A DNA stretch of 64,000 bases from Mesostigma viride. Taxonomy: Eukaryota; Streptophyta; Mesostigmatophyceae; Mesostigmatales; Mesostigmataceae. Location: assembly GCA_009746045.1 (NCBI GenBank), contig RPFO01000104.1, positions 6,458,501-6,522,500 on the forward strand. Reading direction: 5' to 3'. Of this stretch, positions 1 through 64,000 are shown one piece after another. Numbering within the stretch: position 1 is the first letter of the stretch; each line of letters opens with the position of its first letter. The notes beneath the pieces were generated by a model, which ran no database searches, was not told the origin of the DNA, and saw nothing but the letters and a program-made list of their open reading frames with translations. The position numbers and the translations under genes are program-made.

Positions 1-422
1 TGCAACCTTGAGGCAATGTCATACAAGAGAGAAAACCTTTTATTGTCATTGTTAGCACTCAAGGTATGTACAGATCCCTTATGTACAGGAGGCACCAGGG
101 TCGTGCCTGTCAGACTGTCTCCAGCCCTATCCTCATCCTGACCATCCTGTGCCAGTCCTGCACGGTCAGAATGCTTCTGAGATCCACCTGGGTCCACATC
201 ACCAGGTCCTACCTCAGGCTCAGCACCGCCATGGCGGGCACGTTGGCGAGTAACCACTGCAGCTACAGCTGGCATACTTTCTGTGGTAACCAAGCTTGCC
301 CCATCGTGTCCAATAGGCTCTTTCACTAGAGCATGGGGCTGCCCCTCACTGCTGTCACTAGCAGCTTCATTACACACCCCTGGGGGCACCCTCCAGGGTT
401 CAGGGATGTGTGCAGGTTCATA
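1..422 (-). CDS. Partial pol-like frame following gag, runs off window
   Basis: Directly after the gag TGA (423-425) the same reading frame stays open for about 140 codons to the window edge, with no stop. I checked this codon by codon across the first third and by translation for the rest. It begins YEPAHIPEPWRVPPGV and contains AVVTRQRARHGG and RFSLLYDIASRL. This style is seen in spacer regions of Ty3/gypsy-like polyproteins, but no protease, reverse transcriptase or integrase motif lies inside the window. The frame has no start codon of its own near gag, so expression would need readthrough of the TGA or a separate transcript. The pol assignment rests on position after gag and is moderate. 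Confidence 0.45.
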
Positions 423-1610
423 TCAATGATCAGCAGCCTTGCCCTTGCCCTTGTCCTGGGATGGACCAGCCTTGTCCTTGCTGCCACCCTGAGCTGGCTT
501 GCTCTGACCTTCCTGCCTCAGGTACGAGGGACACTCATTCCTGAAGTGACCCTTCCCCTGGCAGAAATAACATTCCACCTGACTGATGTCCCGTGAGGTC
601 CCACTGCTGGGCCCAGCCTTGGGAGGACCACCCACCCTCTTGAAGTCAAACTGGGACTGTGGATGTCCCGACTTCGGCGGGGTCCCCCGTCCAGCCCTTC
701 TGTCACGCCCCCTCCTGGACCTTCCTCGACCCCTTGAAGAGGTCTCAGGCCCTCTCGAAGGCGCTGGGCCCCCGTGGCCCGATCCCCTCATGGACTTAAC
801 CGTGGGTTCAGTGGCCTCCTCATCACCCTGACGAGGGCGCTTGCCACCCACGTACTTGCCGCTGAAACACTCATACAACTGGTCCGTCATGGCTGCCCAG
901 CCATGGACCTGTCGCATGTGGATGGTCACATTATCCATGGTGACCGGATCCAGCTGCAGCGACTTGAGAAAGTCGCCCATGGCCATCCGATCTGCGACGA
1001 AGAAGCCCTTGGCCATGGCGTCCTCCCTCAGCTTGACGAAGTCTTCAAAGGCGTGGACCACTAGCTGCCCCTTGATGGGCTTGTAGTCCAGGTATTCTTG
1101 CTTCAGGTGGGACCCATCTATGGTCCTCTTGTCACTCAGGAACGACCTGAGTCGCGTCATAAACGCCGTCCAGGTGTCCCCCGCCGCGTGTCGCTCCCGA
1201 ACAAACTTGAACAGCCGCCTCGCCGACTGCCGTATGTAGGCACTAGACGCCAGGATGCGAAGCTTGTCACCGTTGTATATCTCAGTGTACAAGTTCATGT
1301 CCTCTAACATCCTCTCAGCATCCCGGGGCTGCCAATTGTCCTTGATGGACTGAAACTGGCCTAGCACCGCGTACCCCTCAGCAACAGTTGGTCGCTTGGG
1401 CGCCGCTTGATCTGCGGCTGGCGCGTGCTGCCCGCCCTGCGATCCTTGGCTCTGATTATCTGGCACCTCAGCCTGGTCTCCCAGCGCCTGGCCGCCCCCG
1501 CGTCCATCGCGTCCACCGCGTCCATCGCGTCCATCTCGTCCATCCAGCCCAGCGCCGCGCCGCCCGAAGTCCATAAAGCCCGCTGGTTGGTTGATAGCTC
1601 CATCCTCCAT
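423..1610 (-). CDS. gag: Gag-like capsid protein of an LTR retrotransposon, CCHC knuckle
   Basis: The ORF is 395 aa and intact. After a Gly/Arg/Asp-rich leader with an RDGRDG repeat (about residues 20-40) comes a helical capsid-like region of about 200 residues, containing YIRQSARRLFKFVRERH and DTWTAFMTRLRSFL. A basic Arg/Gly-rich stretch follows (RGRGRSRRGRDRRAGRG). A retroviral zinc knuckle CYFCQGKGHFRNEC (C-x2-C-x4-H-x4-C) lies at about residue 345, and the C-terminus is Lys/Gly/Gln-rich. This order is typical of retrotransposon Gag, which packages the RNA. The nearest terminator is an in-frame TGA followed by more open frame (1-422). No LTR could be delimited, because the 3' end lies outside the window. 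Confidence 0.85.
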   Translation of the reverse strand: MEDGAINQPAGFMDFGRRGAGLDGRDGRDGRGGRDGRGGGQALGDQAEVPDNQSQGSQGGQHAPAADQAAPKRPTVAEGYAVLGQFQSIKDNWQPRDAERMLEDMNLYTEIYNGDKLRILASSAYIRQSARRLFKFVRERHAAGDTWTAFMTRLRSFLSDKRTIDGSHLKQEYLDYKPIKGQLVVHAFEDFVKLREDAMAKGFFVADRMAMGDFLKSLQLDPVTMDNVTIHMRQVHGWAAMTDQLYECFSGKYVGGKRPRQGDEEATEPTVKSMRGSGHGGPAPSRGPETSSRGRGRSRRGRDRRAGRGTPPKSGHPQSQFDFKRVGGPPKAGPSSGTSRDISQVECYFCQGKGHFRNECPSYLRQEGQSKPAQGGSKDKAGPSQDKGKGKAADH

Positions 1611-1712
1611 GATGGCCTCTGTTCAGATCTGCTACAGCCAGCCAAGTGGCTAAGCAGCAATTAAAGCAATATAAGCTACTGAACAAGAAAAGAAAGTGCC
1701 AAGTGTTACCAC

Positions 1713-2633
1713 TCAGGCAAGACCACCACGGCTGGCCCCAGGCGCGTCCTGGTTCTCCTTGTCACTGTCGTCGTCGCTGTCGCTCACCACAATCAGCTCT
1801 GGTACCCTGCTACCTGCTGCGCCGTCGTCGACCCGCTGTCGGCCCGCTATGACTGAATCGTCACCGTTGGTAAAGTAGACAGGTGACAACCCGTCGTTGG
1901 TACCTCTCGGATTGTACGTTGGCACCTCGTGGTCGCCAAGTGTCTCGTCGCCTAGCCCAGCGACACCCCCTGCGCCTACCTCCAGGTCACTCTCGTACCT
2001 AAGAGGTGCAAACTCCTCCCAACGCGTCACACGAACGCGAAGGGGCGGGGTTAGCTCCTGAAAAGGAACTCTTACTCGCTCTGGAAACCTGCCGACTCTG
2101 GTCGCGCGTTGTCCTCCGGCGATGGCTTCCGCTGTCGCCCCGACCTCTGCAAGCCGCCTGTGATGCTCCGCTCCGCGCCGTTCACGCCTAACTGGTCCCG
2201 CTGCAACACCCTCGCCGCCGATGCCGCCTGCGAAAGCACGTGGTACTCCCGCGCCCGCTACTGTCGGCACAAACTCGTGTCGCCCTGCGCCAGCTGCCTC
2301 CGCAACCTCGCCTCGCCTTGCTGCCAACTCCGTCCGCACTCGCTCTGCTACTGCAGTAATCACCGTCTGGATGCCGACCAACCCGTGAAGCTCCTGCTCA
2401 AGGTCGTCGATGCTCCGGTGCTCCGGAATGACGATGGTTTGTACGTGTCGCAGAATTCGCTCCCAATCTTCGACCTGGTCGTCGACGAATTGCACGAAGC
2501 TGCGATTTACAGGCGGACGATCTGCAAGCAACAAAGATAGATCCCGAACGACACGGCGTAATTCAGGAGAAATCGAACCCCCAGCAGACTGCCGAAACCG
2601 GAAATCCTGCTGCCGTTGTTCCTCCTGCACCAT
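1713..2633 (-). CDS. Hypothetical protein upstream of gag, same element
   Basis: This is a 306-aa frame 103 bp upstream of gag on the same strand. Residues 20-100 look helical (ELRRVVRDLSLLLADRPP, DDQVEDWERILRHVQT). The middle is Ala/Gly/Arg-rich, and the tail is acidic (IVVSDSDDDSDKENQ). I recognise no domain. Position and orientation suggest an extra 5' ORF of the retroelement, or the N-terminal part of its polyprotein. GC-rich sequence opens many shadow frames here, and I chose this one for its length and its acidic and helical composition. Confidence 0.45.
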   Translation of the reverse strand: MVQEEQRQQDFRFRQSAGGSISPELRRVVRDLSLLLADRPPVNRSFVQFVDDQVEDWERILRHVQTIVIPEHRSIDDLEQELHGLVGIQTVITAVAERVRTELAARRGEVAEAAGAGRHEFVPTVAGAGVPRAFAGGIGGEGVAAGPVRRERRGAEHHRRLAEVGATAEAIAGGQRATRVGRFPERVRVPFQELTPPLRVRVTRWEEFAPLRYESDLEVGAGGVAGLGDETLGDHEVPTYNPRGTNDGLSPVYFTNGDDSVIAGRQRVDDGAAGSRVPELIVVSDSDDDSDKENQDAPGASRGGLA

Positions 2634-4257
2634 TCACCACCGGACGAGCTCCTCTCGTCGTCAAAGCTGCACACCGCAACCGGCAACGACCCTCCTGGCC
2701 GTTCCGCTGAGACTGGTTGTAATTTGAGTTAAGCTTTCTTCGCACACGCAATGTGAAGGATATGGTTGCAATGCAGCAATGTGTGAATATGGTTGGAAAC
2801 GGAGCTTTGTTAAATCGGATAATGTTTACAGCGCTCAACACTTGAGGCTTGCACACGAGCTTGCCAAGTCAAGGCACAACACGTGAGGCGGGCTCGCAAG
2901 AGATGCCCATTTGGCACTGGCCTATTGTTTATATACTTGTGCACTGTGCTTGCTAGTCCTGAGCAGCCTAGCAGGCCTGCTCAGTAATAACACCCCCGGT
3001 ACAGTATTCACTACCTGTACAGTGCCCGACTCCTATACAGTAGGTCTGCCATACAGGCACAGTGACCACAGAGCACAGTCCACAGTGACTATTGCATCTG
3101 CACCTAGAAGTCCAGGACTAAGCCTGCGGTACCCACAGACCACAGGTTAAGGTTCCTATTTCCTGCGTACGACGTATTAATCCAATACCGTCGTAGGTAC
3201 AGCACCTAATTCCTGTCAGCCCAGGAATTACTGTCGACCCCATATGTCGTCGGCAAATATTCACGTCCGACTTAGAAGAACAGCCGGCTCGCGCTCGCGC
3301 GCGACCGGGAAGTCGGAACGCCATAACTTTCTTGATACTTGTCGGAATGAACTCGTTCCGGTGCCGCTGGAATCGCAGAGATATGCCGAATCAGGATCAC
3401 GCCAATGCGCTTGGCGTTAACTACCACGCCTATCTGCCTGTCCACTTTTCCCCCGCTACCTGCGAGAGGGAACTGAGGGTCATGAATGCCACCTGCGACA
3501 AGATGTACGACAAGTTCTGTCGCCGCCTGGCCCTGGAGGGGGTTTACTAACTAAGTGCCCCTTTGGAATAGACAAAGTCCCCTATGGGCATTAAGCCTTA
3601 TTATGATTCTAATGGAAATCCATGACTTTGTCTCTATCTCATGGCGTCTCATAGTACAATTGCACTAGGAATCGTAGTACAGGTAGTATAATAAGAGTAG
3701 AAATGCACTAGACGACACTACAGATAGTACAGATTACTACAAATACGCAACTGCTTGTGTATTGTAGGATTTCCCACTAGAATCCGTCCAAGTGTCGTGC
3801 CATACCGCCACGTGGCAACCTGGACGGTCTGACATGACAGTCCGTACAAGACTGTACCCGCCAGCTGCCGGATCGGACGGCCTGCCACGTCAGTACTGTG
3901 CCATGTCAGATCCGACAGCATGCCACGTCAGTCCGCGCCGCGCCGGTTCCGCCGCGCGTCGGTTACGAAGATCTGCCATGACAGTCGGCACACTGTCCCG
4001 TCTGACACCTGTCAGAACTGTCAGACTGCCATGACAGTCCGTACCACTGTCGCGTAACTGCCGACGCGGCGCGATCGTTTCCTTCTAGCGACCGTCCCAC
4101 GGCATATTCGTGGGAATATTCCCGGAATATGCCGGGAATATGCCGTTCGTCCTCCTCCCCACGAGGCCAAAAGCCCAAACACGACCAAAAATGCAGCCAA
4201 ACCCTCACGAACCACTCAGAACAGCAGCAGGATACCACTATCAGCAGCTAGACAGCT
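2634..4257. other. Non-coding stretch with short palindromic repeats
   Basis: I see no supported gene. It probably includes the 5' LTR or leader of the gag element, but no TG...CA boundary could be proven. Positions 3796-4040 are built from short interspersed copies of TGACAGTCCGTAC, TGCCACGTCAG and GTCTGACA in both orientations. Positions 4100-4145 repeat GGGAATATTCCCGGAATATGC-like units that are themselves palindromic. A 72-codon frame at 3332-3550 is too short and unsupported to call. Confidence 0.4.
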
Positions 4258-5798
4258 ATGGCGACGACCCAAGAACATGAGGCCCAGGAACCTGAGCGTA
4301 CGTATTTTCCCATGCATGTCTGTTTTTGTGTTTCCTTGGTTTGTTTTTTGGGCATTTTCAGCAGCTGACAGGAACGCCATGGTCATTTTCTATTCATTCT
4401 TTGCAGGCTGGAACCCCTCTGACGACCTTTTCGACCACAACGACTACGACCACCTGGACGACGCACGCACGGAAGTCAATTCGCACGCTGCGATCGACGA
4501 CCTGGTGGCTCAGTCTCGCCCTGCGGCTGCTCCCAGTACGTGGTCTGCTGTTTTATGCATCCCTTTTCGATTGCCTGTTGGATTTTGCAGGTGATGGCCA
4601 CTATCTGTTGGATGTTGCAGGTGATGGCCACTATCTGACAGATTTTGCAGTTGTCTATGTGTTTTCCTTTGCATGCAGGCCTGCTGCGTGGTGGTCCCAG
4701 CTCCCGCTCTCGTTCTGGAGGCACTGGGCCCAGCGGTGGGGACTCTGCCGCATTGCAGCGCCAGCTGAGGGAGACGCAGGAGGAGTTGGAGCGCGAGAAG
4801 AACCGCAGCAGGCGTCGTTCTTTCTCCCCTGATCCCACTCGCGAAGAGCTCAAGAAGATGCGCTTGGCTCTCGAGGAGGCGAACCACAAGATCACGTGGT
4901 TCGAGAAGAGGCTGGCGTGCTGCGAGATCTGCACCGAGCCCTTCGGCACGGAGGGGAAGTACCCCATCATCTACCTCGTGGAGGGCGTCCACACCTGCGT
5001 CCCTCAGCACTGCAACAAGTGCGCTGATATGCTCGAGGCCCACGCTCTGGAGTATAATTCTACCAGGCCCAACGCCCGTGTGTGCGGCAAGCGCTGCCCA
5101 GAATGCAAGGAGCTCCTGATGCGCACTGGCAGCCAGTACAAGCGCAATGTGGGTGTCGACAGACTCACATTCACCCTTGTGAATGTGCGTCTGTGCGCTC
5201 GCGGGTGCGGCGGCGAGGTCGTGCTCGGCGAGGAGGCGATTCACGACAACACCTGCGCTAAGCTTGTCAGGCCCTGCCCCAACAAGCTTTCTCTCCCTGG
5301 TGATAACGGCACCGTGACCATCCTGGGCTGCACCTACCAGGCCACCAGCCGCGAGGACTTGGATCGCCACCTGCGCGTGGTGGACAACGTGTCAGAGTGT
5401 GGTTTCCGTGGTCTGCCGGCCGCCATCGCCGCCGCCGCCGCCGCTGCTGCTCCTCCTGCTGCTCGTGCTGCTGCTCCTGCTGCTGCTCCTGCTGCTCGCG
5501 CTTCTTTCGCTGTTCGCGCTGTGGGGGGAATGAGAATTACCCCGCGGGAGTCAACGGTTTCCTGTCCGCCCTGCAGTACATCAGGGATCACCCCCAGTTG
5601 GAGTGCTCCGGGTCTGCGGGCAATGCACTGGCTGTGGCCTTCTTTGAGGCACTCGGCGGTGGCGTTGGGTGGGACGCGCTGGCCATGAGGCGGTTGGTGG
5701 ATCGCTTCCGCGATGCGACGAGGCGCATTGTTGAGAGGGACGCACACTTGGTTGCTGATGTTCAGCACCGGGAGGTGATTGTGGTTGAGGATGAGTAG
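4258..5798 (+). CDS. RING-like Cys-rich protein with coiled coil, three exons
   Basis: The exons are 4258-4297, 4407-4535 and 4679-5798. All junctions are GT/AG, and both introns are phase 1 and keep the frame. The start ATG opens MATTQEHEAQEPE. Exon 2 is acidic (DDLFDHNDYDHLDD). Exon 3 has a charged coiled coil (about residues 75-115, RQLRETQEELEREKNRSRRR). A Cys/His cluster follows: CEIC, HTCVPQHCNKC and CGKRCPECKELL, then CARGCGG and an Ala-rich run. The spacing resembles a RING finger, but the His and the following Cys are adjacent (QHC), which is unusual. A ubiquitin-ligase role is therefore only suggested. The frame breaks in a G6 run at 5523-5528. Shifting by one there continues into a coherent tail (NENYPAGVNGFLSAL to VIVVEDE, stop 5796-5798). 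A poly(A) signal follows. Confidence 0.65.
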
Positions 5799-5901
5799 GG
5801 GGTCTAGAAAGGGGAAGGGGCTATTCCTCCCTGTAGTGAGTGTGCCCTTGGAGGCACCTCGTTGAGGACATTGTTGATTAGGACTTTGCCTATTGTACAT
5901 T

Positions 5902-5910
5902 GTAATAAAT
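5902..5910 (+). promoter_or_regulatory. Poly(A) signal of the RING-like gene
   Basis: TGTAATAAA lies 104 bp downstream of the stop codon. It contains both the canonical AATAAA (5905-5910) and TGTAA, the usual volvocalean green-algal signal. Confidence 0.5.
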
Positions 5911-6830
5911 AAGACTCATTGCATGCAAATCCAACACCAATGCATCATTAGATAGGAACCCGCGGCCCGCGAATAGGACTTGAACGGATATCCCATGATA
6001 CTAGAGGTTCCCATGATACTGGCATCTGCCACAGTACGGCCAGGTGGACGGCCGGATGGGCGGTGGGGTCGCCCTAGGGTTTAGTAGAAGCGGCATATTA
6101 ATTGCGTTGGACCTGCCGACGAGATGGTGGAAAGCCAGGTCAACGCGCCATCGGCCACACATAACAGCGGTGTCGTCCATGAGGACACCTTCACTGACAA
6201 CGCTATCGACGACGATGCATGGACTTCGCCCTGCGTCTTTCATGCATGCCAGGCCAGGTCGTGCCTGACCATGTTTTCTTCACGCTTTCCCCAGAGCAGG
6301 CAATGGCTGTTCTGCGACATCCAGTGAAGGGCCAGGCCATTGATTGAGCTCTACGCTCCCCACTTGCCAGACGGCACTGCCAGCATTGACGACATTGAAG
6401 ACATGCATGACGTGTACGAGCAGCAGCTCCGACTTTCTGCATAATTTCTTGAGCTGCATGTGCAGGCTCCTACTCAGGCACTCATCGGCTCCGCGCGCGC
6501 CTACAATGACGCCCAACAACTAATGAATTAATTAATTAATAGACACGTGACTGCGCCGCAGGCTCCCCATATACTCCTAAAGCTTCCCCATGAGAAGCAG
6601 ACCTGCAACAGCTCCATCAGACAGTCACAGCCATGGCCGTCCCGAAGATCAATCAACGAATTGTCGTCTACCCTGCTCAAAGACATCTTGGCATTGCACA
6701 CCAGCCTGGCCGAGGTGAAGGCAGCCATGACCGACTGCCTTGCCCCCGCCTGCAGCTCAACCGCTCCCTAGCGCTATGCAGCTACGGCGAAGCAGGCTGA
6801 CAAAAGAAATTAAAAATTAATTTATTGTAA
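5911..6830. other. No supported gene
   Basis: The region has short broken frames only. A charged frame around 6378-6520 (EDMHDVYEQQLRL) and one at 6547-6771 with a helical end are separated by stops. They could be remnants of a retroelement coiled-coil protein, but I cannot assign them. ATTAATTA-type runs lie at 6523-6540. Confidence 0.3.
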
Positions 6831-6954
6831 CATTAATTAATTAATTAATTAATTAATTAATTAATTAGGAACATAACTCCGTTGGGAGTATATGTAGCAC
6901 ATAGCCCAGAGAAGGGGCATATGGCCTATCTATCATACATTCTAAGCTACTTCC
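6831..6954 (-). repeat. LINE 3' tail fragment, left of the giant transposon
   Basis: An (AATT)n run at 6831-6867 is followed by GGAACATAACTCCGTTGGGA and the conserved tail sequence to CTACTTCC. The same block recurs at 39880-39980 and inverted at 60800-60922. On the minus strand it is the 3' end of the LINE copy whose ORF1 lies at 32972-33844. The 25.7-kb transposon separates the two halves. Confidence 0.85.
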
Positions 6955-6979
6955 GGCCGGGCCCACTTCGAATGTTCCG
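6955..6979 (+). repeat. Left terminal inverted repeat of the giant transposon
   Basis: These 25 bp are identical to the reverse complement of 32604-32628. Inside it, 6990-7010 carries GTGTGTGACACTTTT, which resembles the GTGTCACACTTTT next to the right end, so the symmetry extends imperfectly to about 50 bp. Confidence 0.93.
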
Positions 6980-7244
6980 CGGTCCAAGCCAAGTGTGTGA
7001 CACTTTTCCTTCAATTTTGAGGCAAAAATCTTGAATTTTGGCTTGCGAACGTGTAAATTTCACGTAAATATTACAATTTGTGGGTATTTATCTCATTGTA
7101 AGTCTCGTGTGACATAAAAACTTTACATTAGCGTGAAATTGCATTGTTTCATTGAAGAATATCATGGATACATTCGTCGCACTTGAGACGGAGTCGACTG
7201 AATTTACTAAAGACTCGTCCAACATAAAATAAACTCTTCGAACG
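6980..7244. other. Left subterminal spacer of the giant transposon
   Basis: This AT-rich stretch lies between the left inverted repeat and the stop codon of the long minus-strand gene. It would hold that gene's 3' end. I see no ORF. Confidence 0.4.
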
Positions 7245-7774
7245 TCACTTCTTATTCTTGCTCCTTGCTTCTGCTTCCAATTTCTGCTGTTCTGTTTTGG
7301 ACTTCTTCCTCTTTGGATCGATGGACATCGCAGGTGCCCACTTTGCCACATCATTCCAACTCTTTCCGTCCATCAGAGTCACCACCTTCTTCACATAGTC
7401 CAAAGGCATCCAGAACTTGCCCCTATGCAACTTTCCGCCCTCTGTCTCTTCTGGAAAAAACTTCATGCAAACGTCCCTCCATTTCCGATCGTATCCACCT
7501 ACCTGCCCGTACAACTTCACCTCCTGTAACTTGGTATACTTTTGCTTTTCCCTACTCGCATTGGCCCTTCTCATGGTGTTCTCGGCCCACCCATCAATCC
7601 AGAAGCACTCCGGTGCTCCGTGTTTCTGTTCCCCGTCCATAAGTCTCATCCACAGCGTAGGCTTCTCATAAGGCTCTTGGCTCTGCGCATTCGCTTCCAC
7701 CCCTTCAGACTGAGCAGCAAGTTTAGCTGCAGGACCGAAGCCCACCGCAGCGTTCGCCCGCACCACATCATTAC
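7245..7774 (-). CDS. Last exon, Lys-rich C-terminus
   Basis: Acceptor GCGCAG joins in phase to the upstream exon (KG/NDVVRANAAVGFG). The visible fold-like part is YEKPTLWMRLMDGEQKHGAP, GYDRKWRDVCMKFFPEE and PLDYVKKVVTLMDGKSW. It ends with a basic stretch (DPKRKKSKTEQQKLEAEARS, then KNKK), which could serve as a nuclear localisation signal. The stop TGA is at 7245-7247. The intron 7775-7890 is one of the few in this gene without a palindrome. Confidence 0.65.
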
Positions 7775-10700
7775 CTGCGCGTAACCAATCGGCACATCAA
7801 CGACGGACTAAAGTCAACGTAGATAGATTGCAAACGAATTTAAAAAAAAATTCAGGATACATGCCACGACCAAAACAGCGATTTCCTCACCCTTTGTTAT
7901 TCCTTTCTGAGCTCGAGTAGCAGCTGTCTTGGGTCGAGACGAGCCGGAAGACTTGGAGGGCGCGGCAGGCTTCTTCCTCCCCTCAGACGTCGCTCTGCGA
8001 GTTGACCCTCCTGCCCCTCCACCCCTTGCCCTTCCATCACCCCTTCGCCTCCCTCCATCTTTCTCCTCCTCGTCGTCATCCCCCTCCTCCTCCCCCTCCC
8101 CCTCCTCCTCCTCCTCCCCCTCCTCCTCCTCCTCCTCCTCCTCCTCCTCCTCCTCCTCCTCCTCCTCCTCCTCCTCCTCCTCCTCCTCCTCCTCCTCCTC
8201 CTCCTCCTCCTCCTCCTCCTCCTCCTCCTCTCTCCTCCTCCTCCTCCTCCTCCTCCTCCTCCTCCTCCTCCTCCTCCTCCTCCTCCTCCTCCTCCTCCTC
8301 CCCTCCTCCCCCTCCTCCCCCTCGTCCCCCTCCTCCCCCTCCTCGACCCCCTCCTCCCCCTCCGCCCCCTCCTCCTCCTCCTCCTCGGAGGAGGATGATG
8401 ATGACTCGACTGGCTGCCGTCGAAGCTCTTTCTTGGGATACTTTGAAACGCGCGTAGGCGCGGAAGGAGCGACAGGCCGGGCAGAAGCGCCAGGCTCAGC
8501 TTCATCTTCGTCGTCCGAGATTTGAACAACTGCCTTTCGAAGCTTTTTGGAAGGGTGTGACTCCGGCTGCGGCTGGACAGACGGCCGCTGCCCACCCTTC
8601 CCTTTGTCCCGCGTCTTCTGCGGTGACGACTTCTCTCCCCCCTTAGACGTCTTCTGCGGTGACGACTTCTCTCCCCCTTAGACGTCTTCTGCGGTGACGA
8701 CTTCTCTCCCCCCTTAGACGTCTTCTGCGGTGACGACTTCTCTCCCCCCTTAGACGTCTTCTGCGGTGACGACTTCTCTCCCCCCGTAGACGTCGCTCTG
8801 CGAGTCGACCCTCCTTCCTTTCCACCCTGTCCCTCGCCTCCGTCGTCACCATCCGAATCTCCTTCCGCGTCATCCTCAGCCTTCCTCTTCTTCGCCAATG
8901 ACGTCCACGAGACGTCAGGCATCTTCCCCATCCGAACCAGTAAGTCTTCGAAGCCATCCAATGACTTCTTTCCGCCAAAAACGACCACGATGGGACGCAA
9001 CTCCTCGAAAAACTGCGTCGCTAGCTCGATAAGCTTCCTGTGGTAACCGGAATTGCGTTCGACAGTTGTCTTTTTTGGAGGAACCATAAAGAGGTCATGG
9101 TCAGCCCACCAGAAGTCCTTGAAGGACGTCCACTTGCATGCGGCCGAACTCACCATCCAAATTCAGGATTCTACAGCACGGTAATGGCGTCAGGCCATCG
9201 TCTTGCCTCGCGAAAGTGGATGGGAAGCCCTCACCGTCCCCCACCGCCACCTCCGCCGCCACCCTCCTCACAAATGCCTTCTTCCTGTCAGGGCCGCCTT
9301 TAGGGAGACTATGAGAAGAATACCAGACGGTCATCTGATCCCAGGAAATGCTGCGCCAGTTATACTCAATCGGCTCAGCACTTTTCTCTTCCACCTTCTC
9401 CCCCCCTTTCCCTGCAACTTTCTCCTTCGCCTCAACCACCGCCTCCTTCTTCCCTTCCCCTCCTTCCATCTTTTTTTGATAGTGGAGATACAAGTCCTTG
9501 TCCAGAAGGCCGTGCGAACCCTTCATGAAGACGTTCGGAGCGGTTTTGTCGAGGAGATCCACTAGATCGATTGCCCATCAGATCCTTTCTCGGAATCCTT
9601 AGGTGATTGGCAAGACCTTCGGACTTTAAGAGGTAGGCGACATTGCGCGTGATGATGACGGCCTTCTCCCAAAATGCAGGAATCGATCGACGACGTCCTT
9701 GTTCCTTGGCATCCGGTTAAGTAGTCGTAAGCCGAACACCTCTTCAAATAAGCGAGAAGCCTTGTACTCCAGATCAGCCCCCCCCTTACATTCGCCATCC
9801 AAGTCGGGCTTTTCCTGAAACTTAATAAGGATGAATTGGCGAACGCACTCAAGTACGTCCTTGGCCAACTCCACCAACTTTGACAGCTTTTCGGGCCCAA
9901 CCTCCCCACTCATGATGCATTCACACACAGCGTCCATCATCGGAAACGACGCCAGGTTCCTTACAGACGTCCAGGACACCTTTTGCCCCTTCTTGGTGCC
10001 CTCGGCGTTAGCGAACCGGCATCTGAGAGTCATAGTCTCCTCAGAAGCTGGTGTGACTGAATTCTCATCATCCGGCCTGGCCTTTGTGAGGCGCAGGAAG
10101 GTGTTCGCCAGAACTCGATTGTAATTTGAAATTTGGGAAGGTTGGGCCTTGTTTTTTTTCCGCTCGCCTTCTTCCTCCCTCAACTCCCCCTTATCCTCCT
10201 TACTCCCCTCCAAACTCCCTTCCCTCCCGACTGATTGTTTGGTGGCCGGCAGGATGTACGCCAGCAGGTTCGTGTAATGGCCATCGGGAATAAAATGCCC
10301 TTTGCCCTGCTTCACGACGCCGTGCAAGTACAGCCTGTTGTAATTCCAAACATCCAGAAGCGCCTGCCCAAGCGTCCGATCCGCTACCGCCTGATCTTCG
10401 GCATTGGCGCCCTTGGAGATTTCGAATAGGCGATCCAGCTTCTTCTTCCCAACCTCCTGTCACGAACAGAGGAACGAAAAATTGACACACAAGAACAATT
10501 CAAGGGTCGACTTGCAGCGTGACGTTATGAACGCACGGGAGCGCGAAAAATGGTCTTCAGCGCCGAAATCGGTAAGTTAGGGTCACTCTGCGAAACCACC
10601 CCAGAAATATGTCGGGATGAGAGTTTGACTGCCAATGTCGTTTCTGTGTGCGACTTCCCGCATTTATAATGCATGATAAAGGAAGACTTTTGACATGGTC

Positions 10701-13700
10701 ACTCCACAGTGCGACCCTTACTCGACATAACACGACGAAGTGGTGGAACTGCAGCGTCACCATTGCCATAGATAGAACTACCACTTACAGATATTTCCGG
10801 GAACTTTTTACACTCGTCCCAATTTGGAAGAAGGTCGGCCCCCCGAAGCAGAATGACGTTCGTTCCCCCGTACCCGACATGGAATTGTTCCATGAGGGAT
10901 GAGAAAAGTTTAGCCGCCGCGGCACTGTCCTTCGCGTTCTCAGACGCTGCCCCCCCTTCACACATTAGTTTCTTAACATGTGTCACACCGGGCGTCCATT
11001 CCCCCTCCACTTGCTTGAAAGACTTTAAACCCTTGAAATAGTGGTTTCCGTCGACCACCGCATATCGAAGAACGAGATATTCGCCATCAGGATGTTCCTC
11101 GTGAAATCTTGGGTCGAATGCCTTTAAGGAGGCCTGGCTTATTAGGCTGAAGACCTCCCTTGGTTGAAAATCAAAGGGCAGAACGTCGTCTTGTTCCCCG
11201 ACTCGTGCATAGGTCCGGAACTCAACACCTCTCTTGAGGAAAGAAGCGGTGGACTTGGTTCCAAGATACTTCTCAATCTCCTTGTCGGACAAGGGGCGAA
11301 AGTAACGCGAGCCCACGAACTCCGCGTCAGTCCTAGCGCCATGGCATTTTTTCAGCCAATCCCGGTAAGGGCCAGAGGACGTGATGTGTTTGGCGAAGAG
11401 GCTTGGCTTGGTTTCCGCAAGCGCTTGAAAGGCGAACTGCCACACAGGGATGCACACCTTAAAATGCAAACTGTTTGTCTTTGCATTCAGCAAGATGCGC
11501 CCGTTCTCCCTGAACACCTCATCGCTTAGCAACCGCTGCCTCATGTTGTCAGGCAAAATCAGCCCGTTGACGGTGTGAATGCGCATGCTATTGCAACCGG
11601 TATCGATGAAGTCACTCGGTCGAATCCAACGGGATTCCCGCAGAGCATTCGCGTCCCGAATGGCTTTGTCCCTGATCTCCTTCTCGGAGTCCACGGTCGT
11701 TGCCATCTTCCACTCTTTGATGATCGGCTCCTTGTCCACCTTTCCACTACTCGTCAGGATCCCCTCCTTGAAGAGCTTTGAAAGTGCTTTCAGAAGCTCA
11801 AGAAAAGGGGAGAAGGTAGGCCACTTCAATATATCCGACGCCGGCGCCTTGCCCCTGGCTTCGACGTAGTTAAGCATCTCCTTGACGAGTGCAAAAACGG
11901 CATCATTGCCGGCCAACCTTCCGTCACCGTCTCCTTCCCCCTCGGCACCCTGAACGAAGGCATTGACGAACATGAGACAAGAAAGCAATAAATAGTTTAA
12001 CGTATGCATATAGTCCGCGAGCATAGGAAAATCTCAGAGTGGGGTGCAAAGAACACAGAAGGTAAAAAGGGTCACTCCACGGAGCTACCCCTCTGAATCT
12101 AAATCACCAAAAACGCACCGCTTCCTTTTCTCCCGCCTTCTTCCCCTTCTTTCCTTTTCCGCCTTTCTCCCCCTCGCCACCCTGAAGGAAGGCATTGACG
12201 AAGATGAGACAGGAAAACAATAAATAGTTTAACGTTTGCAAATAGTCGGCGTGCAGACAAAAAATACCGAATAGGGTGCAAAGAACGGAGAAGGTAAAAA
12301 GGTTCACTCCACAGAGCTACCCCTCTAAATCTAAAATTCCGCAAAAAACGCACCTCTTCCTTTTCTCCCGCCTTCTTCCCCTTCTTTCCCTTTCCGCCCT
12401 TCTCCCCCCGGCCGCGTCATCCTCCCCCTTATCCTTCCCCTTCTCCTTTTTATCCGCATCCCTCTTCTTTTTGGACGCTTTTGCCTGACCCTCAAGCAGC
12501 TTCGCCCGTTCACGATCCCTTCTCTTGAGATCCCACTTCATGAACTTGATGACCTTGTCCATCTTCGCCTCCGTGTACTCCTTTGGTTTCCACTTGAACT
12601 TTTCGGTGCCCTTGGACTTGACTTGGTTGACGAAATCAAAGGCCAGGTCACCGTTGAAGGTGTCAGATTGCATTGCAAAATCGGCCGCCGCCTCAACGCG
12701 TAGTTGGGTTAGATACTTGCGAAACTCCCCGGCACCCATCGTAACATCCTTAGGGGGCTTGGCTAGGATGAGGTCGCCAATATCACAGATAGTCTGCACC
12801 TTATTCTTTCTCAAAATAAGCTTCATGAGATCCTGATGAGCTGCTTCGAGTGTCGTCGTCGCCTTTTTTTTAGCCTGCTGGAAGGTATACCAACAACACA
12901 CAACATACACATGAAGCAAAATGTATTAAGAAGAGTAATCTGAACTCTGGCATCCTAGCTCTGCAGCGCGACCTTCAGCGTTAAGGGGAGGGGATATGCC
13001 TAAAGAGCACTTTTCTGGAAACCATACCTATGCATGTGCTAAAAATCCAATTATGATTGGGAACCATAAATATGATTTAAAAAAAATTTTCCAACCACTT
13101 GGGGGGGGTACTAGCCCCCACCAGATGCCGGTTACGCGCTAAAAATAGAAAAAGACGCTACTTTTGGCATATTTTCCCTAGGACAATGGGCAAACATATT
13201 TGGACCAAATCATATATTTCCATATAGTTCCCCCACTTTTGAGAAAGTCTGCCTAATTTTGAGCACAAAATAATGATGTTTAGACACATTGATGGATTTT
13301 CTCGCAAAAAGGGTACTTTTTTTCACCAAAAAAAAAAAAAATCATAAACACATAGAATCATGCCATATCTTATATTTTCGAATACTAGAGAGGGGGGGAC
13401 ATGCAGCCCCAAATTTTCAGGTCATTCTGACAAGCGCAGCCCTATTTGATGGATATTCCCAGATTGCCACCTGTGATGACGCTGACGGAGGTTTTAGCTA
13501 GTATTTAACCACACTAACACCCCTTTATACATCTAAGCCACGTGAAAACTGGCCAAACCACACACTACCATCCTCTGCACATATGGCACCTCCTATGTTC
13601 CAGGTTTGACGACGCGTTCCGACAAGAACTGCCCAAGTTACAACCATTCCAAGACGGCCACCCATGTAGACACTACAAGGAAATTATAGTAACCATTCAG

Positions 13701-16700
13701 CCACACTAGCACCTCCTTCTTCATCAAAGACATCTGCAAACTGACCAAAGCACACATAATTAACTCTTGCACGCTGACGGCAACGCATGCTCAACGTGGG
13801 GGTCATTGTGACAAGAACTACTTAAGTTGATGGGTTTCCTATATGACCATGCACCTGACAAGGCGCTAAGGACCACTCAGTAAGTTAGTAACCCCACAGT
13901 GCCACTTCTTATGCCATCCAACATGCACCAAAACCATGCTGAGTATCTTTACAATGTACAAAGGGGTGGCCACGCACCTCATATGTACGTCTTCATCATC
14001 CCTCCAGCATGGCCAGCCTTGTAAATATGTTCATAGCCTTGACGATGGTAGCCCTATTAACATGCCTAAGCAGCATTTCCTATGTTACTCCCAGGTTAGA
14101 GTGTAAGGTTGATGCCAACCAAGCTAATCAACTCAACAACACCTCCTAAACTGTCCTCCCCGGCATGGATGACAAACTGGGACTATGGAGGGCGAGGAAC
14201 CAAGTAAGAACATGGTATATATAGCTTGCATGCAGTCATGCATGTCAACCATGGTTGGCTCAGCACATTGTAGTCTTGTCACATCATCATAACAAAGGAA
14301 AGCTCAAACAACCATTGGTGCCAGCTATCTACATGCAGTCACACAAATGCAATATCTCCAACATCATCATCACTAAAACACTTCCATCCCTGCACGATAA
14401 AATGCAAAGAAACCACTGGCGGCCCTTCAGCGCATGAGCGCTGTGATGCCACTGTGGCCTGCGAAGAGAGGGTGCGTCACTCTCAAACAACAAGAAGCGT
14501 CCATACGCACAACATCCTTGCCGGAACGCGTTTTATGAAATGCCTTATACCTTCCCAAAGAGCTATAGGCTGCGACTGAAGCGGCCCTGATCACGGCATC
14601 AACGAAAACAATCTAAAGCTGCCAGGTATTCGACAACACAACGGCAAGCGACGGCGAGCTAGCTGGCGGAAACTGCCCAAAAAGAACGCAAAAAACCTCG
14701 AACGATGAGCTCATAGAAGAAAGCACTGATAGCAGATAACATTCGCGACAAATCTGTACCTCGCCCTCGTAAATCCCTCACCCAGGCGCGCAACAACAGC
14801 CGTTCTTCCATGGACAGGTCAGACACGCACAGCGCAGGTCTGAACAATTACTTACCGATAATGGCCGACAATCTGGCAAAAAGCACCAGATCGGTTTAGA
14901 ATTCGATGCAACCGATATTAACGCCTGCTTCACGGTCAGAACAACCCTTGAAATCGCGATTTTACAGCCGCTATCATGAATTCTATTTCATTCCGCGCGA
15001 CCAAAAAATTCAGATTACCCCCCATGCCGATGGCATAAAAAAACAACAGCGATATTGTCAACCAGCTGATTTCCGCCACAAACTAACATCATAACCGCAT
15101 CGTCTTTTAGATTCGAGTAAAAATTTTGCATTTCGCCTGCCCTGGTGTGGTAGTTTCGCCTGGACGCAGTCGCCATGGCCACTTCCGCAAGGGGTGCGCG
15201 CACCGTGCACGTGAAATTTATGACCTTCGGTTCCGGCGAGAATTTTTTGGCGCCAAATAATTCGGGCATGTCCCGTCCCCTTAAAAACTTAAAAAACATT
15301 GTACAAACCTTTGCCTTCCCCTTCCCCTTCGGAGTTGGCTCGGGCTCATTTTCTTCCTCCTCCTCCTCCTCCTCGTGCTCCTCCTCCTCTTCCTCCTCGT
15401 CCACCTCCTGCTCCTTCTCCTCCTCTTCCTCCTCGTCCACCTCCTGCATGAAAATAATAATTCAGACGATGACATAAAAAAAACGAGCATTAATTTTGTT
15501 TTAAGGTGGCTCTGCGAAACGACCCCAACCCTAAGCTTTAACAGTAAAATGAAACAAATTTCCTACCTCTACGTTCTCCGTCCCCATCCCTTCGACCTCT
15601 TCGAAAGGTTGATCGTCATCCTGCAAGACGAAACGTGCGTTCAGATAAATATACAAAGTCAGTCAAAACAGGAACTATTTCTTGAATATTCTATCTTCAC
15701 AAATCGACCCCGAACCTTTAGCGGCATTTGCTTACCTCCGGGTTCCACGCTGAAGGACTTTGTCCCTCAAAACGTGGAATGTCACCCTCCTGGCGGGAAG
15801 GAGAGAAAGAAATGTGTTGATCGTTAGTAACAATTTTCAACAAAAGAAATACACAACACAAATCTAAACGGACTCAATAAAAATGTACACAAATGTCAAT
15901 AATTACCTCAATGTCAAATCTCCACTCCCGCAACACTTGTCCGATCGGCCACATCTCAGATGGAGTTGTGTGGCTCAGTTCATTTTCGAAAAACGTCCGA
16001 AGAGCTATCAAGTGAGATAGCATGTCCTGACTCCATGATTTCTCGTTTATGTTCGCCGTCACTAACGACAGGCAGTCGTCGATCCCCTTGTACTCAAGCC
16101 ATGCGACAACCTCCTTTCGTGGGGGCTCATACTGTCCGGCCATGTCGAACTCCCCACTCTGACGAAAACGCAGGATCTCATCCTCGCACAACTGAAGAAA
16201 TAATTCAACAGCTCGACTCGGAAGAATAGGGTCTGGGTTCACCCTAAACTGCGCCATCCACACTGAATACGACGAAAGGAAGTGCGATCTAACCCCATCC
16301 AAATCTTCAATCACTTCCGAACCAGCCCTGTACAACTCGGGAGATACCGAGTGGTCCATGGCGACCAGAAAGTCGCCGAAGACATCCCAGTCGAACTGTG
16401 CAGCCTTGAACCCTTTCTGAACCCTTTCTTCAAGAGCAGATTGACATCCATTTCCGTCAGCGGGGAGGTGTCCCAATCCTCACCTGTCTTCCCCTGCTCT
16501 AGGACCTGGTACATTTCCCACCTGCAGACAGATATGATGATGTCAAAATACTCGTGTGACAATGGGTGCTGTCTCGTGTCCTTGCAGACTGTACTGTTTG
16601 GTCGCACAAGACAGCTTGATCCAGACGAGCAGGCTTCGAGGAACATAAGCTGTAACATCCGCTGCGTCGGGTATATTCGACCCGCACTCGGTAACAACAA

Positions 16701-19148
16701 GCAACTCGAAGGTGTCGAAGAGAGATGCCATTTCTTCCCCCTTCAACCTTTTGCCTCTACTAAGGCTCCGCCCCATGACTTCGAACAAAAGATCACGAAG
16801 TGTTGATTCACTCCAAGGGTTCATTATCTGATCAGGCCTCCTCATATCATGTATTACTTCCATCCTCTCATGCCAGACACCGTCATCGATCGCAACTTCG
16901 ATCTCCTTCGACACAAAGGTGCTCAAGAACGACTTGGCGTCATCGTTCAGATGTTTTTCGTAAGTCGTCAACCATGACTCCCAAGTTTCCAAGCCCCTCA
17001 ACTGGATCGGCTGCACACAGGTCCACAAAACGAAAAAAAAAGCATAATCGGAAAAAAAAAGTTTAGGGTCACTCTGCGAAGTGACCCTTCATAAAAAAAT
17101 CTCAAACAGAACGAAGGACTAACTGACATGCACTATTATTAAGCGGCGAAAAAATTATTAGCTCACCCGCAATTTCTCCTCCCCACTCCCAACCTCGGCG
17201 TTCCCCTGAGACTCTGGCTCATCTCCCCCTTTGTTCCTCTGGATGCAGCAAGACAGAGAAAAGCATACTCGTTGAAAAAGTTTAGGGTCACTCTGCGAAA
17301 TGACCCTCCATAAATTAATCACACATGCGAAGGAAACGGCAAGTCAGAAATGAAGGACAAATGAACAAAGAACAAAGGCGAAAAACACAGGATCACTTAT
17401 CGCTCACCTCCGTTGTTGTCCCGCTCTTCTTGGGATCCTCTGACTTCTTTTCGTCTGCCCCCCGCTTCCTCTGAAATTAAAACAACTGGGAAAAGCATAC
17501 TTGTTGGCTCAGGTTAGGGTCACTCTGCGAAATGACCCATTAATGGTCGAACGAGCTTAGCAGAGATAAGGAATAACGAAACCCGATGAAAACAACACGC
17601 ACGCTAATGGGGGTAAAAACTGTTTCTCACCTGAGACGGCTCCGTACCCTCCTTCTCCGAGTCCCCCGCGGTCTTCCCATCCACCTCCGTCGACTTTTCT
17701 GCAGCCTGCGCCTTCCTGCGCTCCTCCTCAAGTTTGGCTAGGTATTTCAGGCGTGCCGCCACACCCGCCTCCATCATCCTCTTCCCCTCCTCCTGCACCT
17801 TCCTCTTCGCCTTTGCCTCCTCGTCCTTCCTTTTCCTTTCCTCATTCGCCTTTCTCTCCTTTTCGTCCCGCTCCCACGACGCCCTCTTCTCCCTGCGCTC
17901 CGCCTCCTCCAACTTCGCAGCTTCCATCTCTGCCTGCTTCGCCTCTTGCTGTGCCCTTTCCTTCTTCACCCATTCCCTCCGCTCCCTTTCCAGGAGCTCC
18001 TGGGCGGCCTTCCGTTCCTTGTCCTTTTTCTCCAGATTCACCAGATCTTCGGCGTGCTGCGTTGCCTGCTCCAGATAAGAAGTCAGAAGTGCCATGCGGT
18101 CATTCCTTCTCTTTCTTTCCTCCTCCGGAAGATCCTCCAGTGGCCTTGGGTCTGCCTTGTCCCTGTCCTCCATGCTCATCAGGAGGTCAATGTTCTTCTG
18201 CAGATCACGCAGGAACCGCTCATTGTCATCCTCCTTCTCCTCCCATTCCGCTCTTGCTTTCTTCCTTGCCTGTGGGGAGCGGCTCCTCGGAGGTGAGTTT
18301 GACGACCGGCGCTTGGGTGGCGACCGGCGCTTGGGCGGAGACTTCCGACCTGGAGATTTTGCAGGCGACTTGGGTGGTGATCGGGACTTGGAGGTCGCTC
18401 CCTTCTTTGGAGGGGAGCTTTGGGGAGACGCGGGCTTCGAGCTTGGCTGTGAGGTCGACCCCTCTTGGTGGGACCTTGGAGGAGACCTGGGCGACGTGCT
18501 GACCTTCGAGGTCGACGCCTCGTGGTGGGACCTTAGAGGTGACTTGGGCGGCGGGCTGCCCTGCTCAGACGCCTCGTGGTGGGCCCTTGGAGCAGACTTG
18601 GGCGGCGAGCTGGGCTTCGAGGTAACCACGGGGGCGGACCTCGGCGAGTTTGAGGTCGACGCCCCGCGGACGGGGGACTCCTTGTTGATGGCGGGCCGCT
18701 GGGGAGACTGTGGAGACACAACGGAGCTGGACCCAGCCCCGGCAGCCTGTGCCTCAGGTGCGGGCCGCTGGGGAGATTTGGAGGCCGACGCCTCCACGGA
18801 GCTTGGCCCAGCCCCGGCAGCAAGCATTGTTGACAGAAGAGGAAACTCCTCTACGCCCTTGGGCGGAGAGGCGGGTGGCGTACTAAACTTAGGAGACTCG
18901 CTCGTCGACTTGAGCTTGTCGACATAGGTGGCCCTCTCCACCTCTTTTCCCTTCTTTGGCGAAGAGGCCCTCTCCTGCTCCTCCTTTTCCTTCTGAAGCA
19001 AGGAGGCCCTCTCCTGCTCCTCCTTTTCCTTCTGAAGCAAGGAGGCCCTCTCCTGCTCCTCCTTTTCCTTCTGAAGCAAGGAGGCCCTCTCCTGCTCCTC
19101 CTTTTCCTTCTGAAGCTGAACTTCCCTCTCCTTCTCTTGTTCTTCCTT
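7245..19148 (-). CDS. Long multi-exon gene of the giant transposon, function unknown
   Basis: I infer one gene from a chain of GT/AG exons on the minus strand. The exons are 19148-17631, 17470-17408, 17238-17167, 17010-15907, 15789-15736, 15620-15567, 15443-15309, 12877-12354, 12181-12119, 11949-10789, 10456-9154, about 9150-7891 and 7774-7245. Nearly all joins are phase 0. The protein would be over 1,900 residues. It has a Pro/Ser/Lys-rich and coiled-coil N-terminus, short acidic cassettes, a globular middle, a weak ParB-like motif, an acidic Glu tract and a Lys-rich end (SKNKK). The 5' end is not found. It could also be two or more genes. Frame breaks lie at about 16600, 16408-16429, 12404-12409, two near 9570-9690, one near 9150 and 8673-8677, several of them in homopolymers. 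Length, charge and Lys clusters suggest a nuclear protein (inference). Confidence 0.55.
7891..9150 (-). CDS. Exon: repeat region and long Glu tract
   Basis: The sense starts WTSFKDFWWADHDLF and runs through ATQFFEELRPIVVVFGGKKS to four to five 42-bp repeats coding GGEKSSPQKTSKG. One repeat has C5 at 8673-8677 where the others have C6, which breaks the frame. In the corrected frame the text continues DKGKGGQRPSVQPQPES, AVVQISDDEDEAE and SSSSSSEEEEEE. The CCT/CTC run at 8060-8380 then encodes a very long Glu tract with one out-of-phase step near 8231. The end, ARAQKGITKG, precedes donor GTGAGG. The exact 5' boundary near 9150 is unresolved. Arg-, Gly-, Pro- or Ser-only frames here are shadows of the triplet run. 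Confidence 0.5.
9154..10456 (-). CDS. Exon: large helical region, two frame breaks
   Basis: It follows the previous exon in phase 0 (EVGKKKLDRLFEISKGANAE). It reads LDVWNYNRLYLHGVVKQGKG, then a charged linker, then NYNRVLANTFLRLTKARPDD and KVSWTSVRNLASFPMMDAV. After VVDRFL the sense continues in a second frame (FWEKAVIITRNVAYLLKSEG) and then a third (AIDLVDLLDKTAPNVFMKGS) before ending ILNLD at GTGAGT. Breaks are near 9685 and 9575. No known domain is recognised. Confidence 0.55.
10789..11949 (-). CDS. Exon with a weak ParB-like motif (VVDGNH)
   Basis: This is an intact 387-codon exon, acceptor TTCGTTCAG to donor TCT/GTAAGT. The first 40 residues are acidic, then a folded region runs to the end. 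At 11029-11070 it reads RYAVVDGNHYFKGL, preceded by FDFQPREVFSLISQASLKAF. ParB/sulfiredoxin-fold nucleases and partition proteins carry a (V/I)xDGxHR motif after a helix of this kind, but here the usual Arg after His is Tyr. That resemblance is weak and could be chance. Other visible features are LPDNMRQRLLSDEVFRENGR and a conserved-looking GYGGTNVILLRGADLLPNW. Of all exons in this gene it is the longest free of frame breaks. Confidence 0.65.
12119..12181 (-). CDS. 63-bp duplicated exon (GGEGEKGGKGKK module)
   Basis: These 21 codons (GGEGEKGGKGKKGKKAGEKE A) lie between acceptor TTCCTTCAG and donor GTGCGTTT. The exon and its flanking introns are a tandem duplicate: the intron at 12182-12353 and the one at 11950-12118 share TTTAACGT, GGTGCAAAGAAC, GAAGGTAAAAAGG and a palindrome. 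The phase-0 ends let copies be added without breaking the frame. Confidence 0.65.
12354..12877 (-). CDS. Exon: helical domain and Lys/Gly-rich tail
   Basis: It begins QAKKKATTTLEAAHQDLMKLILRK and continues through TICDIGDLILAKPPKDVTMG and DLAFDFVNQVKSKGTEKFKWKP. It ends in a basic tail rich in KKRDADKKEKGKDKGEDD. A C6 run at 12404-12409 appears one base short. With one more base the tail reads GGEKGGKGKKGKKAGEKEE, ends in phase 0 and becomes a near-copy of the next exon. The donor is GTGCGT. Confidence 0.6.
12878..15308. other. Long intron or intergenic stretch in the giant transposon
   Basis: There is no convincing coding sequence across 2.4 kb. It starts with a partial palindrome (about 12959-12976) followed by TTAAGGGG at 12981. 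Poly(A)-like runs lie at 13080 and 13327-13340. Both neighbouring exons end in phase 0, so it can be spliced as one intron. It could hide a nested element, but I found no paired ends. Confidence 0.4.
15309..15789 (-). CDS. Acidic cassette exons (54, 54 and 135 bp)
   Basis: Exons 15789-15736 (EGDIPRFEGQSPSAWNPE), 15620-15567 (DDDQPFEEVEGMGTENVE) and 15443-15309 (acidic EEEE run, then PTPKGKGKAK) are all phase 0 with clear acceptors and donors. The first intron beyond them holds a degenerate palindrome at 15505-15525. A further possible exon at 14839-14760 (LSMEERLLLRAWVRDL) has plausible splice sites, but its length is not a multiple of three, so I leave it out of the chain. Confidence 0.55.
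15907..17010 (-). CDS. Exon: globular region, broken by an 11-bp duplication
   Basis: The exon starts PIQLRGLETWESWLTTYEKHL and ends LREWRFDIE before GTAATT. Composition is that of a folded, mostly helical domain of about 360 residues (IALRTFFENELSHTTP, AVELFLQLCEDEILRFRQ). I recognise no family. The frame changes twice. At 16408-16429 the 11-mer GAACCCTTTCT occurs twice in tandem, and with a single copy the text reads LLLKKGFKAAQFDWDVFGDF in one frame. Near 16600 a one-base change is needed to pass from KLSCATKQYS to CKDTRQHPLSHEYFD. Confidence 0.6.
17167..17470 (-). CDS. Two phase-0 micro-exons (63 and 72 bp) with palindromic introns
   Basis: Exon 17470-17408 (21 codons, RKRGADEKKSEDPKKSGTTTE) and exon 17238-17167 (24 codons, RNKGGDEPESQGNAEVGSGE) both start with an AG acceptor and end at GTGAGC. 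Each is an exact multiple of three. Their introns each contain one GGTCACTCTGCGAA(A/G)TGACC palindrome (17517-17538, 17285-17306, 17066-17087). They encode charged linkers. Confidence 0.6.
17631..19148 (-). CDS. Exon: KEKEEQERAS repeats, PPKSP-rich, coiled coil
   Basis: This 506-codon exon is bounded by an acceptor (GCCGCAG) and the donor CAG/GTGAGA. It opens with four near-perfect 16-residue repeats (KEKEEQERASLLQ type; a 48-bp DNA tandem at about 18960-19110). A Ser/Pro region follows, with repeated SPPKS, SPPRS and HHEAST units, then SPPKRRSPPKRRSSNSP, which is RS-like. It ends in a long Glu/Lys/Arg/Ala coiled coil of about 200 residues (ERREKRASWERDEKERKANE). No enzyme motif is visible. 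The plus-strand frames opposite it are shadows. Confidence 0.7.
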
Positions 19149-19313
19149 CTGCGGCAAATAAGGAAAAACAAATTGACGAATGTCGGATGAAGAAAGTGTA
19201 AATTCGCATCAGCGTGAGGGGTGGCGCTGCAGCGCTACCCTAAGAAGAAACAAGGATGAAATCCCATTCAGGTTAGGGGATTAAAAAAAATCAAAGATGT
19301 AACATATGTCAGG

Positions 19314-19745
19314 GAAGGGGTTATTCTGTAGCGAGACCCTTCCGCAAAATAAGACATAAGAACCATGTTAAGGAAGGGTGACTCTGCAGCGCGACCCTAC
19401 CAACAAAATATAGTATAATAATATTTCATGGAAGGGTGACTCGGCATCGCGACCCTACAAACAAAATGTGATTGAATAACGTATCTTGGAAAGGTGACTC
19501 TGCAGCGCGACCCTACCAACAAAATATGATATAAAAATATTTCATGGAACGGTGACTCTGCAGCGCGACCCTACAAACAAATTGTGATTGAATAACGTAT
19601 CTTGGAAAGATGACTCTGCAGCGCGACCCTACAAACAATGAATGGAAATTTGAATTGTGAGGGGGTCACTCTGCAGCGCGGCCCCACAAACAAAGACTGC
19701 GACATTGCGCAAGGGTAGGGGTCACTCTGCAGAGCAACCCTACCC
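19314..19745. repeat. Tandem array of eight palindrome units, period about 57 bp
   Basis: The palindrome recurs at 19318, 19376, 19434, 19492, 19550, 19608, 19663 and 19719. Spacers alternate between CAACAAAATAT...TTTCATGG and CAAACAAAATGTG...ATCTTGG types. The array lies 5' of the first recognised exon of the long minus-strand gene, next to the minisatellite. Confidence 0.85.
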
Positions 19746-19782
19746 AAAAACAATACTGACCACTCCCCAAAAAAATCACGCA

Positions 19783-22700
19783 TGGATGATGGTGGTGGGT
19801 GGCTGGCATGCATGGATGGTGGTGGTGGGGTGCTGGCATGCATGGATGATGGTGGTGGGGTGCTGGCATGCATGGATGGTGGTGGTGGGGTGCTGGCATG
19901 CATGGATGGTGGTGGTGGGGTGCTGGCATGCATGGATGGTGGTGGTGGGGTGCTGGCACGCATGGATGGTGGTGGTGGGGTGCTGGCACGCATGGATGAT
20001 GGTGGTGGGGTGCTGGCATGCATGCATGGATGGTGGTGGTGGGGTGCTGGCATGCATGGATGGTGGTGGTGGGTGGCTGGCACGCATGGATGGTGGTGGT
20101 GGGGTGCTGGCATGCATGGATGGTGGTGGTGGGTGGCTGGCATGCATGGATGGTGGTGGTGGGTGGCTGGCATGCATGGATGGTGGTGGTGGGGTGCTGG
20201 CACGCATGGATGGTGGTGGTGGGTGGCTGGCATGCATGGATGGTGGTGGTGGGTGGCTGGCATGCATGGATGGTGGTGGTGGGTGGCTGGCATGCATGGA
20301 TGGTGGTGGTGGGTGGCTTGCACGCATGGATGGTGGTGGTGGGTGGCTGGCATGCATGGATGGTGGTGGTGGGTGGCTGGCATGCATGGATGGTGGTGGT
20401 GGGTGGCTGGCACGCATGGATGGTGGTGGTGGGTGGCTGGCATGCATGGATGGTTGTGGTGGGTGGCTGGCATGCATGGATGGTGGTGGTGGGTGGCTGG
20501 CACGCATGGATGGTGGTGGTGGGGTGCTGGCATGCATGGATGGTGGTGGTGGGTGGCTGGCATGCATGGATGGTGGTGGTGGGTGGCTGGCACGCATGGA
20601 TGGTGGTGGTGGGGTGCTGGCATGCATGGATGGTGGTGGTGGGTGGCTGGCATGCATGGATGGTGGTGGTGCATGGGTGGCTGGCACGCATGGATGGTGG
20701 TGGTGGGTGGCTGGCATGCATGGATGGTGGTGGTGGGGTGCTGGCATGCATGGATGGTGGTGGTGGGTGGCTGGCATGCATGGATGGTGGTGGTGGGTGG
20801 CTGGCATGTATGGATGGTGGTGGTGGGTGGCTGGCATGCATGGATGGTGGTGGTGGGTGGCTGGCACGCATGGATGGTGGTGGTGGGTGGCTGGCATGCA
20901 TGGATGGTGGTGGTGGGTGGCTGGCATGCATGGATGGTGGTGGTGGGGTGCTGGCACGCATGGATGATGGTGGTGGGGTGCTGGCATGCATGGATGGTGG
21001 TGGTGGGTGGCTGGCATGCATGGATGGTGGTGGTGGGTGGCTGGCACGCATGGATGGTGGTGGTGGGTGGCTGGCATGCATGGATGGTGGTGGTGGGGTG
21101 CTGGCATGCATGGATGGTGGTGGTGGGGTGCTGGCACGCATGGATGGTGGTGGTGGGGTGCTGGCATGCATGGATGGTGGTGGTGGGTGGCTGGCATGCA
21201 TGGATGGTGGTGGTGGGGTGCTGGCACGCATGGATGATGGTGGTGGGGTGCTGGCATGCATGGATGGTGGTGGTGGGTGGCTGGCACGCATGGATGGTGG
21301 TGGTGGGTGGCTGGCATGCATGGATGGTGGTGGTGGGGTGCTGGCATGCATGGATGGTGGTGGTGGGTGGCTGGCATGCATGGATGGTGGTGGTGGGGTG
21401 CTGGCACGCATGGATGATGGTGGTGGGGTGCTGGCATGCATGGATGGTGGTGGTGGGGTGCTGGCATGCATGGATGGTGGTGGTGGGTGGCTGGCATGCA
21501 TGGATGGTGGTGGTGGGGTGCTGGCATGCATGGATGGTGGTGGTGGGTGGCTGGCATGCATGGATGGTGGTGGTGGGTGGCTGGCATGCATGGATGGTGG
21601 TGGTGGGGTGCTGGCACGCATGGATGGTGGTGGTGGGTGGCTGGCATGCATGGATGGTGGTGGTGGGTGGCTGGCACGCATGGATGGTGGTGGTGGGTGG
21701 CTGGCATGCATGGATGGTGGTGGTGGGTGGCTTGCACGCATGGATGGTGGTGGTGGGTGGCTGGCATGCATGGATGGTGGTGGTGGGTGGCTGGCATGCA
21801 TGGATGGTGGTGGTGGGTGGCTGGCACGCATGGATGGTGGTGGTGGGTGGCTGGCATGCATGGATGGTGGTGGTGGGTGGCTGGCATGCATGGATGGTGG
21901 TGGTGGGTGGCTGGCACGCATGGATGGTGGTGGTGGGGTGCTGGCATGCATGGATGGTGGTGGTGGGTGGCTGGCATGCATGGATGGTGGTGGTGGGTGG
22001 CTGGCACGCATGGATGGTGGTGGTGGGGTGCTGGCATGCATGGATGGTGGTGGTGGGTGGCTGGCATGCATGGATGGTGGTGGTGGGTGGCTGGCACGCA
22101 TGGATGGTGGTGGTGGGGTGCTGGCATGCATGGATGGTGGTGGTGGGTGGCTGGCATGCATGGATGGTGGTGGTGGGTGGCTGGCATGCATGGATGGTGG
22201 TGGTGGGGTGCTGGCATGCATGGATGGTGGTGGTGGGTGGCTGGCACGCATGGATGGTGGTGGTGGGTGGCTGGCATGCATGGATGGTGGTGGTGGGTGG
22301 CTGGCATGCATGGATGGTGGTGGTGGGTGGCTGGCACGCATGGATGGTGGTGGTGGGGTGCTGGCATGCATGGATGGTGGTGGTGGGGTGCTGGCATGCA
22401 TGGATGGTGGTGGTGGGTGGCTGGCACGCATGGATGGTGGTGGTGGGGTGCTGGCATGCATGGATGGTGGTGGTGGGGTGCTGGCATGCATGGATGGTGG
22501 TGGTGGGGTGCTGGCACGCATGGATGGTGGTGGTGGGTGGCTGGCATGCATGGATGGTGGTGGTGGGTGGCTGGCATGCATGGATGGTGGTGGTGGGGTG
22601 CTGGCACGCATGGATGATGGTGGTGGGGTGCTGGAATGCATGGATGGTGGTGGTGGGTGGCTGGCACGCATGGATGGTGGTGGTGGGTGGCTGGCATGCA

Positions 22701-23775
22701 TGGATGGTGGTGGTGGGGTGCTGGCATGCATGGATGGTGGTGGTGGGTGGCTGGCATGCATGGATGGTGGTGGTGGGTGGCTGGCACGCATGGATGGTGG
22801 TGGTGGGGTGCTGGCATGCATGGATGGTGGTGGTGGGTGGCTGGCATGCATGGATGGTGGTGGTGGGTGGCTGGCACGCATGGATGGTGGTGGTGGGGTG
22901 CTGGCATGCATGGATGGTGGTGGTGGGTGGCTGGCATGCATGGATGGTGGTGGTGGGGTGCTGGCACGCATGGATGGTGGTGGTGGGTGGCTGGCATGCA
23001 TGGATGGTGGTGGTGGGGTGCTGGCATGCATGGATGGTGGTGGTGGGTGGCTGGCACGCATGGATGGTGGTGGTGGGTGGCTGGCATGCATGGATGGTGG
23101 TGGTGGGTGGCTCGGGCATGCATGGATGGTGGTGGTGGGTGGCTGGCACGCATGGATGGTGGTGGTGGGTGGCTGGCATGCATGGATGGTGGTGGTGGGT
23201 GGCTGGCATGCATGGATGGTGGTGGTGGGTGGCTGGCACGCATGGATGGTGGTGGTGGGGTGCTGGCATGCATGGATGGTGGTGGTGGGTGGCTGGCATG
23301 CATTGCATGATCGATGGTGGTGGTGGGTGGCTGGCACGCATGGATGGTGGTGGTGGGTGGCTGGCATGCATGGATGGTGGTGGTGGGGTGCTGGCATGCA
23401 TGGATGGTGGTGGTGGGGTGCTGGCACGCATGGATGGTGGTGGTGGGGTGCTGGCATGCATGGATGGTGGTGGTGGGTGGCTGGCATGCATGGATGGTGG
23501 TGGTGGGGTGCTGGCACGCATGGATGATGGTGGTGGGGTGCTGGCATGCATGGATGGTGGTGGTGGGGTGCTGGCATGCATGGATGGTGGTGGTGGGGTG
23601 CTGGCATGCATGGATGGTGGTGGTGGGTGGCTGGCACGCATGGATGGTGGTGGTGGGGTGCTGGCATGCATGGATGGTGGTGGTGGGTGGCTGGCAGGCA
23701 TGGATGGTGGTGGTGGGTGGCTGGCATGCATGGATGGTGGTGGTGGGTGGCTGGCACGCATGGATGGTGGTGGTT
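19783..23775. repeat. 30-bp minisatellite, about 133 units, 4 kb
   Basis: The unit is ATGCATGGATGG, then TGGTGGTGGG, then TGGCTGGC. Two unit forms (GGGTGGCTGGC and GGGGTGCTGGC) and a CATG/CACG variant alternate, often with CACG every third unit, so there is higher-order structure. Rare variants (GGCTTGCACG at 20311 and 21725; GATGATGG; a GCATGGG insertion at 20671; GGAATG at 22631) mark duplicated blocks. The period is divisible by three, so all frames stay open for over 1,000 codons, but nothing suggests coding. The G-rich strand could form two-tier G-quadruplexes. Confidence 0.95.
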
Positions 23776-23786
23776 GTGAGCGCATC

Positions 23787-24360
23787 AAGAATCGACTCTT
23801 TACGTGTCGGAAAAAGCGATAAAAGTCTCGATCCCAACATCTCGGTAGCCAGCTGAACAGCCAGCTTCCAATAAACAACCGCTCAGACATCTTGCTGGCC
23901 AGCTACGTCGATCCCAATCCACATCTCGCTAGCCATCGCAAGAAACGACTCTTTATACGTGGCAGAAAAAGCGATAAAAGTCTCCATCCCAACATCTCGG
24001 TAGCCAGCTCAACAGCCAGCTTCGATGAAACAACCGCTCAGACATCTTGCTGGCCAGCTACGTCGATCCCAATCCACATCTCGCTAGCCATCGCAAGAAA
24101 CGACTCTTTACGTGGCAGAAAAAGCGATAAAAGTCTCCATCCCAACATCTCGGTAGCCAGCTCAACAGCCAGCTTCGATGAAACAACCGCTCAGACATCT
24201 TGCTGGCCAGCTACGTCGATCCCAATCCACATCTCGCTAGCCATCGCAAGAAACGACTCTTTACGTGGCAGAAAAAGCGATAAAAGTCTCCATCCCAACA
24301 TCTCGGTAGCCAGCTCAACAGCCAGCTTCGATGAAACAACCGCTCAGACATCTTGCTGGC
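23787..24360. repeat. 153-bp tandem repeat, about 3.7 copies
   Basis: Copies start at 23787, 23940, 24095 and 24248 with AAGAA(A/T)CGACTCTTTA and run through TCTCGGTAGCCAGCT to CTCGCTAGCCATCGC. The last copy stops at CTTGCTGGC near 24360. The array follows the minisatellite directly. Open frames through it are repeat artefacts. Confidence 0.9.
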
Positions 24361-24876
24361 TGAGGACCACACTAAGGGCATCATAGACGTTCGTTGCACA
24401 TTTACCTGCACGCATAAATCAGGAAGGGGGAAAAACGGCATTGAACAGGACCACGATTAGAATTGGGCTAGCTATAAACTAACCTGACCATTTGAAGGAA
24501 TAGCAACATACATCACGCTCGACATCAAAAAAGACTGCGCTGTTGATGCACCTTTTTCATTATGGCGGCGAGTTGAGGCGGCAAATTCCTCACCATCTTC
24601 AGGCAGCGATGATTATTACAGAAAACAGCTATGGCGGCAGCAGTGGTGGTGCGGTTTTCGAAACCCAACAGCTGTTGTGACCGATCGTCTGTGGAGCGAC
24701 CCCTGTCAACGGCCCAGCGTAACCGGCGTTCAGGACGGAAAACGTGGCATGCTCGCCATTCGGCCAACGAGGCGAAACGCGGCGCTAGATTATTCTTATT
24801 GACAAACCGCGCGCATGCGGATTGGACGACTCACAATGTGACGTAATCCAAGCGTCGGTCTTCACGGTCCCGCAGG

Positions 24877-24885
24877 TATAAAAAG
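24877..24885 (+). promoter_or_regulatory. Possible TATA box of the transposase gene
   Basis: TATAAAAAG lies 36 bp upstream of an ATG at 24921 whose short frame (MFGFGRHHAAVDNYVRG) ends at a GTGAGC donor (24983). The phase does not match the next certain exon, so the first exon is unproven. Confidence 0.3.
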
Positions 24886-25109
24886 GAACAACACGCAGCC
24901 AATGTGACGCGGCAATCGGGATGTTTGGATTCGGGCGTCACCATGCTGCTGTGGATAACTACGTCCGCGGTTCGATTCTAGCGTGAGCCCGGTGCTTTTT
25001 TGCACGTCGTCTGAGAGATCATCTGTCATATTACCACCAGTCGTCACTCTGCAAAGCGACGTGCCTACTGCCACGTGGTATGGCAAAACTTTCGAATGCA
25101 GAACTTTTG

Positions 25110-25660
25110 GGGTATACAAATAAATATATTAATGAATCGGGTATAGTAAATGTATGGGCATATATACTAACATGCTAGCCAATATATTTAACTTTCTGCT
25201 GTCCATATGCTTATTATTATGATTATTGTTATGAATATGATATATGTTCTTTCTAATATTTGTAAAATATATTTTCCTATTTACTGCTAACTTACTGTAC
25301 TAGTTTTTTATATATATGACTAGTACTAGATAGATTAATGCCATGAATACAAATTTAAAATATAGATAAAATTCTATGACAATATTACATATATTTATGG
25401 ACATCACTCTTTTTTTCATACAATAAGTAGAAAATATTTAGTATTAGAGATAGCTACTAGTCTGTCCAGTTCATATTTCTTCTATCTAAACAATAATGAT
25501 TGAAATAGAAATAGTACTAAATACTAATCAAAACTATATAAATACCAATAAATACTTTCCATATTTCTGCTACATAATTAAACAATAATGATTAACAAAA
25601 TTATGTTCAATATTCAATTTCATTTAGTAGAATCTTAAATAATTCCATGTTCGTGTTTTC
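25110..25660. other. AT-rich island
   Basis: About 550 bp is made largely of A and T with ATATAT runs (for example TTTTTTATATATATG near 25306), in contrast to the GC-balanced surroundings. There is no ORF or repeat pairing. It may be an intron, a nested element remnant or an unwinding or replication region. Confidence 0.55.
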
Positions 25661-25714
25661 CTGTCTTGGTGTGATCATCCAGGTACCTCGGCAACGACAC
25701 GACACGCCTGAAAA

Positions 25715-28700
25715 ATGAGCCGGGAAGGTGTGTTTCCAATGATGCAAATCTTGGTCGCGCTGCAGCGCGACCTCTTCTCAGTTCCATACGAAAAGGCCTT
25801 AAAACTTGTGTGTAACTTCGCAAGGGTCGCGCTGCAGAGCTACCCAAAATTTCATGAAGTTTGACTTTCTCTTTATTTGCTTCGCAAATGAGATTCTTTT
25901 GTATCTGCGAAGAAGGTGGGGTCATTTCGCGGAGTGACCCTGCTAATATGTTAATTGTCCGTGAATTTCTTTTTGTTTCTGCAGCACGGGAACGGGTGTT
26001 TCTTTCGCCAACCTCCTCCTCCTTGCGTGGCGGCTTTGCTAATCGACTCAATGCCCACAACTTGAGCATCGGGACACCGACGCCCCTTGCAGCGGATCTG
26101 AAAAACAGCTCGAAACGAAATTTCGGGAATGAGAACCGCAGCACCTCGCCCGCCGTCAGGAAGCCAGCGAAAAGGCCTGGCCAGTACGCCGAGAAGAAGT
26201 CTGTTGTGGGGACTCATCTTGCTGATGAGGCGTACAACGTAGTTCATCACATGAGGAATGAATCTACCAAGCGGGCCTCTTTTGAGGAGATTGTTGATGG
26301 CTTCAATAAGAGGGCTGACGAGCTCAAGGCGGAGCATTTTGACATTCCGGTGGCCAAGCTTTTGATGAGCAGCGGCTTGCACAACTGTCGAGGTCTTGGG
26401 TGGCTCGGCTGATCGCCCTTTTTGACGACCTGTCGAAATCCGACCATGACAGAGACGTCAAGATCATTTTGGTGTCAACTCTTTTTTGTGGGGACGACAT
26501 CGAGAAGGAGTTTTCGGCGGCAGAGTTGGAGAGAATGACGGGTGTCCCCGCGAAGACCATTCTCAAAGTTCGGGCGATCAGGAAGCAACAGAAGATGGAG
26601 TTCCTGACGCGTGCGCTGGCGCGAAAGAAGAGGAAGTTGCCCCAATTTGTAATCGAGTCGATCGCGCAGGCTTGGACTGATGAGGAGAACTCGCGCGCTT
26701 CGCCCCAAGAGAGGGATACCATAAAGACGCACGAACGAGTTGGCAATCGTGCGATTTTGGTTGGTGTCCAAGGGGCCTACTTCTACCTCACCTCGAAGGA
26801 GGACATATATCTCAAGTTTTTAGCGGAGCACACGTACTGGGACAAGAAAAGTCCGCAGTATGAGAAGGATGTCGGCATCCATGTCGGATATACGACTTTC
26901 TGCAAGTACGCCCCCAAAACCGTCAAGGGGAAGTGGAAGGAGAGAAACGTGTGCGCCTGTGAGACGCATACGGTCATGCAGTCGAAGGTAGCGGCATGGA
27001 CTAGGTACTGCAAGGCGAAGCACGGCAAGAACTGCAAGTGCGGCGACGAGTGTGAGGGATGTTCAAGGGCGAGATTGCCTGACGGCACGTGCGGGATGTT
27101 CGAAAGCCTGCACACGACCGAATGGGTGAAGCACTTCCATTGCCGTGTGGCGGAGGCGGATGGGGGTAGTGAGCTGGGGGTGGGGCAAACTCGGCGAGAA
27201 ACGAAGAGGAGGGAGGGGACAATAATGTGACGGAAGATGAATGGCAGGGGCAAGACCTTGACGATCTTGAAATAAATGAGAGGATCGTGGAGGATGAGGA
27301 AGGGGTGCCAAGGGTAGGGGACCCATCCATGGAGGAGGGGTCTGTCTTTCGCATTCTGAAGAGGGCATGTATGGAGAACTCGTGTCCCGAGTCCCGGTGT
27401 GGCATCAAAGACTGGGTGTTGTGTGACCGGGACAAGAATTCAACAGAACTACTAAATTGGTTCAGATACGTGAAGAAGGAGGTAGTGGTTTCCCGACCGG
27501 CAGGGGAGGTAAGCGTGTTTTGGATTTTGTGACGCAATTATTTCGCAGCGTCATTCTGCAGCGCGATGTTAATTAAAGGCTTTTCTGATACTTTATGAAT
27601 ATGTTACTTGCAAATTTACTTCATCCCTTGGTTAAAACAGGACGCGACCGATCGGCGGGTCCCGGAGAAGGTCAAGCGGCCCGTACAGGAAACGATGAGG
27701 TCAACGCCCGCGCAGCTGAGGCTGGCGATTATCGAGAGTTGGGAGGACTTTACCAACCACTGCTTTACGTCATGGTGGCAGTCGGCAACGATCAAGGACC
27801 GGGAGAGGAACATGACTGAGGGGGATGTGCTCGTGCATGGAGATTGGGCCGAGAATTACGAGAACAACAACTACGTCCAACTGCAGTCGCAGTACTTTCA
27901 CAAGACGAGCTTTGTCCTCATGCCCATGATCGTGCGATATTTGCACAATGGTGCGATGGCAAAGCGAACGTTCTTTTTTCTCGGGGAAGCCAAGATGAAG
28001 CGGGGAGAGCGGGCGCTCGTCTACGCGCTGAGGACAATCATGGAAACCCTGCGCGGACTTGGTGTGGGGGTGAAGAGGATGTTCATGTGCTCTGACAACT
28101 GCTCATCCCAGTTCAAGTCCAAGTACGTGGTTAACGCCGTCTTCCGCCTCCTCATGCAGGATCCCGACTTGGAATCCTTCGAGTACCACTACTTGGGTGA
28201 GCAGCACGGGAAGGGGGAGGTGGATGGTCAGGGAGCGAAGTTCAAGTGCATTGTGAGGAACATGCAATGCATTCCTGAGAACCAGGGCATCGTTACAGGG
28301 CGCCAGATCGTCAAGTACATGCGGGACAGCTGGGAAGGAGGCAAAACCACGAGCAGGGAGTCGGCCCGCGCTCGGGCAGAGGGCGTCCACCGTCATTTCT
28401 TTCATTTTCCCGTGAGGTGCGAAACTCAAATTTTCTTTAAAACTTGATTAACCCTTAAACCGTGTCCAACTGCCCTCTATAAATAGCGGGCAGTTTGCAC
28501 TTTCCATGATAATGTCCACAAACCAACCTAATAATTATTTATGGCCCATACTAGGACCAAAGCACACACATATGTGGACCTCCTTGGGGGTCATGTCATT
28601 GGTCATATTGCAATGTCCTATGAGTGCTAAATATAGCACCCCCTGGCAGGGGGTGCGCAGGGTGCGAGACAAGAGACACATATAATGCAATATTGGATGT

Positions 28701-31144
28701 CAAATCTTATTTGTTGGTCCTGGATTCAACAAGGCAGTGAGAAAGGAAGCTAGAAAGGGCTCCTGAACACTGACATCATGGGGTGGAGCAGGGACCCAGC
28801 TGCAAGCTCTAAAAATAAATGCCCGCTACAAATAGCGGACAGTTTGGTTGGTGACGCCTGCTAGCATTACAAAGCTAAATTATCATCCCGTAGCAACAAA
28901 AAACATCATGGATGATCAAACATGCTAATTAAATCCTGTCCAGGCTGCAGAACATCCATCATAGCATATAAAGATAGGTAACCACGCCTATGCACAGTCA
29001 CATTTGTACGTATCGTAGCATGGTAAGGGCACACCCTTGAAACCACACAAGCCAAACACGATGCTCACTTTTTTCTTGTGCTGATGCTGTAATAAACAAG
29101 TGCAAGTAAGCCTAGCTCAATGACAGTGCTAGCTAGTGCTCCCTGTATGCTGGGATTTATTAAAGTAGCTGCTAACTGGCTATGGGGTGTCCTCTACTAA
29201 CAAAACCAAAAAGCTAACCAAAACCTGGCCAAGATACCATCTTTCCAAAGAATGTAGGCAAGAAAACCCATCACAATACCATGCACAACATATTTAAGCA
29301 TTGCATCGATCGTTACTCTAGTATATAGGATGAAGACGCAGCTAACCATGAACAAAACGGATGATAAACTGGGCGAAATGGTTGTACGCAGCCACCACGA
29401 CAAACCATTACATAAAAGTAGTAAGGAGGGAACTTTAACACCACGAAACCTTAATAATAAATCCGGGATTACTTACCGAGCGATAAAACCACTTTACCTC
29501 CTTCACGGCAGCGGCAGGGACTGCAAACTGCGCCAGGTCCAACTACAGCAAAAAAGACTGGCTGACAGGTAGCAAGCTCATGACAGAAACGATGCCCCGA
29601 GGCTATTCTGGCCCACAGCGCTGATGAACTATGCGATATACATCATAATAAAGTTAATCGTTGCGAAATATTCGATGATAAAACGGCAAATACCAAGTGC
29701 TAGCTTCATCGGCATCCCCGTAGTAGTAAACGCGTGTTAACGCAATAAAAACCAGCCCCAGATGATTGCGCGCCTCGTTAGAGGTTGCGCAACTAGGTCT
29801 ATAGCATCTTTATGACGTATAAAGTGTGCCTACAAAATTTAGAACGAGTCCGTGCATGAATGCTCCTGCGCCAGTCAGTTTTCTGCACCGCCATGGCCGC
29901 AAATCTGCACGGACGTCAATATTTTACATTCACGTTTTCGTCCCATTGAAAAGGGTACCCCTTGTACTTGGGTCAATAATTAGTCCCTGTGTACTTGTCA
30001 GAATATAGTGATGTTTAGGTACGGGACGCAGTACACATCTACAGTAGCTGAAGACGCCTGGCTAAAAATATCACGGAAATACCTACTGGCATTCGCGTTA
30101 TTCTCACTACCAACTGTCCGCTATTTGTAGCGGTCAGTTGGTACTGTCCGCTGCAAATATCAGTCAGCACGGTTTAAGGGTTAAGGTATCTCTGCAGAGT
30201 GACCTTTTGCCCATTTGCATTTTATTATATGATAATGCTAAAAGAACTGGTATGAATTAGCGTCTTATATCAGTTGTGAAAAATGCATGCAAAGCACTTT
30301 CAAAGGGGTATGATCTCTGCAGAGTGACCCTTGATGTGTACTTGATCTATTGACACATACGAACTTTCCGTTTCTGACATTCTCCCTCATTGCAGGACCT
30401 CGACTCCGGCGCCCGTATGATACCGACGCGTGTCGAGGCCATCAAGCAAGCGCACTGGTGGCGCCCGGCCTGGACAAGTCTGACCCGGGGCTCCTGATGA
30501 TGAGGCGTTTTTCGTGCTACTGCCCAGCCTGCCTAGCTAACAGGTGGGAGGAGTGCCGGACCGAGTGGACACATATCGAGGAATTTAACGATGAGGGCCA
30601 AACGATGAAAACTTTCCGCCTGATGCCGCCAACGCAGCCCATCCCTCCGGTTCGCCAGCTGACGCGGGCGGAACTGCTGAAGGATCAAAGGGATGCCATT
30701 GGCAGGCAGATGCGCATGTATGATTACATCGCAGTTCCGTCAGACAGAGAGGACGTGAACCACAATTCCGCCCACCCTTTCTGGGTGATGCAGGTGGTGA
30801 GGGAGGCCTCAGTGCTGGAGAAGGAGGAGGTTAGGTGGGTTGAGGGACAAAACGGACGGCAGAAGGAGATTTTCTTGCCCGGCCACGCCGTTCTGGCGGT
30901 TCGGCTGTGGAAGCGAGATATGCATGACCCCCTGCATTTTACTCTGGATTTGGCTGATTGGCCGGAGTCCCGCCCAGCCGACCTGGTCGATTGCTATCTG
31001 TGCATCTCCGCTGCTCTTCCGCTCCAGTGCATGGTCCTTGGCAACCAAAGGCAAGCCTACGTTAATATGAGCAAGGAGCTTGACGCGTGGCTAACCGATC
31101 TTGTACGCAACCAGCAAGCCCCGGAGGGGCTGCCACCGGCTTAA
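25715..31144 (+). CDS. DDE-type transposase of the giant transposon
   Basis: The exons are possibly 25715-25727, then 25985-27508, 27641-28410 and 30395-31144, all GT/AG, with about 1,000 residues in total. The second exon has KVRAIRKQQKMEFLTRALAR, a region TYWDKKSPQYEKDVGIHVGY, then Cys clusters (VCACETH, NCKCGDECEGC). The third holds an RNase H-fold core: HGDWAENYE (Asp codon 27842), SDNCSSQFKSKY (Asp 28094) and GKGEVDGQGAKFK (Glu 28217 or Asp 28223), with spacings of 84 and 41 residues. The last has CYCPACLANRWEEC. The same motif order (FAENY, SDxxSSQFKN, HGKGxVDG, CxC) is familiar to me from unclassified transposase-like proteins of animals and algae, and I give no superfamily name. Frame breaks lie at about 26340-26358, 27176-27185 (G runs) and about 30484-30490 (CCCGGGG). 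Confidence 0.75.
28452..30180. mobile_element. Nested 1,729-bp TTAA-flanked element in a transposase intron
   Basis: TTAA duplications lie at 28448-28451 and 30181-30184. The terminal inverted repeats are 13 bp, CCCTTAAACCGTG (28452-28464 and 30168-30180). Subterminal hairpins with arms AACTG(A/C)CCGCTA and TAGCGG(A/G)CAGTT occur near both ends and at about 28817-28843. There is no coding capacity. TTAA duplication with CCC-starting ends fits the piggyBac type, though Kolobok also uses TTAA. Removing it leaves an intron of about 255 bp that still has two palindromes. Confidence 0.85.
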
Positions 31145-31734
31145 AGTTTCGGGGACGCTCCGCAGCGCCACCCCTACGGATCTGGGCTTTATTCGCCTAC
31201 GGTTGGGACAGTGTTTATTCGTGTTTATATATTTTGGGAGAACTGTTTTTTCATATATTAGAATAGATGACAAGTGGCTGGGAACATTGTTAGCCTTGGC
31301 AGTGACAAATTTTAGTATATTTCCGCGTCGAAATGGCGAGTATTTTATTTAACTTGTACAATAATTTTTTCGAATGACAAATTTATAATTTGGTTTGACC
31401 TAAAAATCATGTCGTCACTCAAATATTTAGTTGCTCGGTAGGTATTTCCGTCCATTGTTTTCTGCAAATTGGTTCGTACTAATTTCGAATGTCACAACAA
31501 TGTTACTGTACTAAGGCCTCTTTTGTAGATGTCTTAAAACACAAATTCGCTCCGGAAGTGCCAAAGTACCTTGCTTGTAACCGGACTAGTTACGAATTGT
31601 GATTGGAAGGTTGTCCCTTACAACCCCAAGGAATAGAGGGGACGCTCCGCAGCGCCACCCATACGACAGTCCGGACCGGGCTTTGCTGAAATCATTTTCT
31701 CACACGCAACTTAGCCATCAAACTCACTTTAACG

Positions 31735-32190
31735 ATGGAGCGTGCCGATGTTTTTGGTTCGCAGCATACATATGTGCATGTCGATAAAAAGGAGCATGCG
31801 GCCAACATGTTTGTTGAAATCGACTCCCCCCCCCACGACTTCCCACGCTCCCTGCGTGGACCGTTTGGAGGTTGGGGTTCAGGTGTCATTGCGTTCGGAA
31901 ACGGGATGATCGACCTGATGCCCCCAGATTCAGATTTGGCGCCTGCCCGGGTGGTGCAATGCCTCCAGAAGGAGGGCACGGAAATTTCGCCCTATGTCTC
32001 GACTGTGCGCCTCCGGGCTGAGGCCCAGCATGAGTTCTTGAATGCGGCGGAAATAGGTGGGGCCGTATGGGCCCCCAAACAATTTTCCAACGAGCCTCCA
32101 AATTTCGGGGGGGACTTGTACAAGGGAGCGTACAAGTTTCGTGACATTGAGATCGATGGATGGGGGTCATTTCGGCTCCAGGAAAAGTGA
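31735..32190 (+). CDS. Small intact gene near the right end, unknown function
   Basis: This is a 151-aa single-exon frame with no frame break. It reads MERADVFGSQHTYVHVDKKE, then FVEIDSPPHDFPRSLRGPFG, VIAFGNGMIDLMPPDSDLAP and FLNAAEIGGAVWAPKQF, ending DIEIDGWGSFRLQEK. It has the mixed composition of a compact beta-rich protein, with no membrane segment or metal motif, and I do not recognise it. A palindrome at 31638-31660 lies just upstream, and another at 31151-31173 just after the transposase stop. Its place next to the right terminus, in the transposase orientation, suggests an accessory transposition protein (inference). Confidence 0.6.
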   Translation: MERADVFGSQHTYVHVDKKEHAANMFVEIDSPPHDFPRSLRGPFGGWGSGVIAFGNGMIDLMPPDSDLAPARVVQCLQKEGTEISPYVSTVRLRAEAQHEFLNAAEIGGAVWAPKQFSNEPPNFGGDLYKGAYKFRDIEIDGWGSFRLQEK

Positions 32191-32477
32191 ATGCCGGTCC
32201 CATTTGGCAAATATAATCGATGGTTAATTCCATGCAACATTTTGCGTTGGTCAAATGTGTAAATTTTCATTATTAATCGATTCAATAAAATTATGGGGGT
32301 GGGTATACCCACCATTTGATGGTTGAAAGTACTACTAGCTTCGTCGATTAACTCTTCTCAACATGGTCCTCTAGTCGACTAGGAATGTACCAATCCATCA
32401 GGGTATCGAGAAACTTGTTATGCCGAAACACTCCGGTCGAAAATTTCGTGCCACCTGCAGGCAATCAAAAAGCGCAC

Positions 32478-32599
32478 GCGGACCGACGGGAAAGAGTAGT
32501 TAGTTACGAAATTAAAAAAACGACAAAAAGTGTCACACGCGGCCCGGCGGGAAAAAGTAGTTTGTTACGAAGTTAAAAAAACGACGAAAAGTGTCACAC
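32478..32599. repeat. Two 61-bp subterminal direct repeats at the right end
   Basis: The copies are 32478-32538 and 32539-32599, each running from GCGG(A/C)CCG(A/G)CGGGAAA to AGTGTCACAC and differing at a handful of positions. They abut the right inverted repeat. Such subterminal repeats are commonly transposase-binding sites, and that role is inferred here. Confidence 0.8.
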
Positions 32600-32603
32600 T
32601 TTT

Positions 32604-32628
32604 CGGAACATTCGAAGTGGGCCCGGCC
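32604..32628 (-). repeat. Right terminal inverted repeat of the giant transposon
   Basis: These 25 bp are the perfect inverted partner of 6955-6979. The TTCC target duplication and the interrupted LINE tail follow directly. Confidence 0.93.
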
Positions 32629-32632
32629 TTCC

Positions 32633-33844
32633 TGCAAGGGTGGGAATGTAAACGACCCTTGCTCTAGGTGCACCAGGGCACCGGCACCACCATGCTGTCT
32701 CAGGTTCAACCCGCCTAAGGGGGGGATCCTGGGACGGGGGGGAAGATCATCATAGCTATACAAAAGCTAGAGCGTGGCATCTCAGCAGAGAGCAGCTCTC
32801 TGCATGGGCACAGCATAACTAAATAAAACTAGGCATCATATGTCTGGAGGGTGGCACATCATCTATAGGCACACATGTACATGATTAAATAAAGCGCGTG
32901 GCTTAGCTAGGATAGTGCATGCCTCTAGGAGGCGTACATGTACATGGCCACGGTCTATCTATTCTACACTACTACTGCTGTATTCCCCTACTAAGCTGGG
33001 GCGTCTGGAGTCGCTGGGGCCGCGGGGGTCGCCTGCCAGGGCTTGTGGCCGACGTAGATGGCCGCCCCCTTCCAGTACACCGGCTGCCCCGCCTTGGTCT
33101 GCCGGAGCTGGAGGTACGGGTCGGCCATAGCTCCCGTCGCCGTTGTTGCTGCGCCAGGGTCAAGTCGTCATCAAGGGTGAAGAGAGTCTTCTCGAGCCGC
33201 TTGCGGCGCGGGCTGAGAAAAGAAATCTTGTCCGCCGGGGTCTTAAAGGTGAGAAGGAGCGGGGGCGGCCCTGCCTTACCCCGCGCGCGGGGAAGGCGGT
33301 GGGCGACCAGTTCGATCTCACCGTTAAGGCCCATGCGACCAAGGATTTCTCTCTCAAACGCACGCATAAGCTTCTCGGAATTCTCACCTTCCTCCATGGT
33401 GAGGTTCTTGACAATGACGTTGAGGCTGCGCTTGGCGAGCTCGGCCTCCTCGCGGAGGTCAAGCGTCTGCCGTTGGAGCTGGGCTGCGACGGCGGAGCCG
33501 GGTCAGTGGAGGTGGTATGTTGCTTAAGCATGTCCGCCCAGGTGGTGATGGGAGCCGGGAGCATCGCCGGCCAGGCCAGCCGGGGCTGGCTTGGCGGCAA
33601 TGTCCTTCACCGCCTGGGCGGTGAGGCCTGCGGTGTTCTGCAGAACCTCGATAGCGATGGCGTTGTCGAAGACGCTGGTCGATGTCACGGAGCTGGGCGG
33701 TGATGGCGAGGAGGTGGAGGTGGTGGCGGTGGAGGAGGCGAGGAGGGTGGAGGTGGCGGTGGAGATGGTGGAGGTGGCGGTGGAGAGGAGGGGGAGCTCG
33801 GCAGCCAGCGTGCTGCCCATGACCGCCACATCATATTGTAACAT
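32633..33844 (-). pseudogene. ORF1-only LINE copy A, interrupted in its 3' tail
   Basis: Read on the minus strand, this is an L1-type ORF1 remnant. It has a Ser/Thr-rich start, LTAQAVKDIAAKPAPAGLAG, then LREEAELAKRS-NVIVKN (RNP-like strand), MRAFEREILGRMGL, HRLPRARGKAGPPPLLLTF and TLDDDLTLAQQQRRRELWP. This order of coiled coil, RRM-like domain and C-terminal domain is that of LINE-1 ORF1p, an RNA-binding chaperone. At least two frame changes break it. Its 3' non-coding part (32633-32971) continues at 6954-6831, beyond the giant transposon. Confidence 0.75.
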
Positions 33845-34073
33845 ATGGCTCCGTTATTAGGAGTACATGTAGCACATATCCCTGAGACGGAATGGGCATA
33901 TCAAGGAGACAACCAGCCAGGCCTGCAGGCCAGAAATCGGGAGAATCCGGACCATGCATGGTAGCTCGAGCCTGGGCACGTTATCTTGTCCGCGTCAGTG
34001 TTCGAGTCGTTCAGGATGATGAATATGAATGGTGACTATGGAAATGTGTAGCCTTGTGCATTCAAATTATGGC

Positions 34074-35388
34074 CCAGGTTGGCAAATACGTGCGTATTGT
34101 CAAAATAAATACGGCAATACGCGTTTTTTTGGCCCCGACGTACTATACGCGTATTTTGTCAGGAATACGTGATTTGGACTTAGAAATTTTTTAGGTTCGA
34201 GCTGGGGCAGCGCTTGGCGCCAGGCCAACCGGACCGTGGCGCGGCGCCTACCTTTACCAAGATTTTCTACTACGAACTAGGCAGCTTTTCGCAAGTCCAG
34301 TAATGACTTGGCAGTTGGCAAGCTAGCTGAAGCCTGAAATTACACGGAGTGAGTGCCAGCACGATGAAAATGCCAGCTGTGCTAGGAACGTGGTACTTGT
34401 AACACAGCCTGTATCATTAATATTGCATGGCGGTGTGCCATTGGATTTTGTCGCCAAGGGCAATCGCGTTTTTGCAGCCATGCCAGAAAAAGGGCCAGAG
34501 CATAATCTTGTAACGAAAAGAACCAGTTGTCTTGGTGAAGGATGCTCTGGGGGAAACGGTTTCGCAGCTGAAGTTTAGCTGCTCATTTTGCGGCCACAAT
34601 TTTACCAGTGGCGATGGCAAGCAGATTAGTGCGACCCGGATGCACGCACATTTTGCGGGCATCGCAGGGCAGGGCATAGATGCTTGCCCTGACGCAAAGA
34701 GTGGGGAGAAACGGAGGTTAGAATTCCAGGGGTTGTTGAGCAAGAAGGCCGGGCTGAAGGCGAGGAAGCAGCAGCACATTAGCTTCAGGACAATGGCGGA
34801 GAGCGGCCACGGCCTTGCTTCGGCCGGGGTCGGCAGGTGCAGGAGATCCTCGCCATGCATGCAGCAGACAATCACGAGGTTTGTGAGCCCCATAAACGAA
34901 GAGGAATGCCATCTCCTGGTGGTGAATTTCTTTGTTGAGAATGCTATTTCCTTTCACGCGGCTCAGAGCCGCTCTTTCAAGGCGATGATTGCCGGTCTTA
35001 GTCAGTACAAAGGGCTGATCACTGCTCCCGGACTTGGCATGCACAATAAATCCTTGCAAGGAATGTGCACATGCAGTAATGGGTAAATTATGGTGGCAGG
35101 TTGGTAGGGAATAAGTGCAAGGAATGTGCACATATTGCATTAAAAATTTATGGCAGGCTCAGGTGGGGAATAAGTGCAAGGAATGGTGCAGATTAAATTA
35201 TGCCTTCCACCATAATTTACTGATCTCCATGCATAACTATGCCCCCTAAGGCCTAAACCCTAAAGGCCCATTCATAACTATGCTGCACACTGCCACGTAT
35301 TCTGGTGACGTATTCTGCCATGCTCCACGTATAATACTCGTATTTTGAGGCCGACGTATTTGACGTACCGACGTATTGGCCAACCTGG
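34074..35388 (+). mobile_element. hAT-type element, 1,315 bp, 8-bp target duplication
   Basis: ATTATGGC lies at 34066-34073 and again at 35389-35396. The ends are CCAGGTTGGCAAATACGT and the inverted CCAGGTTGGCCAATACGT (17 of 18 match), with many TACG motifs in the subterminal region. An 8-bp duplication and a CAGG(G)TTGGC-like end are hallmarks of hAT transposons. It encodes only the N-terminal part of a transposase, so it is a deletion derivative. Confidence 0.88.
34532..35086 (+). pseudogene. hAT transposase fragment with BED zinc finger
   Basis: This 184-codon frame starts with a BED-type finger (CSFCGHNFTSGDG, ATRMHAHFAG, GIDAC). A later part, VVNFFVENAISFHAAQSRSF followed by KAMIAGLSQYKG, matches the helical region after the finger in hAT transposases. 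The catalytic RNase H and dimerisation regions are absent, so it cannot be active alone. Confidence 0.75.
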
Positions 35389-35519
35389 ATTATGGCTGGC
35401 TTACGTGTAGAGCGACTAGATGACCTAGACGGTGGGGCCGGAAACAGCTTGCTTGATCAGGGCGTGTGTTTCGAGCCTAACTGGCCGGGAGTGTCTATAG
35501 GGGTGAGCACCAAAGGAAG

Positions 35520-36430
35520 GGGCATATGGCTTTATAATACATTCTTCATGTCAATCATTCTGTCATCAATGGCTACTTCCATGCACTGAGGGTAGGGTAC
35601 GTGTAAACTACTCCTGCTCTGGGTGCACAGAGTGCACCTGCACACCACTATGTATGAATTCCATGGCACCTAGGGCGCGGACATACTGGGAGGGAAGATC
35701 ATCATGGCTATACATTGGCTAGGGCATGGCTAGTCTCAGCAGAGAGTGACTCTCTGCATATGCATTTGCCGGTATTTCCTCGTAAATGGTAGGAGAGCGA
35801 TCGCAGCAACGGTGCTCACCACTAGACGCTCCCCGGCGGCCACTTAGGCTCGAAACACACGCCCTGATCAAGCAAGCTGTATCCGGCCCCGCCGCCTTGG
35901 TCATCTCGTCATGCACTCTACCCGTAAGCCAGCCATTATTTCAATGCACAAGGCTACACATTTCCATCACCATTCATATTCATCATCCTGAACGACTCGA
36001 ACACGTACGCGGACAAGATAACGGCAGGCTCGAGCTACCATGGTCCGGATTCTTCCGATTTCCAGTGGCCTGCGCTGGTTATCTCCTTGATAGGTGAGCT
36101 TGGCTAAATTCTTCATGCATCATCCGTGGGGAGTCCCATGATAGGCAGAGCTTGGCTTCATCCATGCATGGGAGGGGGCCTTATGGGCGCACATGCGCGT
36201 CAGGCGTGTGCCACGTGCTAGGCTAAGCCTGAGTAATCTACACTACTACTGTATACATTCCCTACTAGGGCTGAGGTTGCTGGCCGGGGTGCCCGGGCAG
36301 GGGGCGCCTAGCTGCCAAGCTAGGCTTGTGGTCGACGTGGATGACCGCCCCCGTCTCCAGTATACCAGTTGGTTTCCCCCCTGCGCTCTGCCTGAGCTGG
36401 AGATAGGTCGGCCATAGCTCCCGTCTGCTA
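35520..36430 (-). repeat. LINE ORF1 copy D, 3' portion, with inserted repeat
   Basis: Positions 36230-36430 match the ORF1 C-terminal region of the other copies (inverted GGTCGGCCATAGCTCCCGTC and GTGGATGACCGCC). 35520-35780 and 36100-36230 match their 3' non-coding region (GGGGCATATGGCT, AAGATCATCATGGCTATAC). The dispersed repeat lies between them at 35780-36096. Confidence 0.65.
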
Positions 36431-36450
36431 TTGGCCACCATGCATGATGG

Positions 36451-37035
36451 CAGATCTCAAGGTGCTCCGGAGGGTACTAAAGGATGCCGACAAGATGTCA
36501 GCAGAGGAGCAGGCCGCTATGACGCACCACGGGACGAATTCCTGGTAGACTGTCTTCAACGCCAGGGGCAGTCGACAGCAGTTACACGCCATTCCGCCCG
36601 GCCCAGGTACGTGACTTTTCTGACAGTGGTCCTACGCGGTATCCGCGCTGCCAAGTACCGCCTGGCTGCCCGCACTGACCCTCCCCTCCTCAGCCGGGCC
36701 TCCGCGCCGACAGCTTCCTGTCCACCCCCAAGCACCGACAGTACGTGCAGTCGCCGCCAGGCAGATCGATGCTCCGCCGCAACAGGGACTCGACCGCCAA
36801 GCCTCGCCCTGTGCACAAGCGGATCTGCGGGTCGCCTACGAGCAAGCTGAGAAGGCCGATGCATGCTCAGCAGATGGTCAAGGACCTGCGCACCTGGCAG
36901 CAGAAGAATGATCGACGGCAAGCGGGGGCCTGGTTCTGGTACAAGCGCCTCGGACACCCGAACGCCGGGCCTCGGCCGACCCCACCCGGCCACGATGTAT
37001 CCGTAGCCCCGGCCAAGCGGCCAATGATCTTGTAA
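36451..37035 (+). CDS. Possible small gene or gene fragment, basic protein
   Basis: An ATG at 36451 opens MADLKVLRRVLKDADKMSAE, which stops in frame at 36552. A second open region from about 36690 reads PGLRADSFLSTPKHRQYVQ, PPGRSMLRRNRDSTAKPRP, MVKDLRTWQQKNDRRQAG and APAKRPMIL (stop 37035). Splice-like sites (CAG/GTACGTG at about 36607, CCCTCCTCAG at about 36693) could join them. No family is recognised. The opposite 236-codon minus frame is low-complexity and less protein-like. Confidence 0.3.
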
Positions 37036-37530
37036 TGTCTGCACCTTGGCAGCGGCCACTGCAGAGGTCTCAGTTGGGGACCGGACCGGGCTGCGCGCCC
37101 GCCGGCCCGGCCCTGCTACCGCCGGCCGCCGGCCGCCGCCGCCCGCCAGGCCGGGCCGCCCTGCGTGGCAGGCGGCCGGCAGCCGGTCCCCCGGCCCCGT
37201 CCGGGTCAGCGGCGGCCTGCTCGGCGACCCGTCAGACATGCCTCCTTTCACCTCCTGCGAGGTCACGGAGGCGGTCCATGCAGCGCCTGCAGTTACGATG
37301 CAGCCAGTACAGGCTCTGGGGGCCGGTCAGTGTCTGGAAGCGGTGATGTTAAACTCGCCGCACTGAGTTTGAGGACACTGCAGACCCGGGCCCCCCTGTA
37401 TTCACTGAACCAGTGTATCTGTCTAGATATTGAATAGCATTTGGTAGGTCTGAGTAGCTCAAAAAATCTTTTGATTTATGTGCTTTCAGGAAAGTATATA
37501 CATGACTATGAAAAAAATGTTGTTTCTTAA
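37036..37530. other. GC-rich then repeat-derived sequence, no gene
   Basis: 37075-37220 is a GC-rich CCGGCC-type run. 37378-37520 is about 85% similar to 44041-44167, inside another TTAA element (AGGTCTGAGTAGCTCAAAAA, CTTTCAGGAAAGTATATAC). Confidence 0.45.
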
Positions 37531-39249
37531 CTCGTCGTCTGTCCCACTACCTCTGGAGAGGACTGAGTTTTTCTCAGTCCTCTCCTGAGGACCGAGTTTT
37601 GAGGTTCTGTACAAAATTCGCCCCGGTCAGAATGTTCGACAAAAAAATTCTCTCAAAATTTATTCAAATACTACGTGAAAAGATCTTTCGTGGACATATT
37701 TTTGGGATTTTTTTGGATTTGGTATGAGCGGCTAAATGTACGGTCAAAGTACAGGTGGTAAGGGTGCTTTTCCACGTGAAACGTGAGTTCCGGAAATGCA
37801 CGACCTAGCCATGGCGGCTCGCGCCCATGCATGCAGTTTACGTTTGCGGACGAGTTAGCTGTCCAAACTCAGGAAATAGATTTTATATGTCATATAGATG
37901 ATAAAGCCTAATTTTTAGCTCGCGGGGATGCGATTTACCCGGTGTCGGCACTGTTCTTGCTGGAAAATACTGCGATAAGGCAGGTCGACGGAATTGATGA
38001 CTGCGCTTGCTTTCCGGCGCAATTTCAATGGCTGATAGGTTTGTTTCTACATTTTAACATGTATTGTATTAGAATAAATTGAGTGACAGTATAGATTTGA
38101 TGATTTCGACCACTCTGTCACGTCATGGTCTATGTGCCGCAAAGTGCCACTTTTGCGGGCACCGCCTGGGCCAAGGTAACGCCAGCCGTGCCAGGTAAAG
38201 TCGGATTATCGTTGCCTCTTCGTTTCTTGATGTTCTTACATAAGTTTAAGCTTGCCAGGCGTTGTCAGGTTCAAGTCTTGATGCTCTTTCTTGACCGTTG
38301 CCTGCCCCTCTCTAAAACCCCCTTTTCAGATGATGTTAGCAGGCATTTGCCTTAACCCAGTGTAGTTGTGCAGGGTTTTAGGAGCTGTGCAGGTTCAAAC
38401 ACCTTCATAGATGTTAGTTATTCTTTTGCTACGTTCATACTGCATGATTGTGTGGCCACGGGCTGCGTCAAGGGTGCTTTCAAGCTTATACGGGTGAGTG
38501 AAAAGTCTTGGTGACAAACCACTGCCATCATGTGCCAGCAACTATGTTGGCCACATCATGGCAAGGCAAAACAGTTATAGCCATATCTATTGTTGTTAGA
38601 AACAATGGAAAGATGCTAACCTACCCATTATATTGGTGGTTGACACTTATAACATAACCCTTTGTTGGTAGGTATCCAAGCCCATTCCCTACGTGCATGC
38701 ATAGGCTCTCACTACATGATAAGGTATGATACAACTGCAGTATGATGATGCAAGTGTGTTGTCCTGTTACGCTTGAAGGGAAATGAGGTGATTGGGATGG
38801 TTGGTGGCCACGGTGGTGTGTAGTATGACCGCACTTACATGCTAGCAAAGTTAGCAAAAGCCCCATTCCTCTCCTGAGGACTGAGAGTTTTTTCATTGTT
38901 TCAGGCAGTGGCAGTGGCCGAATTGAGCCCAGTTTTTTGCCACGTTTCAAGAACTATATTGTTTACCTGCCTATATTTTTCTAACGTGCACCACGATTTG
39001 ATTAAATTTTCCCCACTCGCTCTTATCCCGAAAAATGCAAATTCGCCGAGGGTGTCATATGTCCGAGTAATTTCCAGGTGTTTGGGTCAAGTTTTCACTA
39101 ACGCAGCATTTTTTCCAGCAAAATGACATCAAATACACCCTCGATCCACATCAAAACATTTGGGATGGACCCCCCACCTAGTCGCTACACGCGGTTGAAA
39201 AAGGTCAACTCAGTCCTCTTTTGAGGACTGAGTTGGGACAGACGACGAG
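37531..39249. mobile_element. TTAA-flanked element, 1,719 bp
   Basis: TTAA lies at 37527-37530 and 39250-39253. The inverted ends are 16 bp, CTCGTCGTCTGTCCCA (37531-37546 and 39234-39249). Next to each end is a hairpin built on GAGGACTGAG and CTCAGTCCTC. A short frame at 38125-38355 and splice-like motifs occur, but I see no transposase domain. It shares words with the 42507-44243 element (GCGCAATTTCAATGGCTG, GTAGTTGTGCAGG), so the two look like diverged members of one non-autonomous family. Confidence 0.8.
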
Positions 39250-39253
39250 TTAA

Positions 39254-39851
39254 ATGCCGCCGAGAAGCTCTTGGGGACTTCCTACACGCTGGACAACGAC
39301 TTGACCCTGGGACAGCAACAGCGGCGACACTACCGGCTATGGCCGACCTACCTCCAGCTCCGGCAGAGCACAGGGGGGAAACCAGTATACTGGATCGAGG
39401 GCCCCGGGGCGGTCATCCACGTCGACCACAAGCCCTGGCAGGCCTGCGCCCCCTGCGCCACCCCAGCAACCTCAGTCTAGGGAATGTATTTATAACAGTA
39501 GTGTACGTAGACTGAAGTCAGGCTTAGCCTAGCTAGGTAGCACGTGGCACCGGCATGCGCCTACGTGCATGTGCGCCCCTAATGGCCCCCCCCATGATGG
39601 ATGATGCCTTCAATTTAGCCAAGCTAGTGCCTATGTCATGGGACTCCCCATGGATGATGCATTAAGAATTTAGCCAAGCTCTGCCTATATGCAGACTAGC
39701 CATGCCCTAGCCGTTGCATAGCCGATGATGCATGATGATCTTCCCCCCTATGCCCGCGCCCTAGGTGCTGGAATACATAGTGGTGTGCAGGTGAACTCTG
39801 TGCACCCAGAGCAAGCGTAGTTTACACCCTACCCTTGCAGGAAGTAGCCAA
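39254..39851 (+). pseudogene. LINE ORF1 C-terminus and 3' tail, copy C
   Basis: Plus-strand frame 39254-39480 reads GTSYTLDNDLTLGQQQRRHY, KPVYWIEGPGAVIHVDHKPW, then stop, matching the C-terminal domain of the ORF1 copies. The 3' region follows to 39851. Its CTACCCTTGCAGGAAGTAGCC (39829-39849) is the uninterrupted counterpart of the giant transposon's insertion site. Confidence 0.75.
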
Positions 39852-39857
39852 TTATTA

Positions 39858-42183
39858 ATCTATCAATTAAATAACTAATTAATTAGGAACATAACTCCGT
39901 TGGGAGTATATGTATATGTAGCACATATCCCGGAGAAGGGGCATATGGCTTTTAATACATTCTGGGCTACTTCAGTGCAAGGGTGGGGATGTAAACGACA
40001 CTTGCTCTAGATGCACCAAGGGCACCTGCACCACCATGTTCGCAGCAGACCTACTAGGGTTCTGGCATGGGGTGGAAGATCATCATGCCGGGCTACAGTA
40101 TAGATACAAGAGCTAGGGCATGGCTTCTCAACACAGAGTGACTCTCTGCATGCATAGGCAGAGCGTGGCTAAATTCCTAATGCAACATCCATGGGCCGGG
40201 GTCCCATATAGGCAGAGCTTGGTTAAATTCTTAAGGCGTCATCCATGGGGGGCCATTATGGGCGCACATGCGCGTAGTAGACCACGTGCTAGGCTACTGC
40301 CTGACTAATCTACACTGCTGTTATATATTCCCTAGACTGAGGTTGCTGGGCACCTGGCAGGAGGTGCCTAGCTGCCAGGGCTTGTGGTCAACGTGGATGA
40401 CCGCCCCCCTCCAGTATACTGGTTTCCCCCCTGCGCTCTGCCGGAGCTGAAGGTAGTTCGGCCATAGCTCGCGTCGCCGGTGTTGCTGGGCCAGGGTCAA
40501 GTCGTCGTCCAGCGTGTAGCGAGTCCTCGAGAGCTTCTTACGGCATTAAAGGAACGCCAGCTCGTCCGCCATGTACTTAAAGGTGAGGAGCACGGGTGCC
40601 GGGCCAGCCTTCCCCCGCGCGCGGGGGAGGCGGACAGCCAACATCCGCAGCCAACCAGTGAGTTGCATGGGGGCAAAAATTTCGCACCTAAACGCCATGA
40701 GAAGCGTCTCCGAGGTCTCATCTACCGGCTGGTCGAAGTGTTTGACGATGACATTGTGGCTGCGCTTGTCCAGCTCGGCCTCCTCACGAAGGTCGAGTGC
40801 TTGTTGCTTGAGTTGTGCCGCGATGGTGGAGGTGGTGGAGGTCACTGGTGTGGTGCTTTTAAGCAATGCCGCCCATGCAGATCGATCTGGCCGTCAGTGG
40901 AAGGAGCATCGCTGGCCGGGCCAGCAGATGCCGGCTGGGCAGCGATGTCCTTCACCGCGCCTGGGCGGTGAGGCCTGCCGGGTGTCTTGCAGTCACTCAA
41001 TGGCGATGGCGTTGGCGTGGATGCGCTTGTCGATGTCGAGGATCTGCGTATGGGCCTTGATGTTGGCAGTGGAGGCGGAGGTGGCAGTGGAAAGGTGAGG
41101 GAGCTCAGTAGCCAGCGTGCCCCCCATGGCTGCCACGTCTGCAGCGAGGGGGGTCACGTGCTGCTGGAGGGCTTCCGTAAGGATGGAACGAAGTGTGGGT
41201 GCTGAGAGGGATGGAGCCCAGCCAGATCTCGCCATCAGAGCGCATGGCGGAATTAAGGGAGTTGAGAAGCTAGAGTTGGGGGCGGGCTTGCCCGAATTCA
41301 GAAAGTCGCGGCGCATGTTGGTGCCAGATGCGGCGCATGTGAGTGCTTGTTGCTTGAGTTGTGCCGTGATGGTGGAGGTGGTGGAGGTGCCGGTGTGATG
41401 CAAGTCCGCCCAGGTGGAGGGAGCATCGCCGGCCGGGCCAGCAGGCGCCGGCTGGGCGGCGATGTCCTTCACCGCCTGGGCGGTGAGGCCTGCGGTGTCA
41501 TGCAAGCTCTCAAGGGCAGTGGCGGTGGCTTGAAGGCGTTGGTCGACGTCGAGGAGCTGGGCTTTGATGTCGGCAGTGGAGGCTGGAGGCGGCGGCGGTG
41601 GAAATGTGAGGAAGTTCAGCAGTCAGCGTGCCACCCATTGCTGCGACGTCGGCAGCAAGGGGAGTCACGTGCTGCTGGAAGGCTTCCGTGAGGATGGAAT
41701 TGAGGGTGGGGGCGGAGATGGATGGAGCCCAGATCTCGCCGTCAGAGCGCTGGAGAAGGGAGTTGAGGATCGCATGCTGGAGGACGGGGCGGGGGGAGCC
41801 GAAAACCATGCTGACCTTGTGCCAGCGACGGCCGTCGGTGACGAGGAGGCGTCCGGTGGCGTGGAGATGGAGGCACAGGTCGTAAAGCGAGGCGTAGTCC
41901 CCGTAGAAGATGCAGTCCAGAGCATCGGACGGAGACATGTTGGTCCAGTCGTGATCATCGACCTGGAAAGGTTGGAGCCGAAAGCGCGGTTCCGAGGGGC
42001 GTGACCCTCCTGTTTTGTCGGCTGAGCGGGTGCGTTTCGGGTTGAAGGCGATGCTGATGGCGAGGCATTGAGCCCGGGAGGTTGCGGGGCGACCACCAGT
42101 GCACGACTAGTGTCACCGCTGCCTGCCGGGGCGGGCGAAGCTGCAGCTAGCCTCAGCTGCCGCATTGTTATGGGCGAGCGCAT
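39858..42183 (-). pseudogene. ORF1-only LINE copy B, longest copy
   Basis: On the minus strand ORF1 starts about 42183 (MRSPITMRQLRLAAASPAPA). It includes MSPSDALDCIFYGDYASLYD, HAILNSLLQRSDGEIWAPS and ILTEAFQQHVTPLAADVAAM, then LREEAELDKRSHNVIVKHFD, FRCEIFAPMQLTGW and LPRARGKAGPAPVLLTF, down to about 40310. The block with PLAADVAAMGGTL...LTAQAVKDIAAQP is duplicated in tandem (about 41938-41510 and 41505-40993). The 3' tail runs to the AATT-rich end at about 39858-39887. No endonuclease or reverse transcriptase lies between ORF1 and the tail, so the unit looks like an ORF1-only (HAL1-like) derivative. Several frame breaks are present. Confidence 0.7.
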
Positions 42184-42506
42184 CCGCTAAACTGCGTTGC
42201 GTCGAAGGGCGTTTGCTCGTCATATATCGCGTAATAGATTCGGAAAATTATATCAGCATGTGCGTCTTAGAAAGACGAAGCGATAGTGATATTCATGGCT
42301 AGATTCGGTGCTCAAACGTGAAAGTTATGAGCTCCGCCGTCAGCCATGGCTACCTCGTGGCTCGTGGCGTGAAACGTCCACCCATCCATCCAGGAATATG
42401 TGCTACATGATCTTCCAACGGAGGCATGTTATAATTTAATTTTAATTTATTGCAATATATCACGTTCTATGAAAAAAAACAAAACACGGGTTACTTTAAT
42501 TTTTAA
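42184..42506. other. No supported gene
   Basis: This is sequence between the LINE 5' side and the next TTAA element. It contains CACGGGTTACTTTAATTTTTAACCCGTG at 42484-42511 (the CACGGGTTA and TAACCCGTG arms pair), which overlaps the element end. Confidence 0.4.
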
Positions 42507-44243
42507 CCCGTGTTTTTTTACAACGCGATACATCGCGTTGTAGGGTTAGAACGCGATGTATCGCGTTGTAATCTGACACGTGGCAAACCTATTAAACATG
42601 CGATTTTTGGTCTGAAACTTTCAAGATAGGTCAGAAACATCTCATAGAATTCAAGAAAAAATCCTGGTATTTTTGGTATTTTTTTTGTGACAGCTGCAAA
42701 CAAATATGTACCACTGAAATCAGGCATTTTCGCGGGACGAAGGTGAAGACGACGGCGATGGCGGCAGGTAGATCTCGCCAGTTTTCGCGCGAATTTCAGT
42801 GGCTGTTGGGTGGCACGACCATGATGATGCGTTCAAAGGTTGATTATTAGGTTTCTACGAGTTTGTTGAGGTACTGGGGCAAAGGAAACGTAGTTTTTTC
42901 CAGTTTCTCACCCAACTTTCATGCGGAAACCCTGGAAACCGGCATACATATTATTACGTCAAGACTCGGGTCTGCTGCGGCACCATGCTTGGTATTTCCA
43001 TGGTGTTTCGACTTCTTAACACATGTTTATTCATTCCGAACGTCCGGACTCTCGGCTAAACCGAGAATTGTGCAGACTTGTATTGGGTAGCGCCGGGCAT
43101 GATGGTGCCTGCAAATAGCGTAAGGCGTGACCGTGGCTATTGCTACGGTATGCTGTATTTTCCTGGAAATGGCCTCTGCCACCGGCTCAATAGTGCTTGC
43201 AGGCGTAAGTATATCGTGTTTCTACCTAGTTTCTGCCAGTTTTCCACTTATTTCTACCGACCTCTGCCCAGCCTCTCTAAGACCGCCATCCTACTCGACG
43301 TTGCTTGCATGTCAGCCATAGCAGGTTGCAGTTGTGCAGTATTTAGGTGCTGTATACGTCGTCAAGCCGTGCATATATCGTGGGGATTGGATGTTGATGG
43401 TTTATACTGCGTTGATTGTGCAAGAAGACCAGCTAGGTGCCCATAATCATGGTGTATAATCATGTGTTGTTAGCATCTTGCCACCATTTGCTAGCATGCA
43501 TTCCAGCGTCATCTTTGCCTGCATGTAAGCTCATGGATCACTCAACCTATCCAAGCCTTGCATTACACGTGCCTCTTTCTTTCAGTATTGCACGCGTTAT
43601 GGAATGAAAACCCAGCACCTCCGTTCCCACGAGGCATGTGCTCAACACGTTGTGAAAGTGGATGATGCTTTGGCTATGGCTGCCTGATTCAGTCATATTA
43701 GGTCATCCAGTCATGATGTTTGATGCATGTTTGATGCTGTATAACTTATACAACACCTATTTTCAACGTTTTGACCCTCCAAGCTCACTATGGCCCCGTT
43801 TATGGGGCTCATGTCGTTGCGTCATGTTGTGAAGGGCTCTCATTTTTCCCACTGCGTTGTACTGCGTTGTAATTGTGATGCTAATGAAAAATAGCTCCAG
43901 TGGCCCAATGGGCCTGAGTTTTGTTTCACAGAGCCTGCATATGTTGCCCATAGCTCGTGCAAGAAGCCAGATTTTTTTCATGAACCATTTGTGAATAAGC
44001 ACATGACTTGTGACCTAGGGTCAAGAAATCGCGGTCATGGTCAGACCCCCCTGTATTCAAACCAGTGTATCTCTCTAATGAATAAGCATTTTGTAGGTCT
44101 GAGTAGCTCAAAAAATCCTTTGATTTATGGGCTTTCAGGAAAGTATATACATGACCATGAAAAAAAATTTTCCTTAGGTGCTATACGCGTTCTAAAAAAA
44201 GCTTACAACGCTATATATCGCGTTCTAATTAAAAAAACACGGG
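42507..44243. mobile_element. TTAA-flanked element, 1,737 bp
   Basis: TTAA lies at 42503-42506 and 44244-44247. The inverted ends are 13 bp, CCCGTGTTTTTTT (42507-42519 and 44231-44243). Subterminal hairpins repeat ACAACGCGATACATCGCGTT and relatives at both ends (42520-42572, 44172-44229). No transposase is seen. Length and ends match the type of the element at 28452, and internal words match the one at 37531. Confidence 0.82.
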
Positions 44244-44247
44244 TTAA

Positions 44248-44985
44248 ATTATCAGCCACAGCTTACGTCAGGCGCCCATCCTTGCCAGGGATAGGCAATA
44301 AGGTAAAAAAGTTATTTGTGGCTATGCACACAGATCCGCAAAGGATTGCGCTGAGTCATCCATACGAAATGAACGGCTTGCAACGAATGTCGCACTAGGC
44401 GCAATTCTGAACACACTTGATCCATAGTATCGAGCGCTGCCACATGCCAGCAATAAAGAGAAACAGGTGCGAAAAACCTGGCGTATGTCACAGTCGACGC
44501 CACTCACAATCGGCACTTACATGCCTTGCTCCATACTACATCCAATCTAAATCTGAAAAGAGCGTCAGAAAGCTCGTTATCAACTCTATGTCACTAGTAA
44601 TGCCTAATTGCAGCAAAGATAACAGTCGTATATTTGCCGCTACCAGCGGCGTTTCTCATGTGACACTGTCAACAACAGTATAATACAGGTGAAAGAGACT
44701 TAGTAGGGCAAAATAGGTCAGTTACCACAATGCATGAAGGATGTGGTGAACTGCCTGTACAACAGTTGCCCAAGTTTGTCACACAAACGATGGCTACTCC
44801 CGACAGCACACGTGGTCAGCGATGCACCCCCTTGTCATTGAGCCGTAAAAAGAGCCGTCAACGGAGCCGTAAAAAGAGCCGTATAAGGCGCCGTAAAAAG
44901 AAACTTTCCTTCCCCGTGGGCAAGTGCCATCCATGACGTTGCGAGCTGTGGTGAAACGAAACGCTAGTGACAAGAGCACACTGAA
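44248..44985. other. 3' flank of the RTX/Root-cap gene
   Basis: There is no gene. Positions 44838-44903 repeat GAGCCGTAAAAA(G/A)-type 15-18-bp units four to five times just beyond the stop codon. Confidence 0.45.
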
Positions 44986-47900
44986 TTACACCCTTGCTGC
45001 CCCGCGCTTAGACCGCGGCACGAACTTGGCAAAGCGGCAGTCGGCCGCGAACATGCCGCTGGTCGCGTAGTCCTCGTCGGTGCCCTCCATGGGCACCTCT
45101 GCGCCCTGCTTGGAGAAGGACTGGCCCAGGATGCCGTGGACCGCCCCCGCTGCCTTGAACTCCTTGACTTGGAAGTTCTGTGGAGTTGAAGCACGCCGAG
45201 CATGTTTTTGGATTGGATGGAATTAGTTGGCTGCCAGCAGAAGGAAAGTTGATCAATGCTTTGACAAAAGACTGCCTTATATATATGCGCTGCGAGGTTG
45301 GCATCCCATTAGGGTCGATAACGTGCATTACTACTATGAACCTGTACTAAATGCGGCTGCAGTTAAAACTGTGAAGTTATCACAAACAGCAAGAGCTGTC
45401 CCACCATGAACCCCCAGCGATGGCCACAGAAGCTGGCATGCAAACACGAGCTTTGAGGCATGCAATACAATTAAGCCCACAGAGAGCATTTAATAACAGC
45501 AAATGCAAACCTTGACTAACGATATTTTTCTAAAAAGGAAGTGCTTGTGACCCCACGATTCAGGGCAGAAACATGACGAAACTAGACATGCTCCGCATCA
45601 TTCTCATTAACCCAAGTTATTTCTATCTGTAATCTAAACAGCTTTTACTTTCCATAGTTGACCAGTCTGAGTGCCTGCCGGCACCTTGAACCTCGCATGA
45701 AGTGTCTTATACTGTGCAATGATAAGCGAGTATCGGGCATGCCTGCTATCAGCCATGATCATCCCTAATATGAGACCAAAGTGAGATGGGTCCTGCAACG
45801 TTGGCATCACAACGACAGAGCCAAGCAATCTTGACCGCTTGCTTGCTGGCAAGAGCAAGCTCCGTGACACCATGCAGCGCGCCGTCAAAGCATATTTTGC
45901 ATAATTAGTGCACACTTTCCTATGGGAGAGGTGCCTGAAACAGAAAACGGAGCCTCAGCATCACTTTTGGACGTGAGTGCTACTCCAACGTGGTGGATAA
46001 AAGACAAGGTTTTGGCATCTGCGGCTCATATTTATGATGCCCTACAAAGTCCATCCATATGTGCCAGCACAATGCCGGGCTTAGCTGCTGAGATGTGCCC
46101 GGCGGGCGCCCACCCACTTCATTATCTTTTTACAAGAGTGGCCAAGTTCCACAAGCTCTTGTTAACTTAATGCTGATATTGGGACAGGATTGGGACCACC
46201 TATTTGCCCAGCTGCACCTTGTCTGTTTCATGTCCACATTACTATCCTGCCGTCCCCACTCCAAGATATAGTGTCAAAAACGGGGTTCGAACCACGCCAT
46301 GACTCAACCCATCCCATCCAGGCAGGCGCCTGGGACCGGTTCCTTGATAATATTCCTAGGGGGGGGGACGCCCCAGCTAAACTGCTCACTCCGAATTAGG
46401 TCCGACGTGGCTCTGTCAGACGTGAAGCGAGCGCCAAAATTGCCCCGGCGCCAGAATTATTCAAAAGGTGTGCGCTCAAGTTGGCTTTCTGAAGACGGCG
46501 CGAGGTTAATAGAACCCGAGTGCGCTCAGCAAACACACCTGGCGCCTGGTTTTCAGGAAAGGTGCGCGCTTACAGTGAGACCAGGGATACATAGATATTG
46601 GTCCGGCACTTTGGCTTACATCCCGGAGTGAGGTACTTGTGGAAGTACTAATGCACATATATGTACTACGGTAATCATACGGAACATAATTTTTAGGACA
46701 CGTGGCGAAACTGGAAGTGATCTAGGTGGCGTCAGATACAAGTCCTGACTGTGCAGACTCTCTCTTCTGCCCATGTGCAGCATGGGATCCAACTGACTGA
46801 CTGACTGACTGACTGACTGACTGACTGACTGACTGAGCCGACTACCTCCCTAGCGTATCGTGACGCCTGTCACACTTCCAACGTGCACTCCGTTTCGCCC
46901 CGACAGCACCATTTTGGCAAAGGTGTACGCTCAGCCATTTTTCACTTTGGCTAGTGACGGACGGCCCTGGACAGCACTAAAGAGGTGTGCCCTCAAGTAG
47001 CAAAATAGGGGGGTATGCCCCCCCCCCCTACATTCTTTAACCTGTCGCTTTGAACCGAACCAGAACTTAACTGTGCACTTCTCAAGGCAGGAACTCTTCC
47101 CCACACCAAGTCTTGTGCATGCACCCCCCCGACTCACCAGGAAGTTCTTCCCGGGCCCCTTGTCGGCCTCCCAGAAGGCCGCGCGCACAACCTCCACCAC
47201 CATCTCCACCATGCCCGGCGCGCTGATGAGCACGCGCGTCCTCCTGCGGGTCACCACCAACCCCGAGGGCAGCCGGCGGGTGCCCAGCTTGCCCTCCAGG
47301 GGGACCTGCGTGGCACCGACCAGGCCACGCATGCCAATGTTGGATAAGAACAGCCCCATATCATCAGTATATGTATATAGGCACTGACCATGAGTGTGCT
47401 CATCAGTGGCAAGGAGCCAGCATCTCTATTAAAAAGGAGAACCCCCCAGCATCTCAATTTAAGGGTGCGATGACACATGCGAATGAAACAGACAGGGGGT
47501 GACTACGCGCCTATAAATGACATGGCATCAGCATGCTTAACTTTGGTTTACAATGCCCCCTCGCACGATTAGGAGGAAGCAGTTGAACTGGCCACTGAAA
47601 TCTATTGGGACCCGTACAGTCCAAGAGTTGAGGATAGCAGGCGCCAGTGCGCGTATGCACTCAAAACTTAGTCGTTGAATCGTTACCAACATGAGGGCTG
47701 GCACATCGCTGAGCTAGCACAAGATTTGAGTCTTTGCAGTGAGAGAGAGCCACTACACCTCTAGGGGCAGGGAGTGGTCAACATGGATATTTCCCTATAA
47801 CAAACAACCCCTATGAACCTGTCATGACATTGACATGACCATGGACAAGTACTAGAAAGGCTTTCCCCCGCCGGTAAGCTCTCCACACCCCCGCCCGCGA

Positions 47901-48666
47901 CTCACCCCGTTCAGCAGGACGGTCCCAAACGAGGCGGCGTAGGGTGCCCCTGGGCGCGAGTTGGCGTCCACCAGCACACGGTCGTTCCCATACATGACGC
48001 TGATCTGGTCCATCCACGTGCGGGCATCGCCGCCCTTCTTGGAGACACGGCGGGCACTGGCCGCATTAATGCTGGCGCCACCAGTGGCATCCGATGCGTT
48101 AGCAACACCCATGAGCCTCACGTTCACGTGCACCCTCTCGTCCGACAGCACGCAGTACGAACGCTCCGCGCGGCCCACAAAGTCAAAACGGTCGCCGCGC
48201 GCGCTCACAAAGTGGGGGTCAGACTTGACAGACGACAGATCATCTACGCCCGATAGCGCCCTGAGCAGCGTCTCTGCCACGGGGCCAAAGGACTCAAACA
48301 AGCTCGCCAGGAAGGCGGCGAAATCCGCTGACCGGAAGATGTCCTGGATGGACTGCGCGCTGTGATCCAATGATGCGAATGCCTCGATAGCAATTTCGAT
48401 CTGGTCCTCTGCCAGCTCACCCAGCTGCAGCAGGTGCCGCCGGCGGCTGCTGGTGCCACCGAGGGTGGAGTTCACGCCCACCTGGCAGGGGGGGACGCCC
48501 AACCAGGTGGCCACCCCCTCGCGAACCAGGTCAATATCGAGGGTGTCGGTATAGTTGCAGGTGGCAAAGGACAGGAGGTAGATCGCCTCGACAAACTGGC
48601 CATTGCCATAGCAGGAAGAGGCGATCGAGGTGTTGCCCACGACCGGGATGTTGTCCACCATACAAG
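44986..48666 (-). CDS. C-terminal Root-cap/vWD-like part in three exons
   Basis: Exon 48666-47906 holds PPCQVGVNSTLGGTSSRRRH, then DPHFVSARGDRFDFVG, ERSYCVLSDERVHVNVRLMG and RTWMDQISVMYGNDRVLVDA. Exon 47305-47138 (VPLEGKLGTRRLPSGLVV) follows in phase 0, and so does exon 45177-44986 (NFQVKEFKAAGAVHGILGQS to ADCRFAKFV, stop). The order DPHFxGxxGxxFDFxG, SDxxxHVNxRxxG, GILGQ and YATSxxFxxDC is that of the plant Root-cap family. Confidence 0.85.
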
Positions 48667-51600
48667 CTGCGGAATGCAGGGAGCCGCATCAGCCGGTGGC
48701 CAGGGTCCCAATGGCCGCAAACACCGATTCGACAAAAGGGAATTAGACATGGACCAGGTGACGATGGTGGCAATGAAGGGGGACATTGCGGTGTGGGCAG
48801 ACATTCGGGACCATGAAATTTAAAAATTTAATATATGTAGTAAATAATGTACTTATTATTATCAATGAGACAACCATAATAATCAATATCAAGGAGACAA
48901 CCAGTGCAGGCCAAAAATCGGGAGAATCCGGACCATGGTAGCTCGAGCCTGCCGTTACATATCTTTTCCGCGTTTTCGAGTCGTTCATAATAATAAATAC
49001 GTTCATCGCCTGGTAGTGCGTTAACCTCCAGTGGCCATTAAGCCCATGTAATAATTAGCGTTCAGTGAAGCCTTTTGGGGAGATGCACACATGTACAAAG
49101 TAAAGTGCAATGACTCAAGCGATTGATGACAGGTCTTCAACCTTGAGTTGAGAAGGCAGCGGCTGCATGATCTGGCACGCTGGGTCGAGGTGACCACCAT
49201 GTGGTCAATTTGCTCGCACTTGGTGAATCAAATGAAAAGCCAACGGTATACCATCACCAAAGCAGAGGTCACGATAGGTTATAGTAACACGCTGCAGCCT
49301 ACATAGGAGCTAACCGCTGTGATCGGGGGAAGATCGAGGACATTCCAATCTGACACGGGCCACCCGGCAACACAGACAATCTGTTCTACCATCACCCTAC
49401 CACGTACCAATGTGCTGACCTCACTCCAAGCTACTACGTCCAATCATTTGATATCAACAGCACAAACAAACCTGGGCCTTCCTACAAAAGATTCCTTGAT
49501 CGTCTGCCCTTTAGTCAATTGACTGTCCAAATTGTACAGTATCAAGTGTGTCGCTGTTGTGTGATGGCGACACACGGCCGGGGTCAGACTGCGGTGATCC
49601 TCTCCTTTCCACAGCAATGCGCCGCCCTAATCCTTGCCATAATTGCTGCTATACAGAACGATGCACATTGTGTGAACCCTAGGTGCGTAGTACGATGCAT
49701 GAAGAGAAATTTCATTGCATGAACCTAAAGCTCTGACATCAACATACATATTTTTCACCTGACTATGATCACCATTTAATAAGCAATTAACAAAACACAA
49801 GGGGAGGGGGGAAGGGGGGACGAGACAGGACTGTAGCGAACACGAAAATGGTAATCATGGACCAAGTGCATGACCACCAGCACCTGAAAAACAAGAGCTC
49901 TGAGGAACATCGAGCTTAATTATACCAATACAAACAAGGGCTATATGAAGTTTCCCAAACGAGGCCACTACTAATACACACACCGATGTGGTTTCAAGAT
50001 CAACCGGTTTTGAATCTGGCTGTCACTAGATTGCCCACAATCAATGTTTTAAATATACCTCCAGGACTTCCCCTTTCATGCTTGCTAATCTCACTAGCTA
50101 CACAATTTGCCATGCATATATGCATATGCAAGCGTGCGCATTCATGGATGCAGTGTGTAGAAATCCGTATCTGCCCCTGCCTCATGCATGCATTCAGTTC
50201 AATCCCCGTACAGATAGATATCTCAAAGAAGCACGCACCTTGCAGAATTCATCAATGATACAACTCAGGCGCGCGTAAACAAACCTGGCAGGCACTGATC
50301 TCCCGCCTTGCGGTTGCCCGGAGAGCGCCCGTCACTCAGCTTGCAGGCGAAGCCGGTGAGGCAGCCCCAGTCCTGCCCCCTGCGGTTGTCGGCGCAAACT
50401 GGTGGGGTTGACAGGGTCCAGCACGACCATGGGACAGGGTAAGGCATGACCAACAATGAATACGCAGACACAGGCACTGGAGTGCATGCATACAGTTCTC
50501 TTCTAGAGTTCTCCGGTCAACTTTAAACTTTGAACCAGCATTATGTAGCTTAGTGCGTCCGAGAAGCACGCTTCATGATTTACCTAGTTTTATAATGAAT
50601 GCACACACAGGTGTGGGCTCAAATGATCGAGCCCCTACAGGTGACAGCGCTCCCAAGACAGCCTACACTGCATGCAATTACTTTTTTAATCCACGTGTGT
50701 TTGGTAAAATGCAGAGTCCAACTCCAGAACTTCTTTGTGAGCATTTATACTCAAATCCCTAAACTTGCAAGGCATGCGGACCAAACCAGCAAACTCACGC
50801 GCGGCAAATATGCCGGGTCGGCATTGCGCCCGGCCCGCAACCCGTAATGCAGCACTACCCCATGATTAGAGTTGACACATCTTGTCCATGCAAACAGCAG
50901 CCTGCCAGGGATGCAGCCACTATCAGTTGTGACAGCATCAAAGAGACAAAAAGTGCAGGCCGGAAATCTGGAAGAATCCGGACAATGGTAGCTCAAGGCT
51001 GCTGTTATGTTATCCGCGTTTGTCGAGTCGTTCAGGATGATGGAAATAAAAGGAGGTGGATATGTGTAGCCTTGTTCATTGAAGTTATGGCTGGCTAACG
51101 TTCATCAAGACCTAGACTATGACCATTCATATTTCTGATGGCTCAACTCAATAAGCTTGTTAAGTGGCAATGAACTACAAAATATATTATTCGGGAGTAC
51201 TTAGTTAAGTAAGTTTATTGCCATGCACTCTCTACAATAAACAAAACGTCCGCTGTCATGTAGTGGTTATTTGTAGCATTGTGTGCCTCCCTCAGATGGC
51301 ATGTACGTAGGTGGCAATAAAGCCAAATGCAACCATATGCAGAGAATTCATCATTCAAAAGGTCAGGTATTCCAAGCGGTACAGCAGGCCACCTGGCGGG
51401 TTCAAGCCAACAGAATGGTATCCCTCTAGCTCCCACATGCATAATGAGCCCACAACATACCTGACCGCTGGCATACTGGGTTCTAGCTACCATATTACAT
51501 AATATTTACATAGGACAATACTAGCAAATCACGTAGGAAAGCCCACCATGCAGCACCAACGGCCCACCTCACCCGTCGGACCCCTACCTGCATACTTGTC

Positions 51601-54600
51601 CACGCCCCCGTTCGAGTTGCTAATCGTGTAGTTCAGCCCGCGCCCGTCGATGATGATGTTCAGGCCCGGCCCACCCACGAACCGCGTACTGCCATCCACG
51701 CCAATCATGATGTCGTCGTCCTCTCCACCATTAAGGAGGTCACTCACACCGCCCACCAGGACGTCGCTGCCCGTATCGCCATACAATTTGTCATAGTCCA
51801 CATCATCGTCCCCGTGGAGGTAGTCGTCCCCCCTCGCGCCAGATACGGTGTCGTTGCCCGCACCACCCCAGAGCGTGTCGGACCCGTTCCCACCCTGCAA
51901 ACGGTCAGCGCCATCGCCACCTAATATGGTCAAGCTGCCACTCCCAATGTTAGTGAGGTTGTCGTTGCCGCTGCCCCCAAACACAAAGATCAAGCCCTCC
52001 CTGTCCTCCCCATCCACCCGCACATTGTCATTACCATCGCCGCCGGACACGGCAACATAGTTGTTCCCATGGAGATACAGGTCCATGCTGTCGTCACCAG
52101 CGCCGCCGGACACGGCAGCATAGTTGTTCGAAGAGAGATAGAGGTCCATGCTGTCGTCACCAGCGCCGCCGGACACGGCAGCATAGTTGGTCGCATAGAG
52201 ATAGAGGTCCATGCTGTCGTCACCTGCGCCGCCCGAGATGGTGACGTTGTGGCTGCGAAAGACACCGCCGCGCACGACATCATCACCATTGCCGCCCGCT
52301 ATGGTAACATTATTGCCAGAGGCAAAGGTGAGCATCAAGTCATCACCATCGCCGCCCGATACAGAGACGTCGTCGGACGCAGTTGCGAAGACCCTCAGGT
52401 GGTCCTTGCCAGCTCCACCCTGTGCCTCCACGTTGCCCACCAACCCAGAGAGCATCAGGTTGTCATCACCGTCGCCGCCCGAGACAGTAACATCGGTGAA
52501 GCTAGAGTAATCGGTATCAACGTCCGTCCTTATGTAATCGCTACCGTTGCCGCCCGACACAGCAACGTTGCTGACGCTATAGACGTGGGCAGCGATGTCC
52601 GTTATTATGTTGTCGTTACCGTCGCCGCCCAATACAACAGCAGAGCTGACGCCATAAAAGCGTGTGTCGATGTCCGTTCTTATGTCATCATCACCGTTGC
52701 CGCCCGATACGCTAGCGAAGTTGTAGCCATCATCGGAAGTGTCCATGTCCGTTCTTATGTTATCGTTACCGTTGCCGCCCAATACGCCAACGAAGCTGGT
52801 GCCAGATTCGGCGCTGGCGTGCGTTGTTATGTCATCGTTACCGCCGTCGCCCGATACGCCAACGCTGCTGAAGCCAAACCCAGTGCCAATGTCCGTGACC
52901 ACGTCATCGGCACCGTCGCCGCCCGATACGCCAACGCTGCTGAAGCCGCGATAAGTGTGAAGAACCGTGTCCACATCATCATCACCATCGCTGCCCGATA
53001 CGAAAACGTTGCTGGAGGAATAATCCGTAACTGTGTCGATGTGCGTGTACACGTCATCATCACCGCCGCCGCCCGATACGCCAATAACGGCGGACCCATA
53101 ATAGGCGTAGGTGTTCGTTGTTATCGTGTCGTTACCGTTGCCGCCCGATACGCTAACCGCGTTGATGCCACCATATGCGGCGTCGGTGCGCGTGTCCACG
53201 TCATCATTACCATCGCCGCCCGATACAGCGACGGAGCTGGCGCCGCCATCCCAAGTTGAAACGTCCGTGTCCACGACATCATTACCATCGCCGCCCGATA
53301 CGTCAACGAAGCTGACGCCGCCATCCCAAGTGTGGATGCGCGTGTCCACGTCATCGGTACCGTTGCCGCCCGATACAGCAACATTGGTGACGCCGCCATA
53401 GCTGGAAGAGTCGATGTGCGTGTCCACGTCATCATCACCGTCGCCGCCCAATGCGTAAATGTTGCTGACCGCATAATAGGCGTCGGTGTGCGTTGTTATG
53501 TCATCGTTACCGTCGCCGCCCGATACGGCAACGGAGCTGGCGCCGCCATACGAAGTGGAAATGCGCGTGTCCACGTCATCATTACCGTCGCCGCCCGATA
53601 CGTCAACGAAGCTGACGCCGCCATCCCAAGTGTCGATGCGCGTGTCCACGTCATCGGTACCGTTGCCGCCCGATACGGCAACGTAGCTGGCGCTGCCATC
53701 CCAAGTGGCAATGTCCGTGTGCACGTCATCATTACCATCGCTGCCCGATGCGTTAACGTGGCTGATGCCATAACCGAAAGTCTCGATGTCCGTGTGCACG
53801 TCATCATCACCGTCGCCGCCCGATGCGTCAGCGTTGTTGACCCCATAATAGGAGGTGACGCCCATTTCTATTTTGTCATTACCGTCTCCGCCCGATACGT
53901 CACCGTTGGTTTCGGAATAAAAGGCATAGAGGCCCGCTGTTACGTCATCGTTACCGTTGCCACCTGATACAGCAACATGGGCGCCGGAAACCTGGGCAAT
54001 GATGGTGTCGTTGCCATCGCCACCCGCTACCGTGACGTTATGGCCGGACAGGAAGACCTCCATGCCATCGTCACCAGCGCCGCCCTGCAGCTCAACTTTA
54101 TCGAAAATAATCCCTTGTAAGCCCAGGAAGTCATCACCAGCGCCACCAGTCATAGTGACACCATCAACACCACTCACATATGCGTCCACTGTGTCATCGC
54201 CCTCGCCACCGTCGAGATGGACCCGGGTCGTATCCTCGAAATCATGCAAATGAATGGTATCATTCCCCGCGCCTCCCGAGACGTGCAAGTCATTGCTCTC
54301 AGCCGCATCTATGTACACGTCGTCGTTGCCATCGCCGCCTGAGACAGACAACGCATTCAAGCCGACGGTGTCGAATATCCCGATCATGTCGTGCCCTGAG
54401 CCGCCGGACACCGTGATGTTGTCAGCAACCAACTTATAGGTACCAAGTAAATCATTGCCACTGCCGCCCAACAGCGTCACCTTGGCCCCATAACCATCCC
54501 CCCTGTACACCTCATCGTCCCCGTCCCCTCCGGAAACCACGGTGTTGACACCATCGCCGTACTGCCCGAGAATGTCATCGCCCCCCAGACCGTATATGTA

Positions 54601-57064
54601 TACATTATCCAACAAACCCGGAGGTACTACGATACGCTCGCCTTCATCCGTGCCTGCACCGCATGGGGAAGCATACACGTGGCATGCACTGGTGACTATA
54701 TTAGTAGTAGTAACATCATCATGGGGAAGCATACACGTGGCATGCACTGGTGACTATATAAGTAGTAGTAACATCATCATGGGGAAGCATACACGTGGCA
54801 TGCACTGGTGACCATATTAGTAGTAGTAACATCATCATGGGGAAGCATACACGTGGCATGCACTGGTGACTATATTAGTAGTAGTAACATCATCATGGGG
54901 AAGCATACACGTGGCATGCACTGGTGACTATATTAGTAGTAACATCATCATGGGGATGCATACACGTGGCATGCACTGGTGACTATATTAGTAGTGGTAA
55001 CATCATCATGGGGATGCATACACGTGGCATGCACTGGTGACTATATTAGTAGTGGTAACATCATCATGGGGCAACATCCCGATGTTGCTAACACGCCATG
55101 CTAGTACATGCTCACATGCGCGAAAGATTATTACAACAAAAAAGATTTTCAAAAGACTGCCAGGACAGGAGACAAGGGTGACGGGCACACGAGCCCAGGT
55201 GGTTTGAAAGTGGTAAAAGCCGCGGCAGCATTGCCCTCTACTTAGTAGTAAGTAATCAAGTACTAGTTAGTAGGAGATATATGTTAACATTATGCACTGA
55301 CACTAATCTTTCAATTCATTCCTGTTAAAAGCGATCGCAGCTGCTCCTAGCACAAAGTTAGAAAAACCATACATAAGAGTCTATAACCACAGATGGTGAG
55401 CTTGCTTGAGGGATGGGGGGGGGTATTACTACGGTGTGTAGGGTTGATCGGCCATGGTTAATTGTGCGCTCGCACGGTGGCCACTGGCCAGGCCTACTGA
55501 TCTGTTTTCGGGAGAGTCACCGTACTAAAAGACTGTCCTACATTCATTACCTACGTGACCCAGCGTCTAGGACGATCATGAAGAATAACATGGATGAGCT
55601 AGTGATGCATGACTGCGCCGACCGTGCGTTGCTTATGCACTGCCAGGGTTGAATTAAGGTCAATGCAACCGTTATTTATTCAGGTGGCTGTTTGAAGTAG
55701 GGGCGAGCAGTGGACTAATAGAGTACCTTAGAATGAATTAAGCAACACAGCTTAGGCCATCATCGCACTTTCTTATCTGTGGGCACTGGTAGCTGTGCTG
55801 TACTGCTACTAGTGCGGGGCAGATATTATTAATCATGAATTACAGCATCAATCTCGCTGGATTCATTACGTAGCTATCATCGTACCTGTATAGACCAAGT
55901 TGTCAGCCATCCCAGGCTGCTGCAGTGGGAACGAGCAAAAACAAGAAGATACCAACTAAGGTCAGGGCGGCATCATTGCTGCCAGCGAGGATGACATTGT
56001 CCATTTGCAGGGGAGTAAAACGCTGGACAGTTAGCATACTGAGATATTGTCATAGTTAAGAAACAATATTGCACGCGGATTTTCCCCAAATGAGGTTCCA
56101 TTTGCTGCAGATACTTCTGCCCACCATGATCAGCAAGCAGCACGGGCTATGCTGCAGTCTACAGCTTATTCCTGCAACGTCAATGCATGTTCATCCCAGC
56201 TGCTGCACATGCATGGCACTGTGTAGCCAGAACCTACGGACGCTTATTATAACTAGGTGATGAGCGCACTAGTTGGCCCGCAGTAGATAGCCGTAGTTGG
56301 CCACTGAAGAGAGAGCATGCAGGCAGAAATGCTATATACATAGCAATTATATGTGCTTATATTACTACCACAAGTAGTTCTATAATACGTACGTATGTGG
56401 CGTGAAAAAGATTGTTATTAGCTGATGGTACGCAGGAAATTCACATCAACAGACACCCACGTTAGCCATAATTTCCAAGGTATCCCCTTTAATAAAGGCT
56501 TGCAGGTATTTCTATAACTTAAGTTACACGATGTTAATATCGGCCACTGAACTGGCCATTGATCGCCTTGAGCTGCCTGTAAGTATCATGGTCATAGTTG
56601 ACCACATGCCGGATCAAATATTAGACGTATACATCCTTAGGTGCCTTAAAGCGTGTATACCGGATGTTCTTTGTGGTTGATCAACCAGCAAATCAATTAC
56701 TAGTACTATATGAATAACAGGCCCGCGGATATTGCTGGCGTGTACATTAAAGCTCTCCAAGCATCACTGACAAGTGCTGAAGCTGCCGCAACAAAATGCA
56801 AACTGGGGCTGATCATGTACAGACTGATGTGAAGTAGTAGGACTATATAGTGTCTAGCTCTTGCTGCCATGAGCACAGCTGTGAGTGGTGATTAATACAG
56901 CCCAAAACATGCAAGGCCCGCTGCAAGTACTCGGATAATCGATCGATCCGCAAAACGCCTAATGTGAGATAGCTTACCACCAAGATGCATTGGAGGGTAG
57001 CCAAGAAGGCCAGAACGAAGGCCCATGAACACTGCACCCGGCGGCCGGCCATCCGCCCCGGCAT
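44986..57064 (-). CDS. Secreted RTX-repeat and Root-cap-domain protein, multi-exon
   Basis: The exon chain on the minus strand is 57064-56978 (signal peptide), one or more unresolved exons, about 55919-55886, 54653-51588, 50398-50285, 48666-47906, 47305-47138 and 45177-44986 (stop). The joins from 54653 onward are in phase. The protein is about 1,500 residues. It has an N-terminal hydrophobic signal (WAFVLAFLATLQCILV), about 1,000 residues of Gly/Asp calcium-type repeats, a Cys-rich module (CADNRRGQDWGCLTGFACKL) and a linker with RRRHLLQ. A C-terminal Root-cap/vWD-like domain follows (DPHFVSARGDRFDFVG, VHGILGQSF, DYATSGMFAADC). The family knowledge is that RTX repeats bind Ca2+ outside the cell and that Root-cap domains occur in secreted green-lineage proteins. 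A role in the extracellular matrix or cell wall is inferred. Introns reach about 2 kb. Confidence 0.75.
46792..46836. repeat. (GACT)n microsatellite
   Basis: About ten GACT units lie in the last intron of the RTX/Root-cap gene. Confidence 0.9.
48888..49000. repeat. Dispersed repeat, truncated copy
   Basis: It matches the start of the 33902 repeat (TATCAAGGAGACAACCAGTG, GAGAATCCGGACCATGGTAG, TTTTCGAGTCGTTCA). It lies in an intron of the RTX/Root-cap gene. The rest of 49000-50284 is intron with no gene seen. Confidence 0.7.
50934..51090. repeat. Dispersed repeat, second intronic copy
   Basis: It has the same family signature (CATCAAAGAGACA, AGAATCCGGACAATGGTAGC, GTGTAGCCTTGTTCATTG, TTATGGCTGGC) in the intron between the RTX exon and the Cys-rich exon. 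Confidence 0.7.
51588..54653 (-). CDS. RTX-type repeat exon, 1,022 codons
   Basis: One uninterrupted exon carries about 40 GGxGxD motifs. The C-terminal part (RLQGGNGSDTLWGGAGNDTV) has classic close-packed nonapeptides. The larger part spaces one motif every 25 residues (VSGGDGNDDVDTRIDTWDGG), which gives a 75-bp DNA tandem repeat from about 52470 to 53900. Acceptor GTGCAG is at 54654-54657, and donor CAG/GTAGGG lies beyond 51588. It is likely a calcium-stabilised beta-roll or solenoid. The gene has few close parallels in my memory, and bacterial ancestry of the repeats is possible. Confidence 0.85.
54663..55073. repeat. 58-bp tandem repeat, about seven copies
   Basis: ATGGGGAAGCATACACGTGG starts at 54663, 54721, 54779, 54837 and 54895, with ATGGGGATGCATACACGTGG or a variant at 54950, 55008 and 55066. 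The array lies immediately upstream of the RTX exon acceptor. Frames reading into it from the RTX exon are artefacts. Confidence 0.9.
55074..56977. other. Introns of the RTX/Root-cap gene
   Basis: There is no independent gene. A likely small exon lies at 55886-55919 (GMADNLVYT, phase matching the RTX exon) and a possible one near 55958-56020. Confidence 0.4.
56978..57064 (-). CDS. Signal-peptide exon
   Basis: These 29 codons run from ATG (57062-57064) to donor GTG/GTAAGC. Basic residues (RMAGRR) precede a hydrophobic core (WAFVLAFLATLQCILV). The exon is phase 0. The link to the RTX exon is by orientation and the lack of any other gene in between, and the exons around 55886-56020 (LQMDNVILAGSND, GMADNLVYTG) are only partly resolved. 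Confidence 0.5.
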
Positions 57065-57470
57065 TGCGCTTTTATGTATTTCTTTCGGGAAGGTCGTCAA
57101 TGACAGACCCCACTGGAGGAATACGAAGACCGATGGAAGAAATGAAGACAAGCCAGGAAGCGTGGAACTCAGGTCGGAGTTGAGTTGAGTTGAGTTTTAT
57201 TCCCACGCCGTCAGGTCGAAGTGAGGACTCGCGATCGCCTGCGATCTTCCTTGATCGCCTAGTTGCTCAACGATGGGGCCACCCTCAGTCACTGCAGCAT
57301 GACTCGCACGCGCGCCGCGTGCTGAACGGCTGTGTGGTGCTGTTGTTGTCGTCGTCGTATAATGTCGTTACGTGTGTGGCGTACGGGCCACAGAATGCCC
57401 GTAGGTCTTTTATATGTACGGACCACAGGATGCCCGATGTTTTTAATATAGTTGGATATGCGCCGCACAT

Positions 57471-57725
57471 GGGCAGCAGAGATTTGGAAACGGCGAATCC
57501 TCTGTTGTTGTTGTTGTTGCCCACGCCGCACATGGGCAGCAGAGATTTGGAAACGGCGAATCCTCTGTTGTTGTTGTTGTTGCCCACGCCGCACATGGGC
57601 AGCAGAGATTTGGAAACGGCGAATCCTCTGTTGTTGTTGTTGTTGCCCACGCCGCACATGGGCAGCAGAGATTTGGAAACGGCCGAGGGCCAAGACACTG
57701 AACACAAGCTGTTGTTGTTGTTGTT
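57471..57725. repeat. 63-bp tandem repeat with TTG runs, four copies
   Basis: GGGCAGCAGAGATTTGGAAA starts at 57471, 57534, 57597 and 57660. Each unit except the last carries a (TTG)5 block, and the last ends in a longer TTG run at 57710-57740. An Asn-rich minus frame across it is a repeat artefact. Confidence 0.9.
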
Positions 57726-57740
57726 GTTGTTGTTGTTGTG

Positions 57741-58301
57741 ATAGAGCATTCTATTGTGGTTCGATTTGGACTGCGTTGGATCCATCATCGGACGCTCCAG
57801 ATTGTCGGCGGCTAACGTTTTAACTTTTTTCATTTTGCCTTCGTATATCATCGACTGTGCGAACCATGTTTTGTTGAATGTGTACACATTAGGGATGTTA
57901 GCAAAAACTACCAGTCCGGCCGGCAACCTGCCGGAGGAACGCGGACGCTAGCAAACACTAAAACGTACAGAGTGGACCAGTCCGGCCGGCGGCCTACCGG
58001 GACGCAAGTTTTATTTCAAGACCAGTAGTTCTTGTCCATTACGCCCAACAACATCACCTACACAACGTACGGTGTGCGCCCTATTTATTCCCGTTTTTTC
58101 GTCGCCCCTTGCGTTGGGGCAACTCCTCCCCATCCGACGGCTCCAAATCCTCCTGGCGCGCCGCAGCAAGCCGGTCCATGTAGCATGTGCGGTACTCCAG
58201 GCGATTCGACAGCATGCAGCATGCAGCATGTCGGGCCACTGGACAGGGCTCTGGGAGGACTGCGAGCCTCCTTGGCCTCCACTTCCACTGGACAAGGCTA
58301 T
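57741..58301. other. No supported gene
   Basis: Unique sequence with GCCGGC-rich words (57908-57925 and 57978-57999 repeat ACCAGTCCGGCCGGC). Short frames have no support. Confidence 0.3.
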
Positions 58302-58435
58302 TCGGCTACATCTGTGCGGTTTTTCGGCTACATCTGTGCAGTTTTCGGCTACATCTGTGCGGTTTTTCGGCTACATCTGTGCGGTTTTCGGCTACATCTG
58401 TGCGGTTTTCGGCTACATCTGTGCGGTTCTCGGGT
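58302..58435. repeat. 21-22-bp tandem repeat, six copies
   Basis: CGGCTACATCTGTGCGGTTT repeats six times with small length changes, just upstream of the TTG satellite. Confidence 0.9.
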
Positions 58436-58515
58436 GTACCTGTCCGTCCGTCCGTCAGATTCACCCATCTGACGGTCGTAAAATGTGGGAGAGTAAGCGA
58501 GCGGAATAGGGTTGC

Positions 58516-59073
<558 letters not shown>

Positions 59074-59084
59074 CACCGGGAAGG

Positions 59085-59670
59085 GGGGTGTGACATTTTG
59101 TGATATTTTGTGACATATCACGTGACATTTTGTGATGTGGATGTGACAAAATGTGACACTTTGTGATTTTTTGTGACAAAACTGTGATATTCTGTGACAT
59201 TTCGTGATAAATCATGTGATAAAACCAGCATATTCTGTGATTATCTTTGTGACAAAAACAAGGAATTTATCACAAAATATCAATGTCACGACTTGACAAA
59301 ACGCACTGACAAAATCCGTGACATTATCACTGATATATCACGAAAAAAGGGTGACAAATCCGTGACATTATCACAAAAAAAAGGGTGACAAATCCGTGAC
59401 ATTATCACGAAAAAAGGGTGACAAATCCGTGACATTATCACTGATATATCAGGAAAAAAAGGGTGACGAAATCCGTGACGTTATCACTGATATATCAGGA
59501 AAAAAAGGGTGACGAAATCCGTGACATTGTCACTGATATATCAGGAAAAAAAGGGTGACAAAGCCGTGACAATGTCACTGATAAATCTAGGGAGAAAACA
59601 GTGACATAAAACCACGGGCGATCATGACATATCACACAGATATATCGTGACATATCACACAGATATATCA
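59085..59670. repeat. TGTGACA/TATCAC-type degenerate satellite
   Basis: The first part repeats TTTTGTGACA and TGTGATAT. The second repeats units of about 40 bp containing AAAAAGGGTGACAAATCCGTG and ACATTATCACTGATATATCA (for example 59340-59570). Confidence 0.85.
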
Positions 59671-60734
59671 GAACACATTCCAAAGCAAAACGGATGAAAA
59701 GCACACCTCGCGATTTCTTTATTACAAATATAAAGATAAATGTAACAGATCTTCATTCTTCATTCTTGATTCTTCATTCTTCAACAGTGATTATCGATCA
59801 GTGACAATTTGCAAACGCCGGCTTGGCGCTTGTCGTTGCGTGACAGAAATCTCAGAATGTTCCTGGAATGCAATAAAAAACGCACATGCGCAAGAAACAT
59901 GAACGGATGGTTGGTGTCAGCTGTCTCATCTGCCACCGCACCCTAGAAAACCAATTCATGAACAAGAAAGCGCTCGATATAGATCAAGAAAACAAAAACA
60001 AACCTGCGCAGCCGTGGCGCCTAGATGACGATGTTAAGTGGACGACGACGAGGAGGCCGGCACCTTGTCTCCCTGTGAGCAGAAAAAAAAAGGCAAGTTT
60101 GAACACTCAAGATTTGTCATAGCCTTTCACAGCCTCGATCAATAGAAATGTTGCACATCAAAATCAATGTGTTGCCTAGAACATCCTTGAATGGGTTTCA
60201 AGAACAGCAAGGCGGCCTCCCCCGCCCGCAAACTCATAATCCCAGTGTTTACAACCCCCTCATGAGGGGGTTGTAAAATTGCAATCAGTCATTTAAAAAA
60301 AAAAAAAAATCCCAGTTTCACACACTGCCCACTCATAAATAATCCCAGTTTCCCACAGCCCCCACTCAGCCCACTCTGACATAAACCACCCCAGTTTAGA
60401 CACCCCCTCTCATGAATAAGCCCAGTTTCCCACAGTCACCTGGGAGACCGCGCAACCTGGGGTCAGTCAGGTCAGTCACAGCCGGTGCGGCGCTAGATTA
60501 CAATACCGGTCCGATGTAGTGTAGTGGGGTGGGTGGGGTGGGGGTGGGGTGGGGGAAGGGGGGGGGGGTTCCCCTCTCCTTTGGTGGGTGTCAAGGGGGA
60601 CATTGGTAGGGGTTGATGATTTAGTAGTTGTGGAACGCAGTTGTAAATGTGGGTAGCTCGTGCGTAGGTCACAGGTTCTTGTGAGGGGTGGGGATGCTTG
60701 GGTTGCCGTGGTGGCTTGCCTACGGTACGTAGGT
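59671..60734. other. No supported gene
   Basis: A 78-codon frame at 59886-60122 (VSCLICHRTLENQFMNKK) has one CxxC and no context. 60230-60470 repeats AATCCCAGTTT(C/A)CACA-like words. 60525-60570 is a G-rich run. Confidence 0.3.
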
Positions 60735-60922
60735 GCCTGAATACAGTGGTGGGCAGGTGCACTTCGTGCACCCAGAGCAGGTGGCAGTTTACATTCCCCC
60801 ACCTGCAAGAAATAGCCAAGAGTGTATTAAAGGCCATATGCCCCTTCTCAGGGCTAAGTGCTACATATACTCCCAACGGAGTTATGTTCCTAATTAATTA
60901 ATTAATTAATTAATTAATTAAT
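60735..60922 (+). repeat. LINE 3' tail, copy E
   Basis: It matches the tails at 39780-39890 and 6831-6954 in plus orientation: GTGCACCCAGAGCAG, CACCTGCAAGAAATAG, GGCCATATGCCCCTTCTC and CCAACGGAGTTATGTTCC, then (TAAT)n to 60922. It is strongly 5'-truncated. Confidence 0.85.
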
Positions 60923-61500
60923 GGTACGTAGGCGGGCTTGGCGATGGTCTATGCAGCAGGGTCAGTTATGGTTGAGTGGACAAGGGGTTGGTTGCCCCGG
61001 AGGCCGGGGTGGGCGGGGTTGGTTATGGTTCACGTGGATGGTGGGGTGGAGTCATCGTATATTAGGGCAGCGGGGGGTGGGGTCACTGGGCGGGGTGCAA
61101 TGGTGTAGGGGAACCTCGTTGTGGGGCGGTAGGGTGGTTTAGTGGATGGTTTGCGATGTTGGTGTGGAATGTGGTGGAGGTAATACGGAAGGGTGGTAGT
61201 CACATAGGTTGGCTAGGGGGACTCAAAAAGTGGATGGTCGGGTGGGTCAGCGTATGGTTTGGGAAGGAGGGCAGTGTATGGTTTGGGGAGGAGGGCGGTG
61301 TTACGGTGTTGTGGGGGACCTCAGGGTGGGGGCGAGAGTGGTCCGTAGTCAGGGGGGGATGGATAGCGGCATGTGGATGTCCGTAATGTATCTTTGTGGG
61401 TGGGGTGGGTATGGAACAGGCAGGGGAGTGGGGCGAGTGGGGGTTAGCAGGGTGGAGGGTGCTGGCATTGTGGCGGGATGGTTGGAGGCACATGGACACA
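60923..61500. other. GT-rich degenerate region
   Basis: The plus strand is mostly G and T (GGGGTGGGTGGGGTGG-like words). There is no gene, and long frames reflect base bias. Confidence 0.5.
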
Positions 61501-64000
61501 CATAATGGCAAGAGTAACTGCATGCATAGCAACATGGGACCAGCTGTTCCGAGAACATCTGCAACCCTCACCATGCAACAACCAACAGCAACCGGCAACT
61601 GCCAACAGTGACAACGTTCGCAAGATGTGACGCCAAGGCCATTGGAGATCCTGATGTAATTTCGGGGGGTTCCTAGTCCTGCCGTGTACTTAACTTAATT
61701 CAGGGCCGCACACTTCGTGTGGTGCAGTGGTGCAGCGAGGGCTCATGGCCGGTATGGTGGTAGCCGGTAGGTGAAGACCTTGCTGCGAATCGAGGGCGTG
61801 ATATTGCATGGGAAAATGATGCCGAGAGTCTCAGGGCGTCTCGCGTGGTGACAGCTGCAGCGTGTGGGCCGAGGAGCTCGAGATGCAGGTCTCGTCGGTA
61901 CATGTGGGCCACTGGTGAGGGCGCCAATGTGATGGAGGCCTTTCCATCGTGCCAGTTGGACATCACTCAACAGCCAAAGGGGCGGCTGCATTGGCGGTGG
62001 GGCTAGAATTCTGGTAACTGCACAGAATTGACCCAAGAAAGCTCGAATCGCGGGCATGGGCAGGCGAGGTAAAAGAGGGAAACATTGCGCCAGCGGTTGA
62101 GGAAAGAAGGCCTGTTTACAGTGCTGGGCCTCAGAAGGAGTCGAGGCGTCGGCTCAGTTGGCAGGGCGACGATAAGTCTGTCAAAGCTGCGCATGGGTGG
62201 CGCAATGAGAGCTCATTAGGAAGGTCTCGCGCAGGAGGTTTCGATAGGCTAAAATTTTTCTCAGTCCTCGAAGATTAGGCGGGTGAAAATCGTAAATCCG
62301 CCATAGCCGCCATTTAAAAAATTTTCCCGCTTTCCATGGGATATACTGCCTAGCCTTACAGTAGCCAAATGGATTTGCGTGCGCCTCAGTCCATGCACCT
62401 AGTCGTTCGCCATCGGTTTCGGCGCAATATTTGAATTTTGCGCAAGGATCCTGACGGGTTGATTCCAGACTTGCGCTTGTTGCGAAAGATTATTGATTTA
62501 TTTTGTCCATTCATTCCAGACTCCCAAGCTAGGGGCCGCCGTCGACTGTAGTCTGAACGGTACGGCTAACAGTTACGATGCCAGGCCAGCAGCAAGCGGT
62601 CAAAACCAAGCGATACTAGAGAGTCATGTCAGTCGTCTTTTTACTGGTTTCGTCACTCAGTTATTCCTCATGTATGTCAAACTACTTCTACTTGGGAAGA
62701 TATGTAGTAGCGGCGAATCGGAAGTGGAAGTGGGCAGGGGGGGGCGGGAAGTACGACTGATGCAATATACCGTACGTTAGTTATCGTCACAAAGCGAGTG
62801 ACTGACGATAGTAAAGGGCCTCTAATGACGACAGTGATGACGATAGTATTTGGCACTGATGAGTGATGACAGGAAGAGCGATGACCCCAAGTTACCAGAC
62901 TTTGCGACGTTGATGAGACTTAGCGAATTGCGAGCCCTCATTCCAGTGGTTGCGCGGGTGTTACCGTTGAAGTTGAAGAAAAAAAAACTTGACTTGAACA
63001 TCTATCCACGCTGCACAGGTGGGAAAGGTGGAAGGGAGCTGCGATCGGCTCGCAGCCAAGGCGGGATTATGTGCCTTTTGATTTCCAGCAATGTCGCTTC
63101 TGTATGAACGCACGTGGTGGTTGGAATAGGAGCATAGGCTTACTGATGACCGTCGTGATTTATGTAGCCATTAGGGCGTCGTCTTAAATGAATTCAGGAG
63201 CGAGCTCGGACAAGGCTACAAGCAGCCATCGGGGGAGAAACATAGGCATGGTCTGGAATAAAGCTTCAATCGATCTGTTCGCTCAGTGGTAGGCACAGCA
63301 CATTCGGACATCCAGAAGCTGCCCACTCTTTACCAGTTGAGGTGAGCAAGGAATTCCTCGCCTGAAATTCTAATAAGTTTGCATCGACTTTAACATGCAT
63401 GCCGTACGCACGTGGCATTCTCACGTATCGCCCTAGGGCCAAGGCTGCTATGGGCCGCTCGGTTTCATGCCAAGTTAGCCGTGCTTGCCATGAATGCTGC
63501 AGCAGTTTCACTATCTCATTCGTACAAGGTCAATAGACTATGCAAACGACATCCGATTTAGTTTTCATGAAGGGCATAACCTTGTTCAGATTGAGAGTTG
63601 CATGGCATGGGCTGCTCTTGCGCCACTTTCCTTGTCTTAACCTACTGATTCTCTGTTTATGCTTTCGGTCGTTATACATTCGTATGTGTGCATCTGTGCT
63701 GCCATTGTGGTGTCAATTTTGCGCGTGTACTTGTGATGCCTGATACCGTTGGACTTGCACGCGGCCCCATCGCATGTGGCAGCGACAAGCTCTTGGTCGC
63801 CTGTCCAGCGCGGCGAATTCTTGATGGTGAGCAACGGTGATCATTCTTTATGTAGTGCTCATTCCTCAAATTATCAACGTGCTGTGCGTGTCAGCCACCA
63901 TTGGCCTTGTTCTTCCAGCTTCCGTGCATGATTTTTTTGTAGCCCGCTGGTGATGCTCTGAGCTACAAATAGTTTGCATTATTTGTCCCAATTCCTTCGC
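61501..64000. other. No gene recognised
   Basis: I looked for exons with splice sites and for repeats shared with the rest of the window and found none that I can support. Frames are under 105 codons. Confidence 0.35.

Follow-up and report, generated by a model that had tools for sequence, protein, structure and literature searches.

The window analysed here is the whole 64,000-nucleotide stretch taken from contig RPFO01000104.1 of the green alga Mesostigma viride, and within it lies a large transposon with three genes, whose parts are collected in the table below. The two terminal inverted repeats (TIRs) are identical at 25 of 25 bp, and their 20-bp core, with up to three mismatches allowed, occurs twice in the window against an expectation of 0.03. 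A reading made from the sequence only had fixed the borders by the perfect inverted ends, the TTCC duplication and a paralogous empty site, and we find all of these exact to the base. The target of the element lies in a dispersed repeat, of which more partial copies are found near 35.6, 40.0 and 60.8 kb. We agree that this green-algal element is a genuine TIR DNA transposon, far above the usual size, whose borders are exact. The length of 25.7 kb first given to it holds for the window copy (25,674 bp) but not for the basic element, which measures 21,641 bp once both TTAA-flanked insertions are subtracted. Nested insertion 1 is absent from those sampled copies that span its site, and nested insertion 2 is absent from ten sampled copies; the element's own target duplication is not TTAA. 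The satellites, too, are present in the window copy but only partly in the ten sampled copies, where their lengths differ. A search of Rfam returns nothing at gathering scores.

Table 1. Features of the transposon and its surroundings in the window (position 1 is the first letter of the window; a dot marks features given without strand).
Feature	Position	Strand	Remark
Left target-site duplication TTCC	6951..6954	.	
Left 25-bp terminal inverted repeat	6955..6979	+	758 assembly matches to end sequence
Long second gene, about 12 exons (hand model)	7245..19148	-	frame-broken in window copy
Long-gene exons (hand model)	7248-7772, 7876-10456, 10792-11952, 12118-12180, 12353-12876, 15328-15461, 15567-15620, 15736-15789, 15867-17010, 17167-17238, 17408-17470, 17631-19148	-	
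22-bp palindrome, 18 copies	10580..30205	.	consensus GGGTCACTCTGCAGAGTGACCC, <=5 mismatches; starts 10580, 10696, 12069, 12301, 17066, 17285, 17517, 19318, 19376, 19434, 19492, 19550, 19608, 19663, 19719, 25824, 25919, 30184
Nested insertion 1, 2,296 bp	12985..15280	.	flanked by TTAA (12981-12984, 15281-15284); inverted ends, imperfect: GGGGAGGGGATATGCC / GGGGACGGGACATGCC
58-bp tandem array upstream of long gene	19372..19638	.	palindrome in each unit
30-bp satellite, about 133 copies	19780..23774	.	between two divergent genes
153-bp satellite, 3.7 copies	23786..24360	.	
Transposase exon (P0001 residues about 5-514)	25985..27508	+	frame breaks near 26360, 27175
Transposase catalytic exon, RNase H-like	27641..28411	+	
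Probable first catalytic Asp (HGDWAENY)	27842..27844	+	
Probable second catalytic Asp (SDNC)	28094..28096	+	
Probable third catalytic Asp (HGKGEVDG)	28223..28225	+	stretch's only acid kept in 4/4 aligned proteins
Nested insertion 2, 1,729 bp	28452..30180	.	within final intron of transposase; flanked by TTAA (28448-28451, 30181-30184); ends CCCTTAAACCGTG
Transposase C-terminal exon (SCYC-C cysteines)	30396..31144	+	one frame break near 30465
Small gene, 151 aa	31735..32190	+	no Pfam match
61-bp subterminal direct repeat, 2 copies, right end	32475..32599	.	GTGTGACAC here and at left end
Right 25-bp terminal inverted repeat	32604..32628	-	
Right target-site duplication TTCC	32629..32632	.	
Paralogous empty site, single TTCC	39829..39849	-	matches joined element flanks

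The transposase had been called DDE-type, and the structural comparisons, which point to a probable RNase H-like fold, agree with this. The predicted model of the catalytic exon, poor at a mean pLDDT of 53.6, has the strand order of RNase H with an Asp ending strands 1 and 4. RNases HI head the list of PDB matches for this exon with a probability of 0.98 (best E value 1.6e-3, none reaching 0.001), while matches to viral structures at E 4e-4 were set aside because of their rmsd of 16-19. The transposase thus probably adopts an RNase H-like fold, with a probable DDD triad. The best Pfam match of the catalytic exon is DUF7869, at an E value of 0.027 that lies under the family's cut-off, and proteins P0001 to P0003 have no KDZ-type Pfam match up to E 5 in a search whose HMMER filters drop most weak matches. 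An uncharacterised stick-insect protein of 542 aa, LOC134529494 (P0004), shares with the transposase the blocks CxCxxH, DxAENY, SDNCSSQFKSK and HGKGxVD; it aligns with P0003 at 27% identity over 217 aa (E 7e-20, a single comparison), and these sequence likenesses suggest a distant kinship between the transposase and the insect protein, which is not known to have a long or small gene next to it. Both large genes are frame-broken in the window copy, where the breaks in homopolymers could be long-read errors or decay. The transposase frames are open in eight of ten sampled copies, and the frame is open in every one of the 45 scored matches (the top 45 of 1621 candidates) to transposase residues about 4-514.

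The other two genes reported earlier, one very long and one small, are both present in the window copy. The first exon or exons of the long gene, with its start, were not found in the hand model; only five of the ten copies sampled have its exon of 803-812 aa open. Among 7987 candidates no relative of the long gene is found, and the predicted structure of its protein is not usable, at a pLDDT of 35.7. By eye, the stretch VVDGNHYFKGL resembles ParB, but neither Pfam nor PDB supports this. The 22-bp palindromes number 18 in the element and none in the 38.3 kb of the window outside it. At up to five mismatches none falls in the modelled exons of the window copy; at seven mismatches there is one exon match.

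Copies of the element are abundant in the genome. The end sequence, at three or fewer mismatches, has 758 matches in the 440-Mb Mesostigma viride assembly (374 forward, 384 reverse), whereas the reversed pattern used as a control has none on either strand. The window copy and 20 further pairs of ends lying 19.6-34.2 kb apart were checked for duplications. All 20 further pairs have the same ends, and the 4-bp target duplication is exact in 19 of the 21 elements, with flanks that vary between copies; the further copies that the first reading had proposed to seek are many. The two elements without an exact duplication carry ATTA/ACTA (C1, three of four bases) and CGGT/GTTT (C442, one of four), and the 19 exact duplications have no common or preferred sequence. 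Over the transposase block 26000-28411 the window copy and ten sampled copies lie 0-0.25% apart; over block 8900-12000, from which two copies were left out for coverage, the window copy and eight others lie 0-1.16% apart. A 493-bp derivative of this family (family 1) carries a CTTC duplication, which shows that family-1 ends are moved without the genes. The window interval is a damaged copy of a very large, many-copy transposon that was apparently active recently, although no excision footprint, transcript or copy in movement was seen. Outside this genome, an 18-bp end pattern occurs in 11 bacterial contigs, likely by chance given the size of the collection, and is absent from the viral contigs searched.

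A second family is represented by one element with related ends and with the same gene order: transposase, long gene, small gene. Its left end was taken from this one element, and the flanks are unlike (TCCT/TCGG). The transposases of the two families are 56% identical. The best parts of the genes share 57-64% of amino acids across families, with Ka of 0.26-0.35 against Ks of 0.9-2.3; the C-terminal exon of the transposase gives 61%, Ka 0.28 and Ks 1.06, and the small gene 64%, Ka 0.26 and Ks 0.90. The long gene of family 2, about 2,500 aa, is divergent, and one part of it is poorly conserved at 26% identity. At the level of sequence, these values show purifying selection on the parts compared. 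Given that the long and small genes both recur in the second family, in the same place and orientation, and that Ka is far lower than Ks, both look like core genes, and the word cargo first applied to them does not fit. The second family also carries 16 palindromes in 21.9 kb, with a consensus that differs by family. The palindromes had been described as private to the element; this is so within the window, but since the second family has them they are private to the group and not to a single family.

We consider it highly probable that the interval is a defective copy of a family of giant TIR DNA transposons with a basic length of 21.6 kb and a three-gene unit that the second family shares. 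Its movement is proposed to run as follows. The transposase would cut at the TIRs with its RNase H-like DDD core, the subterminal GTGTGACAC repeats being its probable guides, and the element would then be joined to targets staggered by 4 bp; cut-and-paste is the most likely mode. The long and small genes would act as core accessory genes. The palindromes precede both genes and also occur within introns; most likely they serve as binding sites for an element-encoded dimeric protein, here predicted, that would control expression or help to assemble the ends; alternatively, they may form an intronic RNA hairpin. Any further role of the long protein is a guess.

Does the element belong to a class already named? 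Like the sequence-only reading, we do not place it in a named superfamily, and a search of literature outside Repbase and most subscription journals gives no description of it. It is possible, and we propose it tentatively, that these elements constitute a new superfamily, made up of giant, autonomous transposons of DDD type with an obligate three-gene unit, in which a protein some 2,500 aa long and without recognisable relatives recognises its own family-specific 22-bp palindromes in promoters and introns and mobilises 20 kb, so that size would reflect mechanism and not cargo. It is also conceivable, if somewhat doubtful, that the element belongs to a superfamily already named, with Sola the likeliest, and is simply larger and diverged. 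The 4-bp duplications agree with Sola, as do the weak similarity of the catalytic exon to DUF7869 and the better one of P0004 (E 2e-4), which has three of its shared blocks, DxAENY, SDNCSSQFKSK and HGKGxVD, as here. However, the curated Pfam cut-off is never reached, the 19 exact duplications lack the target preference of Sola, and none of the four proteins found is a named element.

The size of the element, its want of known domains and the very unequal lengths of its genes would also suit the chance capture of two host genes as cargo by a small transposon. The gene order kept in the second family and the cross-family identities with Ka below Ks argue against this, and we find it improbable. 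Still less credible is an origin from a virus, such as a Polinton or a polinton-like virus: a length near 20 kb, TIRs, more than one gene and an algal host are what such an element would have, yet the duplications are of 4 bp, Pfam scans of 15 ORFs and proteins match neither a DNA polymerase nor an ATPase, a protease or a capsid, and the catalytic exon has no relative in IMG/VR or the phage collection. A mobile family might finally be mimicked by segmental duplications or by an assembly artefact, given that the assembly was made from long reads and contains numerous near-identical copies, of which some sit on short contigs, and that the published genome is described as rich in segmental duplications. 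Copy-specific flanks with 19 of 21 exact duplications, the empty site within the window, and the fact that P0001 stems from a separately named gene set make this very hard to believe.

Most autonomous cut-and-paste transposons of eukaryotes are small, and the known giant elements usually derive from viruses or depend on a recombinase. The host belongs to the branch that split off first within the land-plant lineage; its genome has been described as repeat-rich. An element of 21.6 kb with a DDE-type enzyme, near-identical copies in which the transposase frames are open, and a conserved three-gene core is a natural test case for the requirements of such an enzyme in moving 20 kb. Its long and small genes appear to be functional components, as opposed to passengers. 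The matching palindromes of the two families would also allow a direct test of whether a DNA-binding protein and its site have evolved together.

Among known systems, Polintons, Teratorn and Starships are of a similar size class and have several genes. The first two possess genes for viral replication and the third a tyrosine recombinase, none of which is found here among the ORFs and proteins scanned. Sola has 4-bp target duplications, a DDE/D transposase and DUF7869-like proteins in its neighbourhood, and prefers certain target sequences. Compared by description, it shares the 4-bp duplications with the present family; its known elements are far shorter, and no target preference is seen in the present family. 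In plant CACTA elements an accessory DNA-binding protein accompanies the transposase. The hAT, P, MuDR, Kolobok and Dada superfamilies have C/DxxH between acids 2 and 3 (PMC9587614), and the CACTA/Transib group has C(2)C with H(3-4)H in the same interval (PMC12730594); by eye, both are absent there from the alignment of four proteins. The KDZ group (Kyakuja, Dileera, Zisupton) combines duplications of 7-8 bp with accessory genes in fungi (PMC12730594); it has a DDE enzyme and accessory genes as here, but the duplications here are of 4 bp. CACTA/EnSpm elements have 5'-CAC..GTG-3' ends and a 3-bp duplication, whereas the ends here are GGCC, GGGT or GGGA (GGCC..GGCC in the window copy) with 4 bp. 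The CACTA/EnSpm families of the red alga Chondrus crispus, 16-20 kb long with 4-5 ORFs (PMC6431247), are likewise large algal TIR elements with several genes.

Transposons of family 1, the window element and its related copies in the same assembly, have moved in the past and used 4-bp targets. The perfect inverted ends, the TTCC duplication and the empty-site paralogue described by the sequence-only reading were all found again in the window. The 20-bp core of the end occurs twice in the window versus 0.03 times expected, and the flanks of the element are part of a dispersed repeat, one paralogue of which carries TTCC once, at the same position. The genome search covered 2243 contigs totalling 439,911,974 bases; the published NIES-296 assembly is given as 441,847,188 bp in 2363 scaffolds (PMC6947507). 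In the assembly searched, 374 forward and 384 reverse sites match the end with up to three mismatches, against none for a reversed control pattern; these 758 matches include short derivatives and unpaired ends and are not a count of elements. Among the first 100 listed places we took 20 facing end pairs, 19.6-34.2 kb apart, leaving out three further listed pairs of the same spacing, and added the window (n=21). The proposed check for other copies with 4-bp duplications found exact ones at 18 of the 20 further pairs in the host assembly, and hence, with the window, at 19 of 21 elements. In C1 three of the four bases are alike (ATTA/ACTA) and in C442 the duplication is absent (CGGT/GTTT). No common sequence was found among the 19 exact duplications.

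Ten of the end pairs were read 10 kb inward from each end, and these ten copies align to the window element in both halves. Compared with them, the window copy alone carries two nested insertions (see table). The claim of a 25.7-kb element holds as to a real TIR element, but the two insertions inflate its length, which is 21,641 bp without them. The ends of the second insertion begin CCC, as do those of piggyBac. Other family-1 copies bear insertions of their own, and several have insertions of about 1.7-1.9 kb elsewhere, perhaps of the same family as the second. The ends of the first insertion begin GG, as those of Kolobok do; Kolobok is described with 5'-RR termini and a TTAA duplication (PMC9587614). 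Satellites lie between the divergent transposase and long gene.

Features of the window (positions within the window)
Feature	Position	Strand	Remarks
ORF with CCHC zinc knuckle	423-1610	minus	probably part of a retroelement
Family-1 element	6955-32628		25,674 bp; TTCC on either side
Ends	6955-6979, 32604-32628		25 bp, perfect inverted copies
Long gene	19148 to 7245	minus	about 12 exons
Repeated units in long gene	11953-12180, 17167-17470		tandem exon-intron units, palindrome in each intron
Nested insertion 1	12985-15280		2,296 bp; TTAA-flanked; inverted ends start GGGGA; intron of long gene
Palindrome cluster	19318-19740		eight, upstream of long gene
Transposase	exons about 25985-27508, 27641-28411, 30396-31144	plus	
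Nested insertion 2	28452-30180		1,729 bp; TTAA-flanked; ends CCCTTAAACCGTG
Small gene	31735-32190	plus	
Empty-site paralogue	39829-39849		TTCC once
RTX-type ORF	51529-54747	minus	1072 aa, of 75-bp repeats
GTT x 186	58516-59073		perfect repeats

Outside the element, the RTX-type reading frame matches the RTX calcium-binding nonapeptide (Pfam HemolysinCabind, E 3.5e-10) and is unusual for an algal nuclear genome.

The long and small genes had been taken for cargo. Both recur beside the transposase in a second, distantly related family, and the three genes form a core set. This family encodes P0002, a transposase-related protein found at many loci (57 of 1519 candidates scored). Its right end, GGGTGGTCCCACGCGGAATGGGG, was fixed by comparing the downstream DNA of two of three fetched copies, has 232 + 221 matches, and resembles the family-1 end at GG--GG-CCCAC---GAATG. 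A single family-2 element, at C1469:1962881-1987162, was read apart from some 2.4 kb. Its left end is GGGAGGTCCCACGCGGAATGG, with 1 of 21 bases unlike the right end, and its flanks (TCCT/TCGG) do not match; it holds the transposase, the small gene and the long gene, the last oriented as in family 1. Between the families, 87/136 amino acids are identical in the small gene (Ka 0.26, Ks 0.90), 136/223 in the C-terminal exon of the transposase (0.28, 1.06), and 207/352, 177/295 and 95/167 in parts of the long gene (0.34, 2.26; 0.33, 2.29; 0.35, 1.20); another part of the long gene aligns poorly (67/257; 0.84, 3.3), and Ks above about 2 is saturated. Lodged in the long gene of the C1469 element is a 493-bp non-autonomous family-1 derivative (4322-4814 of the fetched piece L075) with both family-1 ends between CTTC copies, indicating that the ends move without the genes. 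At 25 places matching P0002 the first exon is 100% identical with a shorter open frame of 536-585 aa, and the catalytic exon is not among the matches listed; a truncated P0002 derivative seems to have been amplified.

The transposase matches two proteins of the gene set Mesvir1, a name that points to Mesostigma viride. A profile search (7994 candidates) returned P0001, P0002, a third Mesvir1 protein (P0003, 39% identical) and an uncharacterised stick-insect protein (P0004, E 7e-12); P0003 and P0004 share 27% over 217 aa. Pfam matches of the catalytic exon (E 0.027) and of P0001 (E 0.12) to DUF7869, and one to TniQ (E 0.11), are below cut-off; P0004 matches DUF7869 at E 2e-4, under cut-off. Modelled from three sequences (mean pLDDT 53.6), the catalytic exon has strands and helices in RNase H order, with Asp ending strands 1 and 4. 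RNases HI head the Foldseek list (E 1.6e-3, probability 0.98, TM by query 0.26), in which nothing reaches E <=0.001. All four proteins have D-x-AENY, SDNC-xx-QFKS and HGKG-x-VD. Given that the Asp of VDG is the only acid past strand 5 kept in all four, we read the putative catalytic triad as DDD, with 42 residues between the second and third. This DDD protein would be the catalyst, and movement would be by cut and paste. Candidate transposase-binding sites are the right end's 61-bp subterminal repeats, whose motif GTGTGACAC also occurs at the left end.

The 22-bp palindromes may be sites of an element-encoded dimer, or they may form intronic hairpins. At up to five mismatches there are 18 in the window element versus none in the 38,326 bp of window outside it, none in any of 20 mononucleotide-shuffled versions of the element, and none in the hand-modelled exons, which make up 44% of it; at up to seven, 28 lie inside, none outside in the window and one in an exon. 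Nine of 13 modelled introns hold at least one at up to seven mismatches, 7/13 at five. Clusters stand upstream of the long gene and of the transposase. The palindromes had been called private to the element, which stands within the window but not beyond it: the family-2 element has 16 in 21,877 bp, one inside the family-1 piece. There they precede both genes and also appear where the fetched right part begins, ahead of the C-terminal exon. The commonest form in that element is GGGTCTCGCTGCAGCGAGACCC, in which both halves have changed together.

Near-identity of copies and open transposase frames support a recent spread of family 1. The window and ten copies are 0.00-0.25% apart over 26000-28411, several pairs being identical, and the window and eight copies (two dropped for coverage) are 0.00-1.16% apart over 8900-12000. 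Apart from introns the transposase is open in 8 of 10 sampled copies, with L035 and L047 broken, and the window copy has three breaks. None of 45 first-exon matches scored has a stop, a figure biased by taking the best 45 of 1621 candidates. Five of the ten copies have an open frame across the long gene's 803-812 aa exon.

No description of the element was found in the literature searched. On the features tested, the element does not fit CACTA, KDZ, the group with C/DxxH or the elements that duplicate TTAA. A bolder reading is that of a new superfamily. Duplications of 4 bp are also made by Sola elements.
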